The position numbers and the translations under genes were made by a program. This document shows, in pieces, positions 1 to 64,000 of a stretch of DNA of 64,000 nucleotides. How positions within the stretch are numbered: position 1 is the first letter of the stretch; each line of letters opens with the position of its first letter. The notes under the pieces are model-generated. The model searched no databases. It worked only from the letters and a program-made list of their open reading frames with translations, and was not told the origin of the DNA. The stretch is from Patiriisocius marinistellae (GTDB lineage: Bacteria; Bacteroidota; Bacteroidia; Flavobacteriales; Flavobacteriaceae): positions 62,001-126,000 of the forward strand of contig NZ_BKCF01000004.1 in assembly GCF_009014635.1 (NCBI RefSeq), given 5' to 3'.

Positions 1-1
1 A

Positions 2-901
2 GAGATTATACTTCAACGAAAATCTACAACATCTCTTGCTCCATATGCTGCTAGTTTATTGTTACCGTTGACATTATTGGGGAGTCTAAACAGTAAGGCT
101 TCTTCAAAAGAAAATAAAACTGAAAGTGTATACAAATCAATAGGTATTGGCAAATTTAGTGATACTACAATACCCTCAAAAGCCGTCAACCTTACTATTG
201 GGGTTGTAACGGATGGCTTCGGAAATGCAATAAAAAACGTAAAAATTACTTCTATTGAAACAGGCGTTGTATCCTATACAAATTACAAAGGCGAATATAA
301 AATTACCTGTAATCATGGAGAAACTCTCCTTTTTGAAGCTGCAAATTTTGATCCTTCTAAAATTATTATTAAAAACCAAAATAAAATAAAAAATGTATCT
401 CTAAATAAAAACCAAGCCCTAATAAAAATATCAGGCACAGTGACTGACAGTAGCGGTTTGCCTCTACCTGGTGTAAATATTATTGTAAAAGGCACAACAA
501 GTGGAACACAAAGTGATTTTGATGGGCTTTATAATATAAATGCTGAGGAAGGACAATCCTTAGTTTTTAGCTATGTGGGGTTTGATAATGTTGAAAAAGT
601 TATTTCAGAACATTCAAAAACAATTAACCTAATGATGGAAGAAAACATTACTGGTGGTTTTTATACCGTAGGATTAATTATTTCAGAACCATCAGGCCCA
701 TCAATAATGCCCTTTGGAAACATCTCTTTTGCTTATGATTATGAAAGAGATGCTATTAAGAAAAAACAAAGAGACGCTTATGAAAATGGATTAAAATTTA
801 AGCGTAGAAAATGGAGAGAAAAAAGAGAAGCAAGAAAATTAAAAAGAAAACAACGAAAAGAAAAGAGATTTGAAAAACTAAAAAACAAAAGTAGAAATTA
901 A
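2..901 (+). CDS. CarboxypepD_reg-domain protein, 5' end cut by window
   Basis: The reading frame is open from base 2 with no stop, so the gene very likely begins before the window; the first in-window TTG at 59 is probably not the start. The visible part has a hydrophobic stretch (LAPYAASLLLPLTLLGS), then two carboxypeptidase-regulatory-like beta-sandwich repeats. The second carries the typical GTVTDSSGLPLPGVNI...KGTTSGTQSDFDG signature seen at the N-terminus of Bacteroidetes TonB receptors. It ends in a very basic tail of about 45 residues rich in K, R and E. From memory, some Bacteroidetes proteins join a small cysteine motif to such a hydrophobic segment and this domain; that N-terminal part would lie outside the window. 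The function is unknown; envelope localisation is inferred. Confidence 0.75.
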   Translation, partial: EIILQRKSTTSLAPYAASLLLPLTLLGSLNSKASSKENKTESVYKSIGIGKFSDTTIPSKAVNLTIGVVTDGFGNAIKNVKITSIETGVVSYTNYKGEYKITCNHGETLLFEAANFDPSKIIIKNQNKIKNVSLNKNQALIKISGTVTDSSGLPLPGVNIIVKGTTSGTQSDFDGLYNINAEEGQSLVFSYVGFDNVEKVISEHSKTINLMMEENITGGFYTVGLIISEPSGPSIMPFGNISFAYDYERDAIKKKQRDAYENGLKFKRRKWREKREARKLKRKQRKEKRFEKLKNKSRN

Positions 902-945
902 ACCTTCTAAATTTTAATAAAAACTTTTAAAAAACAGTTAGAGTG

Positions 946-975
946 CTTTGATTTGACAATTCTAATAAATCAAGG
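946..975 (+). other. Hairpin without U tract after first gene
   Basis: CTTTGATTT (946-954) pairs with AAATCAAGG (967-975), 45 bases after the first gene's stop. No T run follows, so intrinsic termination is uncertain. Confidence 0.25.
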
Positions 976-1032
976 AGGTTTCACAATATTAGAGCCAAAT
1001 AAAAGTTATATTTTTACCTAAAATTTTCTTTG

Positions 1033-2571
1033 ATGAAATATATCTATGGCTTGGCGTTATTTTGCTGCATTATCCTATGGAGTTCGTGCCGAAACGATTT
1101 TGAAACTATTGCTAACACAGGAAATCTTGAGTTTTCAAGAGACACTGTTTATCTAGACACTGTCTTTACGAATATAGGCTCTAGTACCTATAATTTAAAA
1201 GTATACAACCGCAGCGATGATGACATTACAATACCTACTATATCTCTTGGAGAAGGACAATTTTCAAATTATAGACTAAATGTTGACGGGATCCCAGGAA
1301 AGGAATTTAACGATATCAATATACTTGCAAACGATAGTATTTTTGTTTTTGTAGAAACTACACTAGATATTGATAATCTTCCAGGAAATGATTTAAATTT
1401 TCTATATACTGATCAAATTTTATTTGACACAGGCGCTATACAGCAAAAAGTTGAGTTAGTAACTTTAGTGCAAGATGCAGTATTTCTATTTCCTGCTGAT
1501 TTAGGAAACGGAATGGTAGAAACCCTCAATTTAGGGCAAGATGGAGAAGGTAATGACATCCTCATAGAAGGGTTTTTCTTAGATGATACAGAACTTAATT
1601 GGACCAATGAAAAGCCTTATGTTATATATGGATACGCGGCTGTTAATACCGGAAAAACATTAACCGTGGATGCAGGAGCACGAATTCATTTTCATAATGG
1701 AAGTGGTCTTTTAATCAATGAAGGAGGTGTAATGAATGTCAATGGAACTCCAAGTGCAGACCCAGAATTATTAGAAAACGAAGTGATTTTTCAAGGTGAC
1801 CGTTTAGAGCCAGATTTTGAAAACACTCCTGGACAATGGGGAACTATTTGGTTTACAAATAACAGTACAGGAAATACATTTACTAATGCAACCATAAAAA
1901 ATTCTTTAATAGGTTTACGCGTTGCGAATAGTCAAATTGATTTAGAGAATGTACAAATATATAACGCAGCTGTAAGTGGACTTGAAGCATTAACTGGAAC
2001 GGTAAATGGCCAGAATATGGTTATTAATAATTGCGGACAGTCAAGCTTAACAATTTCACTTGGAGGAAATTACGAATTTAATCATTGCACTTTTGCAAAT
2101 TATTGGTCCAACAGTTTTAGATCCTTCCCTACTGTATCAATAAATAATGCAATTGATACAGGAAGCGAGATACTAGCTTCGTCATTAGTCCAAGCAAATT
2201 TTAATAATTGTATTATCTACGGAAATGAGAATCTCGAACTTGGCTTATTTGCAGTTGATGATGCGTCAGTACTTTTTAATTATGAATTAAACAATACGTT
2301 ACTACGTTTTAATGATACAGGAAATGATTTTACAAATAATCCTCTTTATCAATTTGATCAAGCTCCTTATAACAATGTAGTACTCAATGAAGATCCAGCA
2401 TTTTTTGATTCACAATTAAATGATTTTAATATTGAGCAAAATGTTTCGGGAGCAGAGAATATTGGGGACTCTTCAATAAATGGTATTGTCCCTGTTGACC
2501 TCAATGGTACATCTCGTGCAACTCCTCCAGATGCAGGAGCTTATGAAAGTGTTGTTTTCCCTCAAGGTTAG
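1033..2571 (+). CDS. Secreted lipoprotein with right-handed beta-helix
   Basis: This is a 513-residue lipoprotein. The start is the ATG at 1033; a TTG just before it at 1030 is in frame but unnecessary. A signal peptide ends in a lipobox (LWSSC, cysteine near residue 19), so the protein is probably anchored in the outer membrane. Residues of about 200-450 are rich in N, G, I and V with a short periodicity (for example NATIKNSLIGLRVANSQIDLENVQIYNAAVSGLEAL), typical of parallel beta-helix folds of the pectate-lyase/polymorphic-outer-membrane-protein type. The C-terminus (DLNGTSRATPPDAGAYES) is a common ending of beta-helix proteins in Bacteroidetes. No catalytic residues could be assigned. It could bind or process polysaccharide, but that is inference. 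A strong terminator follows. Confidence 0.8.
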   Translation: MKYIYGLALFCCIILWSSCRNDFETIANTGNLEFSRDTVYLDTVFTNIGSSTYNLKVYNRSDDDITIPTISLGEGQFSNYRLNVDGIPGKEFNDINILANDSIFVFVETTLDIDNLPGNDLNFLYTDQILFDTGAIQQKVELVTLVQDAVFLFPADLGNGMVETLNLGQDGEGNDILIEGFFLDDTELNWTNEKPYVIYGYAAVNTGKTLTVDAGARIHFHNGSGLLINEGGVMNVNGTPSADPELLENEVIFQGDRLEPDFENTPGQWGTIWFTNNSTGNTFTNATIKNSLIGLRVANSQIDLENVQIYNAAVSGLEALTGTVNGQNMVINNCGQSSLTISLGGNYEFNHCTFANYWSNSFRSFPTVSINNAIDTGSEILASSLVQANFNNCIIYGNENLELGLFAVDDASVLFNYELNNTLLRFNDTGNDFTNNPLYQFDQAPYNNVVLNEDPAFFDSQLNDFNIEQNVSGAENIGDSSINGIVPVDLNGTSRATPPDAGAYESVVFPQG

Positions 2572-2593
2572 AGAAAACTTTTAAATAGAATAT

Positions 2594-2643
2594 TAAGGGT
2601 TAAAGGTCAATCATAATATGATTTACTTTTTAACCCTTTTTTT
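2594..2643 (+). terminator. Intrinsic terminator after beta-helix lipoprotein
   Basis: The inverted repeat AAGGGTTAAA / TTTAACCCTT (2594-2603 and 2629-2638) is followed by a run of T to 2643. Confidence 0.75.
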
Positions 2644-2800
2644 ATTGCTGAAAAGAGACTTTTTACATTAACGATAATGTACCTCACTAAAAAATTATAA
2701 TTTTCAACCAAAGATCCATAGTCTATTATATTTGTTTAGAGCAGATAAATAGAACCGTTTTTTCTCAATCAACTTTAAAAAGGTTTTAAAATAACTCCAC

Positions 2801-2832
2801 AAAAAAAGCCCATTCTGTTAAGAATGGGCTTT
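2801..2832 (-). terminator. Intrinsic terminator of the cold-shock gene
   Basis: AAAGCCCATTCT (2805-2816) and AGAATGGGCTTT (2821-2832) form a perfect 12-base stem with a four-base loop. Read on the minus strand it ends in seven more T. It lies 22 bases past the csp stop codon. Confidence 0.85.
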
Positions 2833-2854
2833 CTGTAAATTCAAAAAGTATATA

Positions 2855-3046
2855 TTAAAGTACTCTTACGTTTACTGCGTTAAGACCTTTGTTACCTTCT
2901 TTAAGGTCAAATTCTACTTCGTCACCTTCTCTAATCTCGTCAATAAGACCTGAGATGTGTACGAAATGATCTTTTTCTACTCCTTCTTCTGTGATAAATC
3001 CGAAACCTTTAGTGTCGTTGAAGAATTTTACTGTTCCTTTGTTCAT
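2855..3046 (-). CDS. Cold-shock domain protein (CspA family)
   Basis: This 63-residue single cold-shock domain protein is a small five-stranded OB fold that binds single-stranded RNA or DNA and acts as an RNA chaperone. The RNP1 motif KGFGFI is at about residues 13-18 and the RNP2-like motif HFVHI at about 27-31. Length and start (MNKGTVKFFNDTKGFGFI) match the family exactly. It is monocistronic, with a consensus Bacteroidetes promoter 26 bases upstream and its own terminator. The predicted 5' leader is only about 20 bases, so the long thermosensing leader known from enterobacterial cspA does not seem to be present. Confidence 0.95.
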   Translation of the reverse strand: MNKGTVKFFNDTKGFGFITEEGVEKDHFVHISGLIDEIREGDEVEFDLKEGNKGLNAVNVRVL

Positions 3047-3071
3047 TGTAATGAATTAAATTATTAAGCCA

Positions 3072-3101
3072 CAAAGGTAAACTTAGTTATTGAGTAGACA
3101 A
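3072..3101 (-). promoter_or_regulatory. Bacteroidetes-type promoter of csp
   Basis: On the minus strand TTG (3099-3101) is followed after 19 bases by TACCTTTG (3072-3079), matching the -33/-7 consensus TTG-N17-23-TAnnTTTG. Confidence 0.7.
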
Positions 3102-3299
3102 TACAAATTAGCTTTTATTTACAATTCACTCAAATCGCAACTATATCAAGGCTTCACGAACATTTAACTATAAATTTTCCCTTCTACTAAAAATTAATAA
3201 CTTTAAAAAAGTAGTTTTTTAAGCAAATTAGGTAATTAGATTAGCAACCTTAACTTTAGTTAATTATTGTTTCCTCATACTTCTTAATTATTAGAGACT

Positions 3300-3824
3300 T
3301 TAGAAAATTTCAAAAGTAAATAATAACAATGTTTCATCATCACCTTCGGGTTTATATGTTCCATTTTCTTTAAACCCTAACTTCTCCAATAAATGAATAG
3401 ACCGTGGGTTTGTGCGTAATGTAAAAGCATACAATTCTTGAATAGTAAAATTTGAGGTAACATATTCTAACACCGCCTTGCTAGACTCAATTCCATACCC
3501 CTTCCCTACTTGGTTATCTAAAAAAGCAAAGCCTAAATCTGGGTGATCTAAGTCTGATCTTTTGTAGACTCCGCATGTTCCAATTGGTTTTTGTGTTTCT
3601 TTCTCTAAAACAAGATAAGAACCAAAACCATTGTCAACATAACTACTTAAGTACTTCTCCTTTAATACAATTTCAGCATCTTTAATGCTCTTAATATTTC
3701 GGTCTCCAATAAATTCAATCCATCCTTTTGAATTAAATAGCTCCAAAAAAAATGGGGCGTCACTCGTTTTTATTTCACGAATCATTAATCGCTCCGTTAT
3801 TAATGGTAAACTAATTGGTGTCAT
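3300..3824 (-). CDS. GNAT acetyltransferase, RimJ/RimL type
   Basis: A 174-residue GNAT N-acetyltransferase. The N-terminus TERLMIREIKTSDAPFFLEL is the standard opening of the RimJ/RimL branch. The acetyl-CoA-binding region is NQVGKGYGIESSKAVLEY (a variant of Q/R-x-x-G-x-G/A), followed by the usual NPRSIHLLEKLGFKENG motif. The substrate cannot be read from sequence; relatives acetylate N-termini of ribosomal proteins, small amines or antibiotics. It sits between csp and glyA as a single gene. Two other GNAT genes of similar type occur in the window (45042-45527 and 55296-55820), plus a frameshifted one near the end. Confidence 0.85.
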   Translation of the reverse strand: MTPISLPLITERLMIREIKTSDAPFFLELFNSKGWIEFIGDRNIKSIKDAEIVLKEKYLSSYVDNGFGSYLVLEKETQKPIGTCGVYKRSDLDHPDLGFAFLDNQVGKGYGIESSKAVLEYVTSNFTIQELYAFTLRTNPRSIHLLEKLGFKENGTYKPEGDDETLLLFTFEIF

Positions 3825-3865
3825 TATATATAAGGTATGTCTTTTAGAATATGTTCATAAAATTA

Positions 3866-3895
3866 AAAAGGCTTCAATAAAACTTGAAGCCTTTT
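3866..3895. terminator. Terminator of glyA, possibly bidirectional
   Basis: AAAAGGCTTCAA (3866-3877) pairs perfectly with TTGAAGCCTTTT (3884-3895) around a six-base loop. It lies 16 bases past the glyA stop, read on the minus strand. Confidence 0.75.
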
Positions 3896-3911
3896 AAAAT
3901 CTATTGAAGTA

Positions 3912-5186
3912 CTACATTTTAAATAAAGGAATTCCCTCCATCATAGCGTTTACTTTAATTGCAATGACATCAAGTTTTGCTTCATCTTCGTGGTTTGTGA
4001 TAACCTCATCAATTAAATCGACAATACTCTGCATTGCACCTTCTTTTAATCCTCGAGTAGTAATGGCTGCTGTACCTATTCTAATTCCGCTGGTAACAAA
4101 AGGAGATTTATCATCAAACGGTACCATATTTTTATTTACAGTAATATCTGCTTTTCCTAAGGCTTCTTCAGCTTGTTTTCCCGTAATATTTTTATTTCGA
4201 AGGTCAATTAACATCATGTGATTATCTGTACCGCCGCTAATAATTTTATATCCCTTATCTACAAAAGCCTGTGCCATTACAGCTGCATTCTTTTTTACTT
4301 GAATCATATAATGCAAAAACTCATCTGTCAATGCTTCGCCAAAAGCAATTGCTTTTGCTGCGATTATGTGTTCTAAGGGGCCACCTTGGTTTCCAGGGAA
4401 AATTCCGCTATCTAAAAGAGAAGACATCATTCTTTTCTTTCCATTTTTTAAAGTAATCCCAAATGGGTTTTCAAAATCCTTACCCATTAAAATCATCCCT
4501 CCACGAGGTCCTCGCAATGTTTTATGCGTGGTCGTAGTAATAATATGACAATGTGGAACAGGATCTGCAATAATACCTTTTGCAATTAAACCTGCTGGAT
4601 GCGCAATGTCTGCAAATAGGATTGCCCCTACCTTATCAGCAATTTCTCTAAAACGTTTATAGTCTATTTCACGTGAATATGCTGATGCCCCTGCAATGAT
4701 TAATTTAGGTTGTTCTTTAATTGCAATTGCTTCAATTTTATCATAATCAAGCATACCCGTCGTTTCCTCAACACCGTAAAAAACTGGCGAATATAAACGA
4801 CCACTAAAGTTAACGGGAGACCCGTGCGTTAAGTGACCACCGTGGGACAAATCAAAACCTAAAAATTTATCTCCAGGTTTTAAACAAGCAGCAAAAACTG
4901 CTGTATTTGCTTGTGAACCACTGTGCGGCTGTACATTTGCATACTCTGCACCAAATAAAGCCTTCGCTCTATCAATCGCTATTTGTTCCACCTCATCGAC
5001 AACCTCACAACCACCATAGTAGCGCTTTCCTGGGTATCCCTCTGCATATTTATTTGTTAAAACTGAGCCTGCCGCTTCCATTACTTGGTCGCTTACAAAA
5101 TTTTCAGAAGCTATTAATTCTAGTCCGTCTAATTGACGTTCGTGCTCTGCTTGGATTAATTCAAATATTTGTTCGTCACGTTTCAT
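3912..5186 (-). CDS. glyA: Serine hydroxymethyltransferase
   Basis: This 424-residue PLP enzyme interconverts serine and glycine while loading 5,10-methylene-tetrahydrofolate, the main one-carbon source of the cell. Landmarks are the N-terminal [12 protein letters not shown], the [20 protein letters not shown] segment, and the PLP-lysine motif [14 protein letters not shown] with the Schiff-base lysine at about residue 222. The length is normal and the start ([11 protein letters not shown]) is the only sensible one. It is monocistronic with a terminator downstream. The upstream 335-base gap to fahA carries two copies of the CTTCGGAAAT element described under findings. Confidence 0.98.
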
Positions 5187-5228
5187 AGGATGCGCTAATT
5201 TTTAATTGTTGAATGTATTTTTTATGCA

Positions 5229-5238
5229 CTTCGGAAAT
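5229..5238 (+). repeat. CTTCGGAAAT element, intergenic copy 1
   Basis: Exact copy followed by TTTAAGGCTTCAAG. See the finding on this 10-mer. Confidence 0.8.
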
Positions 5239-5291
5239 TTTAAGGCTTCAAGAATGTGCTTTTGGTTTAAATTTTTAATGTTTCTAAAAGA

Positions 5292-5301
5292 CTTCGGAAA
5301 T
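5292..5301 (+). repeat. CTTCGGAAAT element, intergenic copy 2
   Basis: Exact copy followed by TTAAAAAAAC, 63 bases after the previous copy and in the same orientation. Confidence 0.8.
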
Positions 5302-5482
5302 TTAAAAAAACAAAAAAATCCGTTATCAAAATACTTAATGGCTAGTATATATTTATTTGGCTATATTTCGGAAGAAAAACAATCAAATCTATAATTTCAG
5401 AAACCAAAAACAACATCATATTACGATACTGTTAATTTCTTCCAAAAATACCAAATCCATACGTGACCTATTCTTAAAATTA

Positions 5483-5490
5483 TATATTTG
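5483..5490 (+). promoter_or_regulatory. Possible -7 box of fahA
   Basis: TATATTTG fits TAnnTTTG and lies 32 bases before the fahA ATG. No good TTG was found at the expected -33 position. Confidence 0.4.
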
Positions 5491-5521
5491 ATGTGTATTT
5501 TACTAACAGAAATTAAACACT

Positions 5522-6799
5522 ATGCCCTTAACCGCTAATAACCCAAAGAGAGAGACGTGGATTGATGTTCCTGAGAACAGTGATTTCCCAATACAAAATA
5601 TTCCGTTTGGAGTATTTTTAACCCGTGATGATATTATTACAATTGGTACCCGAATAGGTGATACCGCGATTGATCTTGCAGCACTGCACCAATTAGGCTA
5701 CTTTAAAGGGATTGATTTGACTGATGATATTTTTCTTCAAGATAGCTTAAACGATTTTATTGCCGATGGTCGTAAAACATGGCGCTTGGTTAGAAATAGA
5801 ATTAGTGATATTTTCTTAAAAGGAAATCATGAACTACAAACTAACCGCGCTCATTGTAGTAAAATACTATTTAAACTTAGCGAAATTGAAATGCAACTCC
5901 CTGTGGATGTTGGTGATTATACAGATTTTTATGCAAGTAAAGAGCACGCAACAAATGTGGGATCACTTTTTAGAGACCCAGAAAATGCTTTGTTGCCTAA
6001 CTGGCTTCGCATCCCCATAGGATATCACGGGAGAAGTTCATCTATTATTCCAAGCGGTACGCCAGTGCGTAGACCAGTGGGACAAATGAAACCTGGTGAA
6101 GATGGTGTTCCTGGTTTTGGACCTTCAAAATTATTAGATTTTGAATTAGAAATGGCTTTTATTACAACGGCTGCTAATGATCTTGGAAAGCGTGTTGATA
6201 TTAGTGAAGCCGAGGATTATATTTTTGGTTTAGTTCAATTTAATGATTGGAGTGCTAGAGATATTCAAGCTTGGGAGTATGTTCCATTAGGGCCATTTTT
6301 AGGGAAAAGTTTTGCCTCAACAATTTCTCCTTGGATTGTAACGCTTGATGCTCTAGAACCTTTTAGAACTGATGGACCTACACAAGATCCAGAACCACTT
6401 CCCTACTTAGAACAACATGGAAAAATGAATTTTGATATTAACCTACAAGTAGGTATTAAGCCAGAAGATGGTGAAGAAACTGTGGTAGCAAATTCAAACT
6501 TTAAATATATGTATTGGTCAATGGCGCAACAATTAACACACCATACGGTAAATGGTTGTAACGTGCGCAGTGGTGATATGATGGGTAGTGGAACAATTTC
6601 GGGACCCACAAAAGATAGCTACGGCTCTATGTTAGAATTAACTTGGAGAGGACAAAACCCAATTAAGTTAAGCGACGGAACAGAACGTAAATTTATCAAC
6701 GATGGTGATACTGTAATAATGAGAGCACACTGTGAAAAAGATGGGTTAAGAATAGGTTTTGGTGAATGCGATGGAAAAGTTTTACCTGCCATATTGTAA
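5522..6799 (+). CDS. fahA: Fumarylacetoacetase
   Basis: A 425-residue fumarylacetoacetate hydrolase, which splits fumarylacetoacetate into fumarate and acetoacetate, the last step of tyrosine catabolism. It has the N-terminal SH3-like domain (IPFGVFLTRDDIITIGTRIGD) followed by the FAH catalytic fold. Visible family segments are NVGSLFRDPENALLPNWLRIPIGYHGRSSSI, DFELEMAF, FNDWSARDIQAWEYVPLGPFLGKSF and SGTISGP. These carry the histidine and the Asp/Glu residues that bind the divalent metal. The length matches the eukaryote-like family (about 420). No other tyrosine-catabolism gene is adjacent. The start ATG is at 5522 and a strong terminator follows. Confidence 0.96.
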   Translation: MPLTANNPKRETWIDVPENSDFPIQNIPFGVFLTRDDIITIGTRIGDTAIDLAALHQLGYFKGIDLTDDIFLQDSLNDFIADGRKTWRLVRNRISDIFLKGNHELQTNRAHCSKILFKLSEIEMQLPVDVGDYTDFYASKEHATNVGSLFRDPENALLPNWLRIPIGYHGRSSSIIPSGTPVRRPVGQMKPGEDGVPGFGPSKLLDFELEMAFITTAANDLGKRVDISEAEDYIFGLVQFNDWSARDIQAWEYVPLGPFLGKSFASTISPWIVTLDALEPFRTDGPTQDPEPLPYLEQHGKMNFDINLQVGIKPEDGEETVVANSNFKYMYWSMAQQLTHHTVNGCNVRSGDMMGSGTISGPTKDSYGSMLELTWRGQNPIKLSDGTERKFINDGDTVIMRAHCEKDGLRIGFGECDGKVLPAIL

Positions 6800-6833
6800 T
6801 TAAAATTAGCTTATTTTAAAATTATAATTTATG

Positions 6834-6870
6834 AAGTCACAAAGAATAAATTCTTTGTGACTTTTTTTTT
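6834..6870 (+). terminator. Intrinsic terminator of fahA
   Basis: AAGTCACAAAGAA (6834-6846) pairs with TTCTTTGTGACTT (6851-6863), with a four-base loop and a T tract to 6870. Confidence 0.9.
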
Positions 6871-6881
6871 TGGCACGCCAA

Positions 6882-6913
6882 TTGAAATGTTAAAATCATA
6901 ACCAATACCTTTG
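6882..6913 (+). promoter_or_regulatory. Promoter predicting a leaderless lipoprotein mRNA
   Basis: TTG (6882-6884), 21 bases, then TACCTTTG (6906-6913). Four bases separate the box from the ATG at 6918, so transcription should start at or beside the start codon. Confidence 0.65.
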
Positions 6914-6917
6914 AGTT

Positions 6918-8102
6918 ATGAAAAACTTTATAATCATATTATTAGTTGCTATGCTATTTGCAAGTTGCAATAGCACAAAGCGAAACTTGCGATTACTTAG
7001 TGAAGGTGAATATGAACAAGCAATTGAGCTTGCTGTTAAAAAACTTCAAAAAGATAAATCTGCTGGAAAAAATGATGCTCGAATTGTTTTACTTGAGGAT
7101 GCTTTTGCAAAAGCTATCGATGAAGATACGCGTAGTATTTCATTCTTAAAGAAACAGAATACTCCGCAAGCAACTAGAAAAATTTTTTACACGTATCAAA
7201 ATATGGAATATTACCAGAGTATGATACGCCCACTATTGCCTTTACATAGTGCTTCTTTGAATAGGTATGCAAAGTTTAAAATGGTTGATTATAGCAATGA
7301 TATTATACTAGCTAAAAATAATTATTTAAATGCGCTATATAATGAAGCAGATATCTATATGAATAGGCAGACAATAGATGACTATAGGACAGCTTATAAT
7401 ATATATTGTGATATTGATGAACTACAATCTAATTATAAAAATGTTACTCAATTAAAGGATGATGCTCGTTTTTATGGGACAGATTTTGTACATGTACAAC
7501 TTTATAATCGTAGTGGTCAATTAATTCCATTAAGATTAGAACGTGACCTACTTGACTTCAACACCTATGGTTTAGATGATTTCTGGACACAATATCATTC
7601 TGTGAAAGAACGAGATATTGATTACAATTTTGGTGTTGAATTTGATATTCGAGAAATCTCTGTTGCTCCAGAAAGAATGAGTGAAGTTGAAGAACGTCGT
7701 AGTAAAAGAATTAAAGATGGTTGGGAATATGTATACGACCGCCGTGGAAATGTAAAAAAAGATAGTCTCGGAAATGATATTAAAATCGACAAATATATTA
7801 CGGTTAATGCTCGTATAACTTTTACAACACAAACTAAAGCTACTATTATAGGTGGAGATGTTGTTTATAAAGATTTAGTTAAAAATAGACTATTAAATAG
7901 ATACCCAATGGCTAGCGAATTTATTTTTGAAAATGAATTTGCGAGGTTTAGAGGAGATGAGCGAGCATTAACTCCAGAGGATAGAAAATTTTTAAAACGT
8001 GATTATATTCCTTTTCCTACTAGTGAACAAATGGTTTTTGATGCTGGAGAGGATTTAAAATTAAGACTTAAAGATATTTTAAAAAATAATGGTTTTAGGT
8101 AA
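6918..8102 (+). CDS. Uncharacterised lipoprotein with helical repeats
   Basis: A 394-residue lipoprotein: the signal peptide ends in the lipobox FASC (cysteine near residue 17), so the mature protein is probably envelope-anchored. The first 200 residues (RNLRLLSEGEYEQAIELAVKKLQKDK..., then YNEADIYMNRQTIDDYRTAYNIYCDIDELQ) look alpha-helical and TPR-like. The C-terminal half looks more beta-rich, with a charged segment (RMSEVEERRSKRIKDGWEYVYDRRGN). I do not recognise a named family; it feels like a conserved flavobacterial lipoprotein, but that is a memory-based impression. It is monocistronic, with its own promoter and a terminator. Confidence 0.85.
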   Translation: MKNFIIILLVAMLFASCNSTKRNLRLLSEGEYEQAIELAVKKLQKDKSAGKNDARIVLLEDAFAKAIDEDTRSISFLKKQNTPQATRKIFYTYQNMEYYQSMIRPLLPLHSASLNRYAKFKMVDYSNDIILAKNNYLNALYNEADIYMNRQTIDDYRTAYNIYCDIDELQSNYKNVTQLKDDARFYGTDFVHVQLYNRSGQLIPLRLERDLLDFNTYGLDDFWTQYHSVKERDIDYNFGVEFDIREISVAPERMSEVEERRSKRIKDGWEYVYDRRGNVKKDSLGNDIKIDKYITVNARITFTTQTKATIIGGDVVYKDLVKNRLLNRYPMASEFIFENEFARFRGDERALTPEDRKFLKRDYIPFPTSEQMVFDAGEDLKLRLKDILKNNGFR

Positions 8103-8123
8103 ATTGATTTTTCTAAAACTAAA

Positions 8124-8150
8124 AAAGACTCCTAGCAGGAGTCTTTTTTT
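8124..8150. terminator. Bidirectional terminator between convergent genes
   Basis: AAAGACTCCT (8124-8133), loop AGC, AGGAGTCTTT (8137-8146), with T tracts on both strands. It serves the lipoprotein gene and ytxJ. Confidence 0.85.
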
Positions 8151-8164
8151 TATACTATTTTATT

Positions 8165-8560
8165 TTAAACAAACCGTTCAAGATCTGCTGCTTGAATTGA
8201 ATGATGAGATTCATTAAATACTGCTGTTCCATTTTTAACAACTATAAGTTGCGGACTTTGATGAATAACCTGAAATTTATACCCAACCTCATTTGAAACC
8301 TCTCTATATGCTTTTAAATCCAAGTAATACAATTTCATTTGACTATCGTTCAAAGAATAACTTCTTTCAAAATTTCGATATACCATTTTGCTAATTCCAC
8401 AAGTTGTAGAGTGTTTAAAAATAGCCACAGGAGTAGATTTTGATTGCTCAACAATCTCTTCTAGTTGTTCCATTTGAGAAAGCACATGCCAAGGAACTTC
8501 TATAATCTCTTCTTTTGCAACGTCGCTTGCTGTCTTTTTAAATTTGCTAAATAATCCCAT
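8165..8560 (-). CDS. ytxJ: YtxJ-family bacillithiol-system redox protein
   Basis: A 131-residue monothiol, thioredoxin-fold protein of the YtxJ (DUF2847) family, proposed to de-bacillithiolate proteins. The N-terminus MGLFSKF is followed by a helix and then the signature AIFKHSTTCGISKMV, with a single active-site cysteine near residue 54 (TCxxS, no resolving cysteine). The C-terminal SPQLIVVKNGTAVFNESHHSI corresponds to the cis-proline/beta-sheet part. I chose the ATG at 8560, six codons inside the longest frame, because the MGLFSKF start fits the family and a TATCTTTG promoter box (8576-8583) overlaps the upstream ATG. It implies that the cell makes bacillithiol or a similar thiol. Confidence 0.85.
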   Translation of the reverse strand: MGLFSKFKKTASDVAKEEIIEVPWHVLSQMEQLEEIVEQSKSTPVAIFKHSTTCGISKMVYRNFERSYSLNDSQMKLYYLDLKAYREVSNEVGYKFQVIHQSPQLIVVKNGTAVFNESHHSIQAADLERFV

Positions 8561-8575
8561 ATCTTTTAATTTTAA

Positions 8576-8583
8576 CAAAGATA
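8576..8583 (-). promoter_or_regulatory. -7 box of ytxJ
   Basis: TATCTTTG on the minus strand, 15 bases before the chosen ATG. It overlaps the alternative upstream ATG and so argues against that start. Confidence 0.5.
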
Positions 8584-8631
8584 CAATCTAGATAATTACT
8601 TTTTCTGAATGTTATATTAAAGTAATAAGCC

Positions 8632-8644
8632 GACATTTTGTCTT
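8632..8644. promoter_or_regulatory. Dyad GACATTTTGTCTT, copy 1, upstream of clpB
   Basis: A 13-base sequence with inner symmetry (GACA-N3-TGTC), repeated exactly 33 bases downstream. Likely one half of a tandem operator. Confidence 0.5.
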
Positions 8645-8664
8645 GCTAAACACCTGTAATAACA

Positions 8665-8677
8665 GACATTTTGTCTT
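8665..8677. promoter_or_regulatory. Dyad GACATTTTGTCTT, copy 2, over the clpB promoter
   Basis: Identical to copy 1. It contains the TTG (8671-8673) of the predicted -33 element, so a protein bound here would compete with RNA polymerase. Confidence 0.5.
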
Positions 8678-8701
8678 TTTCTTAAATTGGCTTACCTTTT
8701 G
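8671..8701 (+). promoter_or_regulatory. Predicted clpB promoter
   Basis: TTG (8671-8673), 19 bases, then TACCTTTTG (8693-8701), one base longer than the TAnnTTTG consensus. It lies 73 bases before the clpB ATG. Confidence 0.5.
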
Positions 8702-8774
8702 AAATATGCATCTCGAAATTAAATATAACAACTACTGAAATTGATTTAATCCGTTTCAGAATAAAATATAAAAA

Positions 8775-11378
8775 ATGAATTTTAATAATTATACCATAAA
8801 AAGTCAAGAGGCCATACAGCAAGCCCAACAACTTGCGCAAGGATATGGCCATCAGCAAATAGAAAACGAACACATTATGAAAGCCATTTTTGAAGTGGAT
8901 GAAAATGTTACTCCGTTTCTATTAAAAAAATTAAACGTAAACGTATCTACGTTACAGCAAATTTTAGATAAGCAATTAGAAAGCTTTCCTAAAGTATCTG
9001 GCGGTGATATTATGTTATCGCGTTCGGCTAGCAGCACAGTTAATGAGGCTAGCAACATTGCGAAGAAAATGAATGACGAATACGTTTCAGTAGAACATCT
9101 ACTATTGGCTATTTTTAAATCAAAAAGTAATATTGCCCAAACATTAAAGGATCAAGGCGTTACAGAAAAAGGTTTAAAAGCTGCAATAGAAGAACTCCGG
9201 AAAGGTGACCGGGTGACTTCTCAGAGTGCTGAAGAAACATACAATTCACTTAACAAATACGCACGAAATTTAAATCAATTAGCGCGCGACGGAAAACTAG
9301 ATCCCGTAATTGGACGTGATGAAGAGATAAGAAGAATTCTTCAAATATTAACTCGTAGGACCAAAAACAACCCAATGCTCGTAGGAGAACCTGGTACTGG
9401 TAAAACAGCTATTGCCGAAGGACTTGCACACAGAATAGTTGATGGTGATGTTCCCGAAAATTTAAAAACTAAAGAAGTGTTTTCTTTAGATATGGGTGCC
9501 TTAATTGCAGGAGCTAAATTTAAAGGAGAGTTTGAAGAACGACTTAAAGCTGTCATTAAAGAGGTGACATCAAGTGATGGAGATATTGTTCTCTTTATTG
9601 ATGAGATTCACACACTCGTAGGTGCAGGTGGTGGACAGGGTGCGATGGATGCGGCAAATATTTTAAAGCCAGCATTAGCACGTGGAGAACTTCGTGCTAT
9701 AGGAGCAACAACACTTGATGAATATCAAAAATATTTTGAAAAAGACAAAGCTTTAGAGCGTCGTTTTCAAAAAGTGATGGTGAATGAGCCTGATACAGAA
9801 AGTGCAATTTCAATACTTAGAGGTATTAAGGAAAAATATGAAGCACACCATAAAGTACGCATAAAAGATGAGGCAATTATTGCCGCTGTTGAGTTATCAC
9901 AACGCTATATTACTAACAGGTTTTTACCAGATAAGGCTATTGATTTAATGGATGAAGCTGCTAGTAAAATGCGTATGGAAATTAATAGCAAGCCGGAGGA
10001 ACTTGATGTTCTTGATCGTAAAGTTATGCAACTTGAGATTGAAATAGAGGCTATAAAACGTGAGAATGACGAAACAAAATTAAAAAGCTTAAGAAGTGAT
10101 CTCGCTAATATAAAAGAAGAACGCAACGAACTTAATGCTAAATGGAAAAGCGAAAAAGAAGTTGTTGAAAATGTCCAGAATTTAAAAACTGAGATTGAAG
10201 ACTATAAACTTGAAGCAGAACGTGCGGAGCGCGAGGGAGATTTTGGTAAAGTAGCTGAAATTCGATACGGAAAAATTAAAGAAACGCAAGAAAAGCTTTC
10301 AGAATTAGAACAACAACTTGCTAAAAACCAATCTGGAAATTCTTTAATCAAAGAAGAGGTTACTAATGAAGATATTGCTGAAGTTGTTGCAAAATGGACA
10401 GGGATTCCTGTGACTAAAATGCTACAAAGTGATAGAGAAAAGCTACTAAAGTTAGAAAACGAGCTCCATAAAAGAGTTGTTGGACAAGAAGAAGCAATTG
10501 TGGCGGTTAGTGATGCTGTACGAAGAAGTAGAGCTGGATTACAAGATCCCAAAAAACCACTAGGAAGTTTTCTATTCTTGGGAACAACTGGAGTAGGTAA
10601 AACTGAGCTAGCAAAAGCCCTTGCAGCATATATGTTTGATGATGACAACGCAATGACTAGAATTGATATGAGTGAATATCAAGAACGTCATAGTGTAAGC
10701 CGTTTAGTTGGTGCTCCTCCAGGATATGTAGGTTATGACGAAGGTGGGCAATTGACTGAGGCAGTAAGAAGAAAACCATATTCAGTGGTACTGCTTGATG
10801 AAATTGAAAAAGCACATCCAGACACTTTTAATATTTTACTACAAGTACTTGATGAAGGAAGATTAACAGATAATAAAGGGCGTATTGCAGATTTTAAAAA
10901 TACGATTATCATTATGACCAGTAATATGGGAAGTGAAATCATCCAACAAAAGTTTGAAACGGTTAAAGATCCAGAAACTGCAATGGAAGGTGCAAAAGTA
11001 GAAGTACTTGGATTGTTAAAACAAATGGTACGCCCAGAATTTTTAAATCGCATTGACGACATAATAATGTTTACTCCTTTAAATAAAGACCACATCAAAA
11101 AAATTGTGGGATTACAATTAAAAGGATTATCAAAAATGTTAACAAAACAAGGTATTACACTAGATGCTACAGATGAGGCTATTAACTATCTTTCTGAGAA
11201 AGGATTTGACCCCCAGTTTGGTGCAAGACCGGTAAAGAGAGTTATTCAAAAAGAAGTTTTAAATGAGTTATCTAAAGAAATTCTTTCGGGTAAAGTGACT
11301 ACAGATAGTATCATTCTACTAGATAGTTTTGATTCAAAATTAGTTTTTAGAAACCAAAATGATCTAGTTACAAATTAA
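8775..11378 (+). CDS. clpB: ATP-dependent disaggregase ClpB
   Basis: An 867-residue Hsp100 chaperone that, with the DnaK system, pulls polypeptides out of aggregates. Order of parts: N-terminal Clp_N repeats (residues about 1-145); first AAA+ module with Walker [10 protein letters not shown] (about 205) and Walker [15 protein letters not shown]; the long coiled-coil middle domain (about 395-525, rich in E, K and L); second AAA+ module with [14 protein letters not shown] (about 605) and [13 protein letters not shown]; and the C-terminal D2-small domain ([19 protein letters not shown]). The middle domain distinguishes it from ClpA and ClpC. It is monocistronic. Twin GACATTTTGTCTT dyads overlap the promoter and suggest stress control. 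Confidence 0.98.
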
Positions 11379-11471
11379 CAATACGAGGTTTTGAGTGTAC
11401 CTCATTTCTGGAAGTAAATCTATCGACTTATTAAGGAAAAAAAACTCTCAGTTTCATAATTGGTTGGTTAG

Positions 11472-11506
11472 CCGCTAATGTTTTAAAAAAGCATTAGCGG
11501 TTCTTT
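11472..11506 (+). terminator. Terminator of clpB
   Basis: CCGCTAATG (11472-11480) pairs with CATTAGCGG (11492-11500) and is followed by TTCTTT. Confidence 0.6.
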
Positions 11507-11513
11507 AAAATAA

Positions 11514-11553
11514 AAAAATGCCTCTAGAATATTAAAATTCTAGAGGCATTTTT
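11514..11553 (-). terminator. Terminator of the CsbD gene
   Basis: A perfect 17-base stem (11514-11530 with 11537-11553; core GCCTCTAGAAT) with a six-base loop and A/T tracts on both sides. It lies 15 bases past the csbD-like stop. Confidence 0.85.
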
Positions 11554-11568
11554 AAATAACTTACTGTT

Positions 11569-11754
11569 TTACCAGCTTGCTATTTCTTTTTGTACTGCTT
11601 CTTTAGCCTTACCTGTTTTCTCTTGCATCTTACCAACTAGTTGGTCGTACTGCCCTTCAGAAAAAGCTTCATCATCATTAAAAGTCATGCCGTATTGTTC
11701 TTTTGCTTTTCCTTTAATTTGGTTCCATTTTCCTTTTAATTCTGTCGTATTCAT
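11569..11754 (-). CDS. CsbD-family stress-response protein
   Basis: A 61-residue CsbD-like protein. The sequence MNTTELKGKWNQIKGKAKEQYG...DQLVGKMQEKTGKAKEAV shows the two related helical halves (KGKWNQIKGKAKEQ and VGKMQEKTGKAKEA) typical of the family. Members are strongly induced by general stress in many bacteria, but no biochemical role is known. It is monocistronic and converges on clpB, with separate terminators between them. I saw no consensus TAnnTTTG box directly upstream, which would fit control by an alternative sigma factor, but that is inference. Confidence 0.93.
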   Translation of the reverse strand: MNTTELKGKWNQIKGKAKEQYGMTFNDDEAFSEGQYDQLVGKMQEKTGKAKEAVQKEIASW

Positions 11755-12051
11755 AGCTTTTTTGTTTAGAAATTAATACTAATATAAAACTACAAAACAT
11801 CAATTACTCTTAGTATTAAGTAAAAGCTAATAATACCCTAATATTGTCATAATTTCAAAAGATATTTAAGTAATAACAAAAGTCAATATTAAAATACTGC
11901 AAAAAAATTGTTCTGGGAAAATCGATTCCTACTATAAACTTTAAAAAACTGATTATATAGATGTAACAAAATCAACAGTTTGCGCGTCATATTTATGTGA
12001 GACGTCATTAATCATTTAAAAAAAATGGCATAACCTTTAAAATTAATTATT

Positions 12052-12183
12052 ATGAAAACGCAAAAAAATACACAGAAAAGAGAGACAATACAACAACGTA
12101 ATACTCCACTAGCAATTTATATGTTTAGCATTACAACTATTGTAATTACTTACGCTATTTTTCTTGCACAAACACAATTATAA
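12052..12183 (+). CDS. Small 43-residue single-span membrane protein
   Basis: ATG at 12052 to TAA at 12181-12183. The product starts with a polar, basic region (MKTQKNTQKRETIQQRNTPL) and then a hydrophobic stretch of about 20 residues (AIYMFSITTIVITYAIFLA), ending in QTQL. The charge pattern fits a single transmembrane helix with the N-terminus inside. It is too short for most gene finders. It sits alone in the roughly 500-base stretch between the csbD-like gene and the SixA-like lipoprotein, and the leader before it is A-rich, as is usual for translated Bacteroidetes genes. No family is recognised; it could still be a chance frame. Confidence 0.5.
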   Translation: MKTQKNTQKRETIQQRNTPLAIYMFSITTIVITYAIFLAQTQL

Positions 12184-12212
12184 AAGAGAATCTCTAGAGA
12201 TAAAATTTTTTT

Positions 12213-12222
12213 CTTCGGAAAT
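12213..12222 (+). repeat. CTTCGGAAAT element, intergenic copy 3
   Basis: Exact copy followed by TTTAGTC, between the small membrane protein and the SixA-like lipoprotein. Confidence 0.8.
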
Positions 12223-12263
12223 TTTAGTCAATATTTTATCTATAACACAACCAAATTTTCTCG

Positions 12264-12271
12264 TATTTTTG
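12264..12271 (+). promoter_or_regulatory. -7 box of the SixA-like lipoprotein
   Basis: TATTTTTG fits TAnnTTTG. It supports the ATG at 12318 over the in-frame TTG at 12276. No clear -33 TTG. Confidence 0.4.
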
Positions 12272-12317
12272 AATTTTGAAACTACTAATTTCTGAAAAAC
12301 TTTTAAAAATCTTACAG

Positions 12318-12881
12318 ATGAAAAATTGGGTATTTATTTTATTTTTAGCGGTAGCAAGTATGTCTTGTCAAGAAAACAAGAATGAGCAAAAGGAAGCTGA
12401 CGTAACGGCTGAATTGAAAGATGATTCTATTAAAATTCCAGAGTCGACAATTACTACTTTTTACCTCATTAGACATGCAGACAAGGATACTCGTGATGTA
12501 AAAAGTGAAGACCCACCATTAACAGAGGAAGGAAAAAAACGTGCTGAATCTTGGGCTGAATATTTTAGTAACGAAGTCATTAATGCAATTTACACTACAA
12601 ATTACGACAGGACAAGACATACTATTTTTTATCTAGCGAGAGATAAAGATATTTCTGCCGAATTATATTACCCTGGCGAACTTTTCAACAATCAATTTCT
12701 TAACAAAGTACAAGGACAAACAGCAGTCATTGTAGGTCACAGCAATACTATACCTCAACTAGTTAATAGAATGATTGGTGAAGAAAAATTTAGTGACATT
12801 GATGATAATGATTACGACAATCTATATGTTGTAACATTTAAAGGAAACACCGCTACTGCAATCGTTAAAGACATTAATTAA
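12318..12881 (+). CDS. Histidine-phosphatase lipoprotein (SixA-like)
   Basis: A 187-residue lipoprotein of the histidine phosphatase (phosphoglycerate-mutase-like) superfamily. The signal peptide MKNWVFILFLAVASMSC ends in a lipobox. The catalytic RHG-type motif appears as YLIRHADKD (the nucleophile His follows Arg). The supporting Arg is in TNYDRTRHT, and the second catalytic His in VIVGHSNTIPQLV. The fold is minimal, as in SixA. Being exported, it cannot simply be assumed to act on phosphohistidine proteins like cytoplasmic SixA; the substrate is unknown. I use the ATG at 12318 because it starts a clean signal peptide and lies downstream of the promoter box. Its 3' end overlaps the convergent gene by 8 bases. 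Confidence 0.88.
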   Translation: MKNWVFILFLAVASMSCQENKNEQKEADVTAELKDDSIKIPESTITTFYLIRHADKDTRDVKSEDPPLTEEGKKRAESWAEYFSNEVINAIYTTNYDRTRHTIFYLARDKDISAELYYPGELFNNQFLNKVQGQTAVIVGHSNTIPQLVNRMIGEEKFSDIDDNDYDNLYVVTFKGNTATAIVKDIN

Positions 12882-13614
12882 GCATTACACGCACATTTTC
12901 AGTTTCAATTTTTGAGAGTAATTTTAGGTTATTTTGCTCAAATAACTTATCAAGATCTGTGAGTGGTGTTTCAAGACTTTCAGGCTTGTAGTTATTATAA
13001 TCTACAAAACGAACTCCTTCAATAGTACGTGGATTATACGCTTCTCTAAAACGAATCCCGCCTCCATTTACAGCATAGCTATATGCTAAATAATCTACGG
13101 TAAAATTTGTTTTGTGAACCCAGTACATAAATACATCATCAAAATCTGTCCCTCCTCCTTCTTCTTTAAAAGTAACCTCAATTTTATAATACGGCACATC
13201 GTTTATACTCCCCTCACCCACTAATTTTTTATTAACCGCTGGAGCATTTAATCCATACGGCAACTGAGAAAAATAGTGCACCGAATTTACCCCGTCAACA
13301 ATTTTTATTTTTATAGAATCTGATACATTAACGATAGAATCATTTATTTCTCTTCTGAAATTTGTATTTGAAAATACATCTTTAATAACAGAAACACTAT
13401 CGTGGATAATTCTGCTATAACTATAATTTCCACCATCTCTAGTACTTTGATACTTTCCTTTTCTAAAGTCAAAATCAATGGTTATATTTTCACAATTTCC
13501 ACTACAGGCAGTCTCAATAGCATTATCTATTATTTGTTGTGCGGTTAGTTTTTCTTCGGTATTTGCACAAGAAACAAGAGTCGTAAAAAGGATTATGGAA
13601 AGTATATATTTCAT
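12874..13614 (-). CDS. Uncharacterised lipoprotein (DUF6503-like)
   Basis: A 246-residue lipoprotein with a short signal peptide and lipobox (TTLVSC, cysteine near residue 16). The mature part is beta-rich, with aromatic and acidic segments (YYKIEVTFKEEGGGTDFDDVFMYWVHKTNFTVDYLAYSY, RFREAYNPRTIEGVRFVDYNNYK). These resemble conserved flavobacterial lipoproteins in which a threonine- or lysine-rich sheet packs like LolA/LppX-type folds; I associate it from memory with DUF6503, which I could not check. A pair of cysteines (ACSGNCENI) near residue 37 might form a disulfide. It is divergent from smpB and overlaps the 3' end of the SixA-like gene by 8 bases. Confidence 0.75.
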   Translation of the reverse strand: MKYILSIILFTTLVSCANTEEKLTAQQIIDNAIETACSGNCENITIDFDFRKGKYQSTRDGGNYSYSRIIHDSVSVIKDVFSNTNFRREINDSIVNVSDSIKIKIVDGVNSVHYFSQLPYGLNAPAVNKKLVGEGSINDVPYYKIEVTFKEEGGGTDFDDVFMYWVHKTNFTVDYLAYSYAVNGGGIRFREAYNPRTIEGVRFVDYNNYKPESLETPLTDLDKLFEQNNLKLLSKIETENVRVMLN

Positions 13615-13633
13615 GAGTTTTATATTTCAGTAG

Positions 13634-13641
13634 CAAAGATA
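13634..13641 (-). promoter_or_regulatory. -7 box of the DUF6503-like lipoprotein
   Basis: TATCTTTG on the minus strand, about 20 bases before the ATG. The -33 position is not convincing. Confidence 0.45.
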
Positions 13642-13688
13642 GCCACTTAAAGTTATGTTAGTTATTTAAATGTTTAATGGATTAGTTC

Positions 13689-13696
13689 TATTTTTG
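13689..13696 (+). promoter_or_regulatory. -7 box of smpB, predicts leaderless mRNA
   Basis: TATTTTTG ends four bases before the smpB ATG at 13701. Confidence 0.55.
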
Positions 13697-13700
13697 TGTT

Positions 13701-14168
13701 ATGGCATTACAGAAAAACGTAAAAATTAAAAATAGAAAAGCTCGCTTTGAGTATGAAATTCTCGACAAATACGTCGCAGGTATTGTCCTTGCTGGCACTG
13801 AAATAAAAGCCATCCGCGAAGGACAAGCATCTATTGCTGAGAGTTTTTGCGAATTCAATGAAAAAGAAGAGTTATTTGTCATTAACATGACGGTGCAGGA
13901 ATACTCGCACGCAACCCATTTTAACCACAACCCAAAAAGCGAACGCAAATTATTACTCAATCGTGCTGAGCTAAAAAAGTTGCACAAATCCGTAAAAGCC
14001 TCTGGTTTGACAATTATACCTCTATTGCTATTTACAAATGATAAAGGGCTTGCAAAAATCCAAATCGCTTTATGTCGTGGTAAACGTGAGTTTGACAAAA
14101 GAGATTCAATTAAAGATAGAGATAGTAAACGGAACTTAGCGAGGATTAAGAAAAGTTTTAATAATTAA
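13701..14168 (+). CDS. smpB: SsrA-binding protein SmpB
   Basis: A 155-residue SmpB that binds tmRNA and lets it enter stalled ribosomes for trans-translation. It shows the conserved opening NRKARFEYEILDKYVAGIVLAGTEIKAIREGQASIAESF, the central beta-barrel, the KLLLNRAELKKL motif, the GRGK-like segment CRGKREFDKRDSIKDRDSKR, and the basic C-terminal tail (NLARIKKSF) that occupies the decoding centre. Length and start are standard. The tmRNA gene itself is not in the window. A promoter box four bases before the ATG predicts a leaderless transcript. Confidence 0.97.
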   Translation: MALQKNVKIKNRKARFEYEILDKYVAGIVLAGTEIKAIREGQASIAESFCEFNEKEELFVINMTVQEYSHATHFNHNPKSERKLLLNRAELKKLHKSVKASGLTIIPLLLFTNDKGLAKIQIALCRGKREFDKRDSIKDRDSKRNLARIKKSFNN

Positions 14169-14264
14169 AAATATTTTAGAGTAAGTTAATAGTATTCCTA
14201 AAGTTAAAAAATTTTTCATAAGCACTCAGCTCTGCGTATCTTCGTTATGCTATATATTCAGCTT

Positions 14265-16748
14265 ATGAAAAGATTAATTATTGCATTACTTTTTCTCACT
14301 AGTTTCATTTCCGAAGCACAAATTGTTGGTAAAGTTACTAATACTCTTAAAGAACCACTCCCCTATGTAAATGTATACGTGCAAGATACATATACTGGTA
14401 CAACCACAAATGATGATGGAAATTTTGAACTTAATGTGGGACGCGAAGGCATTTACACTATTATCGTCCAATTTTTAGGATATACAAAGGTTACTAAAGA
14501 AATAAATATTAAGTCATTTCCTTACATTTTAAATATCACCTTAAACGAGGAGACAACTAGCCTTGACGAAGTTGTAATAGACAGTGAAGAAGACCCTGCA
14601 AATCGCATTATAAGAGCAACTATTGCTCAGCGCAAAGAAAATTTAGCTAAAATTAGCGAGTACACCGCAGATTTTTACTCTCGTGGTTTATGGAAAGTTG
14701 AAGATGTTCCTGAAAAAATACTTGGTCAAGAAGTAGGTGATCTTGATGGCGCTTTAGATTCTACGCGTACGGGTATTATTTATCTTTCCGAAACAATTTC
14801 AAAAATTTCGTATCAAGAACCTAATGACTTTAATGAGCGCATCATTGCAAGCAAAGTGAGCGGAAGAGATAATGGCTTTAGTTTTAATAGTGCGCAGGAA
14901 TCTACATTTTCGTTTTACGAAAACACCATTGATTTGAGTGCGGCAATTGTTTCTCCTATTGCTAATAACGCTTTTAGTTATTACGATTATAAGCTTGACG
15001 GTGTCTTTTATGAAAATGGCAAACTCATTAATAAAATAAATGTCATCCCTAAAAGACCAAAAGATCGTGTATTTAGTGGGCAAATTTATATTGTTGAAGA
15101 TGACTGGCAACTTTATGGAGTAGAAATTAAAACTACAGGGAGTGCCATCCAAGTCCCCTTTATTAAAGAGATTGTTTTTAAACAAAACTTTAAATATGAT
15201 AGTGAATACGACTTTTGGGTAAAGCTATCTCAAACCATCGATTTTGGTTTTGGATTTATGGGACTTAACGGAGAAGGGCATTATATCTGTAATTATAGTA
15301 ACTACGATTTTAAACCTAATTTTGATAAAAAAAGTTTTAGCAATGAAGTGCTTTCCTTTGAGCCAGAAGCAAACAAGAAAGACAGCCTTTTCTGGAAAGG
15401 AACACGCCCAGTGCCTTTAACAAATGAAGAACTCAATGATTATATAAAAAAGGACAGTTTACAAACATTGCGGCGCTCTAAGCCTTATTTAGATTCGCTT
15501 GATAAAAAATCAAACAAGTTTAGCTTAACTGCCCCATTATTGGGCTATACTTACAGTAAAAGTTATGATAAATGGAGACTTAGTTATGATGGTCCTGTTC
15601 CTGAAATTGCATTTAATACAGTTCAAGGCTATAATAGTAGCGCGGGATTGAGCTTCTTTAAATGGTATAATGAAAATCAAACAAACTGGCTCGCAGCATC
15701 TGTTAATGCAACCTACGGGATTGATGAAGACAGATTTAGATTTACTGGACGCATTACTAAAAATTTTAATCGAAAAAATAATTTAAGGGTTTCAATTTCC
15801 GGAGGAAGCAAACTCGAACAATTTAATGCTAGTGAACCAATTTCGCCATTGATTAATAGCATTGCGACGTTGTTTTTTGAGCGCAATTATATGAAATTGT
15901 ATGCTCTTGATTTTGTGCGTTTTAATTATCAGCAAGAATTATTTAACGGTCTAGAAACTCGCGTACGCTTGGGCTATGAAAATAGAAGTCCCATTTTTAA
16001 TAATTCAAATCATTATTATATTAATAATGGTAGTGATGTGAGTTATACTTCAAACAATCCATTGACACCTGCAGATTTTGATAATTCTGCAATTGACGAG
16101 CACTCTATTTTTAAAAGTAATATAGCATTGCGTATTACGTTTGGGCAAAAATATTTTTCAAATCCTGATATGAAATTTAATATTGGTAATGAATTATATC
16201 CACAACTTACTCTTCGATTTGAAAATGGATTAGGCGCATCAAATAATAATTATAATTATAGCCAATTAAGCGGAGAATTGTATCAAGATTTTTCCCTCGG
16301 AAATAAAGGCGAATTTTACTATCGCGTTAAAGGTGGAACCTTTTTTAATGGCGATGATATAAGCTTTGCTGATTATCAACATTTCAACGGAAACCAAACT
16401 AGAGTAGGCACTTCACCTAATTATACAAATACTTTTAATCTATTACCATATTATGATTTGAGTACTAACCAAAATTATTTAGAAGGACACTTAGAACACG
16501 ATTTTAAAGGTTGGATCCTCGGAAAAATTCCTGGTATTAATCAACTTAATTTTAACCTAGTTATTGGCGCTCACATATTAGCTACAGACAGCAGAAAGCC
16601 ATACTCAGAATTCTCAGTAGGTATTGATAATTTAGGTTTTGGTAACTATCGATTACTCCGTGTTGATTATGTACGTTCTAATTACAATGGTGTAAAAGAC
16701 GGTGCATTTATATTTGGGTTAAAGTTTTTAGATTTATTGGGGTTGTAA
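14265..16748 (+). CDS. DUF5686/carboxypeptidase-like outer-membrane protein
   Basis: An 827-residue exported protein. The start at 14265 gives a clean signal peptide (MKRLIIALLFLTSFISEAQ); the in-frame ATG at 14247 would only add six residues. After it comes a CarboxypepD_reg-like domain (GKVTNTLKEPLPYVNVYVQDTYTGTTTNDDGNFELNV) ending in the SLDEVVI motif seen at the edge of TonB-receptor plugs. The long remainder matches the DUF5686 layout (ANRIIRATIAQRKEN..., then beta-barrel-like strands ending in VKDGAFIFGLKFLDLLGL). It is probably an outer-membrane beta-barrel of unknown substrate, not a classical TonB receptor. The bases encoding the signal-peptide end (ISEA) contain one CTTCGGAAAT element in reverse. 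It converges on pcm with a one-base gap. Confidence 0.85.
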   Translation: MKRLIIALLFLTSFISEAQIVGKVTNTLKEPLPYVNVYVQDTYTGTTTNDDGNFELNVGREGIYTIIVQFLGYTKVTKEINIKSFPYILNITLNEETTSLDEVVIDSEEDPANRIIRATIAQRKENLAKISEYTADFYSRGLWKVEDVPEKILGQEVGDLDGALDSTRTGIIYLSETISKISYQEPNDFNERIIASKVSGRDNGFSFNSAQESTFSFYENTIDLSAAIVSPIANNAFSYYDYKLDGVFYENGKLINKINVIPKRPKDRVFSGQIYIVEDDWQLYGVEIKTTGSAIQVPFIKEIVFKQNFKYDSEYDFWVKLSQTIDFGFGFMGLNGEGHYICNYSNYDFKPNFDKKSFSNEVLSFEPEANKKDSLFWKGTRPVPLTNEELNDYIKKDSLQTLRRSKPYLDSLDKKSNKFSLTAPLLGYTYSKSYDKWRLSYDGPVPEIAFNTVQGYNSSAGLSFFKWYNENQTNWLAASVNATYGIDEDRFRFTGRITKNFNRKNNLRVSISGGSKLEQFNASEPISPLINSIATLFFERNYMKLYALDFVRFNYQQELFNGLETRVRLGYENRSPIFNNSNHYYINNGSDVSYTSNNPLTPADFDNSAIDEHSIFKSNIALRITFGQKYFSNPDMKFNIGNELYPQLTLRFENGLGASNNNYNYSQLSGELYQDFSLGNKGEFYYRVKGGTFFNGDDISFADYQHFNGNQTRVGTSPNYTNTFNLLPYYDLSTNQNYLEGHLEHDFKGWILGKIPGINQLNFNLVIGAHILATDSRKPYSEFSVGIDNLGFGNYRLLRVDYVRSNYNGVKDGAFIFGLKFLDLLGL

Positions 16749-16749
16749 A

Positions 16750-17391
16750 TTAATTTTTATCCTCTAATAAAGGTACAAACCTAAACTCACCAAATTCTTC
16801 TTTGCTAAAGGCAGTTGGGGAGATACGCGTGTACACTTCCATAATTTGCACTTTATCTCCCACAGGAATTACTAGCTTAGCACCCACTTTTAATTGTGCC
16901 AATAATGGTTTAGGCACATACGGCGCTCCTGCAGTTACAATTATACCATCAAAAGGCGCTTCGTTTTCAAGACCAATATACCCATCCCCAAAAATTAATT
17001 TTTTAGGCCGGTAGCCTAGTTTGGGTAGAAAGCGTTTTGTTTTTTTAAAAAGTTCGTTTTGGCGTTCAATACTATAAACTTTTGCCCCTACCTCAAGAAG
17101 AACGGCCGTTTGATACCCACTCCCTGTACCTATTTCGAGTATTTTATCACCTCTTTTTACTCCTAGTAATTCTGTTTGACGTGCCACGGTATAGGGTTGA
17201 GAGATTGTTTGATCTGCAGCAATAGGAAATGCTTTATCCACGTAAGCATGATCAATAAAACTACTATCCATAAATAAATGGCGTGGTATTTTATTTACGG
17301 CAGCGAGCACATCTGGATTTGTAATTCCTTTTTTCTTAAGTGTTTCCACGAGGCGCTTACGCATGCCTTGATGAGTAAAAGTGTCTTTCAA
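16750..17391 (-). CDS. pcm: Protein-L-isoaspartate O-methyltransferase
   Basis: An SAM-dependent methyltransferase that methylates isoaspartyl residues so that damaged proteins can be repaired. Motifs: KIPRHLFMD, DQTISQPYTVARQTELL (the conserved substrate-loop), EIGTGSGYQTAVL (SAM motif I), and FDGIIVTAGAPYVPKPLLAQLKVGAKLVIPVG. I chose the TTG at 17391 as start: it gives 213 residues, the usual size, and the opening L/M-KDTFTHQGMRKRLV matches cytoplasmic family members. The frame is open up to an ATG at 17541, adding 50 residues with a hydrophobic patch (KFIFFFAILQSSITS) that could act as a signal peptide, so a longer, exported form is possible. Confidence 0.9.
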   Translation of the reverse strand: MKDTFTHQGMRKRLVETLKKKGITNPDVLAAVNKIPRHLFMDSSFIDHAYVDKAFPIAADQTISQPYTVARQTELLGVKRGDKILEIGTGSGYQTAVLLEVGAKVYSIERQNELFKKTKRFLPKLGYRPKKLIFGDGYIGLENEAPFDGIIVTAGAPYVPKPLLAQLKVGAKLVIPVGDKVQIMEVYTRISPTAFSKEEFGEFRFVPLLEDKN

Positions 17392-17669
17392 TGTGCTAGA
17401 ATTTTGGGAGGTTATGGATGATTGCAAAATAGCAAAAAAGAAAATAAATTTTGATGTAATAAATTGCAATTTGAGAAATAATTTATTTTTTAAAAGACGA
17501 GTAATTTTACAAATAAATTGTACGAAACCTTTAAACAACACCCATCATTCCCGCCGTTAAAATTTTAGAAAAAAGAAAACACATTAATCTTTATAATTAT
17601 AATTATTCATCCATTTTAAGTTAACAATATTTCTATTAAATCACCCTTTTAAACTCCCTATCATTCTCG

Positions 17670-17677
17670 TACATTTG
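17670..17677 (+). promoter_or_regulatory. -7 box of the Gfo/Idh/MocA gene
   Basis: TACATTTG ends 16 bases before the ATG at 17694. No TTG at -33. Confidence 0.45.
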
Positions 17678-17693
17678 TAGAAAACACGAGCGC

Positions 17694-18662
17694 ATGTTAA
17701 AAGCAGGAGTCTTGGGTGCTGGACACTTAGGTAAAATTCATTTAAAGTTATTAAAGCAATCCACAAATTATGAATTAGTGGGTTTTTATGATGCAAATCA
17801 AGAGGCAGCAAAAGCTCTAGAAGCTGAGCTGGGCTATAAAAGTTTTTCATCCATGGAGGCACTTATTGATGCCTGCGATATGGTTGATGTTGTTACACCC
17901 ACTATTCATCACTTTGCGTGTGCCGAAAAAGTTATCAAAGCTGGTAAACACCTTTTTATAGAAAAACCTATAACGAACACGGTAACCGAAGCTGATACCA
18001 TTAGAGACTTAGCTAAAAAGCACGGTGTACGTGGACAAGTGGGGCAAGTAGAACGTTTTAACCCTGCGTTTATGGCGGTGAATCATATGATTGAAAATCC
18101 TATGTTTATTGAAGCGCATAGATTATCAGACTTCAATCCTCGAGGCACAGATGTTTCTGTAGTTTTAGACTTGATGATACATGATATTGATGCCATTTTA
18201 AGCGTTGTTAAAAGTAAGGTGAAAAATGTGCATGCGAGTGGCGTATCTGTAATTAGCGACACGCCAGATATAGCAAACGCGCGTATTGAGTTTGAAAATG
18301 GCTGTGTGGCAAATTTAACGGCGAGTAGAATCTCGATGAAGAAAATGCGTAAGGCGCGTTTCTTTCAAAAAGATGCATATATATCGGTCGATTTTTTAGA
18401 GAAAAAATGTGAAGTGGTGAAGATGAAAGATGCTCCTAAAAATCCAGACGATTTTGCAATGGTACTCACCAATGCCGAAGGTGTGAAAAAACAAATTTAC
18501 TTTGATAATCCTGAGGTGGCAGGCAATAATGCAATTCTCGACGAACTTGATAGTTTTGCCCAAGCTATTGCAAATGACACGACTCCTGAGGTATCATTAT
18601 CACAAGGTGCAGATGCACTGAGAGTAGCAATGCAAGTGATTGAAAATTTTAAAGAAATATAA
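17694..18662 (+). CDS. Gfo/Idh/MocA-family oxidoreductase
   Basis: A 322-residue NAD(P)-dependent oxidoreductase. It has an N-terminal Rossmann domain (GVLGAGHLGKIHLKLL, the GxGxxG-type loop), the family motif LFIEKPITNT (EKP, cofactor/substrate lysine), and a C-terminal alpha/beta domain with LDLMIHDIDAIL (catalytic-region histidine). Members act on sugars, inositols or biliverdin-like compounds; the substrate cannot be told from sequence. It probably forms an operon with the 3-hydroxyacyl-CoA dehydrogenase 35 bases downstream. It is divergent from pcm. Confidence 0.92.
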   Translation: MLKAGVLGAGHLGKIHLKLLKQSTNYELVGFYDANQEAAKALEAELGYKSFSSMEALIDACDMVDVVTPTIHHFACAEKVIKAGKHLFIEKPITNTVTEADTIRDLAKKHGVRGQVGQVERFNPAFMAVNHMIENPMFIEAHRLSDFNPRGTDVSVVLDLMIHDIDAILSVVKSKVKNVHASGVSVISDTPDIANARIEFENGCVANLTASRISMKKMRKARFFQKDAYISVDFLEKKCEVVKMKDAPKNPDDFAMVLTNAEGVKKQIYFDNPEVAGNNAILDELDSFAQAIANDTTPEVSLSQGADALRVAMQVIENFKEI

Positions 18663-18697
18663 TAATTTAAAGACACCCGCATTTGTGGGGAATGAAT

Positions 18698-19585
18698 ATG
18701 AAAAATGTAGCAGTAATAGGTGCTGGAACAATGGGTAACGGTATTGCCCACACGTTTGCACAAAAAGGATATAAAGTACAATTGATTGATATTTCGCAAG
18801 CGTCGCTTGATAAGGGAATGGCCACCATTTCTAAAAACCTTGACCGCATGGTAGCGAAAGAAAAAATAACAGAAGATGGCAAAGCCGAAACGTTAAGCAA
18901 CATTACCACTTTTACTAACATGGAAGCGGGTGTAAAAAATGCTGGTTTAGTGGTAGAGGCAGCAACCGAAAATCTTGATTTAAAACTGAAGATTTTTAGA
19001 GACCTTGAAAAGTTTTGCCCAGATGACACAATCCTTGCAAGCAACACTTCATCCATTTCTATTACACAAATTGCGGCAGTAACTTCAAGACCAGAAATGG
19101 TGATTGGAATGCATTTTATGAACCCAGTCCCAATTATGAAATTGGTTGAAATTATAAAAGGGTACAGTACTAGCGACGAAACATACAAAACAGTTGAAGA
19201 AATCTCTAAAAAACTAGGTAAAGTTCCTGTAGAAGTAAACGACTACCCAGGGTTTGTAGCAAACCGTATTTTGATGCCTATGATTAATGAGGCTATTGAA
19301 ACATTATATAATGGAGTTGCTGGAGTAAAAGAAATTGACACCGTAATGATGCTAGGAATGGCTCACCCAATGGGGCCGCTTGCACTTGCAGATTTTATTG
19401 GTCTTGATGTCTGTCTTTCTATTTTGAACGTAATGTATGATGGCTTTAAAAACCCTAAATATGCTCCTTGCCCACTATTAGTTAATATGGTTATGGCAGG
19501 AAAACTAGGTGCAAAAAGTGGCGAAGGTTTCTATGATTATTCTGAAAACAGGAAAGCCGAAGTTGTTGCTAGTATGTTTGTATAA
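18698..19585 (+). CDS. 3-hydroxybutyryl-CoA dehydrogenase family
   Basis: A 295-residue 3-hydroxyacyl-CoA dehydrogenase that oxidises (or forms) 3-hydroxyacyl-CoA with NAD(P). The NAD-binding loop VAVIGAGTMGNGIAHTFAQKGY opens the protein. The catalytic His-Glu pair is in GMHFMNPVPIMKLVEI, and ASNTSSISIT is the substrate-binding serine/asparagine region. The C-terminal domain contains DYPGFVANRILMPMINEAI and GMAHPMGPLALADFIGLD. Its size fits the short-chain 3-hydroxybutyryl-CoA enzymes (Hbd/PaaH), not the large FadB type. I start at the ATG 18698 (MKNVAV); the ATG at 18692 and a TTG at 18683 are in frame but less typical. Confidence 0.93.
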   Translation: MKNVAVIGAGTMGNGIAHTFAQKGYKVQLIDISQASLDKGMATISKNLDRMVAKEKITEDGKAETLSNITTFTNMEAGVKNAGLVVEAATENLDLKLKIFRDLEKFCPDDTILASNTSSISITQIAAVTSRPEMVIGMHFMNPVPIMKLVEIIKGYSTSDETYKTVEEISKKLGKVPVEVNDYPGFVANRILMPMINEAIETLYNGVAGVKEIDTVMMLGMAHPMGPLALADFIGLDVCLSILNVMYDGFKNPKYAPCPLLVNMVMAGKLGAKSGEGFYDYSENRKAEVVASMFV

Positions 19586-19700
19586 AAAACCATAGTCAGT
19601 AACTTTTAGACGATAGTAAAAAGTGAGTTATTAGTTTCGAAAAGTAATAATTAATTTTCGACATACGATTACTAACTTAAACCAAGAGTTAATTAAAATT

Positions 19701-20153
19701 ATGAACCAGTTAAAATACATATTATTTGCAATACTGATTTTTGGTTTTCAGAATTCTTTTGCATGTTCTTGTGTGGAGGTTTCGGGTTCATTTAAAGAGA
19801 AAGTACTTTACAGCATTGAAAGCAGCGACTATGTTTTTATTGGACTTGTTATTAATGTTGAAAGAATTGACGATGGAAAAAATGAATTTTCTTCACGTTA
19901 CAACTTATATACGTTTGAAATTGTCAAAAAATTTAAAGGTGTTTCTAAAAGGAAAATTATAAAAATAAAGTCACAACAAGATGGTGCTGCTTGTGGCTAT
20001 AATTTTGATTTAGGACAAACCTATTTAGTACATACAAATAATTTTGAACAAGATAATTGGACTGGCCTATGCACCAGAAACAATGTAATAAGACACGTTC
20101 GTAAAAAAGAACTTCGATTACTTAAAAGATACAAACGAAAAAATAATAGCTAA
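19701..20153 (+). CDS. Exported TIMP/NTR-like small protein
   Basis: A 150-residue exported protein with a signal peptide (MNQLKYILFAILIFGFQNSFA) that, if cleaved after Ala, leaves CSCVEVSG at the new N-terminus. An exposed Cys-x-Cys start plus later cysteines (AACGYNFDLG, GLCTRN) is the pattern of netrin/TIMP-like OB-fold domains. The segment SSDYVFIGLVINVERI and FEIVKKFKGVSKRKIIKI also fit that fold (AD.VF.G.V...). Whether it inhibits a protease, as animal TIMPs do, is unknown. The C-terminus is strongly basic. The next gene begins 14 bases downstream, so the two may be co-transcribed. Confidence 0.75.
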   Translation: MNQLKYILFAILIFGFQNSFACSCVEVSGSFKEKVLYSIESSDYVFIGLVINVERIDDGKNEFSSRYNLYTFEIVKKFKGVSKRKIIKIKSQQDGAACGYNFDLGQTYLVHTNNFEQDNWTGLCTRNNVIRHVRKKELRLLKRYKRKNNS

Positions 20154-20167
20154 TTATACTATAAAAT

Positions 20168-21406
20168 TTGGCAAAAATAATTCCATTTAAAGCAGTTCGC
20201 CCCACACGGGATAAGGTGAGTCTTATTGCAGCAAGGTCGTATGATAGTTATAGACCAGAGCAAGTGGAAGCTAGACTCCGCGACAATCCATTTTCTTTTT
20301 TACACATTGTCAACCCCGGTTATAAATATCAACAAGTAACAAGTGGCGCTCAACGCTATAAACTAGTTCGTAATCGGTATCAAGAATTTAAAGAAGATGA
20401 GTATTTTATTAAGGATACTGCCCCCTCATTTTATATTTATAAAATAGTAAACCGCGACGGTCTTGAATTTAATGGCATTGTTGCTGCTGCAAGTGCTCAG
20501 GATTATGAAGATGATGTTATAAAAAAACACGAAGACACACTAGAATATAAGGAGACTATATTTGTTGAATACTTAAAAACCGTAGGTTTTAATGCAGAGC
20601 CTGTACTACTAACTTACCCTGACAATAAAGATCTAGACTCTATTATTGCCAAAATAATGGAGACAAGAGCAGAGTATGAATTTACAACAACATACAGAGA
20701 CACTCACTATATGTGGCCTGTCGCAAATGTTGAATTAGTTACTCAAATTACCAGCATATTTGCTGAAATAAAAACACTTTACATTGCAGATGGGCACCAT
20801 AGAAGTTCATCATCTTATCTACTAGCAAAGAAATCAGAGGCTGAAAATGATAAACATAATGGAACAGAATCTTATAACTTTTTTATGAGTTATTTGATTC
20901 CTGAAAGTGATTTAAAAATATATGAGTTTAATAGGCTCATAAAAGATTTAAACGGACTAAAGAAAGACGAATTTTTAATAAAACTTGATGAAATTTTCCG
21001 AATTGAAAATAGAGGACATGAATATTACAAACCCTCAAAGAAGCATCATTTTAGTATGTATCTAGATGGCGATTTTTATTCGCTCTATCTTCGAAAGGAC
21101 TATTATACTATAAATAATGCCCTTGATGCGCTGGACACTCATATATTATATGCTACAATTTTAAAGCCCATTTTAGGAATTGAAGATGTAAGAAATGACA
21201 CTCGGTTAGAATATTCGCATGGCAAAAACGATTTAGCATTTCTTAAAAGTGCCGTTGATAAGGGGGAATTTGCCGTTGGATTTGGTATGCTTCCTGTAAC
21301 TACTTCGGAAATGAAACAAATTGCAGATGAGGGACTAAAAATGCCACCTAAGAGTACATATATAGAACCAAAACTTCGTAGTGGGGTGACCATTTATGAG
21401 TTTTAA
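20168..21406 (+). CDS. DUF1015 family protein
   Basis: A 412-residue DUF1015 protein. The opening AKIIPFKAVRPTRDKVSLIAARSYDSYRPEQVEARLRDNPFSFLHIVNPGY and the strictly conserved ADGHHRSSSSYLLAKK motif identify the family; the histidines suggest a phosphatase- or kinase-like metal site, but no function is established. Translation starts with TTG at 20168, because the family opens with M-A-K-I and no ATG lies nearby. In other Bacteroidetes this family is, from memory, often next to serA/serC; here it is not. It contains one CTTCGGAAAT element, in frame T-S-E-M. Confidence 0.9.
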   Translation: MAKIIPFKAVRPTRDKVSLIAARSYDSYRPEQVEARLRDNPFSFLHIVNPGYKYQQVTSGAQRYKLVRNRYQEFKEDEYFIKDTAPSFYIYKIVNRDGLEFNGIVAAASAQDYEDDVIKKHEDTLEYKETIFVEYLKTVGFNAEPVLLTYPDNKDLDSIIAKIMETRAEYEFTTTYRDTHYMWPVANVELVTQITSIFAEIKTLYIADGHHRSSSSYLLAKKSEAENDKHNGTESYNFFMSYLIPESDLKIYEFNRLIKDLNGLKKDEFLIKLDEIFRIENRGHEYYKPSKKHHFSMYLDGDFYSLYLRKDYYTINNALDALDTHILYATILKPILGIEDVRNDTRLEYSHGKNDLAFLKSAVDKGEFAVGFGMLPVTTSEMKQIADEGLKMPPKSTYIEPKLRSGVTIYEF

Positions 21407-21565
21407 TATAACCATCAATTATTATCATTTTTTAGGTTTTAGTGAAATCAATAATTTCAACTATTTTGTTTTGAAGTATCTGAAAAATTAAAACTTAAGA
21501 TTTTGCAATCAATTAGAAAACACCATTTTAATTGATTACTATTAATTAAACATTGAATATTACGT

Positions 21566-22222
21566 ATGTCTGAAATTTCAGAAAACATAAAAAAATATAA
21601 AACTGAGTTACCTAAAAATGTTACACTTGTAGCAGTATCAAAAACAAAACCTGTTGAAGATTTGATGGAAGCCTACGAAGCTGGTCAACGTGTTTTTGGT
21701 GAGAATAAGATTCAAGAAATGGAATCTAAATGGCAAGAAATGCCTAAGGATATTGAATGGCATATGATTGGACATGTGCAACGTAACAAGGTTAAATATA
21801 TGGCACCGTTTGTTAGTTTGATTCATGCAGTGGATAGTTTAAAATTGTTAAAAGAAATCAACAAACAAGCTTTAAAAAATGATAGAAAAATTAACTGCCT
21901 CTTGCAGATAAAAATTGCCGAAGAGGATAGTAAATTTGGAATGGAAGCCTCACTTGCTTCAGAAATATTAATTTCAGAAGAATTTAAAGAATTAAAAAAT
22001 GTTTCGGTCGTAGGATTGATGGGAATGGCTACATTTACAGAAGACGAAAGTCAAGTAGCTTCAGAATTTGAAAGATTGAAAGTGATTTTTAAAAATTTCC
22101 GAAGTAAACATTCAGCATTAAAAACACTGAGTATGGGCATGAGCGGTGATTATAAGCTTGCGATTGAACATGGCAGCACTATGGTACGCATAGGTAGCTC
22201 TATTTTTGGAAGCCGAAATTAA
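21566..22222 (+). CDS. YggS-family PLP homeostasis protein
   Basis: A 218-residue PLP-binding protein of the YggS/PROSC family, which keeps free pyridoxal phosphate low and lacks a known catalytic reaction. The alanine-racemase-like barrel is visible: the PLP lysine in LVAVSKTKPVEDLMEAYEAG, then FGENKIQEMESKW, WHMIGHVQRNKVKYM (IGxxQxNK), and the phosphate-binding end SMGMSGDYKLAIEHGSTMVRIGSSIFG. Length and start are standard. It probably leads a short plus-strand run with the nuclease gene 35 bases downstream. It holds one CTTCGGAAAT element in reverse, in a different reading frame from those in other genes. Confidence 0.95.
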   Translation: MSEISENIKKYKTELPKNVTLVAVSKTKPVEDLMEAYEAGQRVFGENKIQEMESKWQEMPKDIEWHMIGHVQRNKVKYMAPFVSLIHAVDSLKLLKEINKQALKNDRKINCLLQIKIAEEDSKFGMEASLASEILISEEFKELKNVSVVGLMGMATFTEDESQVASEFERLKVIFKNFRSKHSALKTLSMGMSGDYKLAIEHGSTMVRIGSSIFGSRN

Positions 22223-22257
22223 ACACAATTAAGAATTTAGATTTAGGAAAAATACAT

Positions 22258-23640
22258 TTGGAATACGCAATTTTAGACATAGAAACCACCGGAGGAAAAT
22301 ACAATGAAGAAGGTATTACAGAAATTGCGATATATAGATTTGACGGCACTAAAGTAGTTGACCAATTTGCAAGTTTAGTAAACCCCGAACGTTCTATCCA
22401 ACCTTTTGTTGTCAATCTTACTGGTATTAATAGTGAAATGTTACGTAACGCACCTAAGTTTTATGAGGTAGCAAAACGCATTATTGAAATTACTGATGGC
22501 GCAGTACTTGTAGCACATAACGCAAAATTTGATAACCGAATTTTAACTACAGAGTTTGATAGATTAGGTTACAATTTTGAAAAAGAAACACTTTGTACAG
22601 TGGAGCTCGCAAAAAAATTAATTCCAGATATGCCTTCATATAGTTTGGGCAAGTTAGTTAGGTCATTAGGAATCCCTTTAAGTGACAGACATCGTGCCCA
22701 AGGTGACGCAAAAGCAACCGTTGAGCTATTTAAGATACTCTTAGTAAAAGATACAAATAAAGATATTGTCAAACAATTTGTAAAGAGAGATCCAAAAAAG
22801 CAAATTGACACCAAGTTGTTAGAGATCATAAAAGGAACGCCTTCAGAGGTTGGTGTTTATTATATGCACAATGAACAAGGAGATATTATTTATATTGGGA
22901 AAAGTAAAAACATAAAGAAACGACTTACTCAGCATTTTACTAGCGATAACCGAAAATCAAAGGCAATACAACTTGTCGTAACTGCAGTTACTTTTGAAAA
23001 AACTGGAAATGAACTTATCGCATTATTACAGGAGAGTGATGAAATAAAAAAACACAAACCTAAATATAATAGAGCTTTACGCAAAACTGTTTTTAATTAT
23101 CAATTAGGTTCGTTTAAAGATGAATTAGGGTACATTAATTTAAAAATTGAAAAGGCAGATGCTCGTAAAAAAGCTATCACTACTTTTTCAAATTATCAAT
23201 CAGCAAAAAATAATCTTGAAAATATTATTAATAAATACAACCTTTGCCAACGATTAGGAGGATTTCATACTACTAAAGGCAGTTGTTTTAATTATGAAAT
23301 AAAACAATGTGAAGGAGCTTGCATACAGGAAGAAACGCCTGAATTATATAATACCCGAGTTCAAAATTTTCTAGATGAATACAGTTATGCTGACAAGAAT
23401 ATGCTTGTTATTGATAGAGGCCGTGATATTGAAGAGCGTTCTGTGGTTTTAATCGAAGAAGGAAAGTTTAAAGGTTTTGGATTTTATAACTTAAATTATC
23501 AAATTAACAATCCTGAAATCTTAAAATCAATTATTCGTCCCATGGATAATAATCGTGATTCTCAACACATCATTCAAAGTTATTTGAGAAAAAATAAAGT
23601 GCTTAAAATTGTTAATTTAAAATCAAACTCCGTAAAATAA
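22258..23640 (+). CDS. DnaQ-type exonuclease fused to UvrC-like GIY-YIG nuclease
   Basis: A 460-residue fusion. Residues 1-170 form a DEDDh 3'-5' exonuclease: YAILDIETTGG (first Asp/Glu pair), VAHNAKFDNRIL, and HRAQGDAKATVELF (His and final Asp). Residues of about 195-285 form a GIY-YIG endonuclease (GVYYMHNEQGDIIYIGKSKNIKKRL, then the Glu in NELIALLQESDEIK), as in UvrC/Cho. The rest, with CQRLGGFHTTKGSCFNYEIKQCEGACIQEE, resembles the cysteine-containing segment after the UvrC nuclease, so it may recognise damaged DNA. No UvrC C-terminal RNase H-like domain is present. Translation appears to start with TTG at 22258, directly before YAILDIETTG. Confidence 0.9.
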   Translation: MEYAILDIETTGGKYNEEGITEIAIYRFDGTKVVDQFASLVNPERSIQPFVVNLTGINSEMLRNAPKFYEVAKRIIEITDGAVLVAHNAKFDNRILTTEFDRLGYNFEKETLCTVELAKKLIPDMPSYSLGKLVRSLGIPLSDRHRAQGDAKATVELFKILLVKDTNKDIVKQFVKRDPKKQIDTKLLEIIKGTPSEVGVYYMHNEQGDIIYIGKSKNIKKRLTQHFTSDNRKSKAIQLVVTAVTFEKTGNELIALLQESDEIKKHKPKYNRALRKTVFNYQLGSFKDELGYINLKIEKADARKKAITTFSNYQSAKNNLENIINKYNLCQRLGGFHTTKGSCFNYEIKQCEGACIQEETPELYNTRVQNFLDEYSYADKNMLVIDRGRDIEERSVVLIEEGKFKGFGFYNLNYQINNPEILKSIIRPMDNNRDSQHIIQSYLRKNKVLKIVNLKSNSVK

Positions 23641-23677
23641 GGTAAACTTGACTATTTTTAAAAATAAATCAATATAA

Positions 23678-24544
23678 GTGGGCAAAAGGATAAATAACGG
23701 ATGGCGTAATAAGCTATACACTATCATTTATGAAGCAGATACTCCATTAGGTAAGCTGTTTGATGTTCTATTGCTTGTACTCATTGTAGTTAGTGTTATT
23801 TTTGTAATGGTGGAAAGTATAAGAGGACTCCCACCCTACTTGTATGAATGGCTTTACTATGGAGAGTGGGTTATTACAATCTTTTTCACTTTTGAATATA
23901 TTGCTAGAATAATTACCGTCAAAAAACCGTCAATTTATATTTTCAGTTTTTATGGTATCATTGATTTTCTATCTACCATTCCACTATATCTTTCATTTAT
24001 TTTAGTTGGTTCAAATGTATTACTTGCCGTTCGTGCACTGCGCTTGCTAAGGGTATTTAGGATACTTAAAATTACACGCTATATAGGAGAAGCAAATAAG
24101 TTAACAAAAGCACTAAAGGATAGTCGGCCTAAGATATTAGTATTTCTATTTGCTGTTTTAATTATTGCAATCATATCAGGTACACTTATGTACCTTGTTG
24201 AAGGGGAAGAAAGTGGGTTTGTTAGTATTCCAGTTAGTGTATACTGGTGTATAGTTACACTAACAACTGTTGGTTTTGGAGATATTGCTCCCATTACCCC
24301 ACTAGGCCAATTTATAGCAGCAATCATTATGATTATGGGTTATGGCATTATTGCTGTTCCTACTGGAATAGTAAGTGCTGAGTATGTAAAAAGCACGAAG
24401 CCAAAAGATGTAAACGACCCTGATTATGTTCATTTAAACACACAACTTTGCAGAAATTGCGGAGCTAAAAAACATAGAGATGATGCAGATTATTGTCATC
24501 GCTGCGGAAATCATTTGCACCCTGAAGATATTATAAATACATGA
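23678..24544 (+). CDS. Voltage-gated potassium channel with zinc ribbon tail
   Basis: A 288-residue six-helix ion channel. S1-S3 lie at about residues 25-110. S4 is the positive-charge ladder RALRLLRVFRILKITRY (about 119-135). The pore helix leads to the selectivity filter TTVGFGD (about 196-202), so it conducts K+. After S6 (about 207-235) the cytoplasmic tail ends in a small zinc ribbon: CRNCG at 258-262 and CHRCG at 273-277. Translation starts with GTG at 23678 (MGKRINNGW). Its TGA overlaps the ATG of miaA (ATGA), so the two are translationally coupled, an unusual pairing. Confidence 0.93.
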   Translation: MGKRINNGWRNKLYTIIYEADTPLGKLFDVLLLVLIVVSVIFVMVESIRGLPPYLYEWLYYGEWVITIFFTFEYIARIITVKKPSIYIFSFYGIIDFLSTIPLYLSFILVGSNVLLAVRALRLLRVFRILKITRYIGEANKLTKALKDSRPKILVFLFAVLIIAIISGTLMYLVEGEESGFVSIPVSVYWCIVTLTTVGFGDIAPITPLGQFIAAIIMIMGYGIIAVPTGIVSAEYVKSTKPKDVNDPDYVHLNTQLCRNCGAKKHRDDADYCHRCGNHLHPEDIINT

Positions 24545-25452
24545 AAAAAAAGCCACTACTCGTCTGTGTTGTAGGTGCTACTGGAATAGGAAAAACAGCA
24601 CTTGCAATTAAGATAGCAAATTTTTTTTCTACTGAAATTTTAAGTGCAGATTCTAGGCAATTTTTTAAAGAAATGGAAATAGGAACTGCAGTTCCATCAC
24701 CAGAAGAACTTGCAGCAGCACCACATCATTTCATTCAACATAAAAGTATTTTTGAAAAGTACACAGTAGGTGATTTTGAAAAGGAGGCATTGTTAAAACT
24801 TTCAGAGCTATTTCAAAAACATTCTATTGTTGTAATGGTAGGAGGCTCAGGATTATATGTAGATGCAGTTGTAAAAGGGCTTGATACATTTCCGAAGGTA
24901 GATGTAAAAACAAGAGAAGTTCTTAACCAAGAGCTTTCAACTTATGGAATTGAAAAATTACAAAAAGAGCTTAAAGACGTTGACTCAACTTATTATAACA
25001 ATATAGATATTGATAACCCTAGGCGCGTTATTAGAGCACTTGAAGTTTCTCGTAGTTCTGGAAAACCGTACTCTTCTTTTTTAAATAAAAATAAAAATAA
25101 CAGAGCATTTAATACATTGTTTATTGGCATCACAGCTGAGCGTCCCATAATTTATAACCGAATAAATCGTAGGGTTGACCTTATGGTCACGGCTGGTTTA
25201 ATAGAAGAGGCAAAAAACCTTGAAGAACACAAAGAATTAAATGCGTTACAAACTGTAGGCTATAGAGAGTTATTTAAATACTTTGATGGTTTTTACACAA
25301 AGGAAGTTGCTGTTGAAGAAATTAAAAAGAACACTCGTAGATTTGCTAAACGCCAAGGTACTTGGTATAAAAAAAACAATGAAATCTCATGGTTTAACTA
25401 TGATACACCAATATCGAAGGTAATTGATTTTATCAATGAAAAAACGCCCTAA
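24541..25452 (+). CDS. miaA: tRNA dimethylallyltransferase
   Basis: A 303-residue enzyme that adds a dimethylallyl group to A37 of tRNAs reading UNN codons, the first step toward ms2i6A. The P-loop VVGATGIGKTALAIKIA, the conserved STEILSADSRQFFKEMEIGTA with DSRQ, the GGSGLYVDAV loop, and NPRRVIRALEV are all present. The C-terminal QTVGYRELFKYF and RRFAKRQGTWYKK are also typical. The start ATG overlaps the stop of the channel gene. One CTTCGGAAAT element lies inside the gene (as T-F-P-K). The stop codon lies in the terminator hairpin. Confidence 0.97.
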   Translation: MKKKPLLVCVVGATGIGKTALAIKIANFFSTEILSADSRQFFKEMEIGTAVPSPEELAAAPHHFIQHKSIFEKYTVGDFEKEALLKLSELFQKHSIVVMVGGSGLYVDAVVKGLDTFPKVDVKTREVLNQELSTYGIEKLQKELKDVDSTYYNNIDIDNPRRVIRALEVSRSSGKPYSSFLNKNKNNRAFNTLFIGITAERPIIYNRINRRVDLMVTAGLIEEAKNLEEHKELNALQTVGYRELFKYFDGFYTKEVAVEEIKKNTRRFAKRQGTWYKKNNEISWFNYDTPISKVIDFINEKTP

Positions 25453-25464
25453 AAAGGGCGTTTT
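25443..25464. terminator. Bidirectional terminator of miaA and rprY
   Basis: AACGCCCT (25443-25450), loop AAAA, AGGGCGTT (25455-25462), flanked by A and T tracts. It overlaps the miaA stop codon and lies 20 bases from the rprY-like stop. Confidence 0.85.
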
Positions 25465-25484
25465 CTACACTATATCTTTAAATG

Positions 25485-26201
25485 TTAATTATCAACTTCA
25501 CTTTTTACAACGAGACGGAAACCTTCTCCATGAATATTGATAATCTCAACATCGTCATCAAGGCTTAAATATTTTCTAAGCTTAGCAATATAAACATCCA
25601 TACTACGAGATGTAAAATAATTATCATCTCTCCATATTTTTGTCAATGCTAATTCCCTTGGCATTAAGTCATTTTTATGTAAGGCGAGTAAACGTAATAG
25701 TTCATTTTCTTTTGGTGATAATTTTACTGGGTCTTCTTTTTTATATGATAAAAAACGTAATTTAGAATTTAAGAAAAAGTTACCCACTTCAAATTCAAAT
25801 TGTTTGCTATCTGCAATGGAGTCAGTTGCTTTTCTTTGAATTATTGCTTTAATCTTCATTAAAAGCACTTCACTATCAAAGGGTTTATTAAGGTAATCAT
25901 CTGCACCTACCTTATAACCTTTTAAGACATCTTCTTTCATTGCTTTTGCAGTCAAGAAAATAATAGGCACTTCCTCATTTTTTTCTCTAATTTCTTTCGC
26001 AAGTGTAAAACCATCTTTATATGGCATCATTACATCAAGAATACACAAATCGTAATCATCTTTCTTGAATTTTTCAAAACCTTCCATACCGTTCTTTGCA
26101 TGAGTAACATTATAGTCATTCATAGCTAGGTAATCTTTTAAGACTGTCCCAAAATTAGGATCATCCTCTACTAATAGTATTTTTTTATTTTCAGTTTCCA
26201 T
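25485..26201 (-). CDS. rprY: OmpR-family response regulator, RprY-like
   Basis: A 238-residue response regulator. The receiver domain (1-120) has the acidic pair VEDDPN, the phospho-acceptor Asp near residue 56 (CILDVMMP), the Thr in IIFLTAKA, and the Lys in LNKPFD. The C-terminal winged helix contains LSPKENELLRLLALHKNDLMPRELAL and SRSMDVYIAKLRKYL, the DNA-binding helix. It lies 3 bases downstream of the histidine kinase gene, so they form a cognate pair. The general layout matches RprY of Bacteroides, which responds to envelope or sodium-linked stress; the role here is inferred. Confidence 0.93.
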   Translation of the reverse strand: METENKKILLVEDDPNFGTVLKDYLAMNDYNVTHAKNGMEGFEKFKKDDYDLCILDVMMPYKDGFTLAKEIREKNEEVPIIFLTAKAMKEDVLKGYKVGADDYLNKPFDSEVLLMKIKAIIQRKATDSIADSKQFEFEVGNFFLNSKLRFLSYKKEDPVKLSPKENELLRLLALHKNDLMPRELALTKIWRDDNYFTSRSMDVYIAKLRKYLSLDDDVEIINIHGEGFRLVVKSEVDN

Positions 26202-26204
26202 ATA

Positions 26205-27767
26205 TTAAGATATTAAGTGTAATTTAATTATAAATGTGCTTCCTTTTCCTTGATCACTTTCAACACTCACTTGAGCATCATGATCATCTAGAATTCTTTT
26301 AACGTAAGACAATCCAAGTCCATGACCTTTAACGTTGTGAATATCTCCCGTGGGGACTCTATAAAATTTTTCGAATATTTTTTTTAATGCTGCTTTACTC
26401 ATCCCCATACCTTGATCTCTTATTTTAAGAACAACATAATTTTTAATATTCTCGGTATAAATATCAATTTTAGGCTCATCTTCAGAATACTTCACTGCAT
26501 TGTCTAATATATTTACAATGACATTAGTAATATGAGATTCATTTACAAGCACATTTGTTTTTAATGCTCCCAAATGAGAATTAATATACCCACCCCTATC
26601 ATCAACTATCAATTCTATATGAGAAATTGAATCTTCAATAATGTCATGTAGATCATAACGCTCCTTAGGTAAATCAAGCTCGTTTTTATCTAATTTAGAT
26701 ATTCTTAAAACATTTTCAACCTGTTCATGCATTCTATGATTTTCATCCCTAATCATTTTTAAATATTTACCAGTAAATTCATCACTTGCCTTTACTTTAG
26801 GGTTTTTTAAGGCATCTAAAGCTAAATTTATTGTTGCTATAGGTGTTTTAAATTCATGCGTCATATTATTAATAAAGTCATTCTTTATTTGAGAAATTTG
26901 ACGTTGTTTAAATAACTGTGAAAGTGCTGAATAAAAAGCTACAAATATAACAGTTGTAAACAGTAATGATAAGATAGTCATTCCTATTAATGAACCAAAA
27001 ACTTCTCGCTCTTGCTCATAAAAATTTACATATAATTGATAACCGATATTTAAGTCTTTGTTATCAAACAAAGATACCCTAAATGTAGTTTCAGGATCTA
27101 AATCAAAACGCTGAGTTCTCACTTTAGTTCCTAAATCATTACTATAAATAGCAAATTGAAATTTTGATTCTATACCTCTCAAAGTCAACTCATCATTAAT
27201 GATAGTACTAATATCATTAGCAGTAACTCTTCTATGAATAGGAATTTTTGCTGAAATATTAGAAAATGCATCTTCAAATTGAGCTCTTTCATAAGGTTTT
27301 AAACGACTAAACGACTCAGTTTTTTCTACACGGTTACTTCCTGCGTCTATATCTTTTAAAATTTTTGTTTTTACTTTCTTATTAGTTATTCGTTTAAAGA
27401 GAATACTATCTACATCTGTATCTAAAAAACTTGAAGATAATTTAAAATCTTCCTCAAGGATTCCATCCGAAAAAATATGGGCATCATTACTTTTACCATT
27501 CCCTATTCTGTAAATCAATTCACTAAAGGTTACATTTTCTGGATTTTCAGCTTCCCTTAACAAATCATTATACATTTCAAAATACTTCTCAGCTTCACGG
27601 AGTTCAATCTCGTCTGCCGTGTCTAATAAAACTTGACGAACTGTTGTTACAAATTGACTTTCTTTACTTTGATAAGAGTTTGATATCCAATACCATTGAA
27701 CGAAAATAATCCCCAATAAGGCGAGGGTCATCAATGCTATTAGTAAGCCAAAAAGCTTTTTATCCAT
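26205..27767 (-). CDS. rprX: Sensor histidine kinase, RprX-like
   Basis: A 520-residue membrane histidine kinase. TM1 is near residues 6-28 and TM2 near 258-283, enclosing a roughly 230-residue periplasmic sensor without a recognised named domain. After TM2 come the dimerisation/H-box NDFINNMTHEFKTPIATI (phospho-accepting His) and the ATPase with N box NILDNAVKYS, G1 RDQGMGM, F box FEKFYRVP and G2 GHGLGLSYV. I start at the ATG 27767; the in-frame TTG at 27773 is itself part of the promoter box TACTTTTG. It pairs with the adjacent RprY-like regulator. Confidence 0.93.
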   Translation of the reverse strand: MDKKLFGLLIALMTLALLGIIFVQWYWISNSYQSKESQFVTTVRQVLLDTADEIELREAEKYFEMYNDLLREAENPENVTFSELIYRIGNGKSNDAHIFSDGILEEDFKLSSSFLDTDVDSILFKRITNKKVKTKILKDIDAGSNRVEKTESFSRLKPYERAQFEDAFSNISAKIPIHRRVTANDISTIINDELTLRGIESKFQFAIYSNDLGTKVRTQRFDLDPETTFRVSLFDNKDLNIGYQLYVNFYEQEREVFGSLIGMTILSLLFTTVIFVAFYSALSQLFKQRQISQIKNDFINNMTHEFKTPIATINLALDALKNPKVKASDEFTGKYLKMIRDENHRMHEQVENVLRISKLDKNELDLPKERYDLHDIIEDSISHIELIVDDRGGYINSHLGALKTNVLVNESHITNVIVNILDNAVKYSEDEPKIDIYTENIKNYVVLKIRDQGMGMSKAALKKIFEKFYRVPTGDIHNVKGHGLGLSYVKRILDDHDAQVSVESDQGKGSTFIIKLHLIS

Positions 27768-27770
27768 ATC

Positions 27771-27778
27771 CAAAAGTA
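27771..27778 (-). promoter_or_regulatory. -7 box of rprX, predicts leaderless mRNA
   Basis: TACTTTTG on the minus strand ends three bases before the ATG at 27767. No clear -33. Confidence 0.5.
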
Positions 27779-27851
27779 AGATTTTAACATTTAGCTGCTT
27801 AGCTGTTTAACCAAATGTTAACACAAACAATTTAAAGATTGTTTAATATAA

Positions 27852-28430
27852 TTAATCAGCTATTTTTTTGTGAAGAACTCTAACCGATTTTTCAGTCAAT
27901 TTTAGCTCAATATTTTCAATAATATAATCAGCAAGGGGAATTTTAATTTCGTCCTCCCACTGGTTTTTCATCCTTTCAATTACTTGTTTTTTTGTAACAC
28001 CATCTCTTAACATCACACGCTCTATACGCATTTGCTTAGGAGCAGTTACTAAAATTGTTGCATCACATTTTTTATAGCCGTCATTTTCAAAAAGTATTGC
28101 AGCTTCTTTTATACAATAAGGTCCATCTTGTTTTGCAACCCATCGCTTAAAATGACTCGCAACTTTAGGATGTATAATAGCGTTCATTGCCGTTAATAAA
28201 GTTGTATTATTAAAAATTTTTGAAGCTATAAATTGCTTATTAGGACCATCAATAGTGTAAGCATCTTCTCCTAACAATGCAATAACTTTTTTTCTAATAA
28301 CTTTTGAATTTGCTAAAAGTATTTTTGCTTCATCGTCAGCAATATAAATAGGGACATTTAAAGATTTAAACATTTTTGCAACAGTAGATTTACCGCTACC
28401 TATCCCTCCTGTGAGTCCTATAATTTTCAT
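27852..28430 (-). CDS. coaE: Dephospho-CoA kinase
   Basis: A 192-residue P-loop kinase for the last step of coenzyme A synthesis (phosphorylation of dephospho-CoA at the 3' hydroxyl). The Walker A motif GLTGGIGSGKSTVAKMF opens the protein, followed by VPIYIADDEAK (substrate Asp), the LID region RVMLRDGVTKKQVIERMKNQW, and ADYIIEN near the C-terminus. It overlaps the YbbR gene by four bases (ATGA), so translation is coupled. The other CoA gene, coaBC, is also in this window but about 9 kb away. Confidence 0.96.
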   Translation of the reverse strand: MKIIGLTGGIGSGKSTVAKMFKSLNVPIYIADDEAKILLANSKVIRKKVIALLGEDAYTIDGPNKQFIASKIFNNTTLLTAMNAIIHPKVASHFKRWVAKQDGPYCIKEAAILFENDGYKKCDATILVTAPKQMRIERVMLRDGVTKKQVIERMKNQWEDEIKIPLADYIIENIELKLTEKSVRVLHKKIAD

Positions 28431-29326
28431 TTGAATATTAAAAAATCTATTTTTTTTGTAGTAAGTTCCGCATCTTTGATTTCCTTCGGAAATGTAACAA
28501 TTTCAGGAATCATAAAGTTTTCTTCAGAATTTCGTTTAGCATAATCACAAATAACTTTAAAGTCTTCTGCCCTTATTTCATTAAATAAACTAAGCGATAC
28601 AGTAAAATCAACCTCTACCCTATTAGGTATTAGTTTAATCGAACCACTTTGCGGAGCATTAATAAGTTTAACAGGTACTGTTACAATTTTTTGTGAAAAC
28701 TCTTCAACTTTCAAAGCATAAGTAATTGAAGTTTCTTCCATAAAAACATCGTTTGATATTAAAGGATTTAATGGAATTTTAACTCTTAAGGATTTGTCAA
28801 TATTATCTCTGTTAAATTTAATGGTTGAAATTTCAGAAATACTATCCAATAATTTTAATGGTCCTTTTAATAAAATAGAATCTGGGTTAATTTTAGCAGC
28901 TCCCACTCCATCAAACCCATTTTTAAAGGTTATAGATGTAATTGGTTTTACAGGAACTTTCTTAGTTTCAATATCATCCAAATTGATTTCAAGTTCGTTA
29001 ACCGAAATATTTCGAATTGTTAAGTTTTTATTTACCTGATTAAGTATTAAAAGCTCTAAAGTAGCCTTGTCTACAATTGCTTTCTTTTTTGATGACACTA
29101 AATAAGCCCCGACATCAACACGTATAATTGGGGTTTTTGTGCCATAATATATTGCTTCAAATTTATTTGACTGTAAATCAAAGGTTAAAGTGGATAGGTT
29201 ATCATTTGCTAATAATTTATCTGTTGGCACATTTACATATTCAATATTAGCTTTCACTTCAGAAATGTCTTTCCTTGAAAATTTTGTGAGCACCCAAAAA
29301 ATTGATGACAACAGCAAAAAGAACAA
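28427..29326 (-). CDS. YbbR-like domain protein, start uncertain
   Basis: A protein of about 299 residues anchored by one N-terminal transmembrane helix (FFLLLSSIFWVLTKF). Repeated YbbR-like beta domains follow, with motifs such as VNVPTDKLL, ETKKVPVKPITSITFKNGF and VPVKLINAP. YbbR proteins in Firmicutes bind and tune the cyclic-di-AMP synthase; in Bacteroidetes the role is unclear. The first usual start codon in the frame is TTG at 29326, but about 16 codons upstream are also open and encode a basic stretch (SPFRNTKIKAF) expected before the helix. There is no ATG or GTG there, so an ATT (29336-29338) or ATC (29363-29365) start is possible. It overlaps coaE by 4 bases. Confidence 0.85.
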   Translation of the reverse strand: MFFLLLSSIFWVLTKFSRKDISEVKANIEYVNVPTDKLLANDNLSTLTFDLQSNKFEAIYYGTKTPIIRVDVGAYLVSSKKKAIVDKATLELLILNQVNKNLTIRNISVNELEINLDDIETKKVPVKPITSITFKNGFDGVGAAKINPDSILLKGPLKLLDSISEISTIKFNRDNIDKSLRVKIPLNPLISNDVFMEETSITYALKVEEFSQKIVTVPVKLINAPQSGSIKLIPNRVEVDFTVSLSLFNEIRAEDFKVICDYAKRNSEENFMIPEIVTFPKEIKDAELTTKKIDFLIFK

Positions 29327-29377
29327 GAATGCTTTAATTTTTGTATTTCTAAATGGTGATTTGATAGTGTCTAAATT

Positions 29378-30379
29378 TTATTTAAAGAATAACTTCGGAA
29401 ACTGTTTCTCGGGATCCCGTTTGAGCCATCCAATATAGTATGTTGAAACTAAAAAACCCCTTCCATAGCCAAAAAACTGAATGAACAATGCTCGTATTGT
29501 TAATAGCCCAATATATAAACTTCTATTTTTTAAAGACGAATCTATAAAAACTATAAATATATAAAAGAGCAAGGGTCCTATTAATGAGTAATGAAATACA
29601 ATAGCCAGTACAATCGATGAGAACACAAAACATATAAACAAGGTGGGTAGCCAAAACGTAAGCTTCGCCGCTTTAGGATGCCATACATTAAGAATTGGTC
29701 TTACTAAACCAAATTTATTTACTTGTATATAAAATTTCTCCCATGATATACGGCGTTTATGATAAACAAATGCTTTAGGAATAAATGCTGTTTTAAATCC
29801 TTTTTTTTCTATTCTCTGAGATAAGTCTGGATCTTCACCTGGATGTATTTTTGAAAATCCTTTAGTAGCTTCAAATACTTCTTTTGAAATACCCATATTA
29901 AAACTTCTGGGTTCAAATTTTTGAACTGCGTTTTTATTTCCTCTTATTCCTCCAGTAGTTAAAAGAGATGTCATTACATAATTAATTGCTTTTTGTAATG
30001 GTGAAAAATCATCATGAGCAGCATCAGCCCCTCCATAACAATCAACATATGTTTCATTTAAAAAATCATTGACAATTTCTAGATAATTTTGTGGAATTAT
30101 ACAATCTGAATCTAAAATAATAAAATAGTTTCCGTTTGCAATTTGCATCCCAATATTTCTTGAGTCGCCTGGACCAGTATTATGCTTTTGATGATAATTA
30201 ATATTTAATTTACTTTCAAATAATTTAGCAACATGCTGAGAATCCTCAGTAGATCCATCCTCTACAATGACCACCTCAAAAGGTATTTTAGTTGTCATTT
30301 CAGAAAAACTTATTAATAATTCCTGCACTTCTTGAGGTCTATTGTATACGGGGATTATGAAAGAATAATAGCGTTGCAT
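29378..30379 (-). CDS. Family 2 glycosyltransferase with C-terminal membrane helices
   Basis: A 333-residue GT-A glycosyltransferase. SFIIPVYNRPQEVQELL and VVIVEDGSTEDS bind the nucleotide sugar, ILDSDC is the DxD-like metal motif, and GEDPDLSQRIEKKG is the acceptor-side ED motif. From about residue 230 there are three or four hydrophobic segments (FWLPTLFICFVFSSIVLAIVF and following), so the enzyme is membrane-bound and probably extends a surface glycan or lipid-linked sugar. The acceptor is unknown. Its stop codon is in the same frame as the YbbR gene that follows, so they likely share a transcript. The -7 promoter box sits four bases before the ATG. Confidence 0.93.
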   Translation of the reverse strand: MQRYYSFIIPVYNRPQEVQELLISFSEMTTKIPFEVVIVEDGSTEDSQHVAKLFESKLNINYHQKHNTGPGDSRNIGMQIANGNYFIILDSDCIIPQNYLEIVNDFLNETYVDCYGGADAAHDDFSPLQKAINYVMTSLLTTGGIRGNKNAVQKFEPRSFNMGISKEVFEATKGFSKIHPGEDPDLSQRIEKKGFKTAFIPKAFVYHKRRISWEKFYIQVNKFGLVRPILNVWHPKAAKLTFWLPTLFICFVFSSIVLAIVFHYSLIGPLLFYIFIVFIDSSLKNRSLYIGLLTIRALFIQFFGYGRGFLVSTYYIGWLKRDPEKQFPKLFFK

Positions 30380-30383
30380 TCCA

Positions 30384-30391
30384 CAAATTTA
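30384..30391 (-). promoter_or_regulatory. -7 box of glycosyltransferase, predicts leaderless mRNA
   Basis: TAAATTTG on the minus strand ends four bases before the ATG at 30379. A TTG lies 16 bases upstream of the box (30408-30410), slightly short. Confidence 0.5.
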
Positions 30392-30400
30392 CATAAAAAA

Positions 30401-30426
30401 ACCGCCTCAATTTTACTTGAGACGGT
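30401..30426 (-). terminator. Terminator of the large T9SS cargo gene
   Basis: ACCGCCTCAA (30401-30410) and TTGAGACGGT (30417-30426) form a 10-base stem with one mismatch. On the minus strand a run of seven T follows. Confidence 0.75.
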
Positions 30427-30449
30427 CTTTCACTAGGTATGAAAAAAAA

Positions 30450-33400
30450 TTACTGTTTAATCACTTTGTAAGTACCTATTTCACCATTAACCGATACCTT
30501 CATTATATAAGTACCTGTTGGTAGTGAAGAAACATCTAATTGAGAAGATGTTGCTCCCACATTTTGATCAATTACTTTTTGCCCTAATACATTGAATAAA
30601 ATTAAGCTATCAATTGTATCTTTTGCAGTAACGTTTAATTGGTCATTTGCAGGATTAGGATAAAATGCAAATCCTTCGATTGTATTTTCATTTGTTCCAA
30701 GTAATGTTCCATCAATTACAATATCTGTAATTGCTCCAGTGTTTACAACAAATACATAATACGCTTGACCTGCAAGTGTATTAATGGATGCGCTAGTTCC
30801 TCCAACACACTGGTTGTTAAACTGGTCAACATGTACAAGATCAGTTTCAGAAGCATTCTCATCTGGAGCTGTATAGAAAATTACAGCACTTGCTCCTCCT
30901 GGAGAAGTAATAGATGCAGTTGCAGTTCCTGATCCACCTGCTACAAAATTGTACCAAACTCCTGCAGAACCATTAATAGAACAACCTGCTGGGTCACCTG
31001 CTTCAAGTGTTGCTGCTGGCATAGCTACTGCTGGGTCTGTGTAAGGGAAACCTATTTCATCAACATCAATAGAGTTCGCTATCATATCGTTTGGTGGAGG
31101 TGTAGGCATACATGTAACATCTAAGGTGAAGTTACCTGTATTAGCACCAAAACCGTGTACCAAAATGTAATAAGTTGAAGCTCCGTCAGTAGGGAATGTA
31201 ACTGAAGATTGTAATCCACAATCATCATCATTACCATCTATACAAACTAATGCACTGCAATCTCCTGAGAATACAGATATTTTACTATCGTAATCTGTTC
31301 CATTACATAATGTAGCTAATGCTGTACCAGGAAGACCACTAGAGTCTGTAAATGCATACCAAACTCCTGGCGCTGTAATATCCGTACCACAGTTAGCACC
31401 TGCTACATCATTGTCGATTGTTGCTGCAATAGTTGTCCCTGTTACAGAAGCACCACAATCAATTTCAATTGCGTTTTCACATAAGTCATTTTCAACTGGA
31501 GATGCACATGTCACAGCTAAACTAAAAGCTCCAGAATTAGAACCAAAACCTTCAACCATAATATAGTAAGTTGAAACCCCATCAGATTCAAACTCTAATT
31601 CTGATTGTAATCCACAACTATCATCATTACTTGCAATCTCTGTTGTTAGTGTACAATCTGTAAAAACTCTTAATAATGAGTCATATGCTGTACCACCGTC
31701 ACATAAAGATATAGTAACATCCTGTGCTACACCATCACCAGTAAATTTAAAAAATTCATCTGGAGCAGCATTTCCACCGCTATCTGTATCATCACTAGTA
31801 TCTCCAGTTACAACATCACCACATTCTACATTGATTGCAAAGTCACATTCATCATTTGTTGGTCCAGCACCAGGTGGGCAAAATTCAATTGAAAATTGAA
31901 GTACCTGTCCAGTATCTCCACCAGCACCATCACAAACTTGTAACTGCCAATCACCTGCTATTGACACTCCAGCAAAGGCTACTGAAAATGCACCTCCTGT
32001 AGCTTCATAAGGGCCTACTCCAAATGGAGCTGTTGCTGCACTAATATCAGCTCCTCCATCTTGAAATTGAGTCCCGTTGTATGCATCATCAGTTCCTCCT
32101 CCTAAACTTAAAGCAAGATCAAGAGTTGTTCCATCTGGAGCTACTAATGATAAATCTAAATCTCCAGAAAAAGTATGTTCAATATCTACTGTTACAGTTT
32201 GTAGGTCATAATCAGTACCAATAATTCCAGTTTCAGTTATTGTTACAGGAACTAAGTTAGGTGCTACCGCACAATCTGCTGTCTGAGTTCCACCTGGGTC
32301 AATTTCAAATGGTACTGCTGTAGAGTCTGTAATAAAGCAATCACCGCTACCACCACCACCGATAGCTTCACAATCACCACTAAAATTATATATAACTTCT
32401 TGATTATCTTGTGGTAATCCTGTAGTCCCATTAAGAGGAACAGTCCAATTTCCTGTTGTTGCATCAAACTGCACAGCAGGCTCACCTTGAATAGTTGTGT
32501 CTGTAGTTCCTTCCCAAAAAACTGTTCCTTGAGCAGTTGCAGTTCCCATAGCTATCTCTATCCAGTATTTTGTATCAGCTGCCATATCTCCTACAAAAGT
32601 AAATGGAGTAATTGCTAAAGAGGTTTCATAAACATCTGCAACTGGGTTAACCCAAGGCATAGCACTAACAATAGTAGGCACTAAAGTTTCAGTTCCTATC
32701 ATTGTTCCTGGAAAACCAGCAGCATCTTCATAATAAGTAACCGTAGCATTTACAGGAGGGTCGCTTGGTGCAAACGTTAAAAAACTAGCAGTTATAGCGT
32801 CAATAGTAAAATTTTCACCAGCAGCTACAGTAATATCTGCAGCAGTTTTGAAATCAGAATCAAGAGAAGACCCTACACCAGAACCAGCTGCAGAACCAGC
32901 TGCTGTATGTTCTTGATTACAAGCCATTGCGCCGCCACCGCCTCCTCCGGAGCCATTTGTAATTTCAACATCATATCCAAGTCGGTCAACAACAGTAGAA
33001 GATCTAAATTCAAAAGTTAGCATACCTCCTGTAGATACTATTGATGCTGATCCTCCATTTGCTGCAATAAAATCAGCATACGTTATTGTTGTAGTTAAAT
33101 CATTTTCAAAAAGAAGAGGTGCTGAATTATCTGCACCATCATAAATTCTTAACCAATCAAAAGTTGAAAACACATAGAAATCATTAAAAGTAACCTCATC
33201 GGCACCAACTAAAGTCGTAGTTGTAATACAATTACAATTAGGATAATTTCCAGGTACTCCATCAGTATCAATAGATCCTCCTGGTCCACCCGGATCAAAA
33301 AAGAAATCTCCTGTTGCAACATTAAATGTTTCAGTCGCTCCTGCAGTTGGAATAAAATCCGCTAGTACGTTACGGTTTTGTGAGTAAACATAATTTGAAT

Positions 33401-33641
33401 AAAAGTCACTCTCTTGGGGCGTCAATATATTATTCTCGCCATTTATAGCATTATTACCTACATTTTCATAAGTCGCATTATTGACTTTTTGTTGGATAAT
33501 ATTAATATCAAAATTTTGTTGCCAATTACCGAGATTGGAGGCAGCGTTAATTTCAAGCTGCTCAGCCGTTGTGTAATTTTGTGCATACGTTATCCCCATA
33601 ACGGAAAATAATGCGCACCATAAAAATGTAATTTTTTTCAT
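30450..33641 (-). CDS. Large secreted multidomain protein, T9SS cargo
   Basis: A 1063-residue exported protein. The signal peptide (MKKITFLWCALFSVMGITYAQ) starts at 33641; the longer frame from 33683 would begin upstream of the predicted transcription start. A CUB-like beta region (DGADNSAPLLFENDLTTTITYADF) is followed by a proprotein-convertase P domain (ITETGIIGTDYDLQTVTVDIEHTFSGDLDLSLVAPDGTT...). Three related pre-peptidase-like beta domains then repeat motifs such as NDDSCGLQSELEF / NDDDCGLQSSVTF and STYYIMVEGFG / STYYILVHGFG. The C-terminus FYPNPANDQLNV...YIMKVSVNGEIGTYKVIKQ is a type A T9SS sorting domain. No protease active site is seen, so it may be an adhesin or part of a surface complex. 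Confidence 0.9.
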   Translation of the reverse strand: MKKITFLWCALFSVMGITYAQNYTTAEQLEINAASNLGNWQQNFDINIIQQKVNNATYENVGNNAINGENNILTPQESDFYSNYVYSQNRNVLADFIPTAGATETFNVATGDFFFDPGGPGGSIDTDGVPGNYPNCNCITTTTLVGADEVTFNDFYVFSTFDWLRIYDGADNSAPLLFENDLTTTITYADFIAANGGSASIVSTGGMLTFEFRSSTVVDRLGYDVEITNGSGGGGGGAMACNQEHTAAGSAAGSGVGSSLDSDFKTAADITVAAGENFTIDAITASFLTFAPSDPPVNATVTYYEDAAGFPGTMIGTETLVPTIVSAMPWVNPVADVYETSLAITPFTFVGDMAADTKYWIEIAMGTATAQGTVFWEGTTDTTIQGEPAVQFDATTGNWTVPLNGTTGLPQDNQEVIYNFSGDCEAIGGGGSGDCFITDSTAVPFEIDPGGTQTADCAVAPNLVPVTITETGIIGTDYDLQTVTVDIEHTFSGDLDLSLVAPDGTTLDLALSLGGGTDDAYNGTQFQDGGADISAATAPFGVGPYEATGGAFSVAFAGVSIAGDWQLQVCDGAGGDTGQVLQFSIEFCPPGAGPTNDECDFAINVECGDVVTGDTSDDTDSGGNAAPDEFFKFTGDGVAQDVTISLCDGGTAYDSLLRVFTDCTLTTEIASNDDSCGLQSELEFESDGVSTYYIMVEGFGSNSGAFSLAVTCASPVENDLCENAIEIDCGASVTGTTIAATIDNDVAGANCGTDITAPGVWYAFTDSSGLPGTALATLCNGTDYDSKISVFSGDCSALVCIDGNDDDCGLQSSVTFPTDGASTYYILVHGFGANTGNFTLDVTCMPTPPPNDMIANSIDVDEIGFPYTDPAVAMPAATLEAGDPAGCSINGSAGVWYNFVAGGSGTATASITSPGGASAVIFYTAPDENASETDLVHVDQFNNQCVGGTSASINTLAGQAYYVFVVNTGAITDIVIDGTLLGTNENTIEGFAFYPNPANDQLNVTAKDTIDSLILFNVLGQKVIDQNVGATSSQLDVSSLPTGTYIMKVSVNGEIGTYKVIKQ

Positions 33642-33670
33642 AATAAATTTACAATTAGTTAATAATATCT

Positions 33671-33699
33671 TAAATGTATTCAAAATAATGTATTCGCAA
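33671..33699 (-). promoter_or_regulatory. Promoter of the large T9SS cargo gene
   Basis: TTG (33697-33699), 18 bases, then TACATTTA (33671-33678), one mismatch to TAnnTTTG. It predicts a leader of about 25 bases and a start at 33641. Confidence 0.5.
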
Positions 33700-33752
33700 A
33701 ATGTTTTTCGACGAGTGACATGTTTTGACGACTATAAATTGATTTAAATAAA

Positions 33753-33786
33753 AATACCCGATAATCTTTATAGACTATCGGGTATT
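33753..33786 (-). terminator. Terminator of fabI
   Basis: AATACCCGATA (33753-33763) pairs with TATCGGGTATT (33776-33786). T-rich sequence follows on the minus strand. Confidence 0.75.
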
Positions 33787-33806
33787 AAATTAAAATTGAA
33801 TAAAAA

Positions 33807-34622
33807 TTATTCTCCTACAAAAGTATCCATGACAGCATCACTCACTCCCATATTTGAAAAACCTCCATCATTGTATAAATTTTGAAGTGTTACTCTTTTA
33901 GTTAAATCACTAAACATAGCTATTGTGTAATTTGCACAGTCCTCAGCAGTAGCGTTTCCTAGTGGACTCATTTTTTCTGCATAAGCTATAAAACCATCAA
34001 AACCTTTTACTCCTTGACCAGCAGTTGTGGGTGTGGGTGATTGTGAAATTGTATTTACACGTACTTTTTTATCTTTTCCGAAGAAATAGCCAAAACTTCT
34101 GGCAATAGACTCTAAATATGCTTTATTATCTGCCATATCATTGTAATCAGGAAATACGCGCTGTGCTGCCATATATGTTAAAGCGATAATACTTCCCCAT
34201 TCTGTCATTGCATCTTTATTATATAGAACACTCATAGTTTTATGAAATGATACAGCTGAGATATCCCAACCTTTATGAGTGTAATCATAATTTTGACTTG
34301 TATAATGGTTACCCTTTCTTACATTTACAGACATACCAATAGAGTGTAAGACAAAGTCAATTTTACCACCAAGAATTTCCATAGATTTTTCAACTAGGTT
34401 TTCTAAATCCTCCATCGAAGTAGCATCTGCAGGAATTACTTCTGATCCTGTTTTTTTGGCTAGCTCTTTAATCTCTCCCATTCTTAATGCAATAGGAGCA
34501 TTTGTTAAAACAAAAGTTCCTCCTTCTTCATGAACACGCTCTGCAGTTTTCCAAGCGATTGAATTTGCATCTAATGCGCCAAAAATAATTCCTCTTTTTC
34601 CTTTAAGTAAGTTATATGACAT
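33807..34622 (-). CDS. fabI: Enoyl-ACP reductase (NADH), FabI type
   Basis: A 271-residue short-chain dehydrogenase-like enzyme that reduces enoyl-ACP in the last step of each fatty-acid elongation cycle. The FabI signature is present: GALDANSIAWKTAERVHEEGG (the altered glycine motif with S-I-A), DFVLHSIG, and the catalytic tyrosine and lysine in PDYNDMADNKAYLE (Y at about 160, six residues, K at about 167). The tail VTLQNLYNDGGFSNMG is also typical. Between Y and K the spacing is the classical YX6K. It is downstream of recN by 70 bases and has its own terminator. Confidence 0.96.
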   Translation of the reverse strand: MSYNLLKGKRGIIFGALDANSIAWKTAERVHEEGGTFVLTNAPIALRMGEIKELAKKTGSEVIPADATSMEDLENLVEKSMEILGGKIDFVLHSIGMSVNVRKGNHYTSQNYDYTHKGWDISAVSFHKTMSVLYNKDAMTEWGSIIALTYMAAQRVFPDYNDMADNKAYLESIARSFGYFFGKDKKVRVNTISQSPTPTTAGQGVKGFDGFIAYAEKMSPLGNATAEDCANYTIAMFSDLTKRVTLQNLYNDGGFSNMGVSDAVMDTFVGE

Positions 34623-34692
34623 GGTGGTTGGTTTAAATTATTTAGTAAGGTTATTTGTTTGTTTATCCTGTAAAGATACAAGATACTTTTAT

Positions 34693-36345
34693 TTAATTTA
34701 ATAGCTCACGAGCATTCGCTAAAGCTGTATCTGTTATTTTGTTTCCGCTTATCATTTGAGCAATCTCTACAATACGCTCCTCATCAGTGAGGCGTTGCAT
34801 TTGAGTTATTGTTTTATTATTAACATCTTCCTTGAAAACTTTAATATGTTGTGCCCCTTTTGAAGCTATCTGCGGAAGGTGAGTAATACTTATCAATTGC
34901 ATTTCTTTGCTCATACCTCCCATAATAGTAGCCATTTTAAGAGCCACTTCACCAGAAACTCCTGTGTCAATTTCATCAAAAACAAGCGTAGGTAATTTTC
35001 TGTATTTTGCTAGAACCGCCTTGACCGAAAGCATAATCCTACTCATTTCTCCCCCAGAAGCTACCTTTTTTAAAGGTCCTAATGAAGATCCCTTATTTGC
35101 TGTAAAATTAACCTGAAGAACGTCTGTTCCATTTTTCTTAAAAGAATCAACTTTTGAAAACACAAAGTCAAACTTCGCATTAGGCAACCCAAGCATATCA
35201 AGATAAACTTTTATTTTTTGCAAAAATTGCGGTACTGCACTCTTTCTTTTCTTATGCAATTTTTCTGCTATGTTTTCTAACTTATTAAAAAGAAGTTTCT
35301 TTTCAATTATCATTGCTTCTATAATAGTATCAAGATGAAGTGTTGTACTTATTTTTGAAGAAAGCTCGTTTTCAATTATTATTAGTTCTTCAACAGTGTT
35401 TACGTTATGTTTTTGTTGGAGTTTATATAAAATCTGTAGTCGTTCATTAACAGTTGCTAACTCATTTGGATCAGCCTCTACTTTTAATGAAGCACGCTCA
35501 ACGGCATCAAAAATATCTTCAAGCTCAATAACTATGCTATTTAAACGTTCATGAATTTCTTTATACGCATCTGTAAAGTTTGAAATTTTACCAATAACAC
35601 CTCTTGCTTCTTTTGCTGTTTCAATTGTTCCTATTTCTTCATGAGAAAACAGCTGCATTAATGATGCAAAAGACTCTTCGATAGTTTCTGCGTTATCTAA
35701 TGTATTAAAAATAGCCTCTAATTCTTCTTGATTAAGTTTAGTCAAATTAGCTTCGGCTAACTCTGATTGCAAAAAAGAATTATAATCAAGCTCTTTTAAG
35801 GCTTCGTTTTTTAACTCGGTTTGCATTTGAAGTTCTTTTGAGACAGAATTATATTCAGATAGCAAATTTCCGTAGTCATTCAAAATAGGAAAATTTCCAG
35901 CTAATGCATCTAATACTTCAAACTGAAATTCCTCACTTGCAAATGATCTTGTTTCATTTTGACTATGTATGTCAACAAGGTGCTCTCCCAAGGATTGCAA
36001 TTGATTTAAACTTACTGGAGTATCATTGACAAAAGCACGGGACTTGCCACTTGGCAGTATTTCTCTTCTAATAATTGTGTGTGCGTCGTAATCTAAATCA
36101 TTATCAGAAAAAACTCCAGAAAGATTATAATTTTTCAAAGAAAATTCTCCCTCAATAATACATTTAATTGATGCATTTTTAACACTACTGCTATCTGCGC
36201 GCTTACCCATTAATAGAGACAATGCCCCTAATAAAATTGATTTTCCTGCTCCTGTCTCACCTGTAATAATAGTTAAACCATTATCTAGATCCACACGAAT
36301 GTCTTCAATTAAAGCGTAATTTTTTATGGAAAGACTTAAAATCAC
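34693..36345 (-). CDS. recN: DNA repair protein RecN
   Basis: A 550-residue SMC-like ATPase that helps repair double-strand breaks. The N-terminal LSIKNYALIEDIRVDLDNGLTIITGETGAGKSILLGAL contains Walker A. A long coiled-coil region follows (about 160-370, many E, L and K). The C-terminal half has the ABC signature KKVASGGEMSRIMLSVKAV and Walker B LPTLVFDEIDTGVSGEVA, then the H-loop ISITHLPQIA. Translation starts with GTG at 36345 (V-I-L-S-L-S). It leads into fabI and follows the porD-like gene by 59 bases, as part of a conserved Bacteroidetes gene order. Confidence 0.96.
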   Translation of the reverse strand: MILSLSIKNYALIEDIRVDLDNGLTIITGETGAGKSILLGALSLLMGKRADSSSVKNASIKCIIEGEFSLKNYNLSGVFSDNDLDYDAHTIIRREILPSGKSRAFVNDTPVSLNQLQSLGEHLVDIHSQNETRSFASEEFQFEVLDALAGNFPILNDYGNLLSEYNSVSKELQMQTELKNEALKELDYNSFLQSELAEANLTKLNQEELEAIFNTLDNAETIEESFASLMQLFSHEEIGTIETAKEARGVIGKISNFTDAYKEIHERLNSIVIELEDIFDAVERASLKVEADPNELATVNERLQILYKLQQKHNVNTVEELIIIENELSSKISTTLHLDTIIEAMIIEKKLLFNKLENIAEKLHKKRKSAVPQFLQKIKVYLDMLGLPNAKFDFVFSKVDSFKKNGTDVLQVNFTANKGSSLGPLKKVASGGEMSRIMLSVKAVLAKYRKLPTLVFDEIDTGVSGEVALKMATIMGGMSKEMQLISITHLPQIASKGAQHIKVFKEDVNNKTITQMQRLTDEERIVEIAQMISGNKITDTALANARELLN

Positions 36346-36404
36346 AAAATGAATTTTTAAGATAAAAACACAATGAAACTATAACATATTTTTAATTAGA
36401 AACC

Positions 36405-37295
36405 TTATCTAATTTCTGCCCAAGAAGCTCTTCTAGTTGGCGCCATTCTATTTAAGGATTCAACAATATCTGATGTATCCATAGCTGGACCTCCACTATA
36501 AATTGCTTTTATTTCATCAACTTTTGCATCAAAAAATGTCCTAAGTAAATAAGAATTAGGTCTCCTATCATTAATACTTTTTAATGTTTGAAGAGAAGCT
36601 GCAATGTTATTTTTTGCCCCCTTTGCATCGTCTGCCATTAAATCCATTCCTAAACGGTGGTATTCATACATTGTTGCATGAAATTCCTTATAAACAGGAC
36701 TTACCAAGGCATCATTATAACGGTAACGGGATTGTGTTCCATCTGTAGATTTCCATCCAGCAAAACTACTAGAAGATGCTGTATTAATAATTTGTTTTGC
36801 AACTTCATGATATGCATCGCCACCATTTAATTCAAACGTACTAGCATCAAGACCTATAATTGTGTAAATATGATAAGTAATTATCGAAATTAAATTTGAA
36901 TTAAATTGATTTATATTAAACACTAACGGCTCAAACTCTTTATAATTAAAATTAACCTGCTTGTCGTTATAATTGTAAATTGAAGTATTATAAGTTGAAT
37001 TATAAACTGGTCTAGAAGCCTGCACTTGTAGTGAACCACTAAATGCATCACCGTCATACGATGTTACAATCAACGTAAAATTACAATCTATACGTTCTTG
37101 GTTTTTATACTCCTCTGTAGTCCATTGTTGATTATTAATAAACTCTGTTAATTGCTGTTGTAATGTTCTAAAGATTTGAAGATTTGAATTTCCTCCAGCT
37201 TGCTCACTATCAACAGTTACCACAGCATTTAGCTCTTGAGCTAAACCTGTTGAAAAAGTTAATAACAATCCTATTAAGTATATAAATTTACGCAT
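36405..37295 (-). CDS. DUF4835 family exported protein (PorD-like)
   Basis: A 296-residue exported protein with a signal peptide (MRKFIYLIGLLLTFSTGLAQ). Its landmarks are ELNAVVTVDSEQ, FRTLQQQLTEFINNQQWT, LQVQASRPVYNSTYNT, FVFNINQFNSNLISIITYHIYTIIGLD-like segments and a C-terminal RMAPTRRASWAEIR. This is the DUF4835 family, which current annotation commonly links to T9SS as PorD; I recall that link and cannot verify it here. It overlaps coaBC by eight bases and lies in the conserved order recN - this gene - coaBC - rpoZ - bamD. The protein is presumably periplasmic. Confidence 0.87.
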   Translation of the reverse strand: MRKFIYLIGLLLTFSTGLAQELNAVVTVDSEQAGGNSNLQIFRTLQQQLTEFINNQQWTTEEYKNQERIDCNFTLIVTSYDGDAFSGSLQVQASRPVYNSTYNTSIYNYNDKQVNFNYKEFEPLVFNINQFNSNLISIITYHIYTIIGLDASTFELNGGDAYHEVAKQIINTASSSSFAGWKSTDGTQSRYRYNDALVSPVYKEFHATMYEYHRLGMDLMADDAKGAKNNIAASLQTLKSINDRRPNSYLLRTFFDAKVDEIKAIYSGGPAMDTSDIVESLNRMAPTRRASWAEIR

Positions 37296-38502
37296 GTATC
37301 TTTTTACTAATATGTTCTAAAATATCCTTTGCAACTTCCTGCTTTGATTTAACATCAAAAGGAGTCACTTTATTGTCTTTTTCAACAAAAGTAACCTTAT
37401 TGGTATCAGCTTTAAAACCTGCTCCTTTGTCTCTTAGCGAATTTAATACAATTAAGTCTAAATTCTTTTTTTCAAGTTTCTTTTTTGCATTTTCAAGTTC
37501 GTTCTGTGTTTCTAATGCAAAACCTACTAAAAACTGCGACGTCTTTATTTCTCCAACCGATGCTAAAATATCCTGTGTTCGTTCTAACACAATAGTCATT
37601 CCTTCGCCAGCTTTTTTCTTAATTTTTTCTTCGGAAATATTAATGGGGCGATAGTCTGCAACTGCTGCACTAAATATAGCAACATCACAATCCCTAAAAT
37701 TATTATGAACAGCCTTATACATTTGAGCAGCTGTTGTTACTCTAAGTACATTTATCTTCTCTTCATCCACCATAACCGAAGATGGCCCTAAAACTAAAAC
37801 AACCTCAGCACCCATTCTTAAAGCAACATCAGCAATGGCACATCCCATTTTTCCGCTGGAGTGATTTCCTATAAATCTTACTGGATCAATAGCTTCAAAA
37901 GTTGGTCCTGCAGTTACAAGTACTTTTTTTCCTTTTAATGGTAAATTTTTAGAAATTTCGGCTTCCACAAAACTAATTATAGTTTCGGGTTCTGCCATTC
38001 TTCCTTGTCCCACTAATCCGCTGGCTAATTCACCATGTGCTGCTGGAATTCTAATATTTCCGAAGCTATCTAAAGTATCAAAAGTATTTTTAGTTGAAGG
38101 GTGTTTGTACATGTCTAAATCCATCGCTGGAGCATAATAAACAAGACATTTTGCTGAAAGATAGACCGCAAGTAAAATATTATCACAAGTACCATGCGCC
38201 ATTTTTGATAGCGTATTTGCAGTTGCCGGAGCAATTATAAACAAGTCTGCCCAAAGGGCTAACTCAACATGGTTATTCCATTGGGCAGTATCATCTTCTT
38301 CGTTAGTAAACGAAGAAAAAACTTCATTTTTTGAAAGCGTGGAAAGCGTTAATGGGGTGACAAAATCTTTTGCCGATGGGGTCATTACAACTTTCACATC
38401 TGCCCCTGCTTTTACCAGCAATCGTACTAAAAAACTAGCCTTGTAAGCGGCAATACCTGCCGTAACGCCAAGTAAAATATTTTTTCCGCTTAGGACTGAC
38501 AT
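37288..38502 (-). CDS. coaBC: Bifunctional phosphopantothenoylcysteine synthetase/decarboxylase
   Basis: A 404-residue two-domain CoA synthesis enzyme. The N-terminal CoaC flavodoxin-like domain (1-180) has GVTAGIAAYKASFLVRLL, the histidine-containing NNHVELALWADLFIIAPATANTLSKMAHG, and APAMDLDMYKHP. The C-terminal CoaB domain (190-404) has VLVTAGPTFEAIDPVRFIGNHSSGKMGCAIA and ADYRP, then KKKAGEGMTIVLERTQDIL and LVGFALET. Together they turn phosphopantothenate plus cysteine into phosphopantetheine. It lies 2 bases after rpoZ and overlaps the porD-like gene. It contains two CTTCGGAAAT elements, one on each strand. Confidence 0.97.
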   Translation of the reverse strand: MSVLSGKNILLGVTAGIAAYKASFLVRLLVKAGADVKVVMTPSAKDFVTPLTLSTLSKNEVFSSFTNEEDDTAQWNNHVELALWADLFIIAPATANTLSKMAHGTCDNILLAVYLSAKCLVYYAPAMDLDMYKHPSTKNTFDTLDSFGNIRIPAAHGELASGLVGQGRMAEPETIISFVEAEISKNLPLKGKKVLVTAGPTFEAIDPVRFIGNHSSGKMGCAIADVALRMGAEVVLVLGPSSVMVDEEKINVLRVTTAAQMYKAVHNNFRDCDVAIFSAAVADYRPINISEEKIKKKAGEGMTIVLERTQDILASVGEIKTSQFLVGFALETQNELENAKKKLEKKNLDLIVLNSLRDKGAGFKADTNKVTFVEKDNKVTPFDVKSKQEVAKDILEHISKKIHA

Positions 38503-38504
38503 GT

Positions 38505-38840
38505 TTATTGTGCTAAATCTTCATCAGCAGTATTACGGTAGTAGATTTTATCATCTAACCATTCTTGTACTGCAAGCGAGTGTGGCTTAGGTAACTTTTC
38601 GTAGAATTTTGAAACTTCGATTTGCTCTTTGTTTTCAAAAATCTCTTCAAGACTTTCGTTATAAGTAGCAAACTCATCTAGTTTCTCTAAAAGCTCTTTT
38701 TTAATGTCTCCATTAATTTGATTTGCTCTTTTTGAGATAATAGAAATTGCTTCATAAATATTGTTAGTAGCATAATCTACTTTGTTCTTGTCAATAGTAG
38801 TTGTACTTAACGGTGCTTCGCTATTTTTTATATCTGCCAT
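38505..38840 (-). CDS. rpoZ: RNA polymerase subunit omega (Bacteroidetes type)
   Basis: A 111-residue omega-like subunit. The conserved core is VDYATNNIYEAISIISKRANQINGDIKKELLEKLDEFATYNESLEEIFENKEQIEVSKFYEKLPKPHSLAVQEWLDDKIYYR. The N-I-Y-E-A-I-xxxxxRA element is the part of omega that clamps the beta' subunit. Bacteroidetes omega proteins are longer than the E. coli one and carry this extra C-terminal tail. It lies between bamD (4 bases) and coaBC (2 bases), so all are co-transcribed from the promoter before bamD. Confidence 0.9.
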   Translation of the reverse strand: MADIKNSEAPLSTTTIDKNKVDYATNNIYEAISIISKRANQINGDIKKELLEKLDEFATYNESLEEIFENKEQIEVSKFYEKLPKPHSLAVQEWLDDKIYYRNTADEDLAQ

Positions 38841-38844
38841 AATC

Positions 38845-39693
38845 TTAATTTTCTGTAGTTGTTGTTTCGTAGGTGCTTAAAAGTTTTTCAACCGTTGCAA
38901 GCAATTCATCTGCATCAGCTTTCATTTCACCTTCTTTGTAATATTTTAAATATTGATTGTAGTATCCTTTTGCAGTTATTAAACGCTCTTCAACTACTGA
39001 TGGTATACTATTTATCGCTCTATTATACGCTGCTTCAAATCTACCGTAAAAAGCATGCTCTCTATAAATTGAACCAGGGTGATCACTTACAAAATTATCA
39101 TAAGCATCAATAGCAGGCTTAAAGCTTCCTATTTGTTTTCCAATTAATAAATATTGATCTGCTGTTTCAATATCTTTCCTCTCTAGCTTTTCTCTCAACT
39201 CTTTAACAAGTGCATTTGATTCCTGCCTAAATTGAGAGTTTGGGTATTTATTTACGTAAGCCTGTAATTTTTCAAGTGCCTTTCTTGTATCTGTTTGATC
39301 AAGAGAAAACCTTGGTGACAACTCATAGTAACTCTTAGCACTTTTATAAGCAGCCCTTTCTACACTATCACTTTTAGGGTACGATGATTCAAATCTTTCA
39401 AATTGATAACCTGCTACAAAATAATCTTCTAATTCATAAAATGTATTTGAATACATATACATCAACTTCTCTGCTTGAGGCTTTCCACGATATAATGGCA
39501 CAATTTGTTCCATTAACCTAAGAGCTTTCTTATATTTTCCTTTAGTGCCAACTTGGTAAAGACTTTCTGCCATTTTAAGTTTAGCAGCAGAGTCATCACC
39601 TTTTAAAACGTTTTGATATTCACTACATGAAGTAAAAAACAACAAGATAAAAAGGAGTGGTAAAAAGTATAATTTCATTTGTCTAAAAAACAT
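38845..39693 (-). CDS. bamD: Outer-membrane assembly lipoprotein BamD
   Basis: A 282-residue lipoprotein of the BAM complex, which inserts beta-barrels in the outer membrane. The signal peptide ends in a lipobox (FFTSC), and five TPR-like helical pairs follow, e.g. AESLYQVGTKGKYKKALRLMEQIVPLYRGKPQAEKLMYMYSNTFYELEDYFVAGYQFERFESSYP. The Y-F-x-A-x-x-x-F-x-x-x-x-x-x-P pattern is typical of BamD. The longest start (39693) is four bases after a TACTTTTG promoter box; the ATG at 39678 (MKLYFLPLL) is an equally good signal peptide start. It begins the operon bamD-rpoZ-coaBC-porD-like. Confidence 0.92.
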   Translation of the reverse strand: MFFRQMKLYFLPLLFILLFFTSCSEYQNVLKGDDSAAKLKMAESLYQVGTKGKYKKALRLMEQIVPLYRGKPQAEKLMYMYSNTFYELEDYFVAGYQFERFESSYPKSDSVERAAYKSAKSYYELSPRFSLDQTDTRKALEKLQAYVNKYPNSQFRQESNALVKELREKLERKDIETADQYLLIGKQIGSFKPAIDAYDNFVSDHPGSIYREHAFYGRFEAAYNRAINSIPSVVEERLITAKGYYNQYLKYYKEGEMKADADELLATVEKLLSTYETTTTEN

Positions 39694-39697
39694 CGTG

Positions 39698-39726
39698 CAA
39701 AAGTAGTTAAATTAAAGAGATTACAA
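39698..39726 (-). promoter_or_regulatory. Promoter of the bamD operon
   Basis: TTG (39724-39726), 18 bases, then TACTTTTG (39698-39705), full consensus. The box ends four bases before the longest bamD start at 39693. Confidence 0.7.
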
Positions 39727-39810
39727 AAACATATTATTAGCTTGTATTAGTGCTATTATTGCAGAAACGAGCTGGAAAAAACAAGATGGCTTTTGTTTAA
39801 AATTTCAGCA

Positions 39811-40689
39811 TTAAGAATGAGAGAGAACAAAAGCCTCAATATCTTTACGAAGTTGTTCACCAACCATAACTAACGGGAGTCTTACAGTATCTTCACAAAT
39901 TTCTTTCGCACTGAAAACACTTTTAATACCCGCAGGATTCCCCTCAGCAAAAATATAATTTATACATGGGGCAATATCATAGTGTATTTTATAAGCAGCA
40001 TCTACATCTCGCTGTAATCCCAAACGAATCATATCTGAAAACTGCTTAGGAAAACCTTCCCCAATAACCGAAATCACGCCCGACCCACCGGCAAGCACCA
40101 TAGGTAAGGCAATCATATCATCACCGCTAATTACATGAAAGTCATCTGGTGTTTGATGTATCATATCCATCGCTTGTACTAAGTCTCCTTTTGCCTCTTT
40201 TATGGCCACAATATTACCAAAATCATGCGCTAATCTTGCTACCGTTCTAGGCTCTAAATTACTTGAAGTCCTTCCAGGAACATTGTATAAAATAATAGGC
40301 TTCGAAGATATTTTTGCTATCGCAGAAAAGTGCTGATAAATCCCCTCTTGTGTTGGCTTATTATACATTGGCGACACTGAAAGCACTGCGACAAAAGCAT
40401 CTAAATTTGTTGTTTTAAATTCCTCAACAACTGCGGCAGTATTATTACCACCAATACCTAAAACTAATGGTAGTTTACCTGCATTTTCCTTAACAACAGT
40501 ATTAATTACTAATTGTTTTTCCTCATCATTTAATGTAGCACTTTCTCCCGTTGTTCCTAACACAACAAGATATTCAATGCCATTATTTATTTGATATTGA
40601 ACCACTCGCTTCAAACCCTCAACATCCACTTTAAAATCTGAAGTAAACGGTGTAATTAAAGCAACTCCTGTTCCTATTAATTCTTTCAT
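39811..40689 (-). CDS. dapA: 4-hydroxy-tetrahydrodipicolinate synthase
   Basis: A 292-residue class I aldolase that condenses pyruvate with aspartate semialdehyde, the entry to lysine and diaminopimelate. The TIM barrel shows [24 protein letters not shown] (Thr pair 46-47), [29 protein letters not shown] (catalytic Tyr near 135), and the Schiff-base lysine in [10 protein letters not shown] (near 164), then [21 protein letters not shown]. The length is standard. With dapF in the same window it feeds peptidoglycan. The gap to bamD carries the bamD promoter. Confidence 0.97.
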
Positions 40690-40735
40690 ATTTATTGTCC
40701 CGTCGCAAACGGAATATCCATTAAATTCAACTTTT

Positions 40736-41257
40736 TTATATATCTAACTTCCCCATTATCTGGAGGTATTTTTTAATTTCTTGAGCCGCCTTATCTATTT
40801 CTTTAGCAGTAACAGATATCATCAAATCATGAATGCGCTCATCACTATTTAATAGCCCTATTTTGAACTTAGCAGCACTCCTTGCTGCAACAATATCTAA
40901 AAACTCATGACTCCCATCTTGAAAATAAACCAAAGCATCAAATTGTATGTGTACAAAATCTTTTAATTCTTTTCTTTTCAAATCTCCCTTCCACGAAAAA
41001 TCTCTATTTGTAAACTGCTCACAAGTTAATGACGTGTTTTTTTTATCAAACGTTACAAATGATAAAAAAGTTATTTGTTCTTCAGAAATATTAAGCACAT
41101 CTGCAATCTTTTTCATTTCAGAAACAGAAGATATTACATCTTCATTGTACAAAAATGCCAAAGATTTTATTTTCCCATTTCGTCCTGAAACATCTCTATT
41201 TAAAAGTGCTTTATCAATTTGCTTTTGTAAATTTTTACGGCGTAATTTTTCGAACAT
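40736..41257 (-). CDS. Uncharacterised DUF6913-like cytoplasmic protein
   Basis: A 173-residue protein without signal peptide or membrane segment. The basic start [22 protein letters not shown] is followed by a Rossmann-like alternation of strands and helices ([39 protein letters not shown]) and [31 protein letters not shown] small conserved family in flavobacteria sits between ligA and dapA; I recall it as DUF6913, not checked. The function is unknown. It is likely transcribed with ligA 74 bases upstream and dapA 46 bases downstream. Confidence 0.8.
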
Positions 41258-41331
41258 TCGTTAGCTTAACTAGATTGTAAAATTAAGACTTTTATTGTAG
41301 GTTTTTTATTGAAATATTACAAAACAACCTT

Positions 41332-43424
<2,093 letters not shown>

Positions 43425-43522
43425 CATTGCATTTTTATCAACAAGTGTTAATGAAGATTATATTTCAGAATAACCTACATTAAACAGATGCTTTTATTAA
43501 AATACTTATTCTAAATTTAAAA

Positions 43523-44113
43523 TTAAGTCCTGTCTGGCTTTAACCATTTAGGGACTTCAGGAGCTTTAAAGTTTCGCATTTTCTCGAGTAGGGCATCAAC
43601 ATCTGCATCCACTAGCAACAGCTCATAGTTTTCAATACTAAGAAAACCTTTTTTTACCATTGTTTCTAACAACCCCAATAAGTCATCATAAAAACCATTT
43701 ATATTAAGCAGACCAATGGGTTTTGCATGTAATCCCAATTGCCCCCAAGTAATAACTTCAAATAACTCTTCAAGGGTTCCAAATCCTCCTGGCAGCGCAA
43801 TAAAACCATTACTAATTTCTTGCATCATCATTTTTCGTTCGTGCATATTTTGAGTAGTATGCAGTGTTGTCAACCCAAGATGAACCACCTCTTTTAATTT
43901 TAAAAAATCAGGGATAACGCCTATTACCTTTCCCTTTGCATCAAGACAAGTTTGAGCTAATGTGCCCATGACCCCTATTTTTGCCGCACCATAAACCAGC
44001 GTTATATTCTGTGCTGCAAGTGTGCTACCCAATTGTTTAGTTGCTTTAGTAATTTGAGCATCATTACCATCACTGCTTCCGCAAAAAACACAAATACTTT
44101 TTAAATCATTCAT
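43523..44113 (-). CDS. LOG-family protein (TIGR00730)
   Basis: A 196-residue Rossmann-like protein of the LOG / lysine decarboxylase-like family. The signature PGGFGTLEELFEVITWGQLG (PGGxGTxxE) binds the phosphoribosyl group, and SICVFCGSSDGND opens the fold. Plant members cut cytokinin nucleotides to free bases, and bacterial relatives act as nucleoside-5'-monophosphate phosphoribohydrolases. The name lysine decarboxylase in old annotation is wrong. The tail after residue 180 is basic. It lies 3 bases downstream of prmC, so it belongs to the same transcript. Confidence 0.93.
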   Translation of the reverse strand: MNDLKSICVFCGSSDGNDAQITKATKQLGSTLAAQNITLVYGAAKIGVMGTLAQTCLDAKGKVIGVIPDFLKLKEVVHLGLTTLHTTQNMHERKMMMQEISNGFIALPGGFGTLEELFEVITWGQLGLHAKPIGLLNINGFYDDLLGLLETMVKKGFLSIENYELLLVDADVDALLEKMRNFKAPEVPKWLKPDRT

Positions 44114-44116
44114 ACC

Positions 44117-45040
44117 TTAATTTTTAATGGAACATCGTAACATACGGTCTTTGCCAAACATATCTTTTTTAATTTCAACACCACCAAACCCTTCACCCAC
44201 AAGCATTTCTCGCATCTCCTTTCCAAGATACTCATTTATCTCAAAATATAATAGCCCGTTTACTTTCAAGTTCGTTTTTGCCAGTTTTGCAATGGTACGA
44301 TAAAAAATTAGCGGGTCTTCATCGCTTACAAATAACGCCCCATCAGGTTCGTATTTTAATACATTTTCCTGCATCATTTGTTTTTCTAAATCTCGCACAT
44401 AGGGCGGGTTAGAAACTATAACGTCGTATCGCTTCGGAAATGAGGTAGCATTAAGCACATCTAGCTCCATGAAGTTAACCAAAACCTTATTCAAAATAGC
44501 ATTTTTTTCAGCCATTTTAAGCGCCTCCTTTGAAATATCAAGTGCAGAAACAGAAACCAATGGTAATTGTTTTGCCAACGAAATTGCTATACAACCAGAA
44601 CCTGTACCAATATCTAAAATTTCAATATTATTTTCAATGTACGCTGTAATCGGAAGGGTTGCTGAAATTTGTTTTTTTGAATTTTCTTCTGTTTTTATTT
44701 TCAAATTTTCTTTTTCACTTGTCAAAATCCACTCAACCAACTCTTCGGTTTCTGGTCTTGGAATTAACGTGTGTTCATTTACGTTAAATTGTAATCCATA
44801 AAATTCAGTATGTCCTATTATATACTGTATAGGTTGATTGTTCTTTAACCTTGAAAGAGCATCTCTAAACTTAAGCAATACTGCTTCTTCAAGATTCTGA
44901 GACTTATTCAAGGAAACCTCAAAGCGTGAATACCCTAAAATTTCTGAAGATAGAATAGAAAAAAAGTTTTGTATCTCTTCTTTAGGATATTGTTCTAAAA
45001 GCTCCTTTTTAAAATCTATTTGAAATTCTTGTAGCGTCAT
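44117..45040 (-). CDS. prmC: Release factor glutamine methyltransferase PrmC
   Basis: A 307-residue SAM methyltransferase that methylates the Gln of the GGQ motif in release factors RF1 and RF2. The N-terminal helical domain is followed by QPIQYIIGHTEFYGLQFNVNEHTLIPRPETEELVEWIL, SAM motif ILDIGTGSGCIAISLAKQLP, and the catalytic NPPY (YDVIVSNPPYVRDLE). I start at the ATG 45040 (MTLQEFQIDFKKELL), one base after the upstream GNAT stop; the longer frame to 45121 would overlap that gene. One CTTCGGAAAT element lies in the gene. Confidence 0.95.
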   Translation of the reverse strand: MTLQEFQIDFKKELLEQYPKEEIQNFFSILSSEILGYSRFEVSLNKSQNLEEAVLLKFRDALSRLKNNQPIQYIIGHTEFYGLQFNVNEHTLIPRPETEELVEWILTSEKENLKIKTEENSKKQISATLPITAYIENNIEILDIGTGSGCIAISLAKQLPLVSVSALDISKEALKMAEKNAILNKVLVNFMELDVLNATSFPKRYDVIVSNPPYVRDLEKQMMQENVLKYEPDGALFVSDEDPLIFYRTIAKLAKTNLKVNGLLYFEINEYLGKEMREMLVGEGFGGVEIKKDMFGKDRMLRCSIKN

Positions 45041-45041
45041 G

Positions 45042-45527
45042 TTATAAATCTCGAAGCATTTGTACTGGACATGAAAAATGACCTGTATTACCAAGAGGAC
45101 CATCAAGGTATTTAAAACCATTACGTTTGTATAATTTTTGAGCCGCTTCCATAAATGTCATTGTTTCAAGGTAGCATTTTTCAAAGTTAAAATCGCTGCC
45201 AGCTTTTAAACACAATGCAATCATTTGCGAACCAATACCCCTGCCTCGCGCTTCTTCGAGATAATACATTTTTTGCAGTTCGCAAACATTACCCTCATAA
45301 TTATCAAGTTTTGCAACACCTGCTCCACCTATTATTTTACCCTCTTGCTCCACCACAAAATAAATAGCACGATCTTTTTGATAGGTTTCAAACATGCAGT
45401 CTAGCGCAGTATCTGCATAAGCCGTACCCACTTTTGGCACACCTAAATCTACGAGCACCTTACGTATTACCTTTGCAATGTGGGGATTATCTTTTTTTTG
45501 AATTGGTCGTATGATAGCGTCTGCCAT
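45042..45527 (-). CDS. GNAT N-acetyltransferase
   Basis: A 161-residue GNAT enzyme: the N-terminal IIRPIQKKDNPHIAKVIRKVLVDLG, acetyl-CoA motif ELQKMYYLEEARGRGIGSQMIALCL (R-G-x-G-I/G), and YKRNGFKYLDGPLGNTGHFSC. It resembles the flavobacterial acetyltransferases that precede prmC, with which it is separated by one base. Substrate unknown; an N-terminal or small-molecule amine is likely. It is divergent from ribD, with only 27 bases between the two start codons, which must hold both promoters. Confidence 0.9.
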   Translation of the reverse strand: MADAIIRPIQKKDNPHIAKVIRKVLVDLGVPKVGTAYADTALDCMFETYQKDRAIYFVVEQEGKIIGGAGVAKLDNYEGNVCELQKMYYLEEARGRGIGSQMIALCLKAGSDFNFEKCYLETMTFMEAAQKLYKRNGFKYLDGPLGNTGHFSCPVQMLRDL

Positions 45528-45542
45528 AAGCCTAAATCATTG

Positions 45543-45550
45543 TATTTTTG
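45543..45550 (+). promoter_or_regulatory. -7 box of ribD, predicts leaderless mRNA
   Basis: TATTTTTG ends four bases before the ribD GTG at 45555. Confidence 0.5.
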
Positions 45551-45554
45551 AATT

Positions 45555-46625
45555 GTGAAAATACACGAAAAATATATGTCTCGCTGCATTCAGCTAGCTA
45601 AAAATGGACTGGGAACAACGTACCCTAATCCGCTAGTTGGTAGCGTAATTGTACATAACAATATAGTTATTGGCGAGGGATGGCACTACAAAGCAGGCAG
45701 CCCTCACGCAGAAGTAAACGCTATAAATGCTACGGAAATGAGGTTTGCTTCGGAAACGAGCCGTCTCAACACTATTTTTAGTGAGGCTACAATCTATGTG
45801 AGTTTAGAGCCTTGTAGTCATTACGGAAAAACACCACCCTGTGCCGATTTAATAATTGAAAAAGGCATTAAAAAAGTAGTAATTGGAAGCACAGACCCAA
45901 ATCCAAAAGTAGCCGGAAGAGGTATTAAAAAACTAATTGAGGCTGGTTGCGAAGTTATCTTAGGCATACTTGAAAATGAATGCGACACATTAAACAAACG
46001 TTTTTTTACATTTCAGAATAAAAAGAGACCCTTTATTATTTTAAAATGGGCAGAAACTACTGATGGATTTATTGCACCGCTATCTAGAGAAGAAAAAGCA
46101 CCAGTATGGATTACAAATAAACAATCAAGGCAATTTACCCACAAAATGCGCACTGAGGAACAAGCCATTTTAGTAGGCACAACTACTGTCCTTAAAGACA
46201 ACCCAAGTTTGACAGCACGTGATTGGGAAGGGAATTCTCCTGTGCGAGTGGTTATAGATAAAAATTTAAAAATTTTAACCACAGCTTCAATTTATGACGA
46301 AAAAGTGAAAACAATTATACTCACAGAAGTTACTAAAGAGAATAATGGAAATCTTTTTTTTGAAGCACTTAAAATTTCCGAGGACATTCCAAATCAAATT
46401 TGCAAAACCCTCTATAAACATTCTATTCAAAGTGTGATAATTGAAGGAGGAACTCGTACAATCCAAGCATTTATTGATACAAATCTTTGGGATGAAGCAT
46501 TTGTATTTAAAGGAAATAGCACTTTTAAAAAAGGAGTTCAATCCCCTGTTTTAAAAGGAAAAACAATTGAAAAAACACTAATTAAAGGAGACGAGTTAAT
46601 TTATTTTAAAAATCAATCTTTATGA
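45555..46625 (+). CDS. ribD: Riboflavin deaminase/reductase RibD
   Basis: A 356-residue two-domain enzyme. The N-terminal deaminase has the zinc motif HAEVNAI and PCSHYGKTPPCADLI (H, C, C ligands). The C-terminal reductase has LKWAETTDGFIAP, AILVGTTTVLKDNPSLTAR and GG-T motif IIEGGTRTIQAFI. It carries out two riboflavin steps after GTP cyclohydrolase II. Translation starts at GTG 45555. Between HAEVNAI and the EATIYVSLEPCSH strand there are about 20 residues instead of the usual 10-11; the extra DNA contains two degenerate copies of a CTTCGGAAATGAG unit (see findings). Overlaps the EamA gene by 4 bases. Confidence 0.95.
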   Translation: MKIHEKYMSRCIQLAKNGLGTTYPNPLVGSVIVHNNIVIGEGWHYKAGSPHAEVNAINATEMRFASETSRLNTIFSEATIYVSLEPCSHYGKTPPCADLIIEKGIKKVVIGSTDPNPKVAGRGIKKLIEAGCEVILGILENECDTLNKRFFTFQNKKRPFIILKWAETTDGFIAPLSREEKAPVWITNKQSRQFTHKMRTEEQAILVGTTTVLKDNPSLTARDWEGNSPVRVVIDKNLKILTTASIYDEKVKTIILTEVTKENNGNLFFEALKISEDIPNQICKTLYKHSIQSVIIEGGTRTIQAFIDTNLWDEAFVFKGNSTFKKGVQSPVLKGKTIEKTLIKGDELIYFKNQSL

Positions 46626-47497
46626 TTTATTTATTGTTAAGCATACTCGCATCCACATTAATTTTTGTGGTTTTTAAATTATTTACACGATTTAAAATTA
46701 ACACTTTACACGCTATTGTATTTAATTATTTTGTTGCGTGCATTTGTGGGGTTATTGGATACGGAAAACCAATTGTTTTGAGCGAAATCCCACAATACGA
46801 ATGGTTTTACTACACATTAGGACTTGGAGCTTTATTTATTATCGTTTTTAATTTAATGGCACTAACAACACAACGTAGCGGACTTTCTGTAGTATCTGTC
46901 GCTACAAAGATGAGTTTAGTGATCCCTATTCTTTTTGGGTTGATATACTACAAGGAATCTTTGGGCATATATAAAGGTATAGGAATGTTGCTTGCATTAG
47001 TAGCTGTTTATCTTGCGTCAATTAAAAATAGTGACGGACTAGTTGTTAAAAGAAGTTATTTAATTTTTCCTGTTTTAGTATTTTTAGGCAGTGGAATTAT
47101 TGATACAAGCATTAAATTTCTCGAAGATAGTTTTGTTGCTGATGGTGACATAGCACTATTTTCATCAACAATTTTTGCAGCAGCAGCACTTATAGGTATT
47201 TCAATTATTAGCATAAAAGGAATTACTGGTGGGTCAAAATTTGAATTTAAAAATATTATTGGCGGCCTAGCTTTAGGAATCCCAAACTTTTTTTCTATTT
47301 ACTTTTTAATCAAAACCTTACGATCAGATTTATTTGATAGCTCAGGAATCTTTACAGTAAACAATGTAGGAATTGTGATGCTTTCAACGCTTGTAGGAAT
47401 TATACTTTTTAATGAAAAATTACTTACAAAAAACTGGATTGGGATTATCCTTGCAATTATAAGTATTATGCTAGTAGCAGTTGGACAATTTTTATGA
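46622..47497 (+). CDS. EamA-family membrane transporter
   Basis: A 291-residue integral membrane protein with about ten hydrophobic segments in two related halves of five, as in EamA/DMT transporters. The first half starts IYLLLSILASTLIFVVFKLF and the second begins around YLIFPVLVFLGSGIIDTSIKF. Conserved glycines and FNEKLLTKNWIGIILAIISIMLVAVGQ are typical of the last two helices. Substrate unknown; family members export amino acids, nucleosides or metabolites. It is coupled on both sides by ATGA overlaps with ribD and yigZ, so the riboflavin gene, transporter and YigZ gene form one operon; that the transporter carries a flavin-linked compound would be speculation. Confidence 0.88.
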   Translation: MIYLLLSILASTLIFVVFKLFTRFKINTLHAIVFNYFVACICGVIGYGKPIVLSEIPQYEWFYYTLGLGALFIIVFNLMALTTQRSGLSVVSVATKMSLVIPILFGLIYYKESLGIYKGIGMLLALVAVYLASIKNSDGLVVKRSYLIFPVLVFLGSGIIDTSIKFLEDSFVADGDIALFSSTIFAAAALIGISIISIKGITGGSKFEFKNIIGGLALGIPNFFSIYFLIKTLRSDLFDSSGIFTVNNVGIVMLSTLVGIILFNEKLLTKNWIGIILAIISIMLVAVGQFL

Positions 47498-48111
47498 GCG
47501 AAGAACGAGACACATATAATACCATTTTAAAGCCTGGAGAAGAAACACTCTTTAAAGATAGGGGGAGCAAGTTTTTTGGATATGCATTTCCGGTTAAGAC
47601 AGAAGATGAAATTAAAGAAGCTATTGAAGATTTAAAAAAACAACATCACACCGCAAGGCACTTTTGCTATGCATGGCAACTTGGAAAAACCTACGAACAT
47701 TATAGAGCAAACGATGACGGAGAACCTAGCAACAGTGCAGGAATGCCCATTTATGGCCAACTACAAGCATTTGATGTTACAAATATTTTAGTAGTATCAG
47801 TACGTTATTTTGGCGGAACAAAATTAGGTGTTGGTGGTTTAATTCAAGCATATAAAGCGAGTGCACAATTAGCACTTGAAGCATCAAAAATCAAACAATT
47901 AACTATAAACGAACATTTTATTCTCAAATTTGAATACCCAGAAATGAATATAGTGATGAGGATTATCAAAGACGAAAACTTGAAGATTGAACATCAAAAA
48001 ATGGAATTGTCTTGTGAAATTGAAATATCAGTAAGAAAAAAAGAAGCTCAACGTATTTTTGAAATTTTTGAGAATACTTATAAAGTGATAATCAAAAAAA
48101 GTAAAGCCTAA
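47494..48111 (+). CDS. YigZ/IMPACT-family protein
   Basis: A 205-residue protein of the YigZ/IMPACT family. The N-terminal domain (UPF0029) has the signature FKDRGSKFFGYAFPVKTEDEIKEAI, HHTARHFCYAWQLG, NDDGEPSNSAGMPIYGQLQA and VVSVRYFGGTKLGVGGLIQAY. The shorter C-terminal domain has a ferredoxin-like fold. The eukaryotic IMPACT protein inhibits Gcn2; the bacterial role is not settled. It overlaps the EamA gene by four bases and is the last gene of the ribD operon. Confidence 0.93.
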   Translation: MSEERDTYNTILKPGEETLFKDRGSKFFGYAFPVKTEDEIKEAIEDLKKQHHTARHFCYAWQLGKTYEHYRANDDGEPSNSAGMPIYGQLQAFDVTNILVVSVRYFGGTKLGVGGLIQAYKASAQLALEASKIKQLTINEHFILKFEYPEMNIVMRIIKDENLKIEHQKMELSCEIEISVRKKEAQRIFEIFENTYKVIIKKSKA

Positions 48112-48184
48112 AAAAATCCACATTAAATTTTAAGATTAAAATTAGCTAAGAATCTACTCAATAAAAAACTTTTTTGTTTAGCTT

Positions 48185-48580
48185 TTATGCTAATTTATCT
48201 AACAGATATTTAGGCGCTTTCATTAGCTTATTTGTTACCGAATTAATAAACACTAAAGTAGTCTCTCCAATAACCAATAATTGATCATTTTGATTATAGA
48301 TTTTGTACTGAAACTCAATCCTATATGTAGGAATTTTCTTTATTTCTGTAACTATCGTCAGTTCATCATCATAATGTGCTGGTTGCTTGTAATCTAAGTT
48401 TAAATTAATGACAGGAAGCTGCACGCCATTTTCCTCCATCCATCTATAGGAAAAGCCCATATTTCTTAGCCATTCAGTCCTACCTTGTTCAAAATATTGT
48501 GCATAATTTCCATGGTAAACAACACCCATTTTATCTGTTTCATTATAACGTACTCTTAATTTAGTTGATGCTTTTTTCAC
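48185..48580 (-). CDS. Hotdog-fold acyl-CoA thioesterase (YbgC-like)
   Basis: A 131-residue hotdog-fold thioesterase. The motif VRYNETDKMGVVYHGNYAQYFEQGRTEWLR, with the catalytic Asp/Tyr/His region (D-K-M-G-V-V-Y-H-x-N-Y), marks the 4-hydroxybenzoyl-CoA thioesterase/YbgC group. Members hydrolyse short-chain or aromatic acyl-CoA and in proteobacteria associate with Tol-Pal; here it is alone. Translation starts with GTG at 48580 (V-K-K-A-S). The gene converges on yigZ and is divergent from dnaA. Confidence 0.9.
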   Translation of the reverse strand: MKKASTKLRVRYNETDKMGVVYHGNYAQYFEQGRTEWLRNMGFSYRWMEENGVQLPVINLNLDYKQPAHYDDELTIVTEIKKIPTYRIEFQYKIYNQNDQLLVIGETTLVFINSVTNKLMKAPKYLLDKLA

Positions 48581-48614
48581 AATATTTTTAAATAAAAAGG
48601 GTTACTTTACTACA

Positions 48615-48622
48615 CAAAGTTA
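48615..48622 (-). promoter_or_regulatory. -7 box of the thioesterase gene
   Basis: TAACTTTG on the minus strand, about 35 bases before the GTG. No clear -33. Confidence 0.4.
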
Positions 48623-48786
48623 TTTGAAATAAGTATGCGAAAAAAAAACGGAAAATTCAACACCCTTTTGGCTTTTTTTTTCACTTATTTGTTCACATAT
48701 TTGTACTATCGAAAAACCAGTAAGAAATTCCAATTTCTTCATTTTTGATAATGACCAATTAACTAAAAGAAATTCTAAAAACAATT

Positions 48787-50217
48787 ATGAGTAATACTGC
48801 TGCAACCGTTTGGAATAATTGTCTTGCATTCATCGAGGACAATATTACCTCTCAAGCATATAAAACTTGGTTTGAACCCATTAAAGCAGTAAAACTTACA
48901 GATAGTGCACTTAGCATACAAGTTCCTAGTAAATTTTTCTATGAGTGGCTTGAAGAGCATTATGTTAAATTATTAAAGGTTGCCTTGACTAAAGAGCTTG
49001 GCGCTACTGCAAAATTAGTTTATGTTATTCGTATGGAAAATACCTACGGAAACAAACAACCATTTACTGAAAGAATTCCTAGTTCAAATAGAAGCAATAC
49101 ACAGGCATCACAAAATGTTGATGTTCCGCTTAAAAATAAGAGTCCAGAACTTAAAAATCCTTTTGTTATCCCTGGAATTCGAAATGTAAAAATCGAATCC
49201 CAATTAAACCCTAATTATAATTTTGATAGCTTCCTTGAAGGAGAGTCTAATCGTTTAGCCCGTTCTGCAGGTATTGCTGTTGCAAATAAACCTGGAGGAA
49301 CATCTTTCAATCCACTATTAGTTTTTGGTGGTGTTGGTCTTGGAAAAACACATTTAGCTCATGCTATAGGTGTTGATATAAAAGACAAATACCCCGAGAA
49401 GACGGTGTTATATATTTCCGCAGAGAAATTTGTGCAACAATATAGTGAGTCTGTTCAAAAAAACAATCGTAACGATTTTATACATTTTTATCAAGTTATT
49501 GATGTGCTGATTGTTGATGATATACAATTACTCTCTGGCAAAGCTGGAACACAAGATGTATTTTTTCACATATTCAATCATTTACACCAAAATGGACGTC
49601 AAGTAATACTTACGAGTGATAAGGCACCTGTTGATATGATTGACATTGAGCAACGTTTGTTATCTCGTTTTAAATGGGGATTATCTGCTGAGTTAAATCA
49701 TCCAGATTATGAAACCCGTGTCGCAATCATTAAAAATAAACTGTATAGAGACGGTGTTGAAATGCCAGATGATATTGTTGAGTTTTTAGCGAATAACATT
49801 AAAACAAATATTAGAGAACTCGAAGGAGCAATCATCTCCTTAATTGCACATTCATCTTTCAACAAGAAAGAAATCACTATTGAACTTGCGAAGAAAATTG
49901 TTGACAACTACGTAAAACATACTAAGCGCGAAGTATCTATTGACTATATTCAAAAAGTAGTTAGTGATTATTTTCAAATGGACGTAGAAACATTACAATC
50001 AAAAACACGTAAACGTCACATTGTACAAGCAAGACAACTAGCAATGTTTTTTGCAAAGAAATTTACAAAAGCATCATTAGCTTCAATTGGTTCTCAAATA
50101 GGACAGCGCGATCATGCAACCGTATTACATGCATGCAAAACAGTAGACAATTTATCAAGTACAGACAAACAGTTTAGAAAATATGTGGAAGACCTCCAAA
50201 AAAAGTTAACCATTTAA
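48787..50217 (+). CDS. dnaA: Chromosomal replication initiator DnaA
   Basis: A 476-residue AAA+ protein that binds DnaA boxes at oriC and opens the duplex. Order: domain I (WNNCLAFIEDNITSQAYKTWFEPIKAV), variable linker (about 90-140), domain III with Walker A VFGGVGLGKTHLAHAIG and Walker B VLIVDDIQLLSGK, sensor I LTSDKAPVDM, and domain IV with the helix-turn-helix and the DnaA signature SIGSQIGQRDHATVLHACKTV. Length and start are normal. The 206 bases before it hold no clear DnaA box, so oriC may not be here; a better candidate is the gene-free stretch near 53.9 kb. Confidence 0.98.
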   Translation: MSNTAATVWNNCLAFIEDNITSQAYKTWFEPIKAVKLTDSALSIQVPSKFFYEWLEEHYVKLLKVALTKELGATAKLVYVIRMENTYGNKQPFTERIPSSNRSNTQASQNVDVPLKNKSPELKNPFVIPGIRNVKIESQLNPNYNFDSFLEGESNRLARSAGIAVANKPGGTSFNPLLVFGGVGLGKTHLAHAIGVDIKDKYPEKTVLYISAEKFVQQYSESVQKNNRNDFIHFYQVIDVLIVDDIQLLSGKAGTQDVFFHIFNHLHQNGRQVILTSDKAPVDMIDIEQRLLSRFKWGLSAELNHPDYETRVAIIKNKLYRDGVEMPDDIVEFLANNIKTNIRELEGAIISLIAHSSFNKKEITIELAKKIVDNYVKHTKREVSIDYIQKVVSDYFQMDVETLQSKTRKRHIVQARQLAMFFAKKFTKASLASIGSQIGQRDHATVLHACKTVDNLSSTDKQFRKYVEDLQKKLTI

Positions 50218-50227
50218 AAAATATTAA

Positions 50228-50257
50228 AAATCCTGCTTTCGAGTAGGATTTTTTTGT
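50228..50257 (+). terminator. Intrinsic terminator of dnaA
   Basis: AAATCCTGCT (50228-50237), loop TTCG, AGTAGGATTT (50242-50251), one G-T wobble, then a T tract. The UUCG tetraloop is especially stable. Confidence 0.85.
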
Positions 50258-50261
50258 TTTA

Positions 50262-50271
50262 CTTCGGAAAT
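50262..50271 (+). repeat. CTTCGGAAAT element, intergenic copy 4
   Basis: Exact copy, followed by TTTAAAACC, just after the dnaA terminator and 16 bases before the phosphatase start. Confidence 0.8.
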
Positions 50272-50287
50272 TTTAAAACCTGAACAA

Positions 50288-50743
50288 TTGAAAACAAAAA
50301 TACTAATGGTCTGCCTTGGCAATATCTGCCGCTCACCGCTTGCCGAAGGCATATTGAAAAGCATGATAGACCTAGAAAAATTTGAAGTAGCATCTGCTGG
50401 AACTGGTGGTTGGCACGTAGGCAGTCTTCCTGACCCCCGAAGTATTGCCGTTGCTAAAAAAAATGGAATTGACATTACAGACCAGAGAGGAAAGCAGTTT
50501 TCTGAATACGATTTTGAGATTTACGATCACATTTTTGTAATGGATAACACAAACTACCATGATGTTATAAAACTTGCCAACTCTCAAGAAGAAATTAACA
50601 AAGTTCAACGTATTCTTGATGAATTATTCCCCGGAGAGAATGTTGATGTTCCAGATCCCTACTATGGCGGAAACAATGGCTTTGATAATGTATTTAATAT
50701 GCTTTATCAATCCTGTGAGAAAATTGTGAGTAGGCTTTCTTAG
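50288..50743 (+). CDS. Low-molecular-weight protein tyrosine phosphatase
   Basis: A 151-residue LMW-PTP. The catalytic P-loop is MVCLGNICRSPLAEG (CX5R with nucleophile Cys9 and Arg15), and the general-acid Asp is in VDVPDPYYGG near residue 122. It dephosphorylates phosphotyrosine in proteins, in many bacteria partnered with a tyrosine kinase for exopolysaccharide, though no such partner is adjacent. Translation seems to start with TTG at 50288, because K-T-K-I-L must precede the P-loop; the next ATG (codon 7) would shorten the first beta strand. Confidence 0.93.
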   Translation: MKTKILMVCLGNICRSPLAEGILKSMIDLEKFEVASAGTGGWHVGSLPDPRSIAVAKKNGIDITDQRGKQFSEYDFEIYDHIFVMDNTNYHDVIKLANSQEEINKVQRILDELFPGENVDVPDPYYGGNNGFDNVFNMLYQSCEKIVSRLS

Positions 50744-50788
50744 CTTGCTATTTTCTTTTTCATTACCTTGATTTTCAAATCTATTGTT

Positions 50789-52171
50789 ATGAAAAAAACA
50801 CTCTCTATCTTATTTATTTTCTTCACTATTATTTTTTCTAGCGCCCAAGAAATTGTTCTTGAACTTCTTAAAGATGATTTTAATAACTTAGTAAATATTC
50901 AACACGCAAATGACAACCGTATTTTTGTCGTTGAACAAGGTGGTAGCATAAAAATTTTAAATCCAGACGGCTCAGTAAATGCAACGCCATTTATTAACCT
51001 TACATCTCTTATTACCCCTGGAGGAGAGCAAGGGCTTTTAGGTTTGGCTTTTCACCCAGATTACGCAACAAACGGACACTTTTTTGTCAATTATGTAGAT
51101 AGCAACGAAAACACTCAAATAACACGGTACACAGTAAGCGCTTCAAATCCTGATATAGCAAACTTAAATTCTGCTGTATCCATTATTTCTATTAATCAAC
51201 CTTTTGTAAATCATAATGGAGGTGATATTAAGTTTGGGCCAGATGGCTTTTTATATATCGCAATGGGTGATGGAGGAAGTGGTGGCGACCCCAACAACAA
51301 TGGACAAAACCAAAACAGCCTTCTTGGCAAACTATTAAGAATTGATGTAAACAACTCTTCGATAACAAACCCTTATAACATTCCACCCGACAATCCATTT
51401 GTGGGAGTAGCAAATTCACGCGACGAAATCTGGGCTTACGGATTGCGAAATCCATGGAAATTTAGTTTTGACAGTGAAACAAATGACCTGTGGATTGCAG
51501 ATGTAGGACAGGGCGCAATTGAAGAAATAAATAAAATAACCCCTACTCAAGATACTGGAGGCCTTAATTATGGCTGGAGATGTTACGAAGGTAGCGCTCC
51601 TTACAACAACTCAAGCACTTGCCCCCCATCTACAGATTTAATATTCCCCATTGCCGAATATAACCACTCTGTTGGTCGCTCAATTACAGGAGGTTATGTT
51701 TACAGAGGTAATGATTATCCAGATTTAGAAGGCATTTATTTCTTCGCTGACTTTTCTTCAAGCATAATTGGAATTGTTAATCCATCAAACGATTTAACAA
51801 TTTTAAATACCTATCCAGGAATGTGGTCAACTTTTTACGAAGGCTTTAATAAAGAGTTATACATTGCCAGTTATAGTGGCTCCATTTTTAAAATAGTTTC
51901 GACAGTAATTGCTGGAGTTGATGACAATATTTTAAATACTATACGCTTAACACCTAATCCTGCTATAACCAATGTCAATGTGAGTATAGATAACGATGTT
52001 GTTGATGAGATTAACATTTCAGACCTAAAAGGAACTGTTATTTTATCACAATCAGATATTAACACTTCTCAAAAAAATATTGATGTAACAACTTTTGCAA
52101 GCGGAATGTACTTAATGACTATTAAAACGCAAAGCGGAAATGTGGTAATAAAGAAATTGATTATACAATAA
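50789..52171 (+). CDS. Secreted glucose/sorbosone dehydrogenase-like protein with T9SS tail
   Basis: A 460-residue exported protein. The signal peptide MKKTLSILFIFFTIIFSSAQ starts at 50789 (an in-frame TTG at 50768 is less likely). The body is the GSDH/PQQ-dependent sugar dehydrogenase beta propeller: FVVEQGGSIKIL, GGEQGLLGLAFHPDYATNGHFFVNYV, NHNGGDIKFGPDGFLYIAMGDGGSGGDPNNNGQN, LLGKLLRIDVN, EIWAYGLRNPWKFSFD, WIADVGQGAIEEIN and GGYVYRGNDYPDLEGIYFFADF, including the catalytic His of the NHNGG motif. The C-terminus (LTPNPAITNVNVSI...SGMYLMTIKTQSGNVVIKKLIIQ) is a type A T9SS sorting domain. The sugar substrate is unknown. Confidence 0.93.
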   Translation: MKKTLSILFIFFTIIFSSAQEIVLELLKDDFNNLVNIQHANDNRIFVVEQGGSIKILNPDGSVNATPFINLTSLITPGGEQGLLGLAFHPDYATNGHFFVNYVDSNENTQITRYTVSASNPDIANLNSAVSIISINQPFVNHNGGDIKFGPDGFLYIAMGDGGSGGDPNNNGQNQNSLLGKLLRIDVNNSSITNPYNIPPDNPFVGVANSRDEIWAYGLRNPWKFSFDSETNDLWIADVGQGAIEEINKITPTQDTGGLNYGWRCYEGSAPYNNSSTCPPSTDLIFPIAEYNHSVGRSITGGYVYRGNDYPDLEGIYFFADFSSSIIGIVNPSNDLTILNTYPGMWSTFYEGFNKELYIASYSGSIFKIVSTVIAGVDDNILNTIRLTPNPAITNVNVSIDNDVVDEINISDLKGTVILSQSDINTSQKNIDVTTFASGMYLMTIKTQSGNVVIKKLIIQ

Positions 52172-52213
52172 TTTAATTATAGCGGTTAATTAATTATCTT
52201 ACAAAAGACATAC

Positions 52214-52263
52214 AATGTTGCTTGTTGATTACTCCATAATCAATTGGCAACATTATTTTTTTT
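52214..52263 (+). terminator. Long hairpin terminator after the sugar dehydrogenase
   Basis: AATGTTGC / GCAACATT (52214-52221, 52247-52254) encloses TTGATTA / TAATCAA (52225-52231, 52237-52243). A T tract follows to 52263. Confidence 0.8.
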
Positions 52264-52299
52264 ACTATATTGAAATTCCCAATAGCTAACAATAAAACC

Positions 52300-53013
52300 A
52301 TGAACATCAAAAAAGGAAATTTATATCTCATCCCTTGTACATTAGGAGACACACCACCACTAGAAGTACTTCCTTTATTAGTAAAAAAAGCCGTAGAACA
52401 TATTGAATATTATATAGTTGAGCATGAAAAAAACGCACGCAGATTTATTAAAAGTATAGATTCGAAAAAAAATCAAGGCGGTTTAAAGATTGAAGAAATT
52501 AATAAATTTACTAACCCTGAAGACATTCCAACAATGCTTCAACCATGTTTAGAAGGTCATGATGTAGGCGTTATTAGCGATGCGGGTTGCCCAGGAATCG
52601 CAGACCCTGGAGCAGATGTTGTTTCACATGCTCATTTAAAAGGGATAAAAGTTGTTCCACTTGTTGGGCCATCCTCTATTTTAATGGCAATGATGGCAAG
52701 TGGATTTAATGGTCAAAATTTTGCGTTTAATGGTTACCTGCCAATTGACAAGGGAGAACGTAAAAATGAAATAAAAAAATTAGAAAAAAGAAGTCAACAG
52801 GAAAATCAATCTCAATTATTCATTGAAACTCCTTATCGCAATAATCAAATGCTCGAGAGCCTTCATAATACATTACAAGGAAATACAAGAATTTGTGTGG
52901 CTTGTGATATTACACTACCCACAGAATATATTAGAACAGCAACAGCAACAGAATGGAAAAGAATAAAGGTGGACCTTCATAAAAGACCCACCTTATTTAT
53001 CATTCAGCAATAA
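52300..53013 (+). CDS. RsmI-like SAM-dependent methyltransferase
   Basis: A 237-residue tetrapyrrole-methylase-fold protein. GNLYLIPCTLGD opens the SAM-binding region, DVGVISDAGCPGIADPGADVV is the RsmI-type motif, and VVPLVGPSSILMAMMASGFNGQNFAFNGYLP follows. RsmI methylates the 2'-OH of C1402 in 16S rRNA. Compared with true RsmI this protein is shorter (about 237 versus 280 residues), and Bacteroidetes carry such a diverged paralogue; target uncertain. I start at the ATG 52300 (MNIKKGN); an in-frame TTG at 52270 adds ten residues. Confidence 0.85.
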   Translation: MNIKKGNLYLIPCTLGDTPPLEVLPLLVKKAVEHIEYYIVEHEKNARRFIKSIDSKKNQGGLKIEEINKFTNPEDIPTMLQPCLEGHDVGVISDAGCPGIADPGADVVSHAHLKGIKVVPLVGPSSILMAMMASGFNGQNFAFNGYLPIDKGERKNEIKKLEKRSQQENQSQLFIETPYRNNQMLESLHNTLQGNTRICVACDITLPTEYIRTATATEWKRIKVDLHKRPTLFIIQQ

Positions 53014-53021
53014 TTATAAAT

Positions 53022-53672
53022 TTATATTACTGTAGCTTTTTGATTTGCTTTTACATGCGAGGTATCATATCCCGAAAACTTTTTAAGATAATAACCAATG
53101 GTTGTCCCAAAGGCATCTTCAAAATTGTAATCTCCTCCGCTGCGAAGATATTTTTTTACATTTCCAGCACCTGCAAGGTGTGCAGCAGCAAGGATACCAG
53201 ACTCGGTTACTTTGACACCATTAATATACTTTCCTTTAAATCGTTTAATATCTCTACGTAAAATCCATTTATTACGTGATGTATGTGCAGTAAAAGCTCT
53301 TTCTTGCAATTTACTATCTTTGATAAACCCTGTTGGATTATCAATACCAATCATAGACAATGTAGCTTTAGCAAACTGATATTTTCCTAAGTATCCAAAT
53401 TGATTAATAGTACTATAGTCACCTCTAGACTCCTTAAATCCAAGCGCCTCTTTAAAACCTACGTATGTTTTTCCAAGAAACAATGAAAATCCTGGAGCAA
53501 TTACAGGAGAAGCAAATAGCTCTTGCTCTGCTTTATTAGGAACACTATACGTGTATGTATTATCTGCAATCTTATAATGTGACAAGTTCACAGTTCTCTT
53601 TGAACTAAAACTAGACATTATAAAAAATGTAGCTAGCATTATAGTTGTACTTAAAACAATGTTCTTTTTCAT
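53022..53672 (-). CDS. Exported lysozyme-like (transglycosylase-fold) protein
   Basis: A 216-residue exported protein. The signal peptide MKKNIVLSTTIMLATFFIMSSFSS starts at 53672; the longer frame to 53702 is less likely. A lysozyme-like domain follows: ALGFKESRGDYSTINQFGYLGKYQFAKATLSMIGI, with the probable catalytic Glu in FKESRGDY and the G-x-x-G-K-Y-Q-F motif of this fold, then ILAAAHLAGAGNVKKYLRSGG. It probably cleaves peptidoglycan, although annotation pipelines often call it a peptidoglycan-binding LysM protein; no LysM motif is visible. It ends 8 bases from the RsmI-like stop (convergent). Confidence 0.85.
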   Translation of the reverse strand: MKKNIVLSTTIMLATFFIMSSFSSKRTVNLSHYKIADNTYTYSVPNKAEQELFASPVIAPGFSLFLGKTYVGFKEALGFKESRGDYSTINQFGYLGKYQFAKATLSMIGIDNPTGFIKDSKLQERAFTAHTSRNKWILRRDIKRFKGKYINGVKVTESGILAAAHLAGAGNVKKYLRSGGDYNFEDAFGTTIGYYLKKFSGYDTSHVKANQKATVI

Positions 53673-53718
53673 AAAAAAATTAATTGGCGAGAAAATTCTC
53701 ACGCTATTTTTCAGCGCG

Positions 53719-53726
53719 CAAAGATA
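53719..53726 (-). promoter_or_regulatory. -7 box of the lysozyme-like gene
   Basis: TATCTTTG on the minus strand, 46 bases before the ATG at 53672. No good -33. Confidence 0.45.
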
Positions 53727-54235
53727 CGACTATTTTTATAAATCTGACTTACAACACGTTAAAAATTTCACAACACAAATTCATGCTTTCTATTTCATTT
53801 TATCTAAATAAAATTAAGGAGAAATTAAATATAAAGCTAAAAACGAAAAACAGGTTATATACATAGTTATCAACAAATTAAAAATGTTGTAAAAATTTAT
53901 GTTGAATTACAAAAAGAGAAATTTTAATATTTTTAAAGGAAAGATATTAATGAGTTTGAGAAAAAAATATTAGGACAAAACGGTTAACAGTCAAAATATA
54001 ACGACAACTAGCATTTTTTTTAATACAAAAATAAAAATTAAACAAAAATAATTAAAATAAAATTTTAGCTTTTTTTGGAGTTATAAAAATTATAATTAAT
54101 AGAATAACATCAATTTTATTAATGGAAAAAAGAGAAAATTGATGGATTTAAAATTTCAGAATAAAGAAAAGGACGTCAGAGTGAAGAAGTAAAAACAAAG
54201 CATAGATGTCCATGAATTATTTTCTTTTAGCTAAT
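53727..54235. other. Gene-free, very AT-rich stretch, candidate origin
   Basis: The longest gene-free stretch of the window (about 510 bases). It has one exact DnaA-box-like 9-mer TTATCAACA (53867-53875), a weaker one TTATATACA 12 bases before (53855-53863), and a reversed loose relative (TGTTGTAAA, near 53885). A run almost purely of A and T around 54000-54070 could melt easily. It lies 3.5 kb downstream of dnaA. No convincing frame or RNA gene is present. Only one box is strong, so origin function is a hypothesis. Confidence 0.3.
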
Positions 54236-55279
54236 TTATCTATTAATTCCATTTTTATTTACCCACTCCACATATTGATTTTTGTTATTATTATGCTGGC
54301 GTAATGTAGAAGCAAATTTGTGATAGCCAAAATTAGTCACATCTGCTACAAAGTAGTAATAGTCGTGCTTTTCAAAATTGAGTACTCCATCTATAGAAGT
54401 AACATCTGGCATTGCTATTGGTCCAGGAGGAACTCCAGCATATTTATATGTATTGTATGGAGAGTCAATTTCTAAGTCTTTATAAAGCACACGCTTTATA
54501 ACTTGATTGTAATTATTTTCGGTTTTCTTTTTGGCATAAATTACAGTAGGATCTGCTTGCAATGGCATCCCTTTTTTAATTCGGTTGATATATACGCCTG
54601 CAACGCGCGGACGCTCATCTACTTTTGCTGTTTCCTTTTGTACAATTGCTGCTAGTGCCATAACTTGGTCTCTCGTTAAACCGAGTTGTTTAGCTTTTGC
54701 GTTACGATTTGATGTCCAGAATGCATTGTACTCCGCTAACATTTTGTCTCTAAAGCTTTCCGGAGACGTATTCCAATAAACCTCATAAGTATTAGGTATA
54801 AACATACCAAGTGCTGTGTCTCCATTAAAGCCAGATTTCTTTAAAAAAACCGAATCGCTAAGCGCTTTGTATAATGAAATACTATCTGCCTCTAATTGAT
54901 TAGATAAATGACCAGCAAGGTCTTCTAATCGCTCCTGATTATTAAATTTCACTAAAACGGGAATATTCCCTGTACGAATGGAATTAATTATCTCATTATT
55001 ATTGCTCCCTTTTTTAACGATGTAGTGTCCTGCTTTAATATTATTAGAGTATCCTTTTCTATTAGCAACAGTTTCAAAAGTACCCATATCTTTAAGGAGT
55101 GGTTCTAATTCTTGTTTAACATCATTAAAATTTGAACCTGTTTCAATGTAAACGTGTGCTTCTTCATTATTAAATGCTGTATTAGGCACAAAAATATTTG
55201 AGTACACATAATATGAAAATCCGGCCATAGCAACAAGACCAATTAATGCAACTGCAAGAAGTATTTTTTTAAAGTACAT
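54236..55279 (-). CDS. mltG: Endolytic murein transglycosylase MltG
   Basis: A 347-residue inner-membrane transglycosylase that cuts nascent glycan strands and sets their length. TM helix at about 5-28, a LysM-like region, then the YceG catalytic domain: FIPNTYEVYWNTSPESFRDKM, VMALAAIVQKETAKVDERPRVAGVYINRI (catalytic Glu near 216), MPLQADPTVIYA, SPYNTYKYAGVPPGPIAMP, and the end DYYYFVADVTNFGYHKFASTLRQHN. Its length is typical. It lies 16 bases downstream of a GNAT gene and dapF, so it is probably in one transcript with them. Confidence 0.95.
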   Translation of the reverse strand: MYFKKILLAVALIGLVAMAGFSYYVYSNIFVPNTAFNNEEAHVYIETGSNFNDVKQELEPLLKDMGTFETVANRKGYSNNIKAGHYIVKKGSNNNEIINSIRTGNIPVLVKFNNQERLEDLAGHLSNQLEADSISLYKALSDSVFLKKSGFNGDTALGMFIPNTYEVYWNTSPESFRDKMLAEYNAFWTSNRNAKAKQLGLTRDQVMALAAIVQKETAKVDERPRVAGVYINRIKKGMPLQADPTVIYAKKKTENNYNQVIKRVLYKDLEIDSPYNTYKYAGVPPGPIAMPDVTSIDGVLNFEKHDYYYFVADVTNFGYHKFASTLRQHNNNKNQYVEWVNKNGINR

Positions 55280-55295
55280 AGTTCACTCTTAATTA

Positions 55296-55820
55296 TTATA
55301 ATGTATTAAATAATTGATAGATAGACTCACTCTTAAATCCATCTTTCGTTTTTATCCAGTCTATTTTTGTTCCTGATTTTTTAAACCCAATATTTTCAAA
55401 TAATTTAATACTTGCTTTATTATCATTAGTAATATTTGCAAAAATTTGATGAGCTTCCAGTTTTTCAAAAGCATATTCGCAAACTAATTTTAAACTTTCC
55501 ATAGCATAGCCTTTACCTCTATTTGAAGCTTTATAAATAATAACCCCTACTCCTACTCTATGATGCAATGGCTCAAAATCAAATAAGTCAATAAAACCAA
55601 GTGAGTTATTTTCTTTGTCTGTAATTACAAGTCGCAATTGCTGTGCTTCAAAAATATCTTGTCTCGCATTTAAAATGTATTCTTTTAAAACATCAATACC
55701 ATAAGGTGTAACAGTGTTACTTAATTCCCAAAGCGACACGTCATTTTCAACTAGCTCTAAAAATGCTAAATCATTTTGCTCTAGTAATCTCAAATTTATA
55801 TGTGCTCCTTCAATTAACAT
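55296..55820 (-). CDS. GNAT acetyltransferase between dapF and mltG
   Basis: A 174-residue GNAT of RimJ/RimL type: INLRLLEQNDLAFLELVENDVSLWELSN, acetyl-CoA loop YKASNRGKGYAMESLKLVCEYAF (R-G-K-G-Y-A), and NDNKASIKLFENIGFKKSGTKIDW. It starts one base after the dapF stop, so it is co-translated with dapF. Because it stands between dapF and mltG, a link to cell-wall or lipoprotein metabolism is possible but unproven. Confidence 0.9.
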   Translation of the reverse strand: MLIEGAHINLRLLEQNDLAFLELVENDVSLWELSNTVTPYGIDVLKEYILNARQDIFEAQQLRLVITDKENNSLGFIDLFDFEPLHHRVGVGVIIYKASNRGKGYAMESLKLVCEYAFEKLEAHQIFANITNDNKASIKLFENIGFKKSGTKIDWIKTKDGFKSESIYQLFNTL

Positions 55821-55821
55821 T

Positions 55822-56598
55822 TTAAATTGTAATCGTTCCTTTAAAAACTTGGGTCGCAGGGCCGGTTAGCATTACGTTATTATACCCATTTTCCGTAGGA
55901 TTAAAAGAAACCTTTAAAAGTCCACCAGGTGTTTTTAATGTTACTTCCTTTGCTGTTGTTTTTCCCGTTGCAAACATTGCGAGTGCTACTGCTGTAACGC
56001 CAGTACCACATGACAATGTTTCATCTTCGACACCCCTTTCGTACGTACGCACTTTAAAAACATCATTACGTTCCTGTTCCACAAAGTTTACATTAGAACC
56101 TTCATTTCCGTATATTGAATTTCTAATTTTTTTTCCTTCTGAAAAGACACCAAAATTATCAATATCAGTAACCATTTGAACATGATGTGGCGAACCGGTA
56201 TTTAGAAAACTGAAATTTTGGTTGTTAGAAATTTCAGTAACATTAGCCATTTGTAGCGATACCTCTCCGTTTAAAATTTCAGCAGTATGTAAACCATCAA
56301 TAGCTTCAAATTTTGTTTTTCCATTAATAAGACCTAAGAAGGCTGCAAAATGTACAATACATCTCCCTCCGTTACCACACATACTACTTTCATTACCATC
56401 TGCATTGTAATATACCATATTGAAATCTAACGCGTTATGGTTTTCCAAGAGGATGAGACCGTCTGCCCCTATACCATATTTTCTATCGCATAGTCTTGCG
56501 ACTAATTTGGTATCGTTTTTGAAGAATACATTTTGACGATTATCTATAATCACAAAATCGTTTCCCGTTCCTTGGTATTTATAAAATGTAAGTTCCAC
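55822..56598 (-). CDS. dapF: Diaminopimelate epimerase
   Basis: A 258-residue PLP-independent epimerase that converts LL- to meso-diaminopimelate for peptidoglycan and lysine. Both catalytic cysteines are visible: ESSMCGNGGRC (near residue 74) and VEDETLSCGTGVTAVAL (near 213); YKYQGTGNDFVIIDNR and GADGLI are family motifs. I start at GTG 56598 (V-E-L-T-F-Y-K-Y-Q), which gives the usual length. The longer frame to 56637 adds a hydrophobic stretch atypical for this cytoplasmic enzyme, and the promoter box TATATTTG lies inside it, five bases before the GTG. Confidence 0.95.
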   Translation of the reverse strand: MELTFYKYQGTGNDFVIIDNRQNVFFKNDTKLVARLCDRKYGIGADGLILLENHNALDFNMVYYNADGNESSMCGNGGRCIVHFAAFLGLINGKTKFEAIDGLHTAEILNGEVSLQMANVTEISNNQNFSFLNTGSPHHVQMVTDIDNFGVFSEGKKIRNSIYGNEGSNVNFVEQERNDVFKVRTYERGVEDETLSCGTGVTAVALAMFATGKTTAKEVTLKTPGGLLKVSFNPTENGYNNVMLTGPATQVFKGTITI

Positions 56599-56603
56599 AA
56601 TGG

Positions 56604-56611
56604 CAAATATA
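56604..56611 (-). promoter_or_regulatory. -7 box of dapF, predicts leaderless mRNA
   Basis: TATATTTG on the minus strand ends five bases before the GTG at 56598. Confidence 0.55.
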
Positions 56612-56731
56612 ATAAAAGCCATTTCTGCGAGCGACATGACTAAGTAGTTAAATGGACGTTAAAAACGTAATAATTTAGAAATAAATCCGTCTTAATAATA
56701 GTTAATATATAGTAATTAAAAACTTGAACGT

Positions 56732-58129
56732 ATGAAACAGACCATGAAATTATTTGCGGTAGCACTCATTGCAGGAGGAGCAACTCTTGGAGGCTACAAA
56801 TTACTAGAGAAAGATGCAACAGTACGGTTAGCTACTTCTCAAACTGAATCACCTATTAATTATACACCTACAAATTTTTCGTCAACTACTCCAACAACGA
56901 CGATTGATTTTACAGTTGCTGCAGAAGCAACCGTAAACTCTGTGGTGCATGTTATAAATAAAACTGTAAGTAGGCAGCCTACAAATATGCAGGAATTTCT
57001 TCGTGGTGGTGGACAACCACGAGAAATGATAGGTAGCGGTAGTGGTGTTATCATAACACCAGATGGTTATATCATTACTAATAACCATGTTATTGATGGA
57101 GCTTCACAAATTGAAATTACACTTAATAATAATTCAACATATCCAGCTGAGTTAATTGGTACCGACCCTAAAACAGATATTGCACTTGTAAAAATTGACA
57201 CAGGAACTGAGTTGCCTTTTATCACATTTAGCGATAGCGATACTGTAAAAGTTGGAGAATGGGTTCTTGCTGTAGGAAATCCATTTAGATTAACCTCGAC
57301 AGTGACCGCTGGAATTGTAAGTGCAAAAGCAAGAGATTTAGATGAGCTTGATGGAAATGCGCAATCCTTTATACAAACAGATGCTGCTGTAAATCGTGGA
57401 AACAGCGGTGGAGCTTTAGTAAACACAAGAGGAGAATTAATAGGTATTAACACTGCAATAACTTCTGAAACTGGTTCTTATGTGGGGTATTCTTTCGCGG
57501 TACCTTCTAATATTGCTCGTAAAGTAACAGAGGACATTATGGAATTTGGAAATGTACAACGTGCAATTCTTGGAATTTCAGGAGGAAATCTAGATACGGC
57601 AAGAGCAGAATATTATGGCGTAAATGACACTGAAGGTGTTTATGTAGGTAGTGTTGAATCTGGAAGCGGTGCAGATAGAGGCGGAATTAAAAAAGGAGAT
57701 GTTATTAAAAAGCTTGATGGCTTAGCAGTAGCAAAATTTTCTGACTTAACGGGATATTTAGGAGCAAAAAGACCTAATGACATTGTCGATGTTACTATTG
57801 TTAGAGATGGAAATGAAAAAACTATACCAGTTACTCTAATTAAACTAGAAACACTTGAAATTCCAGATGTAGGTGTTGAAGTTAGAAAAGCAAATATGGC
57901 CGATTTACAAAAATACGGGTTAAAACATGGTGTTGAAATCACCAGAGCATTGACAGAAGATGTGGCGAGATACAAAATGGAAGGTAATATTATTACACAG
58001 ATTGATGACTATAACATTAAAGATATAGATGATGTTAAAAAAGTACTTAGCAATCGTAAAAGAACTGATCCTTTAAAATTAACATTTGTCAATAAAAAAG
58101 GAGAGACACACTCTTTTATATTTAGATAA
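56732..58129 (+). CDS. Periplasmic serine protease, DegQ/HtrA family
   Basis: A 465-residue trypsin-like protease with one or two PDZ domains. N-terminal membrane anchor or signal (FAVALIAGGATLGGY). The catalytic triad is His119 (TNNHVID), Asp149 (PKTDIALVK) and Ser225 (NRGNSGGAL). PDZ1 follows (RAILGISGGNLDTARAEYYGVNDTEGVYVGSVESGSGADRGGIKKGDVI) and a second PDZ-like domain ends the protein. It degrades or refolds damaged envelope proteins. It is monocistronic, divergent from dapF, and has a strong terminator. Confidence 0.95.
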   Translation: MKQTMKLFAVALIAGGATLGGYKLLEKDATVRLATSQTESPINYTPTNFSSTTPTTTIDFTVAAEATVNSVVHVINKTVSRQPTNMQEFLRGGGQPREMIGSGSGVIITPDGYIITNNHVIDGASQIEITLNNNSTYPAELIGTDPKTDIALVKIDTGTELPFITFSDSDTVKVGEWVLAVGNPFRLTSTVTAGIVSAKARDLDELDGNAQSFIQTDAAVNRGNSGGALVNTRGELIGINTAITSETGSYVGYSFAVPSNIARKVTEDIMEFGNVQRAILGISGGNLDTARAEYYGVNDTEGVYVGSVESGSGADRGGIKKGDVIKKLDGLAVAKFSDLTGYLGAKRPNDIVDVTIVRDGNEKTIPVTLIKLETLEIPDVGVEVRKANMADLQKYGLKHGVEITRALTEDVARYKMEGNIITQIDDYNIKDIDDVKKVLSNRKRTDPLKLTFVNKKGETHSFIFR

Positions 58130-58156
58130 TAAAAAGAAAATCTTTTTAACTGATAG

Positions 58157-58190
58157 AGAGTCCACAAGCTAAATTTGTGGACTCTTTTTT
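58157..58190 (+). terminator. Intrinsic terminator of the DegQ-like gene
   Basis: AGAGTCCACAA (58157-58167), seven-base loop, TTGTGGACTCT (58175-58185), then a T tract. Confidence 0.9.
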
Positions 58191-58225
58191 GTTTTATTTA
58201 ATCTTCAAATACCGTTAAAATTGAC

Positions 58226-58233
58226 TATTTTTG
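58226..58233 (+). promoter_or_regulatory. -7 box of gap
   Basis: TATTTTTG, about 54 bases before the gap ATG. The leader contains an imperfect relative of the repeat (GCGGAAATTTAAAACAAC). Confidence 0.4.
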
Positions 58234-58287
58234 CGCAAAATTTAAACAATCATTTTCGCAATTGCGGAAATTTAAAACAACACAACT

Positions 58288-59736
58288 ATGAGTTTTGATG
58301 ACGTTTATGAGAAAGAACTGTCTTTTCAAACAGATCGCCGTAAGGCAACAGTAGCTTTTATCAATATTATAAGTGATTTATGGTATGATAAATCTATCGA
58401 ATTAGTTTTATTTAGAAATCAACTTATTGACCGCAACGTAAGTGAAATTTTAAACCTTCACGAATACGCAGGAGAATTTGTTCAAAAACCTATTTCTGTT
58501 TTTGACTCCGTTGAAATTGCGCAAGCCATTAAAACGCTTAATCTTCCACCTGCCAAGTTAGATATTGGGAAGTTAACATATGAATATCACCTAGAAGACA
58601 ATCAATATACAGATGCGCTGTCTTTTGTTTCAGAGAAATTAAAAGGCGCTAAGGACACTACTGCAATTGCACCTAAGGATGTTGTGCTTTATGGTTTTGG
58701 ACGTATAGGTCGTTTATTAGCTCGTGAGTTAATGACAAGAACTGGACAAGGTAGCCAGATGAGACTTCGTGCTATTGTAACTAGAGGCGCTATCGATAAA
58801 ACGGTTCTAGAAAAAAGAGCTTCTTTATTACAATATGATTCTGTTCACGGAGATTTCCCCGGTACTGTTCGTATTGATGTTGAAAACAAAGCTTTGATTA
58901 TTAATGGAACAACGGTACATATCATCTCTGCTAATGCACCAGAAGATATTGATTATACTCAGTATGGCATTAATGATGCATTAATTATTGATAACACGGG
59001 TGCTTTTAGAGATAAAGAAGCTTTACAACGCCACTTAGTACCTAAAGGCGCTTCAAAGGTATTACTAACTGCTCCAGGAAAAGGTATTCCTAATATTGTT
59101 CACGGTGTAAATCATTTAGAAAACAATCCAGATGAAATGGATATTTTTTCTGCTGCATCATGTACAACAAATGCTATTACACCTGTTTTAAAAGCAATTG
59201 AAGATAGTTTTGGTGTAGTTCAAGGACATTTAGAAACAATCCATGCATACACAAATGATCAGAATCTTGTTGATAATATGCATAAAAAATACCGTCGTGG
59301 ACGTGCTGCTGCACTAAACATGGTTATCACAGAAACTGGTGCTGGAAGCGCTGTATCAAAAGCATTGCCATCATTTGAAGGTAAGTTAACATCAAATGCA
59401 ATTCGTGTACCTGTACCTAATGGCTCTCTAGCAATTCTTAAATTGGAATTAGAGAGAGAAACCTCAGTAGATGCACTAAACGCTACAATGAAAAAATATG
59501 CACTTGAAGGAAATCTGGTAGAACAAATACAATATTCATTAAACAACGAGCTTGTTTCTAGTGATATCGTAGGATCATCTGCACCATCAATTTTTGACAG
59601 TAACGCAACCATCGTTGCTAAAGACGGCAAAAACTGTGTAGTATATGTATGGTATGACAATGAATATGGTTATAGCCACCAAGTTATTAGACTTGCAAAG
59701 CACATTGCAAAAGTAAGACGTTATACATACTATTAG
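58288..59736 (+). CDS. gap: Glyceraldehyde-3-phosphate dehydrogenase, long form
   Basis: A 482-residue GAPDH. The catalytic body begins near residue 131 with VVLYGFGRIGRLLARELM (NAD loop), then SVHGDFPGTV, ASCTTNAITPVLKAI (catalytic Cys near 292), HAYTNDQN, KYRRGRAAALNMV and WYDNEYGYSHQVIRLAKHI. Before it are about 130 extra residues (MSFDDVYEKELSFQTDRRKATV...), a feature of a GAPDH subgroup found in Bacteroidetes and some gammaproteobacteria. Which direction (glycolysis or gluconeogenesis) and cofactor it prefers cannot be read here. Monocistronic with its own terminator. Confidence 0.95.
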   Translation: MSFDDVYEKELSFQTDRRKATVAFINIISDLWYDKSIELVLFRNQLIDRNVSEILNLHEYAGEFVQKPISVFDSVEIAQAIKTLNLPPAKLDIGKLTYEYHLEDNQYTDALSFVSEKLKGAKDTTAIAPKDVVLYGFGRIGRLLARELMTRTGQGSQMRLRAIVTRGAIDKTVLEKRASLLQYDSVHGDFPGTVRIDVENKALIINGTTVHIISANAPEDIDYTQYGINDALIIDNTGAFRDKEALQRHLVPKGASKVLLTAPGKGIPNIVHGVNHLENNPDEMDIFSAASCTTNAITPVLKAIEDSFGVVQGHLETIHAYTNDQNLVDNMHKKYRRGRAAALNMVITETGAGSAVSKALPSFEGKLTSNAIRVPVPNGSLAILKLELERETSVDALNATMKKYALEGNLVEQIQYSLNNELVSSDIVGSSAPSIFDSNATIVAKDGKNCVVYVWYDNEYGYSHQVIRLAKHIAKVRRYTYY

Positions 59737-59747
59737 TAGTATAACTT

Positions 59748-59757
59748 CTTCGGAAAT
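59748..59757 (+). repeat. CTTCGGAAAT element, intergenic copy 5
   Basis: Exact copy, followed by TTT and then the stem of the gap terminator, AAAACACC. It lies 11 bases past the gap stop. Confidence 0.85.
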
Positions 59758-59760
59758 TTT

Positions 59761-59804
59761 AAAACACCGCAATCTTAGTCATTCGATTAAAATTGCGGTG
59801 TTTT
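59761..59804 (+). terminator. Intrinsic terminator of gap
   Basis: AAAACACCGCAAT (59761-59773) pairs perfectly with ATTGCGGTGTTTT (59792-59804). Confidence 0.85.
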
Positions 59805-59970
59805 ACATTATATTAAATTTTATCAAGAAAAGAAACTTCCGCTTAATTATCTTATTATAAAATGTGATGATAATATTTTAAATTGTCTAGGTTTATTCAC
59901 ATATCGCAAACCTTTATTTTATGACTTCATTAACTGATAATCAATAGTAAATCATTGAAATTTGTCAGCT

Positions 59971-61236
59971 ATGGCAGATAATAAAACCCCAAAGAAAAAG
60001 AGGAAAGCTTATAAAAAAAAACGTTATACGTTTCCCATAATCTTACTTATTCTCTTAATTGCAGCAAGAATATACTTACCTTTTTGGGTAAAAGACCACA
60101 TAAATAAAGTATTAGCAGATATTCCTGGCTATTACGGTCAAGTGGACAATGTAACCATTTCACTATACAGGGGTGCTTATGGCGTTAATGGCATGTATTT
60201 AAACAAGGTAGATGCAGGCACACAAGTCCCATTTTTAAATTTTCCTAAAACAGACATTTCGGTAGAATGGAAATCTCTTCTTGAAGGTGCCATTGTTGCC
60301 GAAATTATAATGGATAGTCCAGAAATTATTTATGTCGCAGAAGATCAAGCGACAACGGCACAAGGCGGAGATGCAGATGTGGACGATTGGACAAAAGCCT
60401 TGACAGATATTGTTCCATTAGAAATTAACCACTTTGAAATTAATAATGGTAAAATAGCATATGTAGGATTAATGGCTGATCCTAACATTGATTTAGCCGT
60501 TGAAAAACTTAACTTAACAGCAGATAATCTACGTAATGTTGTTGAAAAAGAACGAATATTACCATCCCCTATCAAAGCTACCGGAGTTTCTTTTGGTGGT
60601 GGAAATGTAAAGCTTGAAGGAAAAATGAATTTAATAAAAGAGATTCCAGATATGGATTTATCCTTCTCTCTTGAAGAGGCTGACGCAACAGCATTAAATG
60701 ATTTAACAAGTTATTTCGCAGGCATAGATTTTGAAACTGGAACGTTTGAGTTATTTAGTGAAGTAGCTATCGCAGATGGTTATTTAAAAGGTTATATAAA
60801 GCCATTGCTAAGAAAAACTACATTTATTGGTAAAGAAGATGGATTCTTAGAAACTTTATGGGAAGGTTTTGTAGGATTCTTTAAATTTATTTTAAAGAAT
60901 AAAGGTAATAATACATTTGCTACTCAAGTTCCCATTGAAGGTGATTTAAATAATGTTGAGGCTGGAATTTGGCCAACTGTTGGAAACATATTTAAAAATG
61001 GTTGGATAAGTGCTTTTAAAGGTGAGACAGATGACTCAGTAGAATATAGTGATGCATTTCAAGACGCTAAAGAAAAAGCAGAAGACCCTAACAGCTCAGC
61101 TAAAGAAAAACGTAAAGCAGAGCGTGAAATGAAGAGAGAAGAAAAAAAGGCAGAAAAAGAAAATGATACCACAGATGGTTTCTTTAAACGCCTTTTTGAC
61201 GGAGCAGAAGAAGAGTCAAATGATGATGGCAATTAA
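59971..61236 (+). CDS. AsmA/DUF748-like envelope protein
   Basis: A 421-residue protein with a very basic cytoplasmic start (MADNKTPKKKRKAYKKKRYTF) and one transmembrane helix (PIILLILLIAARIYLPFWV). A long beta-rich periplasmic part follows, with the AsmA/DUF748-like pattern (VTISLYRGAYGVNGMYLNKV, DISVEWKSLLEGAIVAEIIMDSPEI, LEINHFEINNGKIAYV). The C-terminal 70 residues are charged and low in complexity (KEKRKAEREMKREEKKAEKEN). AsmA-like proteins act in lipid transport between membranes; this role is by family analogy. I start at the ATG 59971; a TTG at 59962 is in frame. GAAATTTG, one mismatch to the -7 box, ends six bases before that ATG. Confidence 0.85.
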   Translation: MADNKTPKKKRKAYKKKRYTFPIILLILLIAARIYLPFWVKDHINKVLADIPGYYGQVDNVTISLYRGAYGVNGMYLNKVDAGTQVPFLNFPKTDISVEWKSLLEGAIVAEIIMDSPEIIYVAEDQATTAQGGDADVDDWTKALTDIVPLEINHFEINNGKIAYVGLMADPNIDLAVEKLNLTADNLRNVVEKERILPSPIKATGVSFGGGNVKLEGKMNLIKEIPDMDLSFSLEEADATALNDLTSYFAGIDFETGTFELFSEVAIADGYLKGYIKPLLRKTTFIGKEDGFLETLWEGFVGFFKFILKNKGNNTFATQVPIEGDLNNVEAGIWPTVGNIFKNGWISAFKGETDDSVEYSDAFQDAKEKAEDPNSSAKEKRKAEREMKREEKKAEKENDTTDGFFKRLFDGAEEESNDDGN

Positions 61237-61250
61237 AAAAATTAAAATTT

Positions 61251-61260
61251 CTTCGGAAAT
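61251..61260 (+). repeat. CTTCGGAAAT element, intergenic copy 6
   Basis: Exact copy, followed by ACT and the stem AAAACCAC of the next terminator. Same arrangement and spacing as the copy before the gap terminator. Confidence 0.85.
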
Positions 61261-61263
61261 ACT

Positions 61264-61303
61264 AAAACCACAACTTCTTTCTTTTTATTGAAGTTGTGGT
61301 TTT
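61264..61303 (+). terminator. Intrinsic terminator of the AsmA/DUF748-like gene
   Basis: AAAACCACAACTTC (61264-61277) pairs perfectly with GAAGTTGTGGTTTT (61290-61303). Confidence 0.85.
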
Positions 61304-61351
61304 TCATTTTATTTTTAAAATAGTTTTATAACCAATCCAATCTACTTCATT

Positions 61352-61797
61352 ATGAAGATTGTTAAAGCCACTCTAGATAACTTAGTAGTACTAGCTCCAC
61401 TATTTAATGGATACAGAATATTTTATAAACAAGATTCAAATTTGGATGGCGCTAAAAAATTTTTAAAACAACGCTTCAACAAGATAATTCTTTTATTTTT
61501 CTAGCAATTTCAGAAGATGGAGAAGCAATGGGTTTTACGCAACTGTACCCAAGCTTTTCTTCGGTATCTATGCAACGTACATTTATATTGAATGATTTAT
61601 TCGTCGCAGAAAATTTCAGAAAAAAAGGTGTTGCAGAAGCATTGTTAAGTCGTGCAAAAGAATTTACAATCTCTAATAATTCAAAAGGCCTCACTCTTGA
61701 AACAGCAATTGATAACCCTGCACAAAAATTATATGAGCGGATGGGATGGAAAAAAGATACAGCCGTATTTCATTACACTTGGGAGTCTTTAATTTAA
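61352..61797 (+). pseudogene. GNAT acetyltransferase broken by a one-base frameshift
   Basis: The first frame starts at ATG 61352 (MKIVKATLDNLVVLAPLFNGYRIFY) and stops at TAG 61502-61504. From about 61483 a second frame continues the protein without a break: DNSFIFLAISEDGEAMGFTQLYPSFSSVSMQRTFILNDLFVAENFRKKGVAEALL, ending at 61797. Joined, this is a normal GNAT of about 148 residues, with the acetyl-CoA loop RKKGVAEAL and the C-terminal NPAQKLYERMGWKKD. The junction AACAAGAT would read AAC-AAA-GAT with one extra A. Either a real one-base deletion (pseudogene, or phase variation), or a sequencing error. A shorter product from ATG 61528 would lack the N-terminal strands. Confidence 0.8.
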
Positions 61798-61926
61798 AAA
61801 CAAAATTCTATCATTAATTATATTGATGTGAGCACTCTTAAACCTTTCGTTCTGTTTTTTTTCTGCAATAGTTGCGTACTACTTCCTAAAACTAAAATTC
61901 TTATATTTATCAGTAACATTATTGCT

Positions 61927-64000
61927 ATGAAATCTCATTACGTTATTTTTTTCTTGCTATTCTTTTGCTTCACAGGAATTTCCGAAGCACAAGACGTGGA
62001 ATTATATCAACAATTTAATGGACAATATGACTATCTCGCTTTTGGAAACACGCTTAACACAGGCGAAAATACTGGTGCAACCCCTCCCACTCCTTGCGTT
62101 ATCTTAACTTCAAGTAGTGCTCAATTTGAATTACAACCTGGGCAAGAGCTAATAGCTGCATATCTTTATTGGGCAGGTTCTGGAACTGGAGATTTACAAG
62201 TTAATTTCAATGGTACGCAAGTTACCTCAGAAAGGACTTTTAGTGACAACCTTGGGCCAGACCTTGTTTATTTTGCAGCATTTGCAGATGTTACTTCAAT
62301 TATTGCCGCAAGCGGAAACGGAACTTACACATTATCTGAGTTAGACCTTACAGATGTCATAGCCGATTATTGCGGAAATACCACAAATTTTGCCGGCTGG
62401 GCTGTTACAGTTATTTATGAAGACGCAACATTACCTCTCAATCAAGTAAGCATATTTGATGGGCTTGAAAGTGTTTCTTCCGCTAATAATAGTTTGAGTA
62501 TTGAACTAAACAATTTAAATGTATTAGATAATGTAGGTGCGCGTATTGGTTTTACAGCTTGGGAAGGAGACCAATCACTCGCAGTAATGGAACAATTATT
62601 TATTAACGGAAACTTAATTAGTAATCCTCCATTAAACCCATCTGACAATGCGTTTAATGGAACAAACAGTTTTACAAATCAAAATAATATCTATAATATG
62701 GATATTGACACATATTCCATTGAAAACAATATAAATCCTGGCGATACATCTGCATTGATTAGTTTGACCTCTGGACAAGATTTTGTCATGATTAACAATG
62801 TGATTACAGTATTAAATAGCGAATTACCAGATGCTACAATTACCATAGATAATACAGTGGGAGGTACCCTTTGCGGCAACCGAAATATCACAGTAGAGTA
62901 TACCGTATATAATATAAATAGTACCGACGAGCTTCCTGCAAATACACCTATCGCTTTTTATGTCAATAATACAATTATAGGACAAACTCAAACAACTGCA
63001 ATTATACCTATTGGTGGACAAGAAACTGGCAGTATTAACTTGACAGTTCCAGAAAATCTAGGACCAGATTTTGCCCTAAGGACAGCTGTAGATGATAATG
63101 GAAATGGAACAAGTACCATTAATGAAATAAACGAAGACAATAATGAGTTTTCTCTTGATTTTCATTTGCTTGAATTTCCAAATCTCAATGCACTTGAAGA
63201 CTTAGAGCGCTGCGATGCGGTGGGTATTGAGTTATTTAATTTAAATGATGCTCTTGACCAAGTTGATCCTTCATTGATTATAACATTTCATTTAACTCAA
63301 GATGATGCAATCAATAATATAAACCCTATTCTCGACCCTATAAATTTTGAAAACACAGAAAATCCACAAACAATTTATGTGAGAGCAGACAATACAGAAT
63401 GTAATATTACAGACAGCTTTACTGTCGAAGTTATTGTCTGTCCTATACCAGATGCTACCATTGAACTTGCAGATAACTTAACCGCATGTAGAGGACGAGA
63501 ATTTAATTTTGATTACACTGTTTTTAATACGTTAGGAACAGCAACATTACCGCCTGAAACACCTATTGCATTTTACACTGAAGGTATGTTAATAGGTCAA
63601 ACAATAACACAAAACCCCATTGCAATTGGTGGAAGCGAAATAGGAAATATTACAATAGAATTTAACGAAACTACTCCAGATAATTTTTTTATAATTGCCA
63701 TTGTAGACGACTTAGGTACAGGCATTGGTGTTGTTGAAGAACTTGATGAAACTAATAATGAATTTATGAGTTCTGTATCTTTTGCATCTATTCCAGCAAT
63801 AACAAATCTTCCTAATTTAATGGAATGCAATATAGGCTATGGTTCTGCAATTTTTGATTTAACAGTTCAAGACAATTTAATTTCTAATAATAATGAAGAT
63901 ATAATTAATTATTTTACTTCTCCAGAAAACGCAATCGCAAATCAATTTCAAATTGAAATTCCTGCTGCTTATCAAAGTAGTGGTGGAATTCAAACAATAT
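61927..64000 (+). CDS. Large secreted repeat protein, 3' end beyond window
   Basis: ATG at 61927 opens a frame that stays open to the window end (at least 691 codons). A signal peptide (MKSHYVIFFLLFFCFTGISEAQ) is followed by beta-sandwich regions (VILTSSSAQFELQPGQELIAAYLYWAGSGTGDLQVNF; TFSDNLGPDLVYFAAFADVT). Then come at least two CARDB-like repeats with the pattern LCGNRNITVEYTVYNINSTDELPANTPIAFYVNNTIIGQTQT / ACRGREFNFDYTVFNTLGTATLPPETPIAFYTEGMLIGQTIT, each followed by VDDNGNGTSTINEINEDNNEF or VDDLGTGIGVVEELDETNNEF. Between them are LEDLERCDAVGIELFNLNDA-type segments common in flavobacterial T9SS cargo with a type B (gliding-associated) tail, which is expected after the window. Probably a surface adhesin. 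Confidence 0.85.
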   Translation, partial: MKSHYVIFFLLFFCFTGISEAQDVELYQQFNGQYDYLAFGNTLNTGENTGATPPTPCVILTSSSAQFELQPGQELIAAYLYWAGSGTGDLQVNFNGTQVTSERTFSDNLGPDLVYFAAFADVTSIIAASGNGTYTLSELDLTDVIADYCGNTTNFAGWAVTVIYEDATLPLNQVSIFDGLESVSSANNSLSIELNNLNVLDNVGARIGFTAWEGDQSLAVMEQLFINGNLISNPPLNPSDNAFNGTNSFTNQNNIYNMDIDTYSIENNINPGDTSALISLTSGQDFVMINNVITVLNSELPDATITIDNTVGGTLCGNRNITVEYTVYNINSTDELPANTPIAFYVNNTIIGQTQTTAIIPIGGQETGSINLTVPENLGPDFALRTAVDDNGNGTSTINEINEDNNEFSLDFHLLEFPNLNALEDLERCDAVGIELFNLNDALDQVDPSLIITFHLTQDDAINNINPILDPINFENTENPQTIYVRADNTECNITDSFTVEVIVCPIPDATIELADNLTACRGREFNFDYTVFNTLGTATLPPETPIAFYTEGMLIGQTITQNPIAIGGSEIGNITIEFNETTPDNFFIIAIVDDLGTGIGVVEELDETNNEFMSSVSFASIPAITNLPNLMECNIGYGSAIFDLTVQDNLISNNNEDIINYFTSPENAIANQFQIEIPAAYQSSGGIQTI

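Follow-up and report, generated by a model that had tools for sequence, protein, structure and literature searches.

The analysed stretch of DNA, 64 kb long and hereafter called the window, carries 16 exact copies of CTTCGGAAAT, a short non-palindromic word, different from its own reverse complement. The copies lie both within genes and in the gaps between them, and several continue into a downstream extension (Table 1). Every start and strand reported for them in the initial annotation proved correct, as did the intergenic location of six copies; among the three additional sites described there as matching nine bases, the one at 29393 was correctly placed, while those at 34075 and 45749 were one base off, the true starts being 34074 and 45748.

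Table 1. Copies of the word and of related words in the window, with coordinates, strand and genomic context.
Feature	Coordinates	Strand	Context
CTTCGGAAAT	217..226	+	within ORF 59-901
CTTCGGAAAT with downstream extension (CTTCGGAAATnTnA)	5229..5242	+	intergenic, divergent-ORF gap 5186-5522
CTTCGGAAAT with extension	5292..5305	+	intergenic, divergent-ORF gap 5186-5522
CTTCGGAAAT with extension	12213..12226	+	intergenic
sister word TTCTGAAAT	13353..13361	+	one example of 14 in window
CTTCGGAAAT	14307..14316	-	within DUF5686 gene 14247-16748
CTTCGGAAAT	21303..21312	+	within DUF1015 gene 20168-21406
CTTCGGAAAT	22095..22104	-	within Ala_racemase_N gene 21566-22222
CTTCGGAAAT	24888..24897	-	within IPP transferase gene 24541-25452
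CTTCGGAAAT with extension	28484..28497	+	within YbbR-like gene 28427-29326
one-mismatch form CTTCGGAAAC	29393..29402	+	
one-mismatch form CTTCGGAAAA	34074..34083	-	
CTTCGGAAAT with extension	37629..37642	+	within DFP/Flavoprotein gene 37288-38502
CTTCGGAAAT (38056-38065) with extension	38052..38065	-	within DFP/Flavoprotein gene 37288-38502
CTTCGGAAAT	44432..44441	+	within methyltransferase gene 44117-45121 (PrmC_N match)
one-mismatch form CTTCGGAAAC	45748..45757	+	
CTTCGGAAAT with extension	50262..50275	+	intergenic, 45 bp past dnaA stop codon
CTTCGGAAAT with extension	59748..59761	+	intergenic, 12 bp past Gp_dh (GAPDH-type) gene stop
CTTCGGAAAT	61251..61260	+	intergenic, 15 bp past ORF 59962-61236
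CTTCGGAAAT	61978..61987	-	within ORF 61828-63999, which continues past window edge

In 100 dinucleotide shuffles of the window the word was found 0.17 times on average and twice at most; when up to one mismatch is allowed, 37 sites are detected, against 4.59 expected. The excess extends well beyond the window. The whole genome (3.34 Mb) contains 833 copies, 428 and 405 on the two strands, against 16 (4 and 12) of the reversed word, used as a control. These numbers are not near the Markov expectation: a sample of 464 kb, made up of the window and 20 stretches of 20 kb from the same genome, contains 129 copies, where a third-order model expects 1.0 and a fifth-order model 17.8, the latter value being inflated by the word itself, since the model was trained on the same DNA. 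Among 10-mers containing at least four G/C, none matches CTTCGGAAAT in abundance, its complement excepted, and 20,000 words sharing its composition average 0.77 copies.

In the copies of the 464-kb sample the core is followed downstream by two patches rich in A and T, at a spacing of about 11 bp; the extended form may be written as TTnCTTCGGAAATnTnA, followed by another A-rich patch about one helical turn further. Beyond these patches, past about +24, no conservation is observed around the copies. Within the core, tolerance to mismatches depends on the position: T3, G5 and T10 vary, while C1, T2, G6, A8 and A9 hardly do, a pattern such as would be predicted for a site read by a protein. A sister word, TTCTGAAAT, is found 14 times in the window, against 1.83 expected, with 13 of the 14 copies on the minus strand, and is probably a weaker form of CTTCGGAAAT. 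Within the genes of the sample it is biased, 24 copies being on the same strand as the gene and 64 on the opposite one, and codon usage may therefore contribute to its excess.

Intergenic share, strand bias and spacing, the features which the initial annotation had indicated as informative, were evaluated on the same sample. Intergenic DNA represents 10.5% of it and hosts 53 of the 129 copies (p 2e-19), a density four times higher than expected by share, yet the majority of copies (76, or 59%) are genic, 35 on the gene strand and 41 on the opposite one. All six combinations of frame and strand are used, the most frequent being the one which encodes I-S-E on the gene strand (25 of the 76 coding copies). 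In gaps between co-oriented genes, the word lies at a median distance of 57 bp from the upstream stop codon (35 copies). No strand bias was detected: by using local GC skew as an approximation of replication direction, 66 copies fall on the locally G-rich strand and 63 on the other (p 0.86), while under a 75% bias the probability of finding 66 or fewer is 5e-9. Across 20-kb bins the copies are distributed more evenly than a Poisson process would give (chi2 10.46, df 22, p 0.018 in the lower tail), a p value which gives modest support to even spacing. Close inverted pairs are in excess, as 11 of 108 neighbouring pairs are separated by 120 bp or less, against 3.5 expected, and 10 of these 11 are inverted.

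Within Flavobacteriaceae, the word is abundant in 20 of 394 genomes, spread over 10 of 203 genera; among named species, Ulvibacter antarcticus, Altibacter sp. and Aequorivita aquimaris are examples of relatives rich in the word. Six of ten congeners (G003, G004, G006, G007, G008 and G010, 77-90% complete) are poor in it, with a density close to that of the reversed word. Positional conservation was evaluated on few sites, some of them counted twice owing to a 6-kb overlap between L005 and L200: within aligned DNA, 1 of 9 copies is kept in the word-rich congener G001, 0 of 3 in G002 and 0 of 2 in G009, so that density is kept and most places are not, while 5 of 6 copies sit at the same place as here in the word-poor G007, G010 and G003, which indicates that some places are old. 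G365, a relative, shows a weaker preference for intergenic DNA, which makes up 9.7% of the sequence and holds 9 of its 53 copies, and the two strands carry 31 and 22 copies. A Dokdonia MAG yielded a different word, the palindrome TTAYGCTTTCGCGAAAGCRTAA; in the five genomes where that word abounds, CTTCGGAAAT occurs 1, 1, 2, 11 and 12 times. Mutual exclusion of the two words was considered and discarded: with 20 and 5 rich genomes out of 394, no more than 0.25 overlaps would arise by chance, and the absence of genomes rich in both proves nothing.

The genomes were also searched for components of the transformation machinery. A profile search for the type IV pilus motor (PF00437) gave no match in this genome at E 0.001; of the 30 genomes scanned, 4 gave E values below 1e-100 and 5 were over the cut-off. 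This genome encodes ComEC (present in 36 of 37 genomes), DprA (37 of 37), a HhH protein of 282-314 residues (36 of 37) and a DUF5689 lipoprotein (35 of 36), whose gene adjoins a barrel gene. None of the transformation genes sought tracks CTTCGGAAAT, as they are present in word-rich and word-poor genomes alike. The idea that the six poor congeners lost the word through loss of these genes was not supported, since the genes are mostly retained there: ComEC in six (the match in G006 being incomplete), DprA and the HhH protein in six, DUF5689 in five, with no match found in G008. The DUF5689 lipoprotein was rejected as an obvious reader, since its sequence identity does not follow word content: the protein of this genome is 56-58% identical to those of word-poor congeners and 37-49% to those of word-rich ones, although the panel protein most similar to it (66%) comes from a genome of a different genus that is rich in the word. 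Part of the AlphaFold model of the lipoprotein (mean pLDDT 82.7) matched jelly rolls of the cleaved-adhesin and carbohydrate-binding kinds, and no nucleic-acid-binding fold stood out among the best 50 of 1392 matches. Finally, this genome encodes a PDDEXK_1 (PF12705) protein similar in size to AddB; the family is present in 37 of 37 genomes, most of which encode a second PF12705 protein, of about 1,050 residues, within several kb.

Three roles had been proposed for the word in the initial annotation: uptake signal, Chi-like site and segregation site. The genome-wide excess, the absence of strand bias and the even spacing favour the uptake role; the Chi-like and segregation roles would instead entail a skew towards one replication strand, of which the 66/63 balance gives no sign. 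We consider CTTCGGAAAT most likely a DNA uptake signal, with a probability of roughly 0.6; this role is suggested by the anatomy of the word, and the best reading is that the signal would be read by a machinery other than a pilus. The organism would then be naturally competent, and the word would raise the uptake of DNA. According to this model, a reader exposed on the surface of competent cells would bind CTTCGGAAAT in free DNA and start its import, so that fragments bearing the word would be preferentially imported and recombined; this bias may let copies build up wherever they do not interfere with proteins or regulation. The pair formed by the barrel and DUF5689 proteins at the cell surface, or partners of the pair, may be the reader.

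Other explanations were weighed on the same data. A site acting inside the cell, evenly spaced along the chromosome and bound by a nucleoid or segregation protein in order to organise it, would fit the rather even distribution, the balance of strands, the position-specific tolerance to mismatches, the sharing of the word among related genera and the excess of close inverted pairs. Such a function is nonetheless unlikely, as few copies stay in place among word-rich congeners and the drop to control level in six congeners would be odd for an essential function; to our knowledge, moreover, nucleoid sites are mostly palindromic, polar or regional. A Chi-like role, in which the word would regulate a recombination nuclease of the AddAB/RecBCD type, could draw on the AddB-like size of the PF12705 protein, and Chi sites of E. 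coli have a similar density. It is very improbable, given that PF12705 is found irrespective of word content and that the word strongly prefers intergenic DNA; the strand balance excludes a 75% bias and leads to the rejection of Chi, KOPS and other polar signals. The Chi words known to us are also short and G-rich, unlike a ten-base word accompanied by AT patches.

A role in RNA, as a mark of transcript ends or of regulation, was suggested by the short distance from upstream stop codons, by the copies arranged as close inverted pairs and by the CTTCGG contained in CTTCGGAAAT, which we take to resemble a stable RNA tetraloop. We regard it as highly improbable: by eye, the 16 copies in the window share neither a stem nor a T-run, nothing is conserved past the downstream patches, and the large coding share, in both orientations, led us to reject a regulatory or terminator element as the main role. 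There is hardly any likelihood, lastly, that the copies descend from a dispersed repeat or arise as an artefact, whether of codon usage or of mutation. The prevalence of the I-S-E frame could be read in this sense; against it stand the variety of frames and strands, the over-representation of intergenic copies and the rarity of words of equal composition, while the flanks, which are not conserved outside the AT-rich patches, led us to reject a mobile repeat.

If CTTCGGAAAT is an uptake signal, a tag of self DNA would exist outside the two proteobacterial families where such tags are known; a system of this kind in Bacteroidota would suggest that these codes arose more than once and that a pilus is dispensable, and gene flow among flavobacteria would be gated by sequence. 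A broader proposal, which we put forward tentatively and at somewhat less than even odds, is that some Flavobacteriaceae possess a self-code of their own, the third to arise independently in bacteria, based on lineage-specific words and read by an outer-membrane barrel and a surface lipoprotein with no pilus; CTTCGGAAAT and its core would serve around Ulvibacter, Altibacter and Aequorivita, and possibly TTAYGCTTTCGCGAAAGCRTAA in the Dokdonia MAG and in genera g10, g161 and g175. In open-licence literature we found no report of CTTCGGAAAT as an uptake word, which does not establish its absence from print; among the matches listed, those to the words as strings had unrelated titles, none concerned the word-rich genera, and none was found on the palindromes. 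The coexistence of word-rich and word-poor species within one genus is a natural experiment on gain and loss of a code, and adding CTTCGGAAAT to constructs may aid the transformation of environmental laboratory isolates.

Comparison with known systems places the word closest to uptake sequences, as its anatomy, placement and weak positional conservation are traits of those of Haemophilus and Neisseria and argue against Chi, KOPS and regulatory sites; by the local GC skew proxy, it displays neither the leading-strand bias of the Chi class nor the chromosome polarity of the KOPS class. In the portions of the literature available to us, the USS of Pasteurellaceae (Hin-USS and Apl-USS) are described as having a non-palindromic core of about 9-10 bp and hundreds to thousands of copies, without orientation bias, mostly located in ORFs yet over-dense in non-coding DNA, and AT tracts form part of the Haemophilus USS. 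CTTCGGAAAT is similar in core length, copy number, AT patches, orientation balance and non-coding excess. Differences are the inner core GCGG, contained neither in CTTCGGAAAT nor in its complement, the phylum, the lack of a detected type IV pilus motor in this genome and the putative nature of the uptake role. Highly iterated palindromes, such as the cyanobacterial HIP1, also combine a short word with a very high copy number, and their role is debated; unlike HIP1, CTTCGGAAAT is not palindromic, whereas TTAYGCTTTCGCGAAAGCRTAA is.

The DUS of Neisseriaceae, read by the minor pilin ComP, are likewise short, abundant words, with related words ('dialects') in related species, but their inner core CTG is in neither CTTCGGAAAT nor its complement, no pilus motor was found here, and the excerpts available assign only 35% of the N. 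gonorrhoeae copies to ORFs, against the 59% found for CTTCGGAAAT. Uptake words known so far are linked to type IV pili and to minor-pilin readers, namely ComP and, as a proposal, PpdA/ComN; set beside the lack of a detected pilus motor in this genome, this counts against the uptake reading. As to Riemerella, a published k-mer table including R. anatipestifer, R. columbina and F. johnsoniae contains no such word, the Riemerella words listed being all A/T-rich; the table gives just the three commonest words per length, by raw count, and the term 'uptake sequence' is not used in the paper on the Riemerella transposon screen. R. columbina preferentially takes up its own DNA, and in R. anatipestifer adjacent barrel and DUF5689 genes are both required for transformation. 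Among the components compared, this genome resembles Riemerella in encoding ComEC, DprA, the HhH protein and the barrel-plus-DUF5689 pair.

All 16 positions at which the initial annotation had placed the 10-base word CTTCGGAAAT in the window were confirmed, and when one mismatch is allowed, 37 sites are found there, compared to an expectation of 4.6. The excess extends over the whole genome (3,338,299 bases in 30 contigs, 99.95% complete), where 428 forward and 405 reverse copies were found, compared to 4 and 12 for the control, i.e. the same word read backwards; the density, about one copy per 4.0 kb, equals that of the window. Detailed work was performed on a 464-kb sample from four contigs, composed of the window and 20 stretches of 20 kb and corresponding to 13.9% of the genome. 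It contains 129 copies, against 1.0 expected under a third-order Markov model; with a fifth-order model, for which this DNA also served as the training set, the expectation is 17.8. For 20,000 rearrangements of the ten letters the mean was 0.77 copies; among the rearrangements listed, those with more than 16 copies all overlap the word or its complement.

The intergenic preference suspected from the window was also found in the sample, where 53 of 129 copies (41%) fall within 10.5% of the DNA (p 2e-19), the coding share being 89.5% according to a simple ORF caller. The 35 copies in co-oriented gaps lie at a median of 57 bp from the upstream stop codon. The 76 coding copies, 35 on the strand of the gene and 41 on the opposite one, use all six frame-strand combinations, in line with the variety of encoded peptides already remarked; the most frequent frame, with 25 copies, reads I-S-E on the gene strand. 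A milder pattern was observed for the nine-base core CTTCGGAAA in 220 kb of a relative, G365, with 9 of 53 copies in the intergenic 9.7% of the DNA and a division by skew into 31 and 22. The interval 28484-37629, which is among the longer parts of the window without the word, contains the gene for a protein with a Por secretion tail. The window also contains dnaA; between about 24 and 46 kb the GC skew of the window is negative, and beyond that near zero, so that the replication origin may be close, though skew also tracks gene direction.

Preferred bases are found outside the word as well. In the 129 aligned sites, T occurs at +11 in 98 (p 3e-23) and A at +13 in 82 (p 2e-12), TT is favored at -3/-2 (T in 66% and 57%), and a second A-rich patch is present at +22 to +24 (71, 61 and 67 sites), the two patches being spaced by about one helical turn. 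Single-base variants in the sample are unevenly distributed over the positions: G5 is changed to T in 36 copies (2.6 expected) and to A in 13, T3 to G in 13 and to A in 10, T10 to A in 11 and to C in 8, C4 to T in 9 (3.2 expected) and A7 to C in 7, with at most 3 copies for each variant of C1, T2, G6, A8 and A9. Such a distribution resembles a recognition profile more than it does decay by mutation.

A sister word, TTCTGAAAT, carrying the same TnA extension, is found in 126 copies in the sample, against 11 for its reverse, and in 764 in the whole genome, against 73. The excesses of the two words correlate (rho 0.39, p 1e-8; 202 of 209 genomes), and the median ratio of TTCTGAAAT to its control is 8.4 in 8 word-rich genomes and 2.4 in the remainder of the 202, both figures being uncorrected for kinship. 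Since TTCTGAAAT is unevenly oriented in genes (24 copies on the same strand, 64 on the opposite), codon usage may contribute to its excess; 13 of its 14 copies in the window lie on one strand.

Among the 11 genomes of the genus, five are word-rich, with 833, 605, 474, 345 and 239 copies of CTTCGGAAAT, and six word-poor, with 34, 23, 21, 20, 12 and 6 (reversed controls 9 to 18). The latter are assemblies of 1.7 to 2.1 Mb, 77 to 90% complete; the word-rich G005 (59% complete) is also 1.9 Mb, so that assembly size alone does not decide word content. In stretches sampled from word-poor congeners, 6 copies were found in G007 against 0.04 expected by the Markov model, 2 in G010 against 0.13, 1 in G003 against 0.02, and none in 20 kb of G006 against 0.01. 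Because such a trace above expectation is retained, loss of the word seems likelier than original absence. The congeners in which it is nearly gone (G003, G004, G006, G007, G008, G010) still have most of the transformation genes that were looked for. In 260 kb of G010 (13 stretches), several unrelated 9- and 10-mers were found about 14-19 times each, which suggests a longer repeat family in that genome.

For the family, taken from the named relatives to be Flavobacteriaceae, 394 genomes of at least 90% completeness, belonging to 203 genera, were compared. Of these, 20, in 10 genera, are word-rich, with no fewer than 100 copies and a count at least fourfold that of the reversed control; the median ratio of word to control over 202 genomes is 0.73. 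The core was counted in 27 named genomes, ten of which are reported below. The best LigA matches (77-79%, among the best 80 loci) are from Aureisphaera, Altibacter, Aequorivita, Cochleicola, Ulvibacter and MAGs.

Copies of the core CTTCGGAAA and of its control in ten named genomes.
Genome	Copies	Control
Ulvibacter antarcticus	1166	93
Altibacter sp. HG106	921	91
Psychroserpens burtonensis	698	67
Cochleicola gelatinilyticus	613	76
Subsaximicrobium wynnwilliamsii	531	117
Aequorivita aquimaris	493	91
Dokdonia MAG	15	59
Algibacter marinivivus	24	70
Winogradskyella ursingii	61	58
Maribacter flavus	125	103

In the Dokdonia MAG (G420) a second massively repeated word was found, the palindrome TTAYGCTTTCGCGAAAGCRTAA. 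In 100 kb (five stretches), TTTCGCGAAAGC gives 53 strand matches, corresponding to about half as many sites, 19 of the 53 being intergenic. In five genomes, which belong to genera g10, g161 and g175, its core TCGCGAAAGC gives between 1006 and 1999 strand matches; none of the remaining 389 family genomes exceeds 56. In congeners G001 and G002 this core is in slight excess, with 43 and 45 matches against 4 for the reversed control in each, and barely so in G000 (13, control 5). Being palindromic, TTAYGCTTTCGCGAAAGCRTAA may be a HIP1-like element, not an uptake word.

PF00437, which covers the motors of type IV pili and type II secretion, had no match in the own genome at E 0.001; in a set of 30 genomes, some match was obtained in 21, one over the cut-off in 5 and one below 1e-100 in 4. 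ComEC was found in 36 of 37 genomes, DprA in all 37, PF12836 in all 37 (36 in a frame of 282-314 residues) and DUF5689 in 35 of 36 (34 over the cut-off); none of the genes looked for separates word-rich from word-poor genomes. In Riemerella anatipestifer, according to a published transposon screen (PMC8459023), transformation requires ComEC, DprA, ComF and RecA, a DUF5689 surface protein, the adjoining carboxypeptidase-regulatory-domain protein, thought to be a barrel, a HhH protein and a DUF1343 protein, the last four being there described as unlike known transformation machinery. Similarly, DUF5689 and putative barrel genes lie side by side in the own genome, where the larger product is taken to be the barrel. 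Enlarged DUF5689 proteins, with two matches per frame, are encoded by G001, G009, G112, G251 and G365; in G404 the frame is longer and holds a single match.

Location of the genes mentioned in the text.
Feature	Stretch	Position	Strand	Remark
DUF5689 protein, 472 residues	L200	9784-11202	minus	lipoprotein-like start
952-residue protein with carboxypeptidase-regulatory domain	L200	11238-14096	minus	directly before DUF5689 gene
dnaA	window	48787-50217
1077-residue protein with Por secretion tail and P domain	window	30450-33683

Three roles had been offered in the initial annotation: DNA uptake signal, Chi-like site, and nucleoid or segregation protein site. As to strand, 66 copies lie on the locally G-rich and 63 on the C-rich one, i.e. 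without bias, GC skew serving as proxy for a mapped origin and terminus; the split by skew of whole 20-kb stretches is 54 and 59. If the bias were 75%, a count of 66 or less on the G-rich strand would have a probability of 5e-9, and that the word is a Chi site is very improbable. Counts per 20-kb bin are evener than Poisson (chi2 10.46, df 22, lower-tail p 0.018), and close pairs are over-represented: of 108 neighboring pairs, 11 are no more than 120 bp apart, where 3.5 would be expected, and 10 of these 11 are inverted.

An intracellular chromosome-organising site, which is unlikely, has to be weighed against the fate of single copies. In alignments with word-rich congeners (71-73% identity, counts including some duplicates), 1 of 9 own copies is exact in G001, 0 of 3 in G002 and 0 of 2 in G009, the baseline for any 10-mer being 5-8%; at three further G001 sites, the difference is one base in two cases and a gap in the third. 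In word-poor congeners, exact copies are 2 of 11 (G007), 2 of 11 (G010) and 1 of 10 (G003). Since 5 of the 6 copies carried by these three in aligned DNA share their position with the own genome, a few places are old. In word-rich species, on small numbers, density is maintained and most places turn over, a behavior more consistent with accumulation through biased uptake than with fixed functional sites. By the anatomical tests, CTTCGGAAAT is regarded as a candidate DNA uptake sequence, with a probability of about 0.6.

Neisseriaceae and Pasteurellaceae are given as the only families known for uptake words in the relevant part of PMC12616744, and for Flavobacteriaceae no description of one was found in the open-licence literature. 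R. columbina prefers its own DNA in uptake, according to a paper that tabulated raw k-mer counts, leaving the uptake-word question open in the sections concerned (PMC7965970). The pilus motor being sought and not found, and the cores being different, CTTCGGAAAT lies outside the pilus-linked DUS and USS systems. Uptake words of H. influenzae are reported to have 65% of copies in ORFs, with a non-coding share above expectation; uptake words are described as not palindromic, with about 10% as inverted repeats and no orientation bias (PMC1939737), and a 9-bp core with 1,465 copies is accompanied by AT tracts (PMC7811141). Like those of H. influenzae, CTTCGGAAAT is located in ORFs in 59% of cases, with a fourfold share between genes, and like known uptake words it is non-palindromic, forms some close inverted pairs, shows no polarity and is flanked by AT patches.
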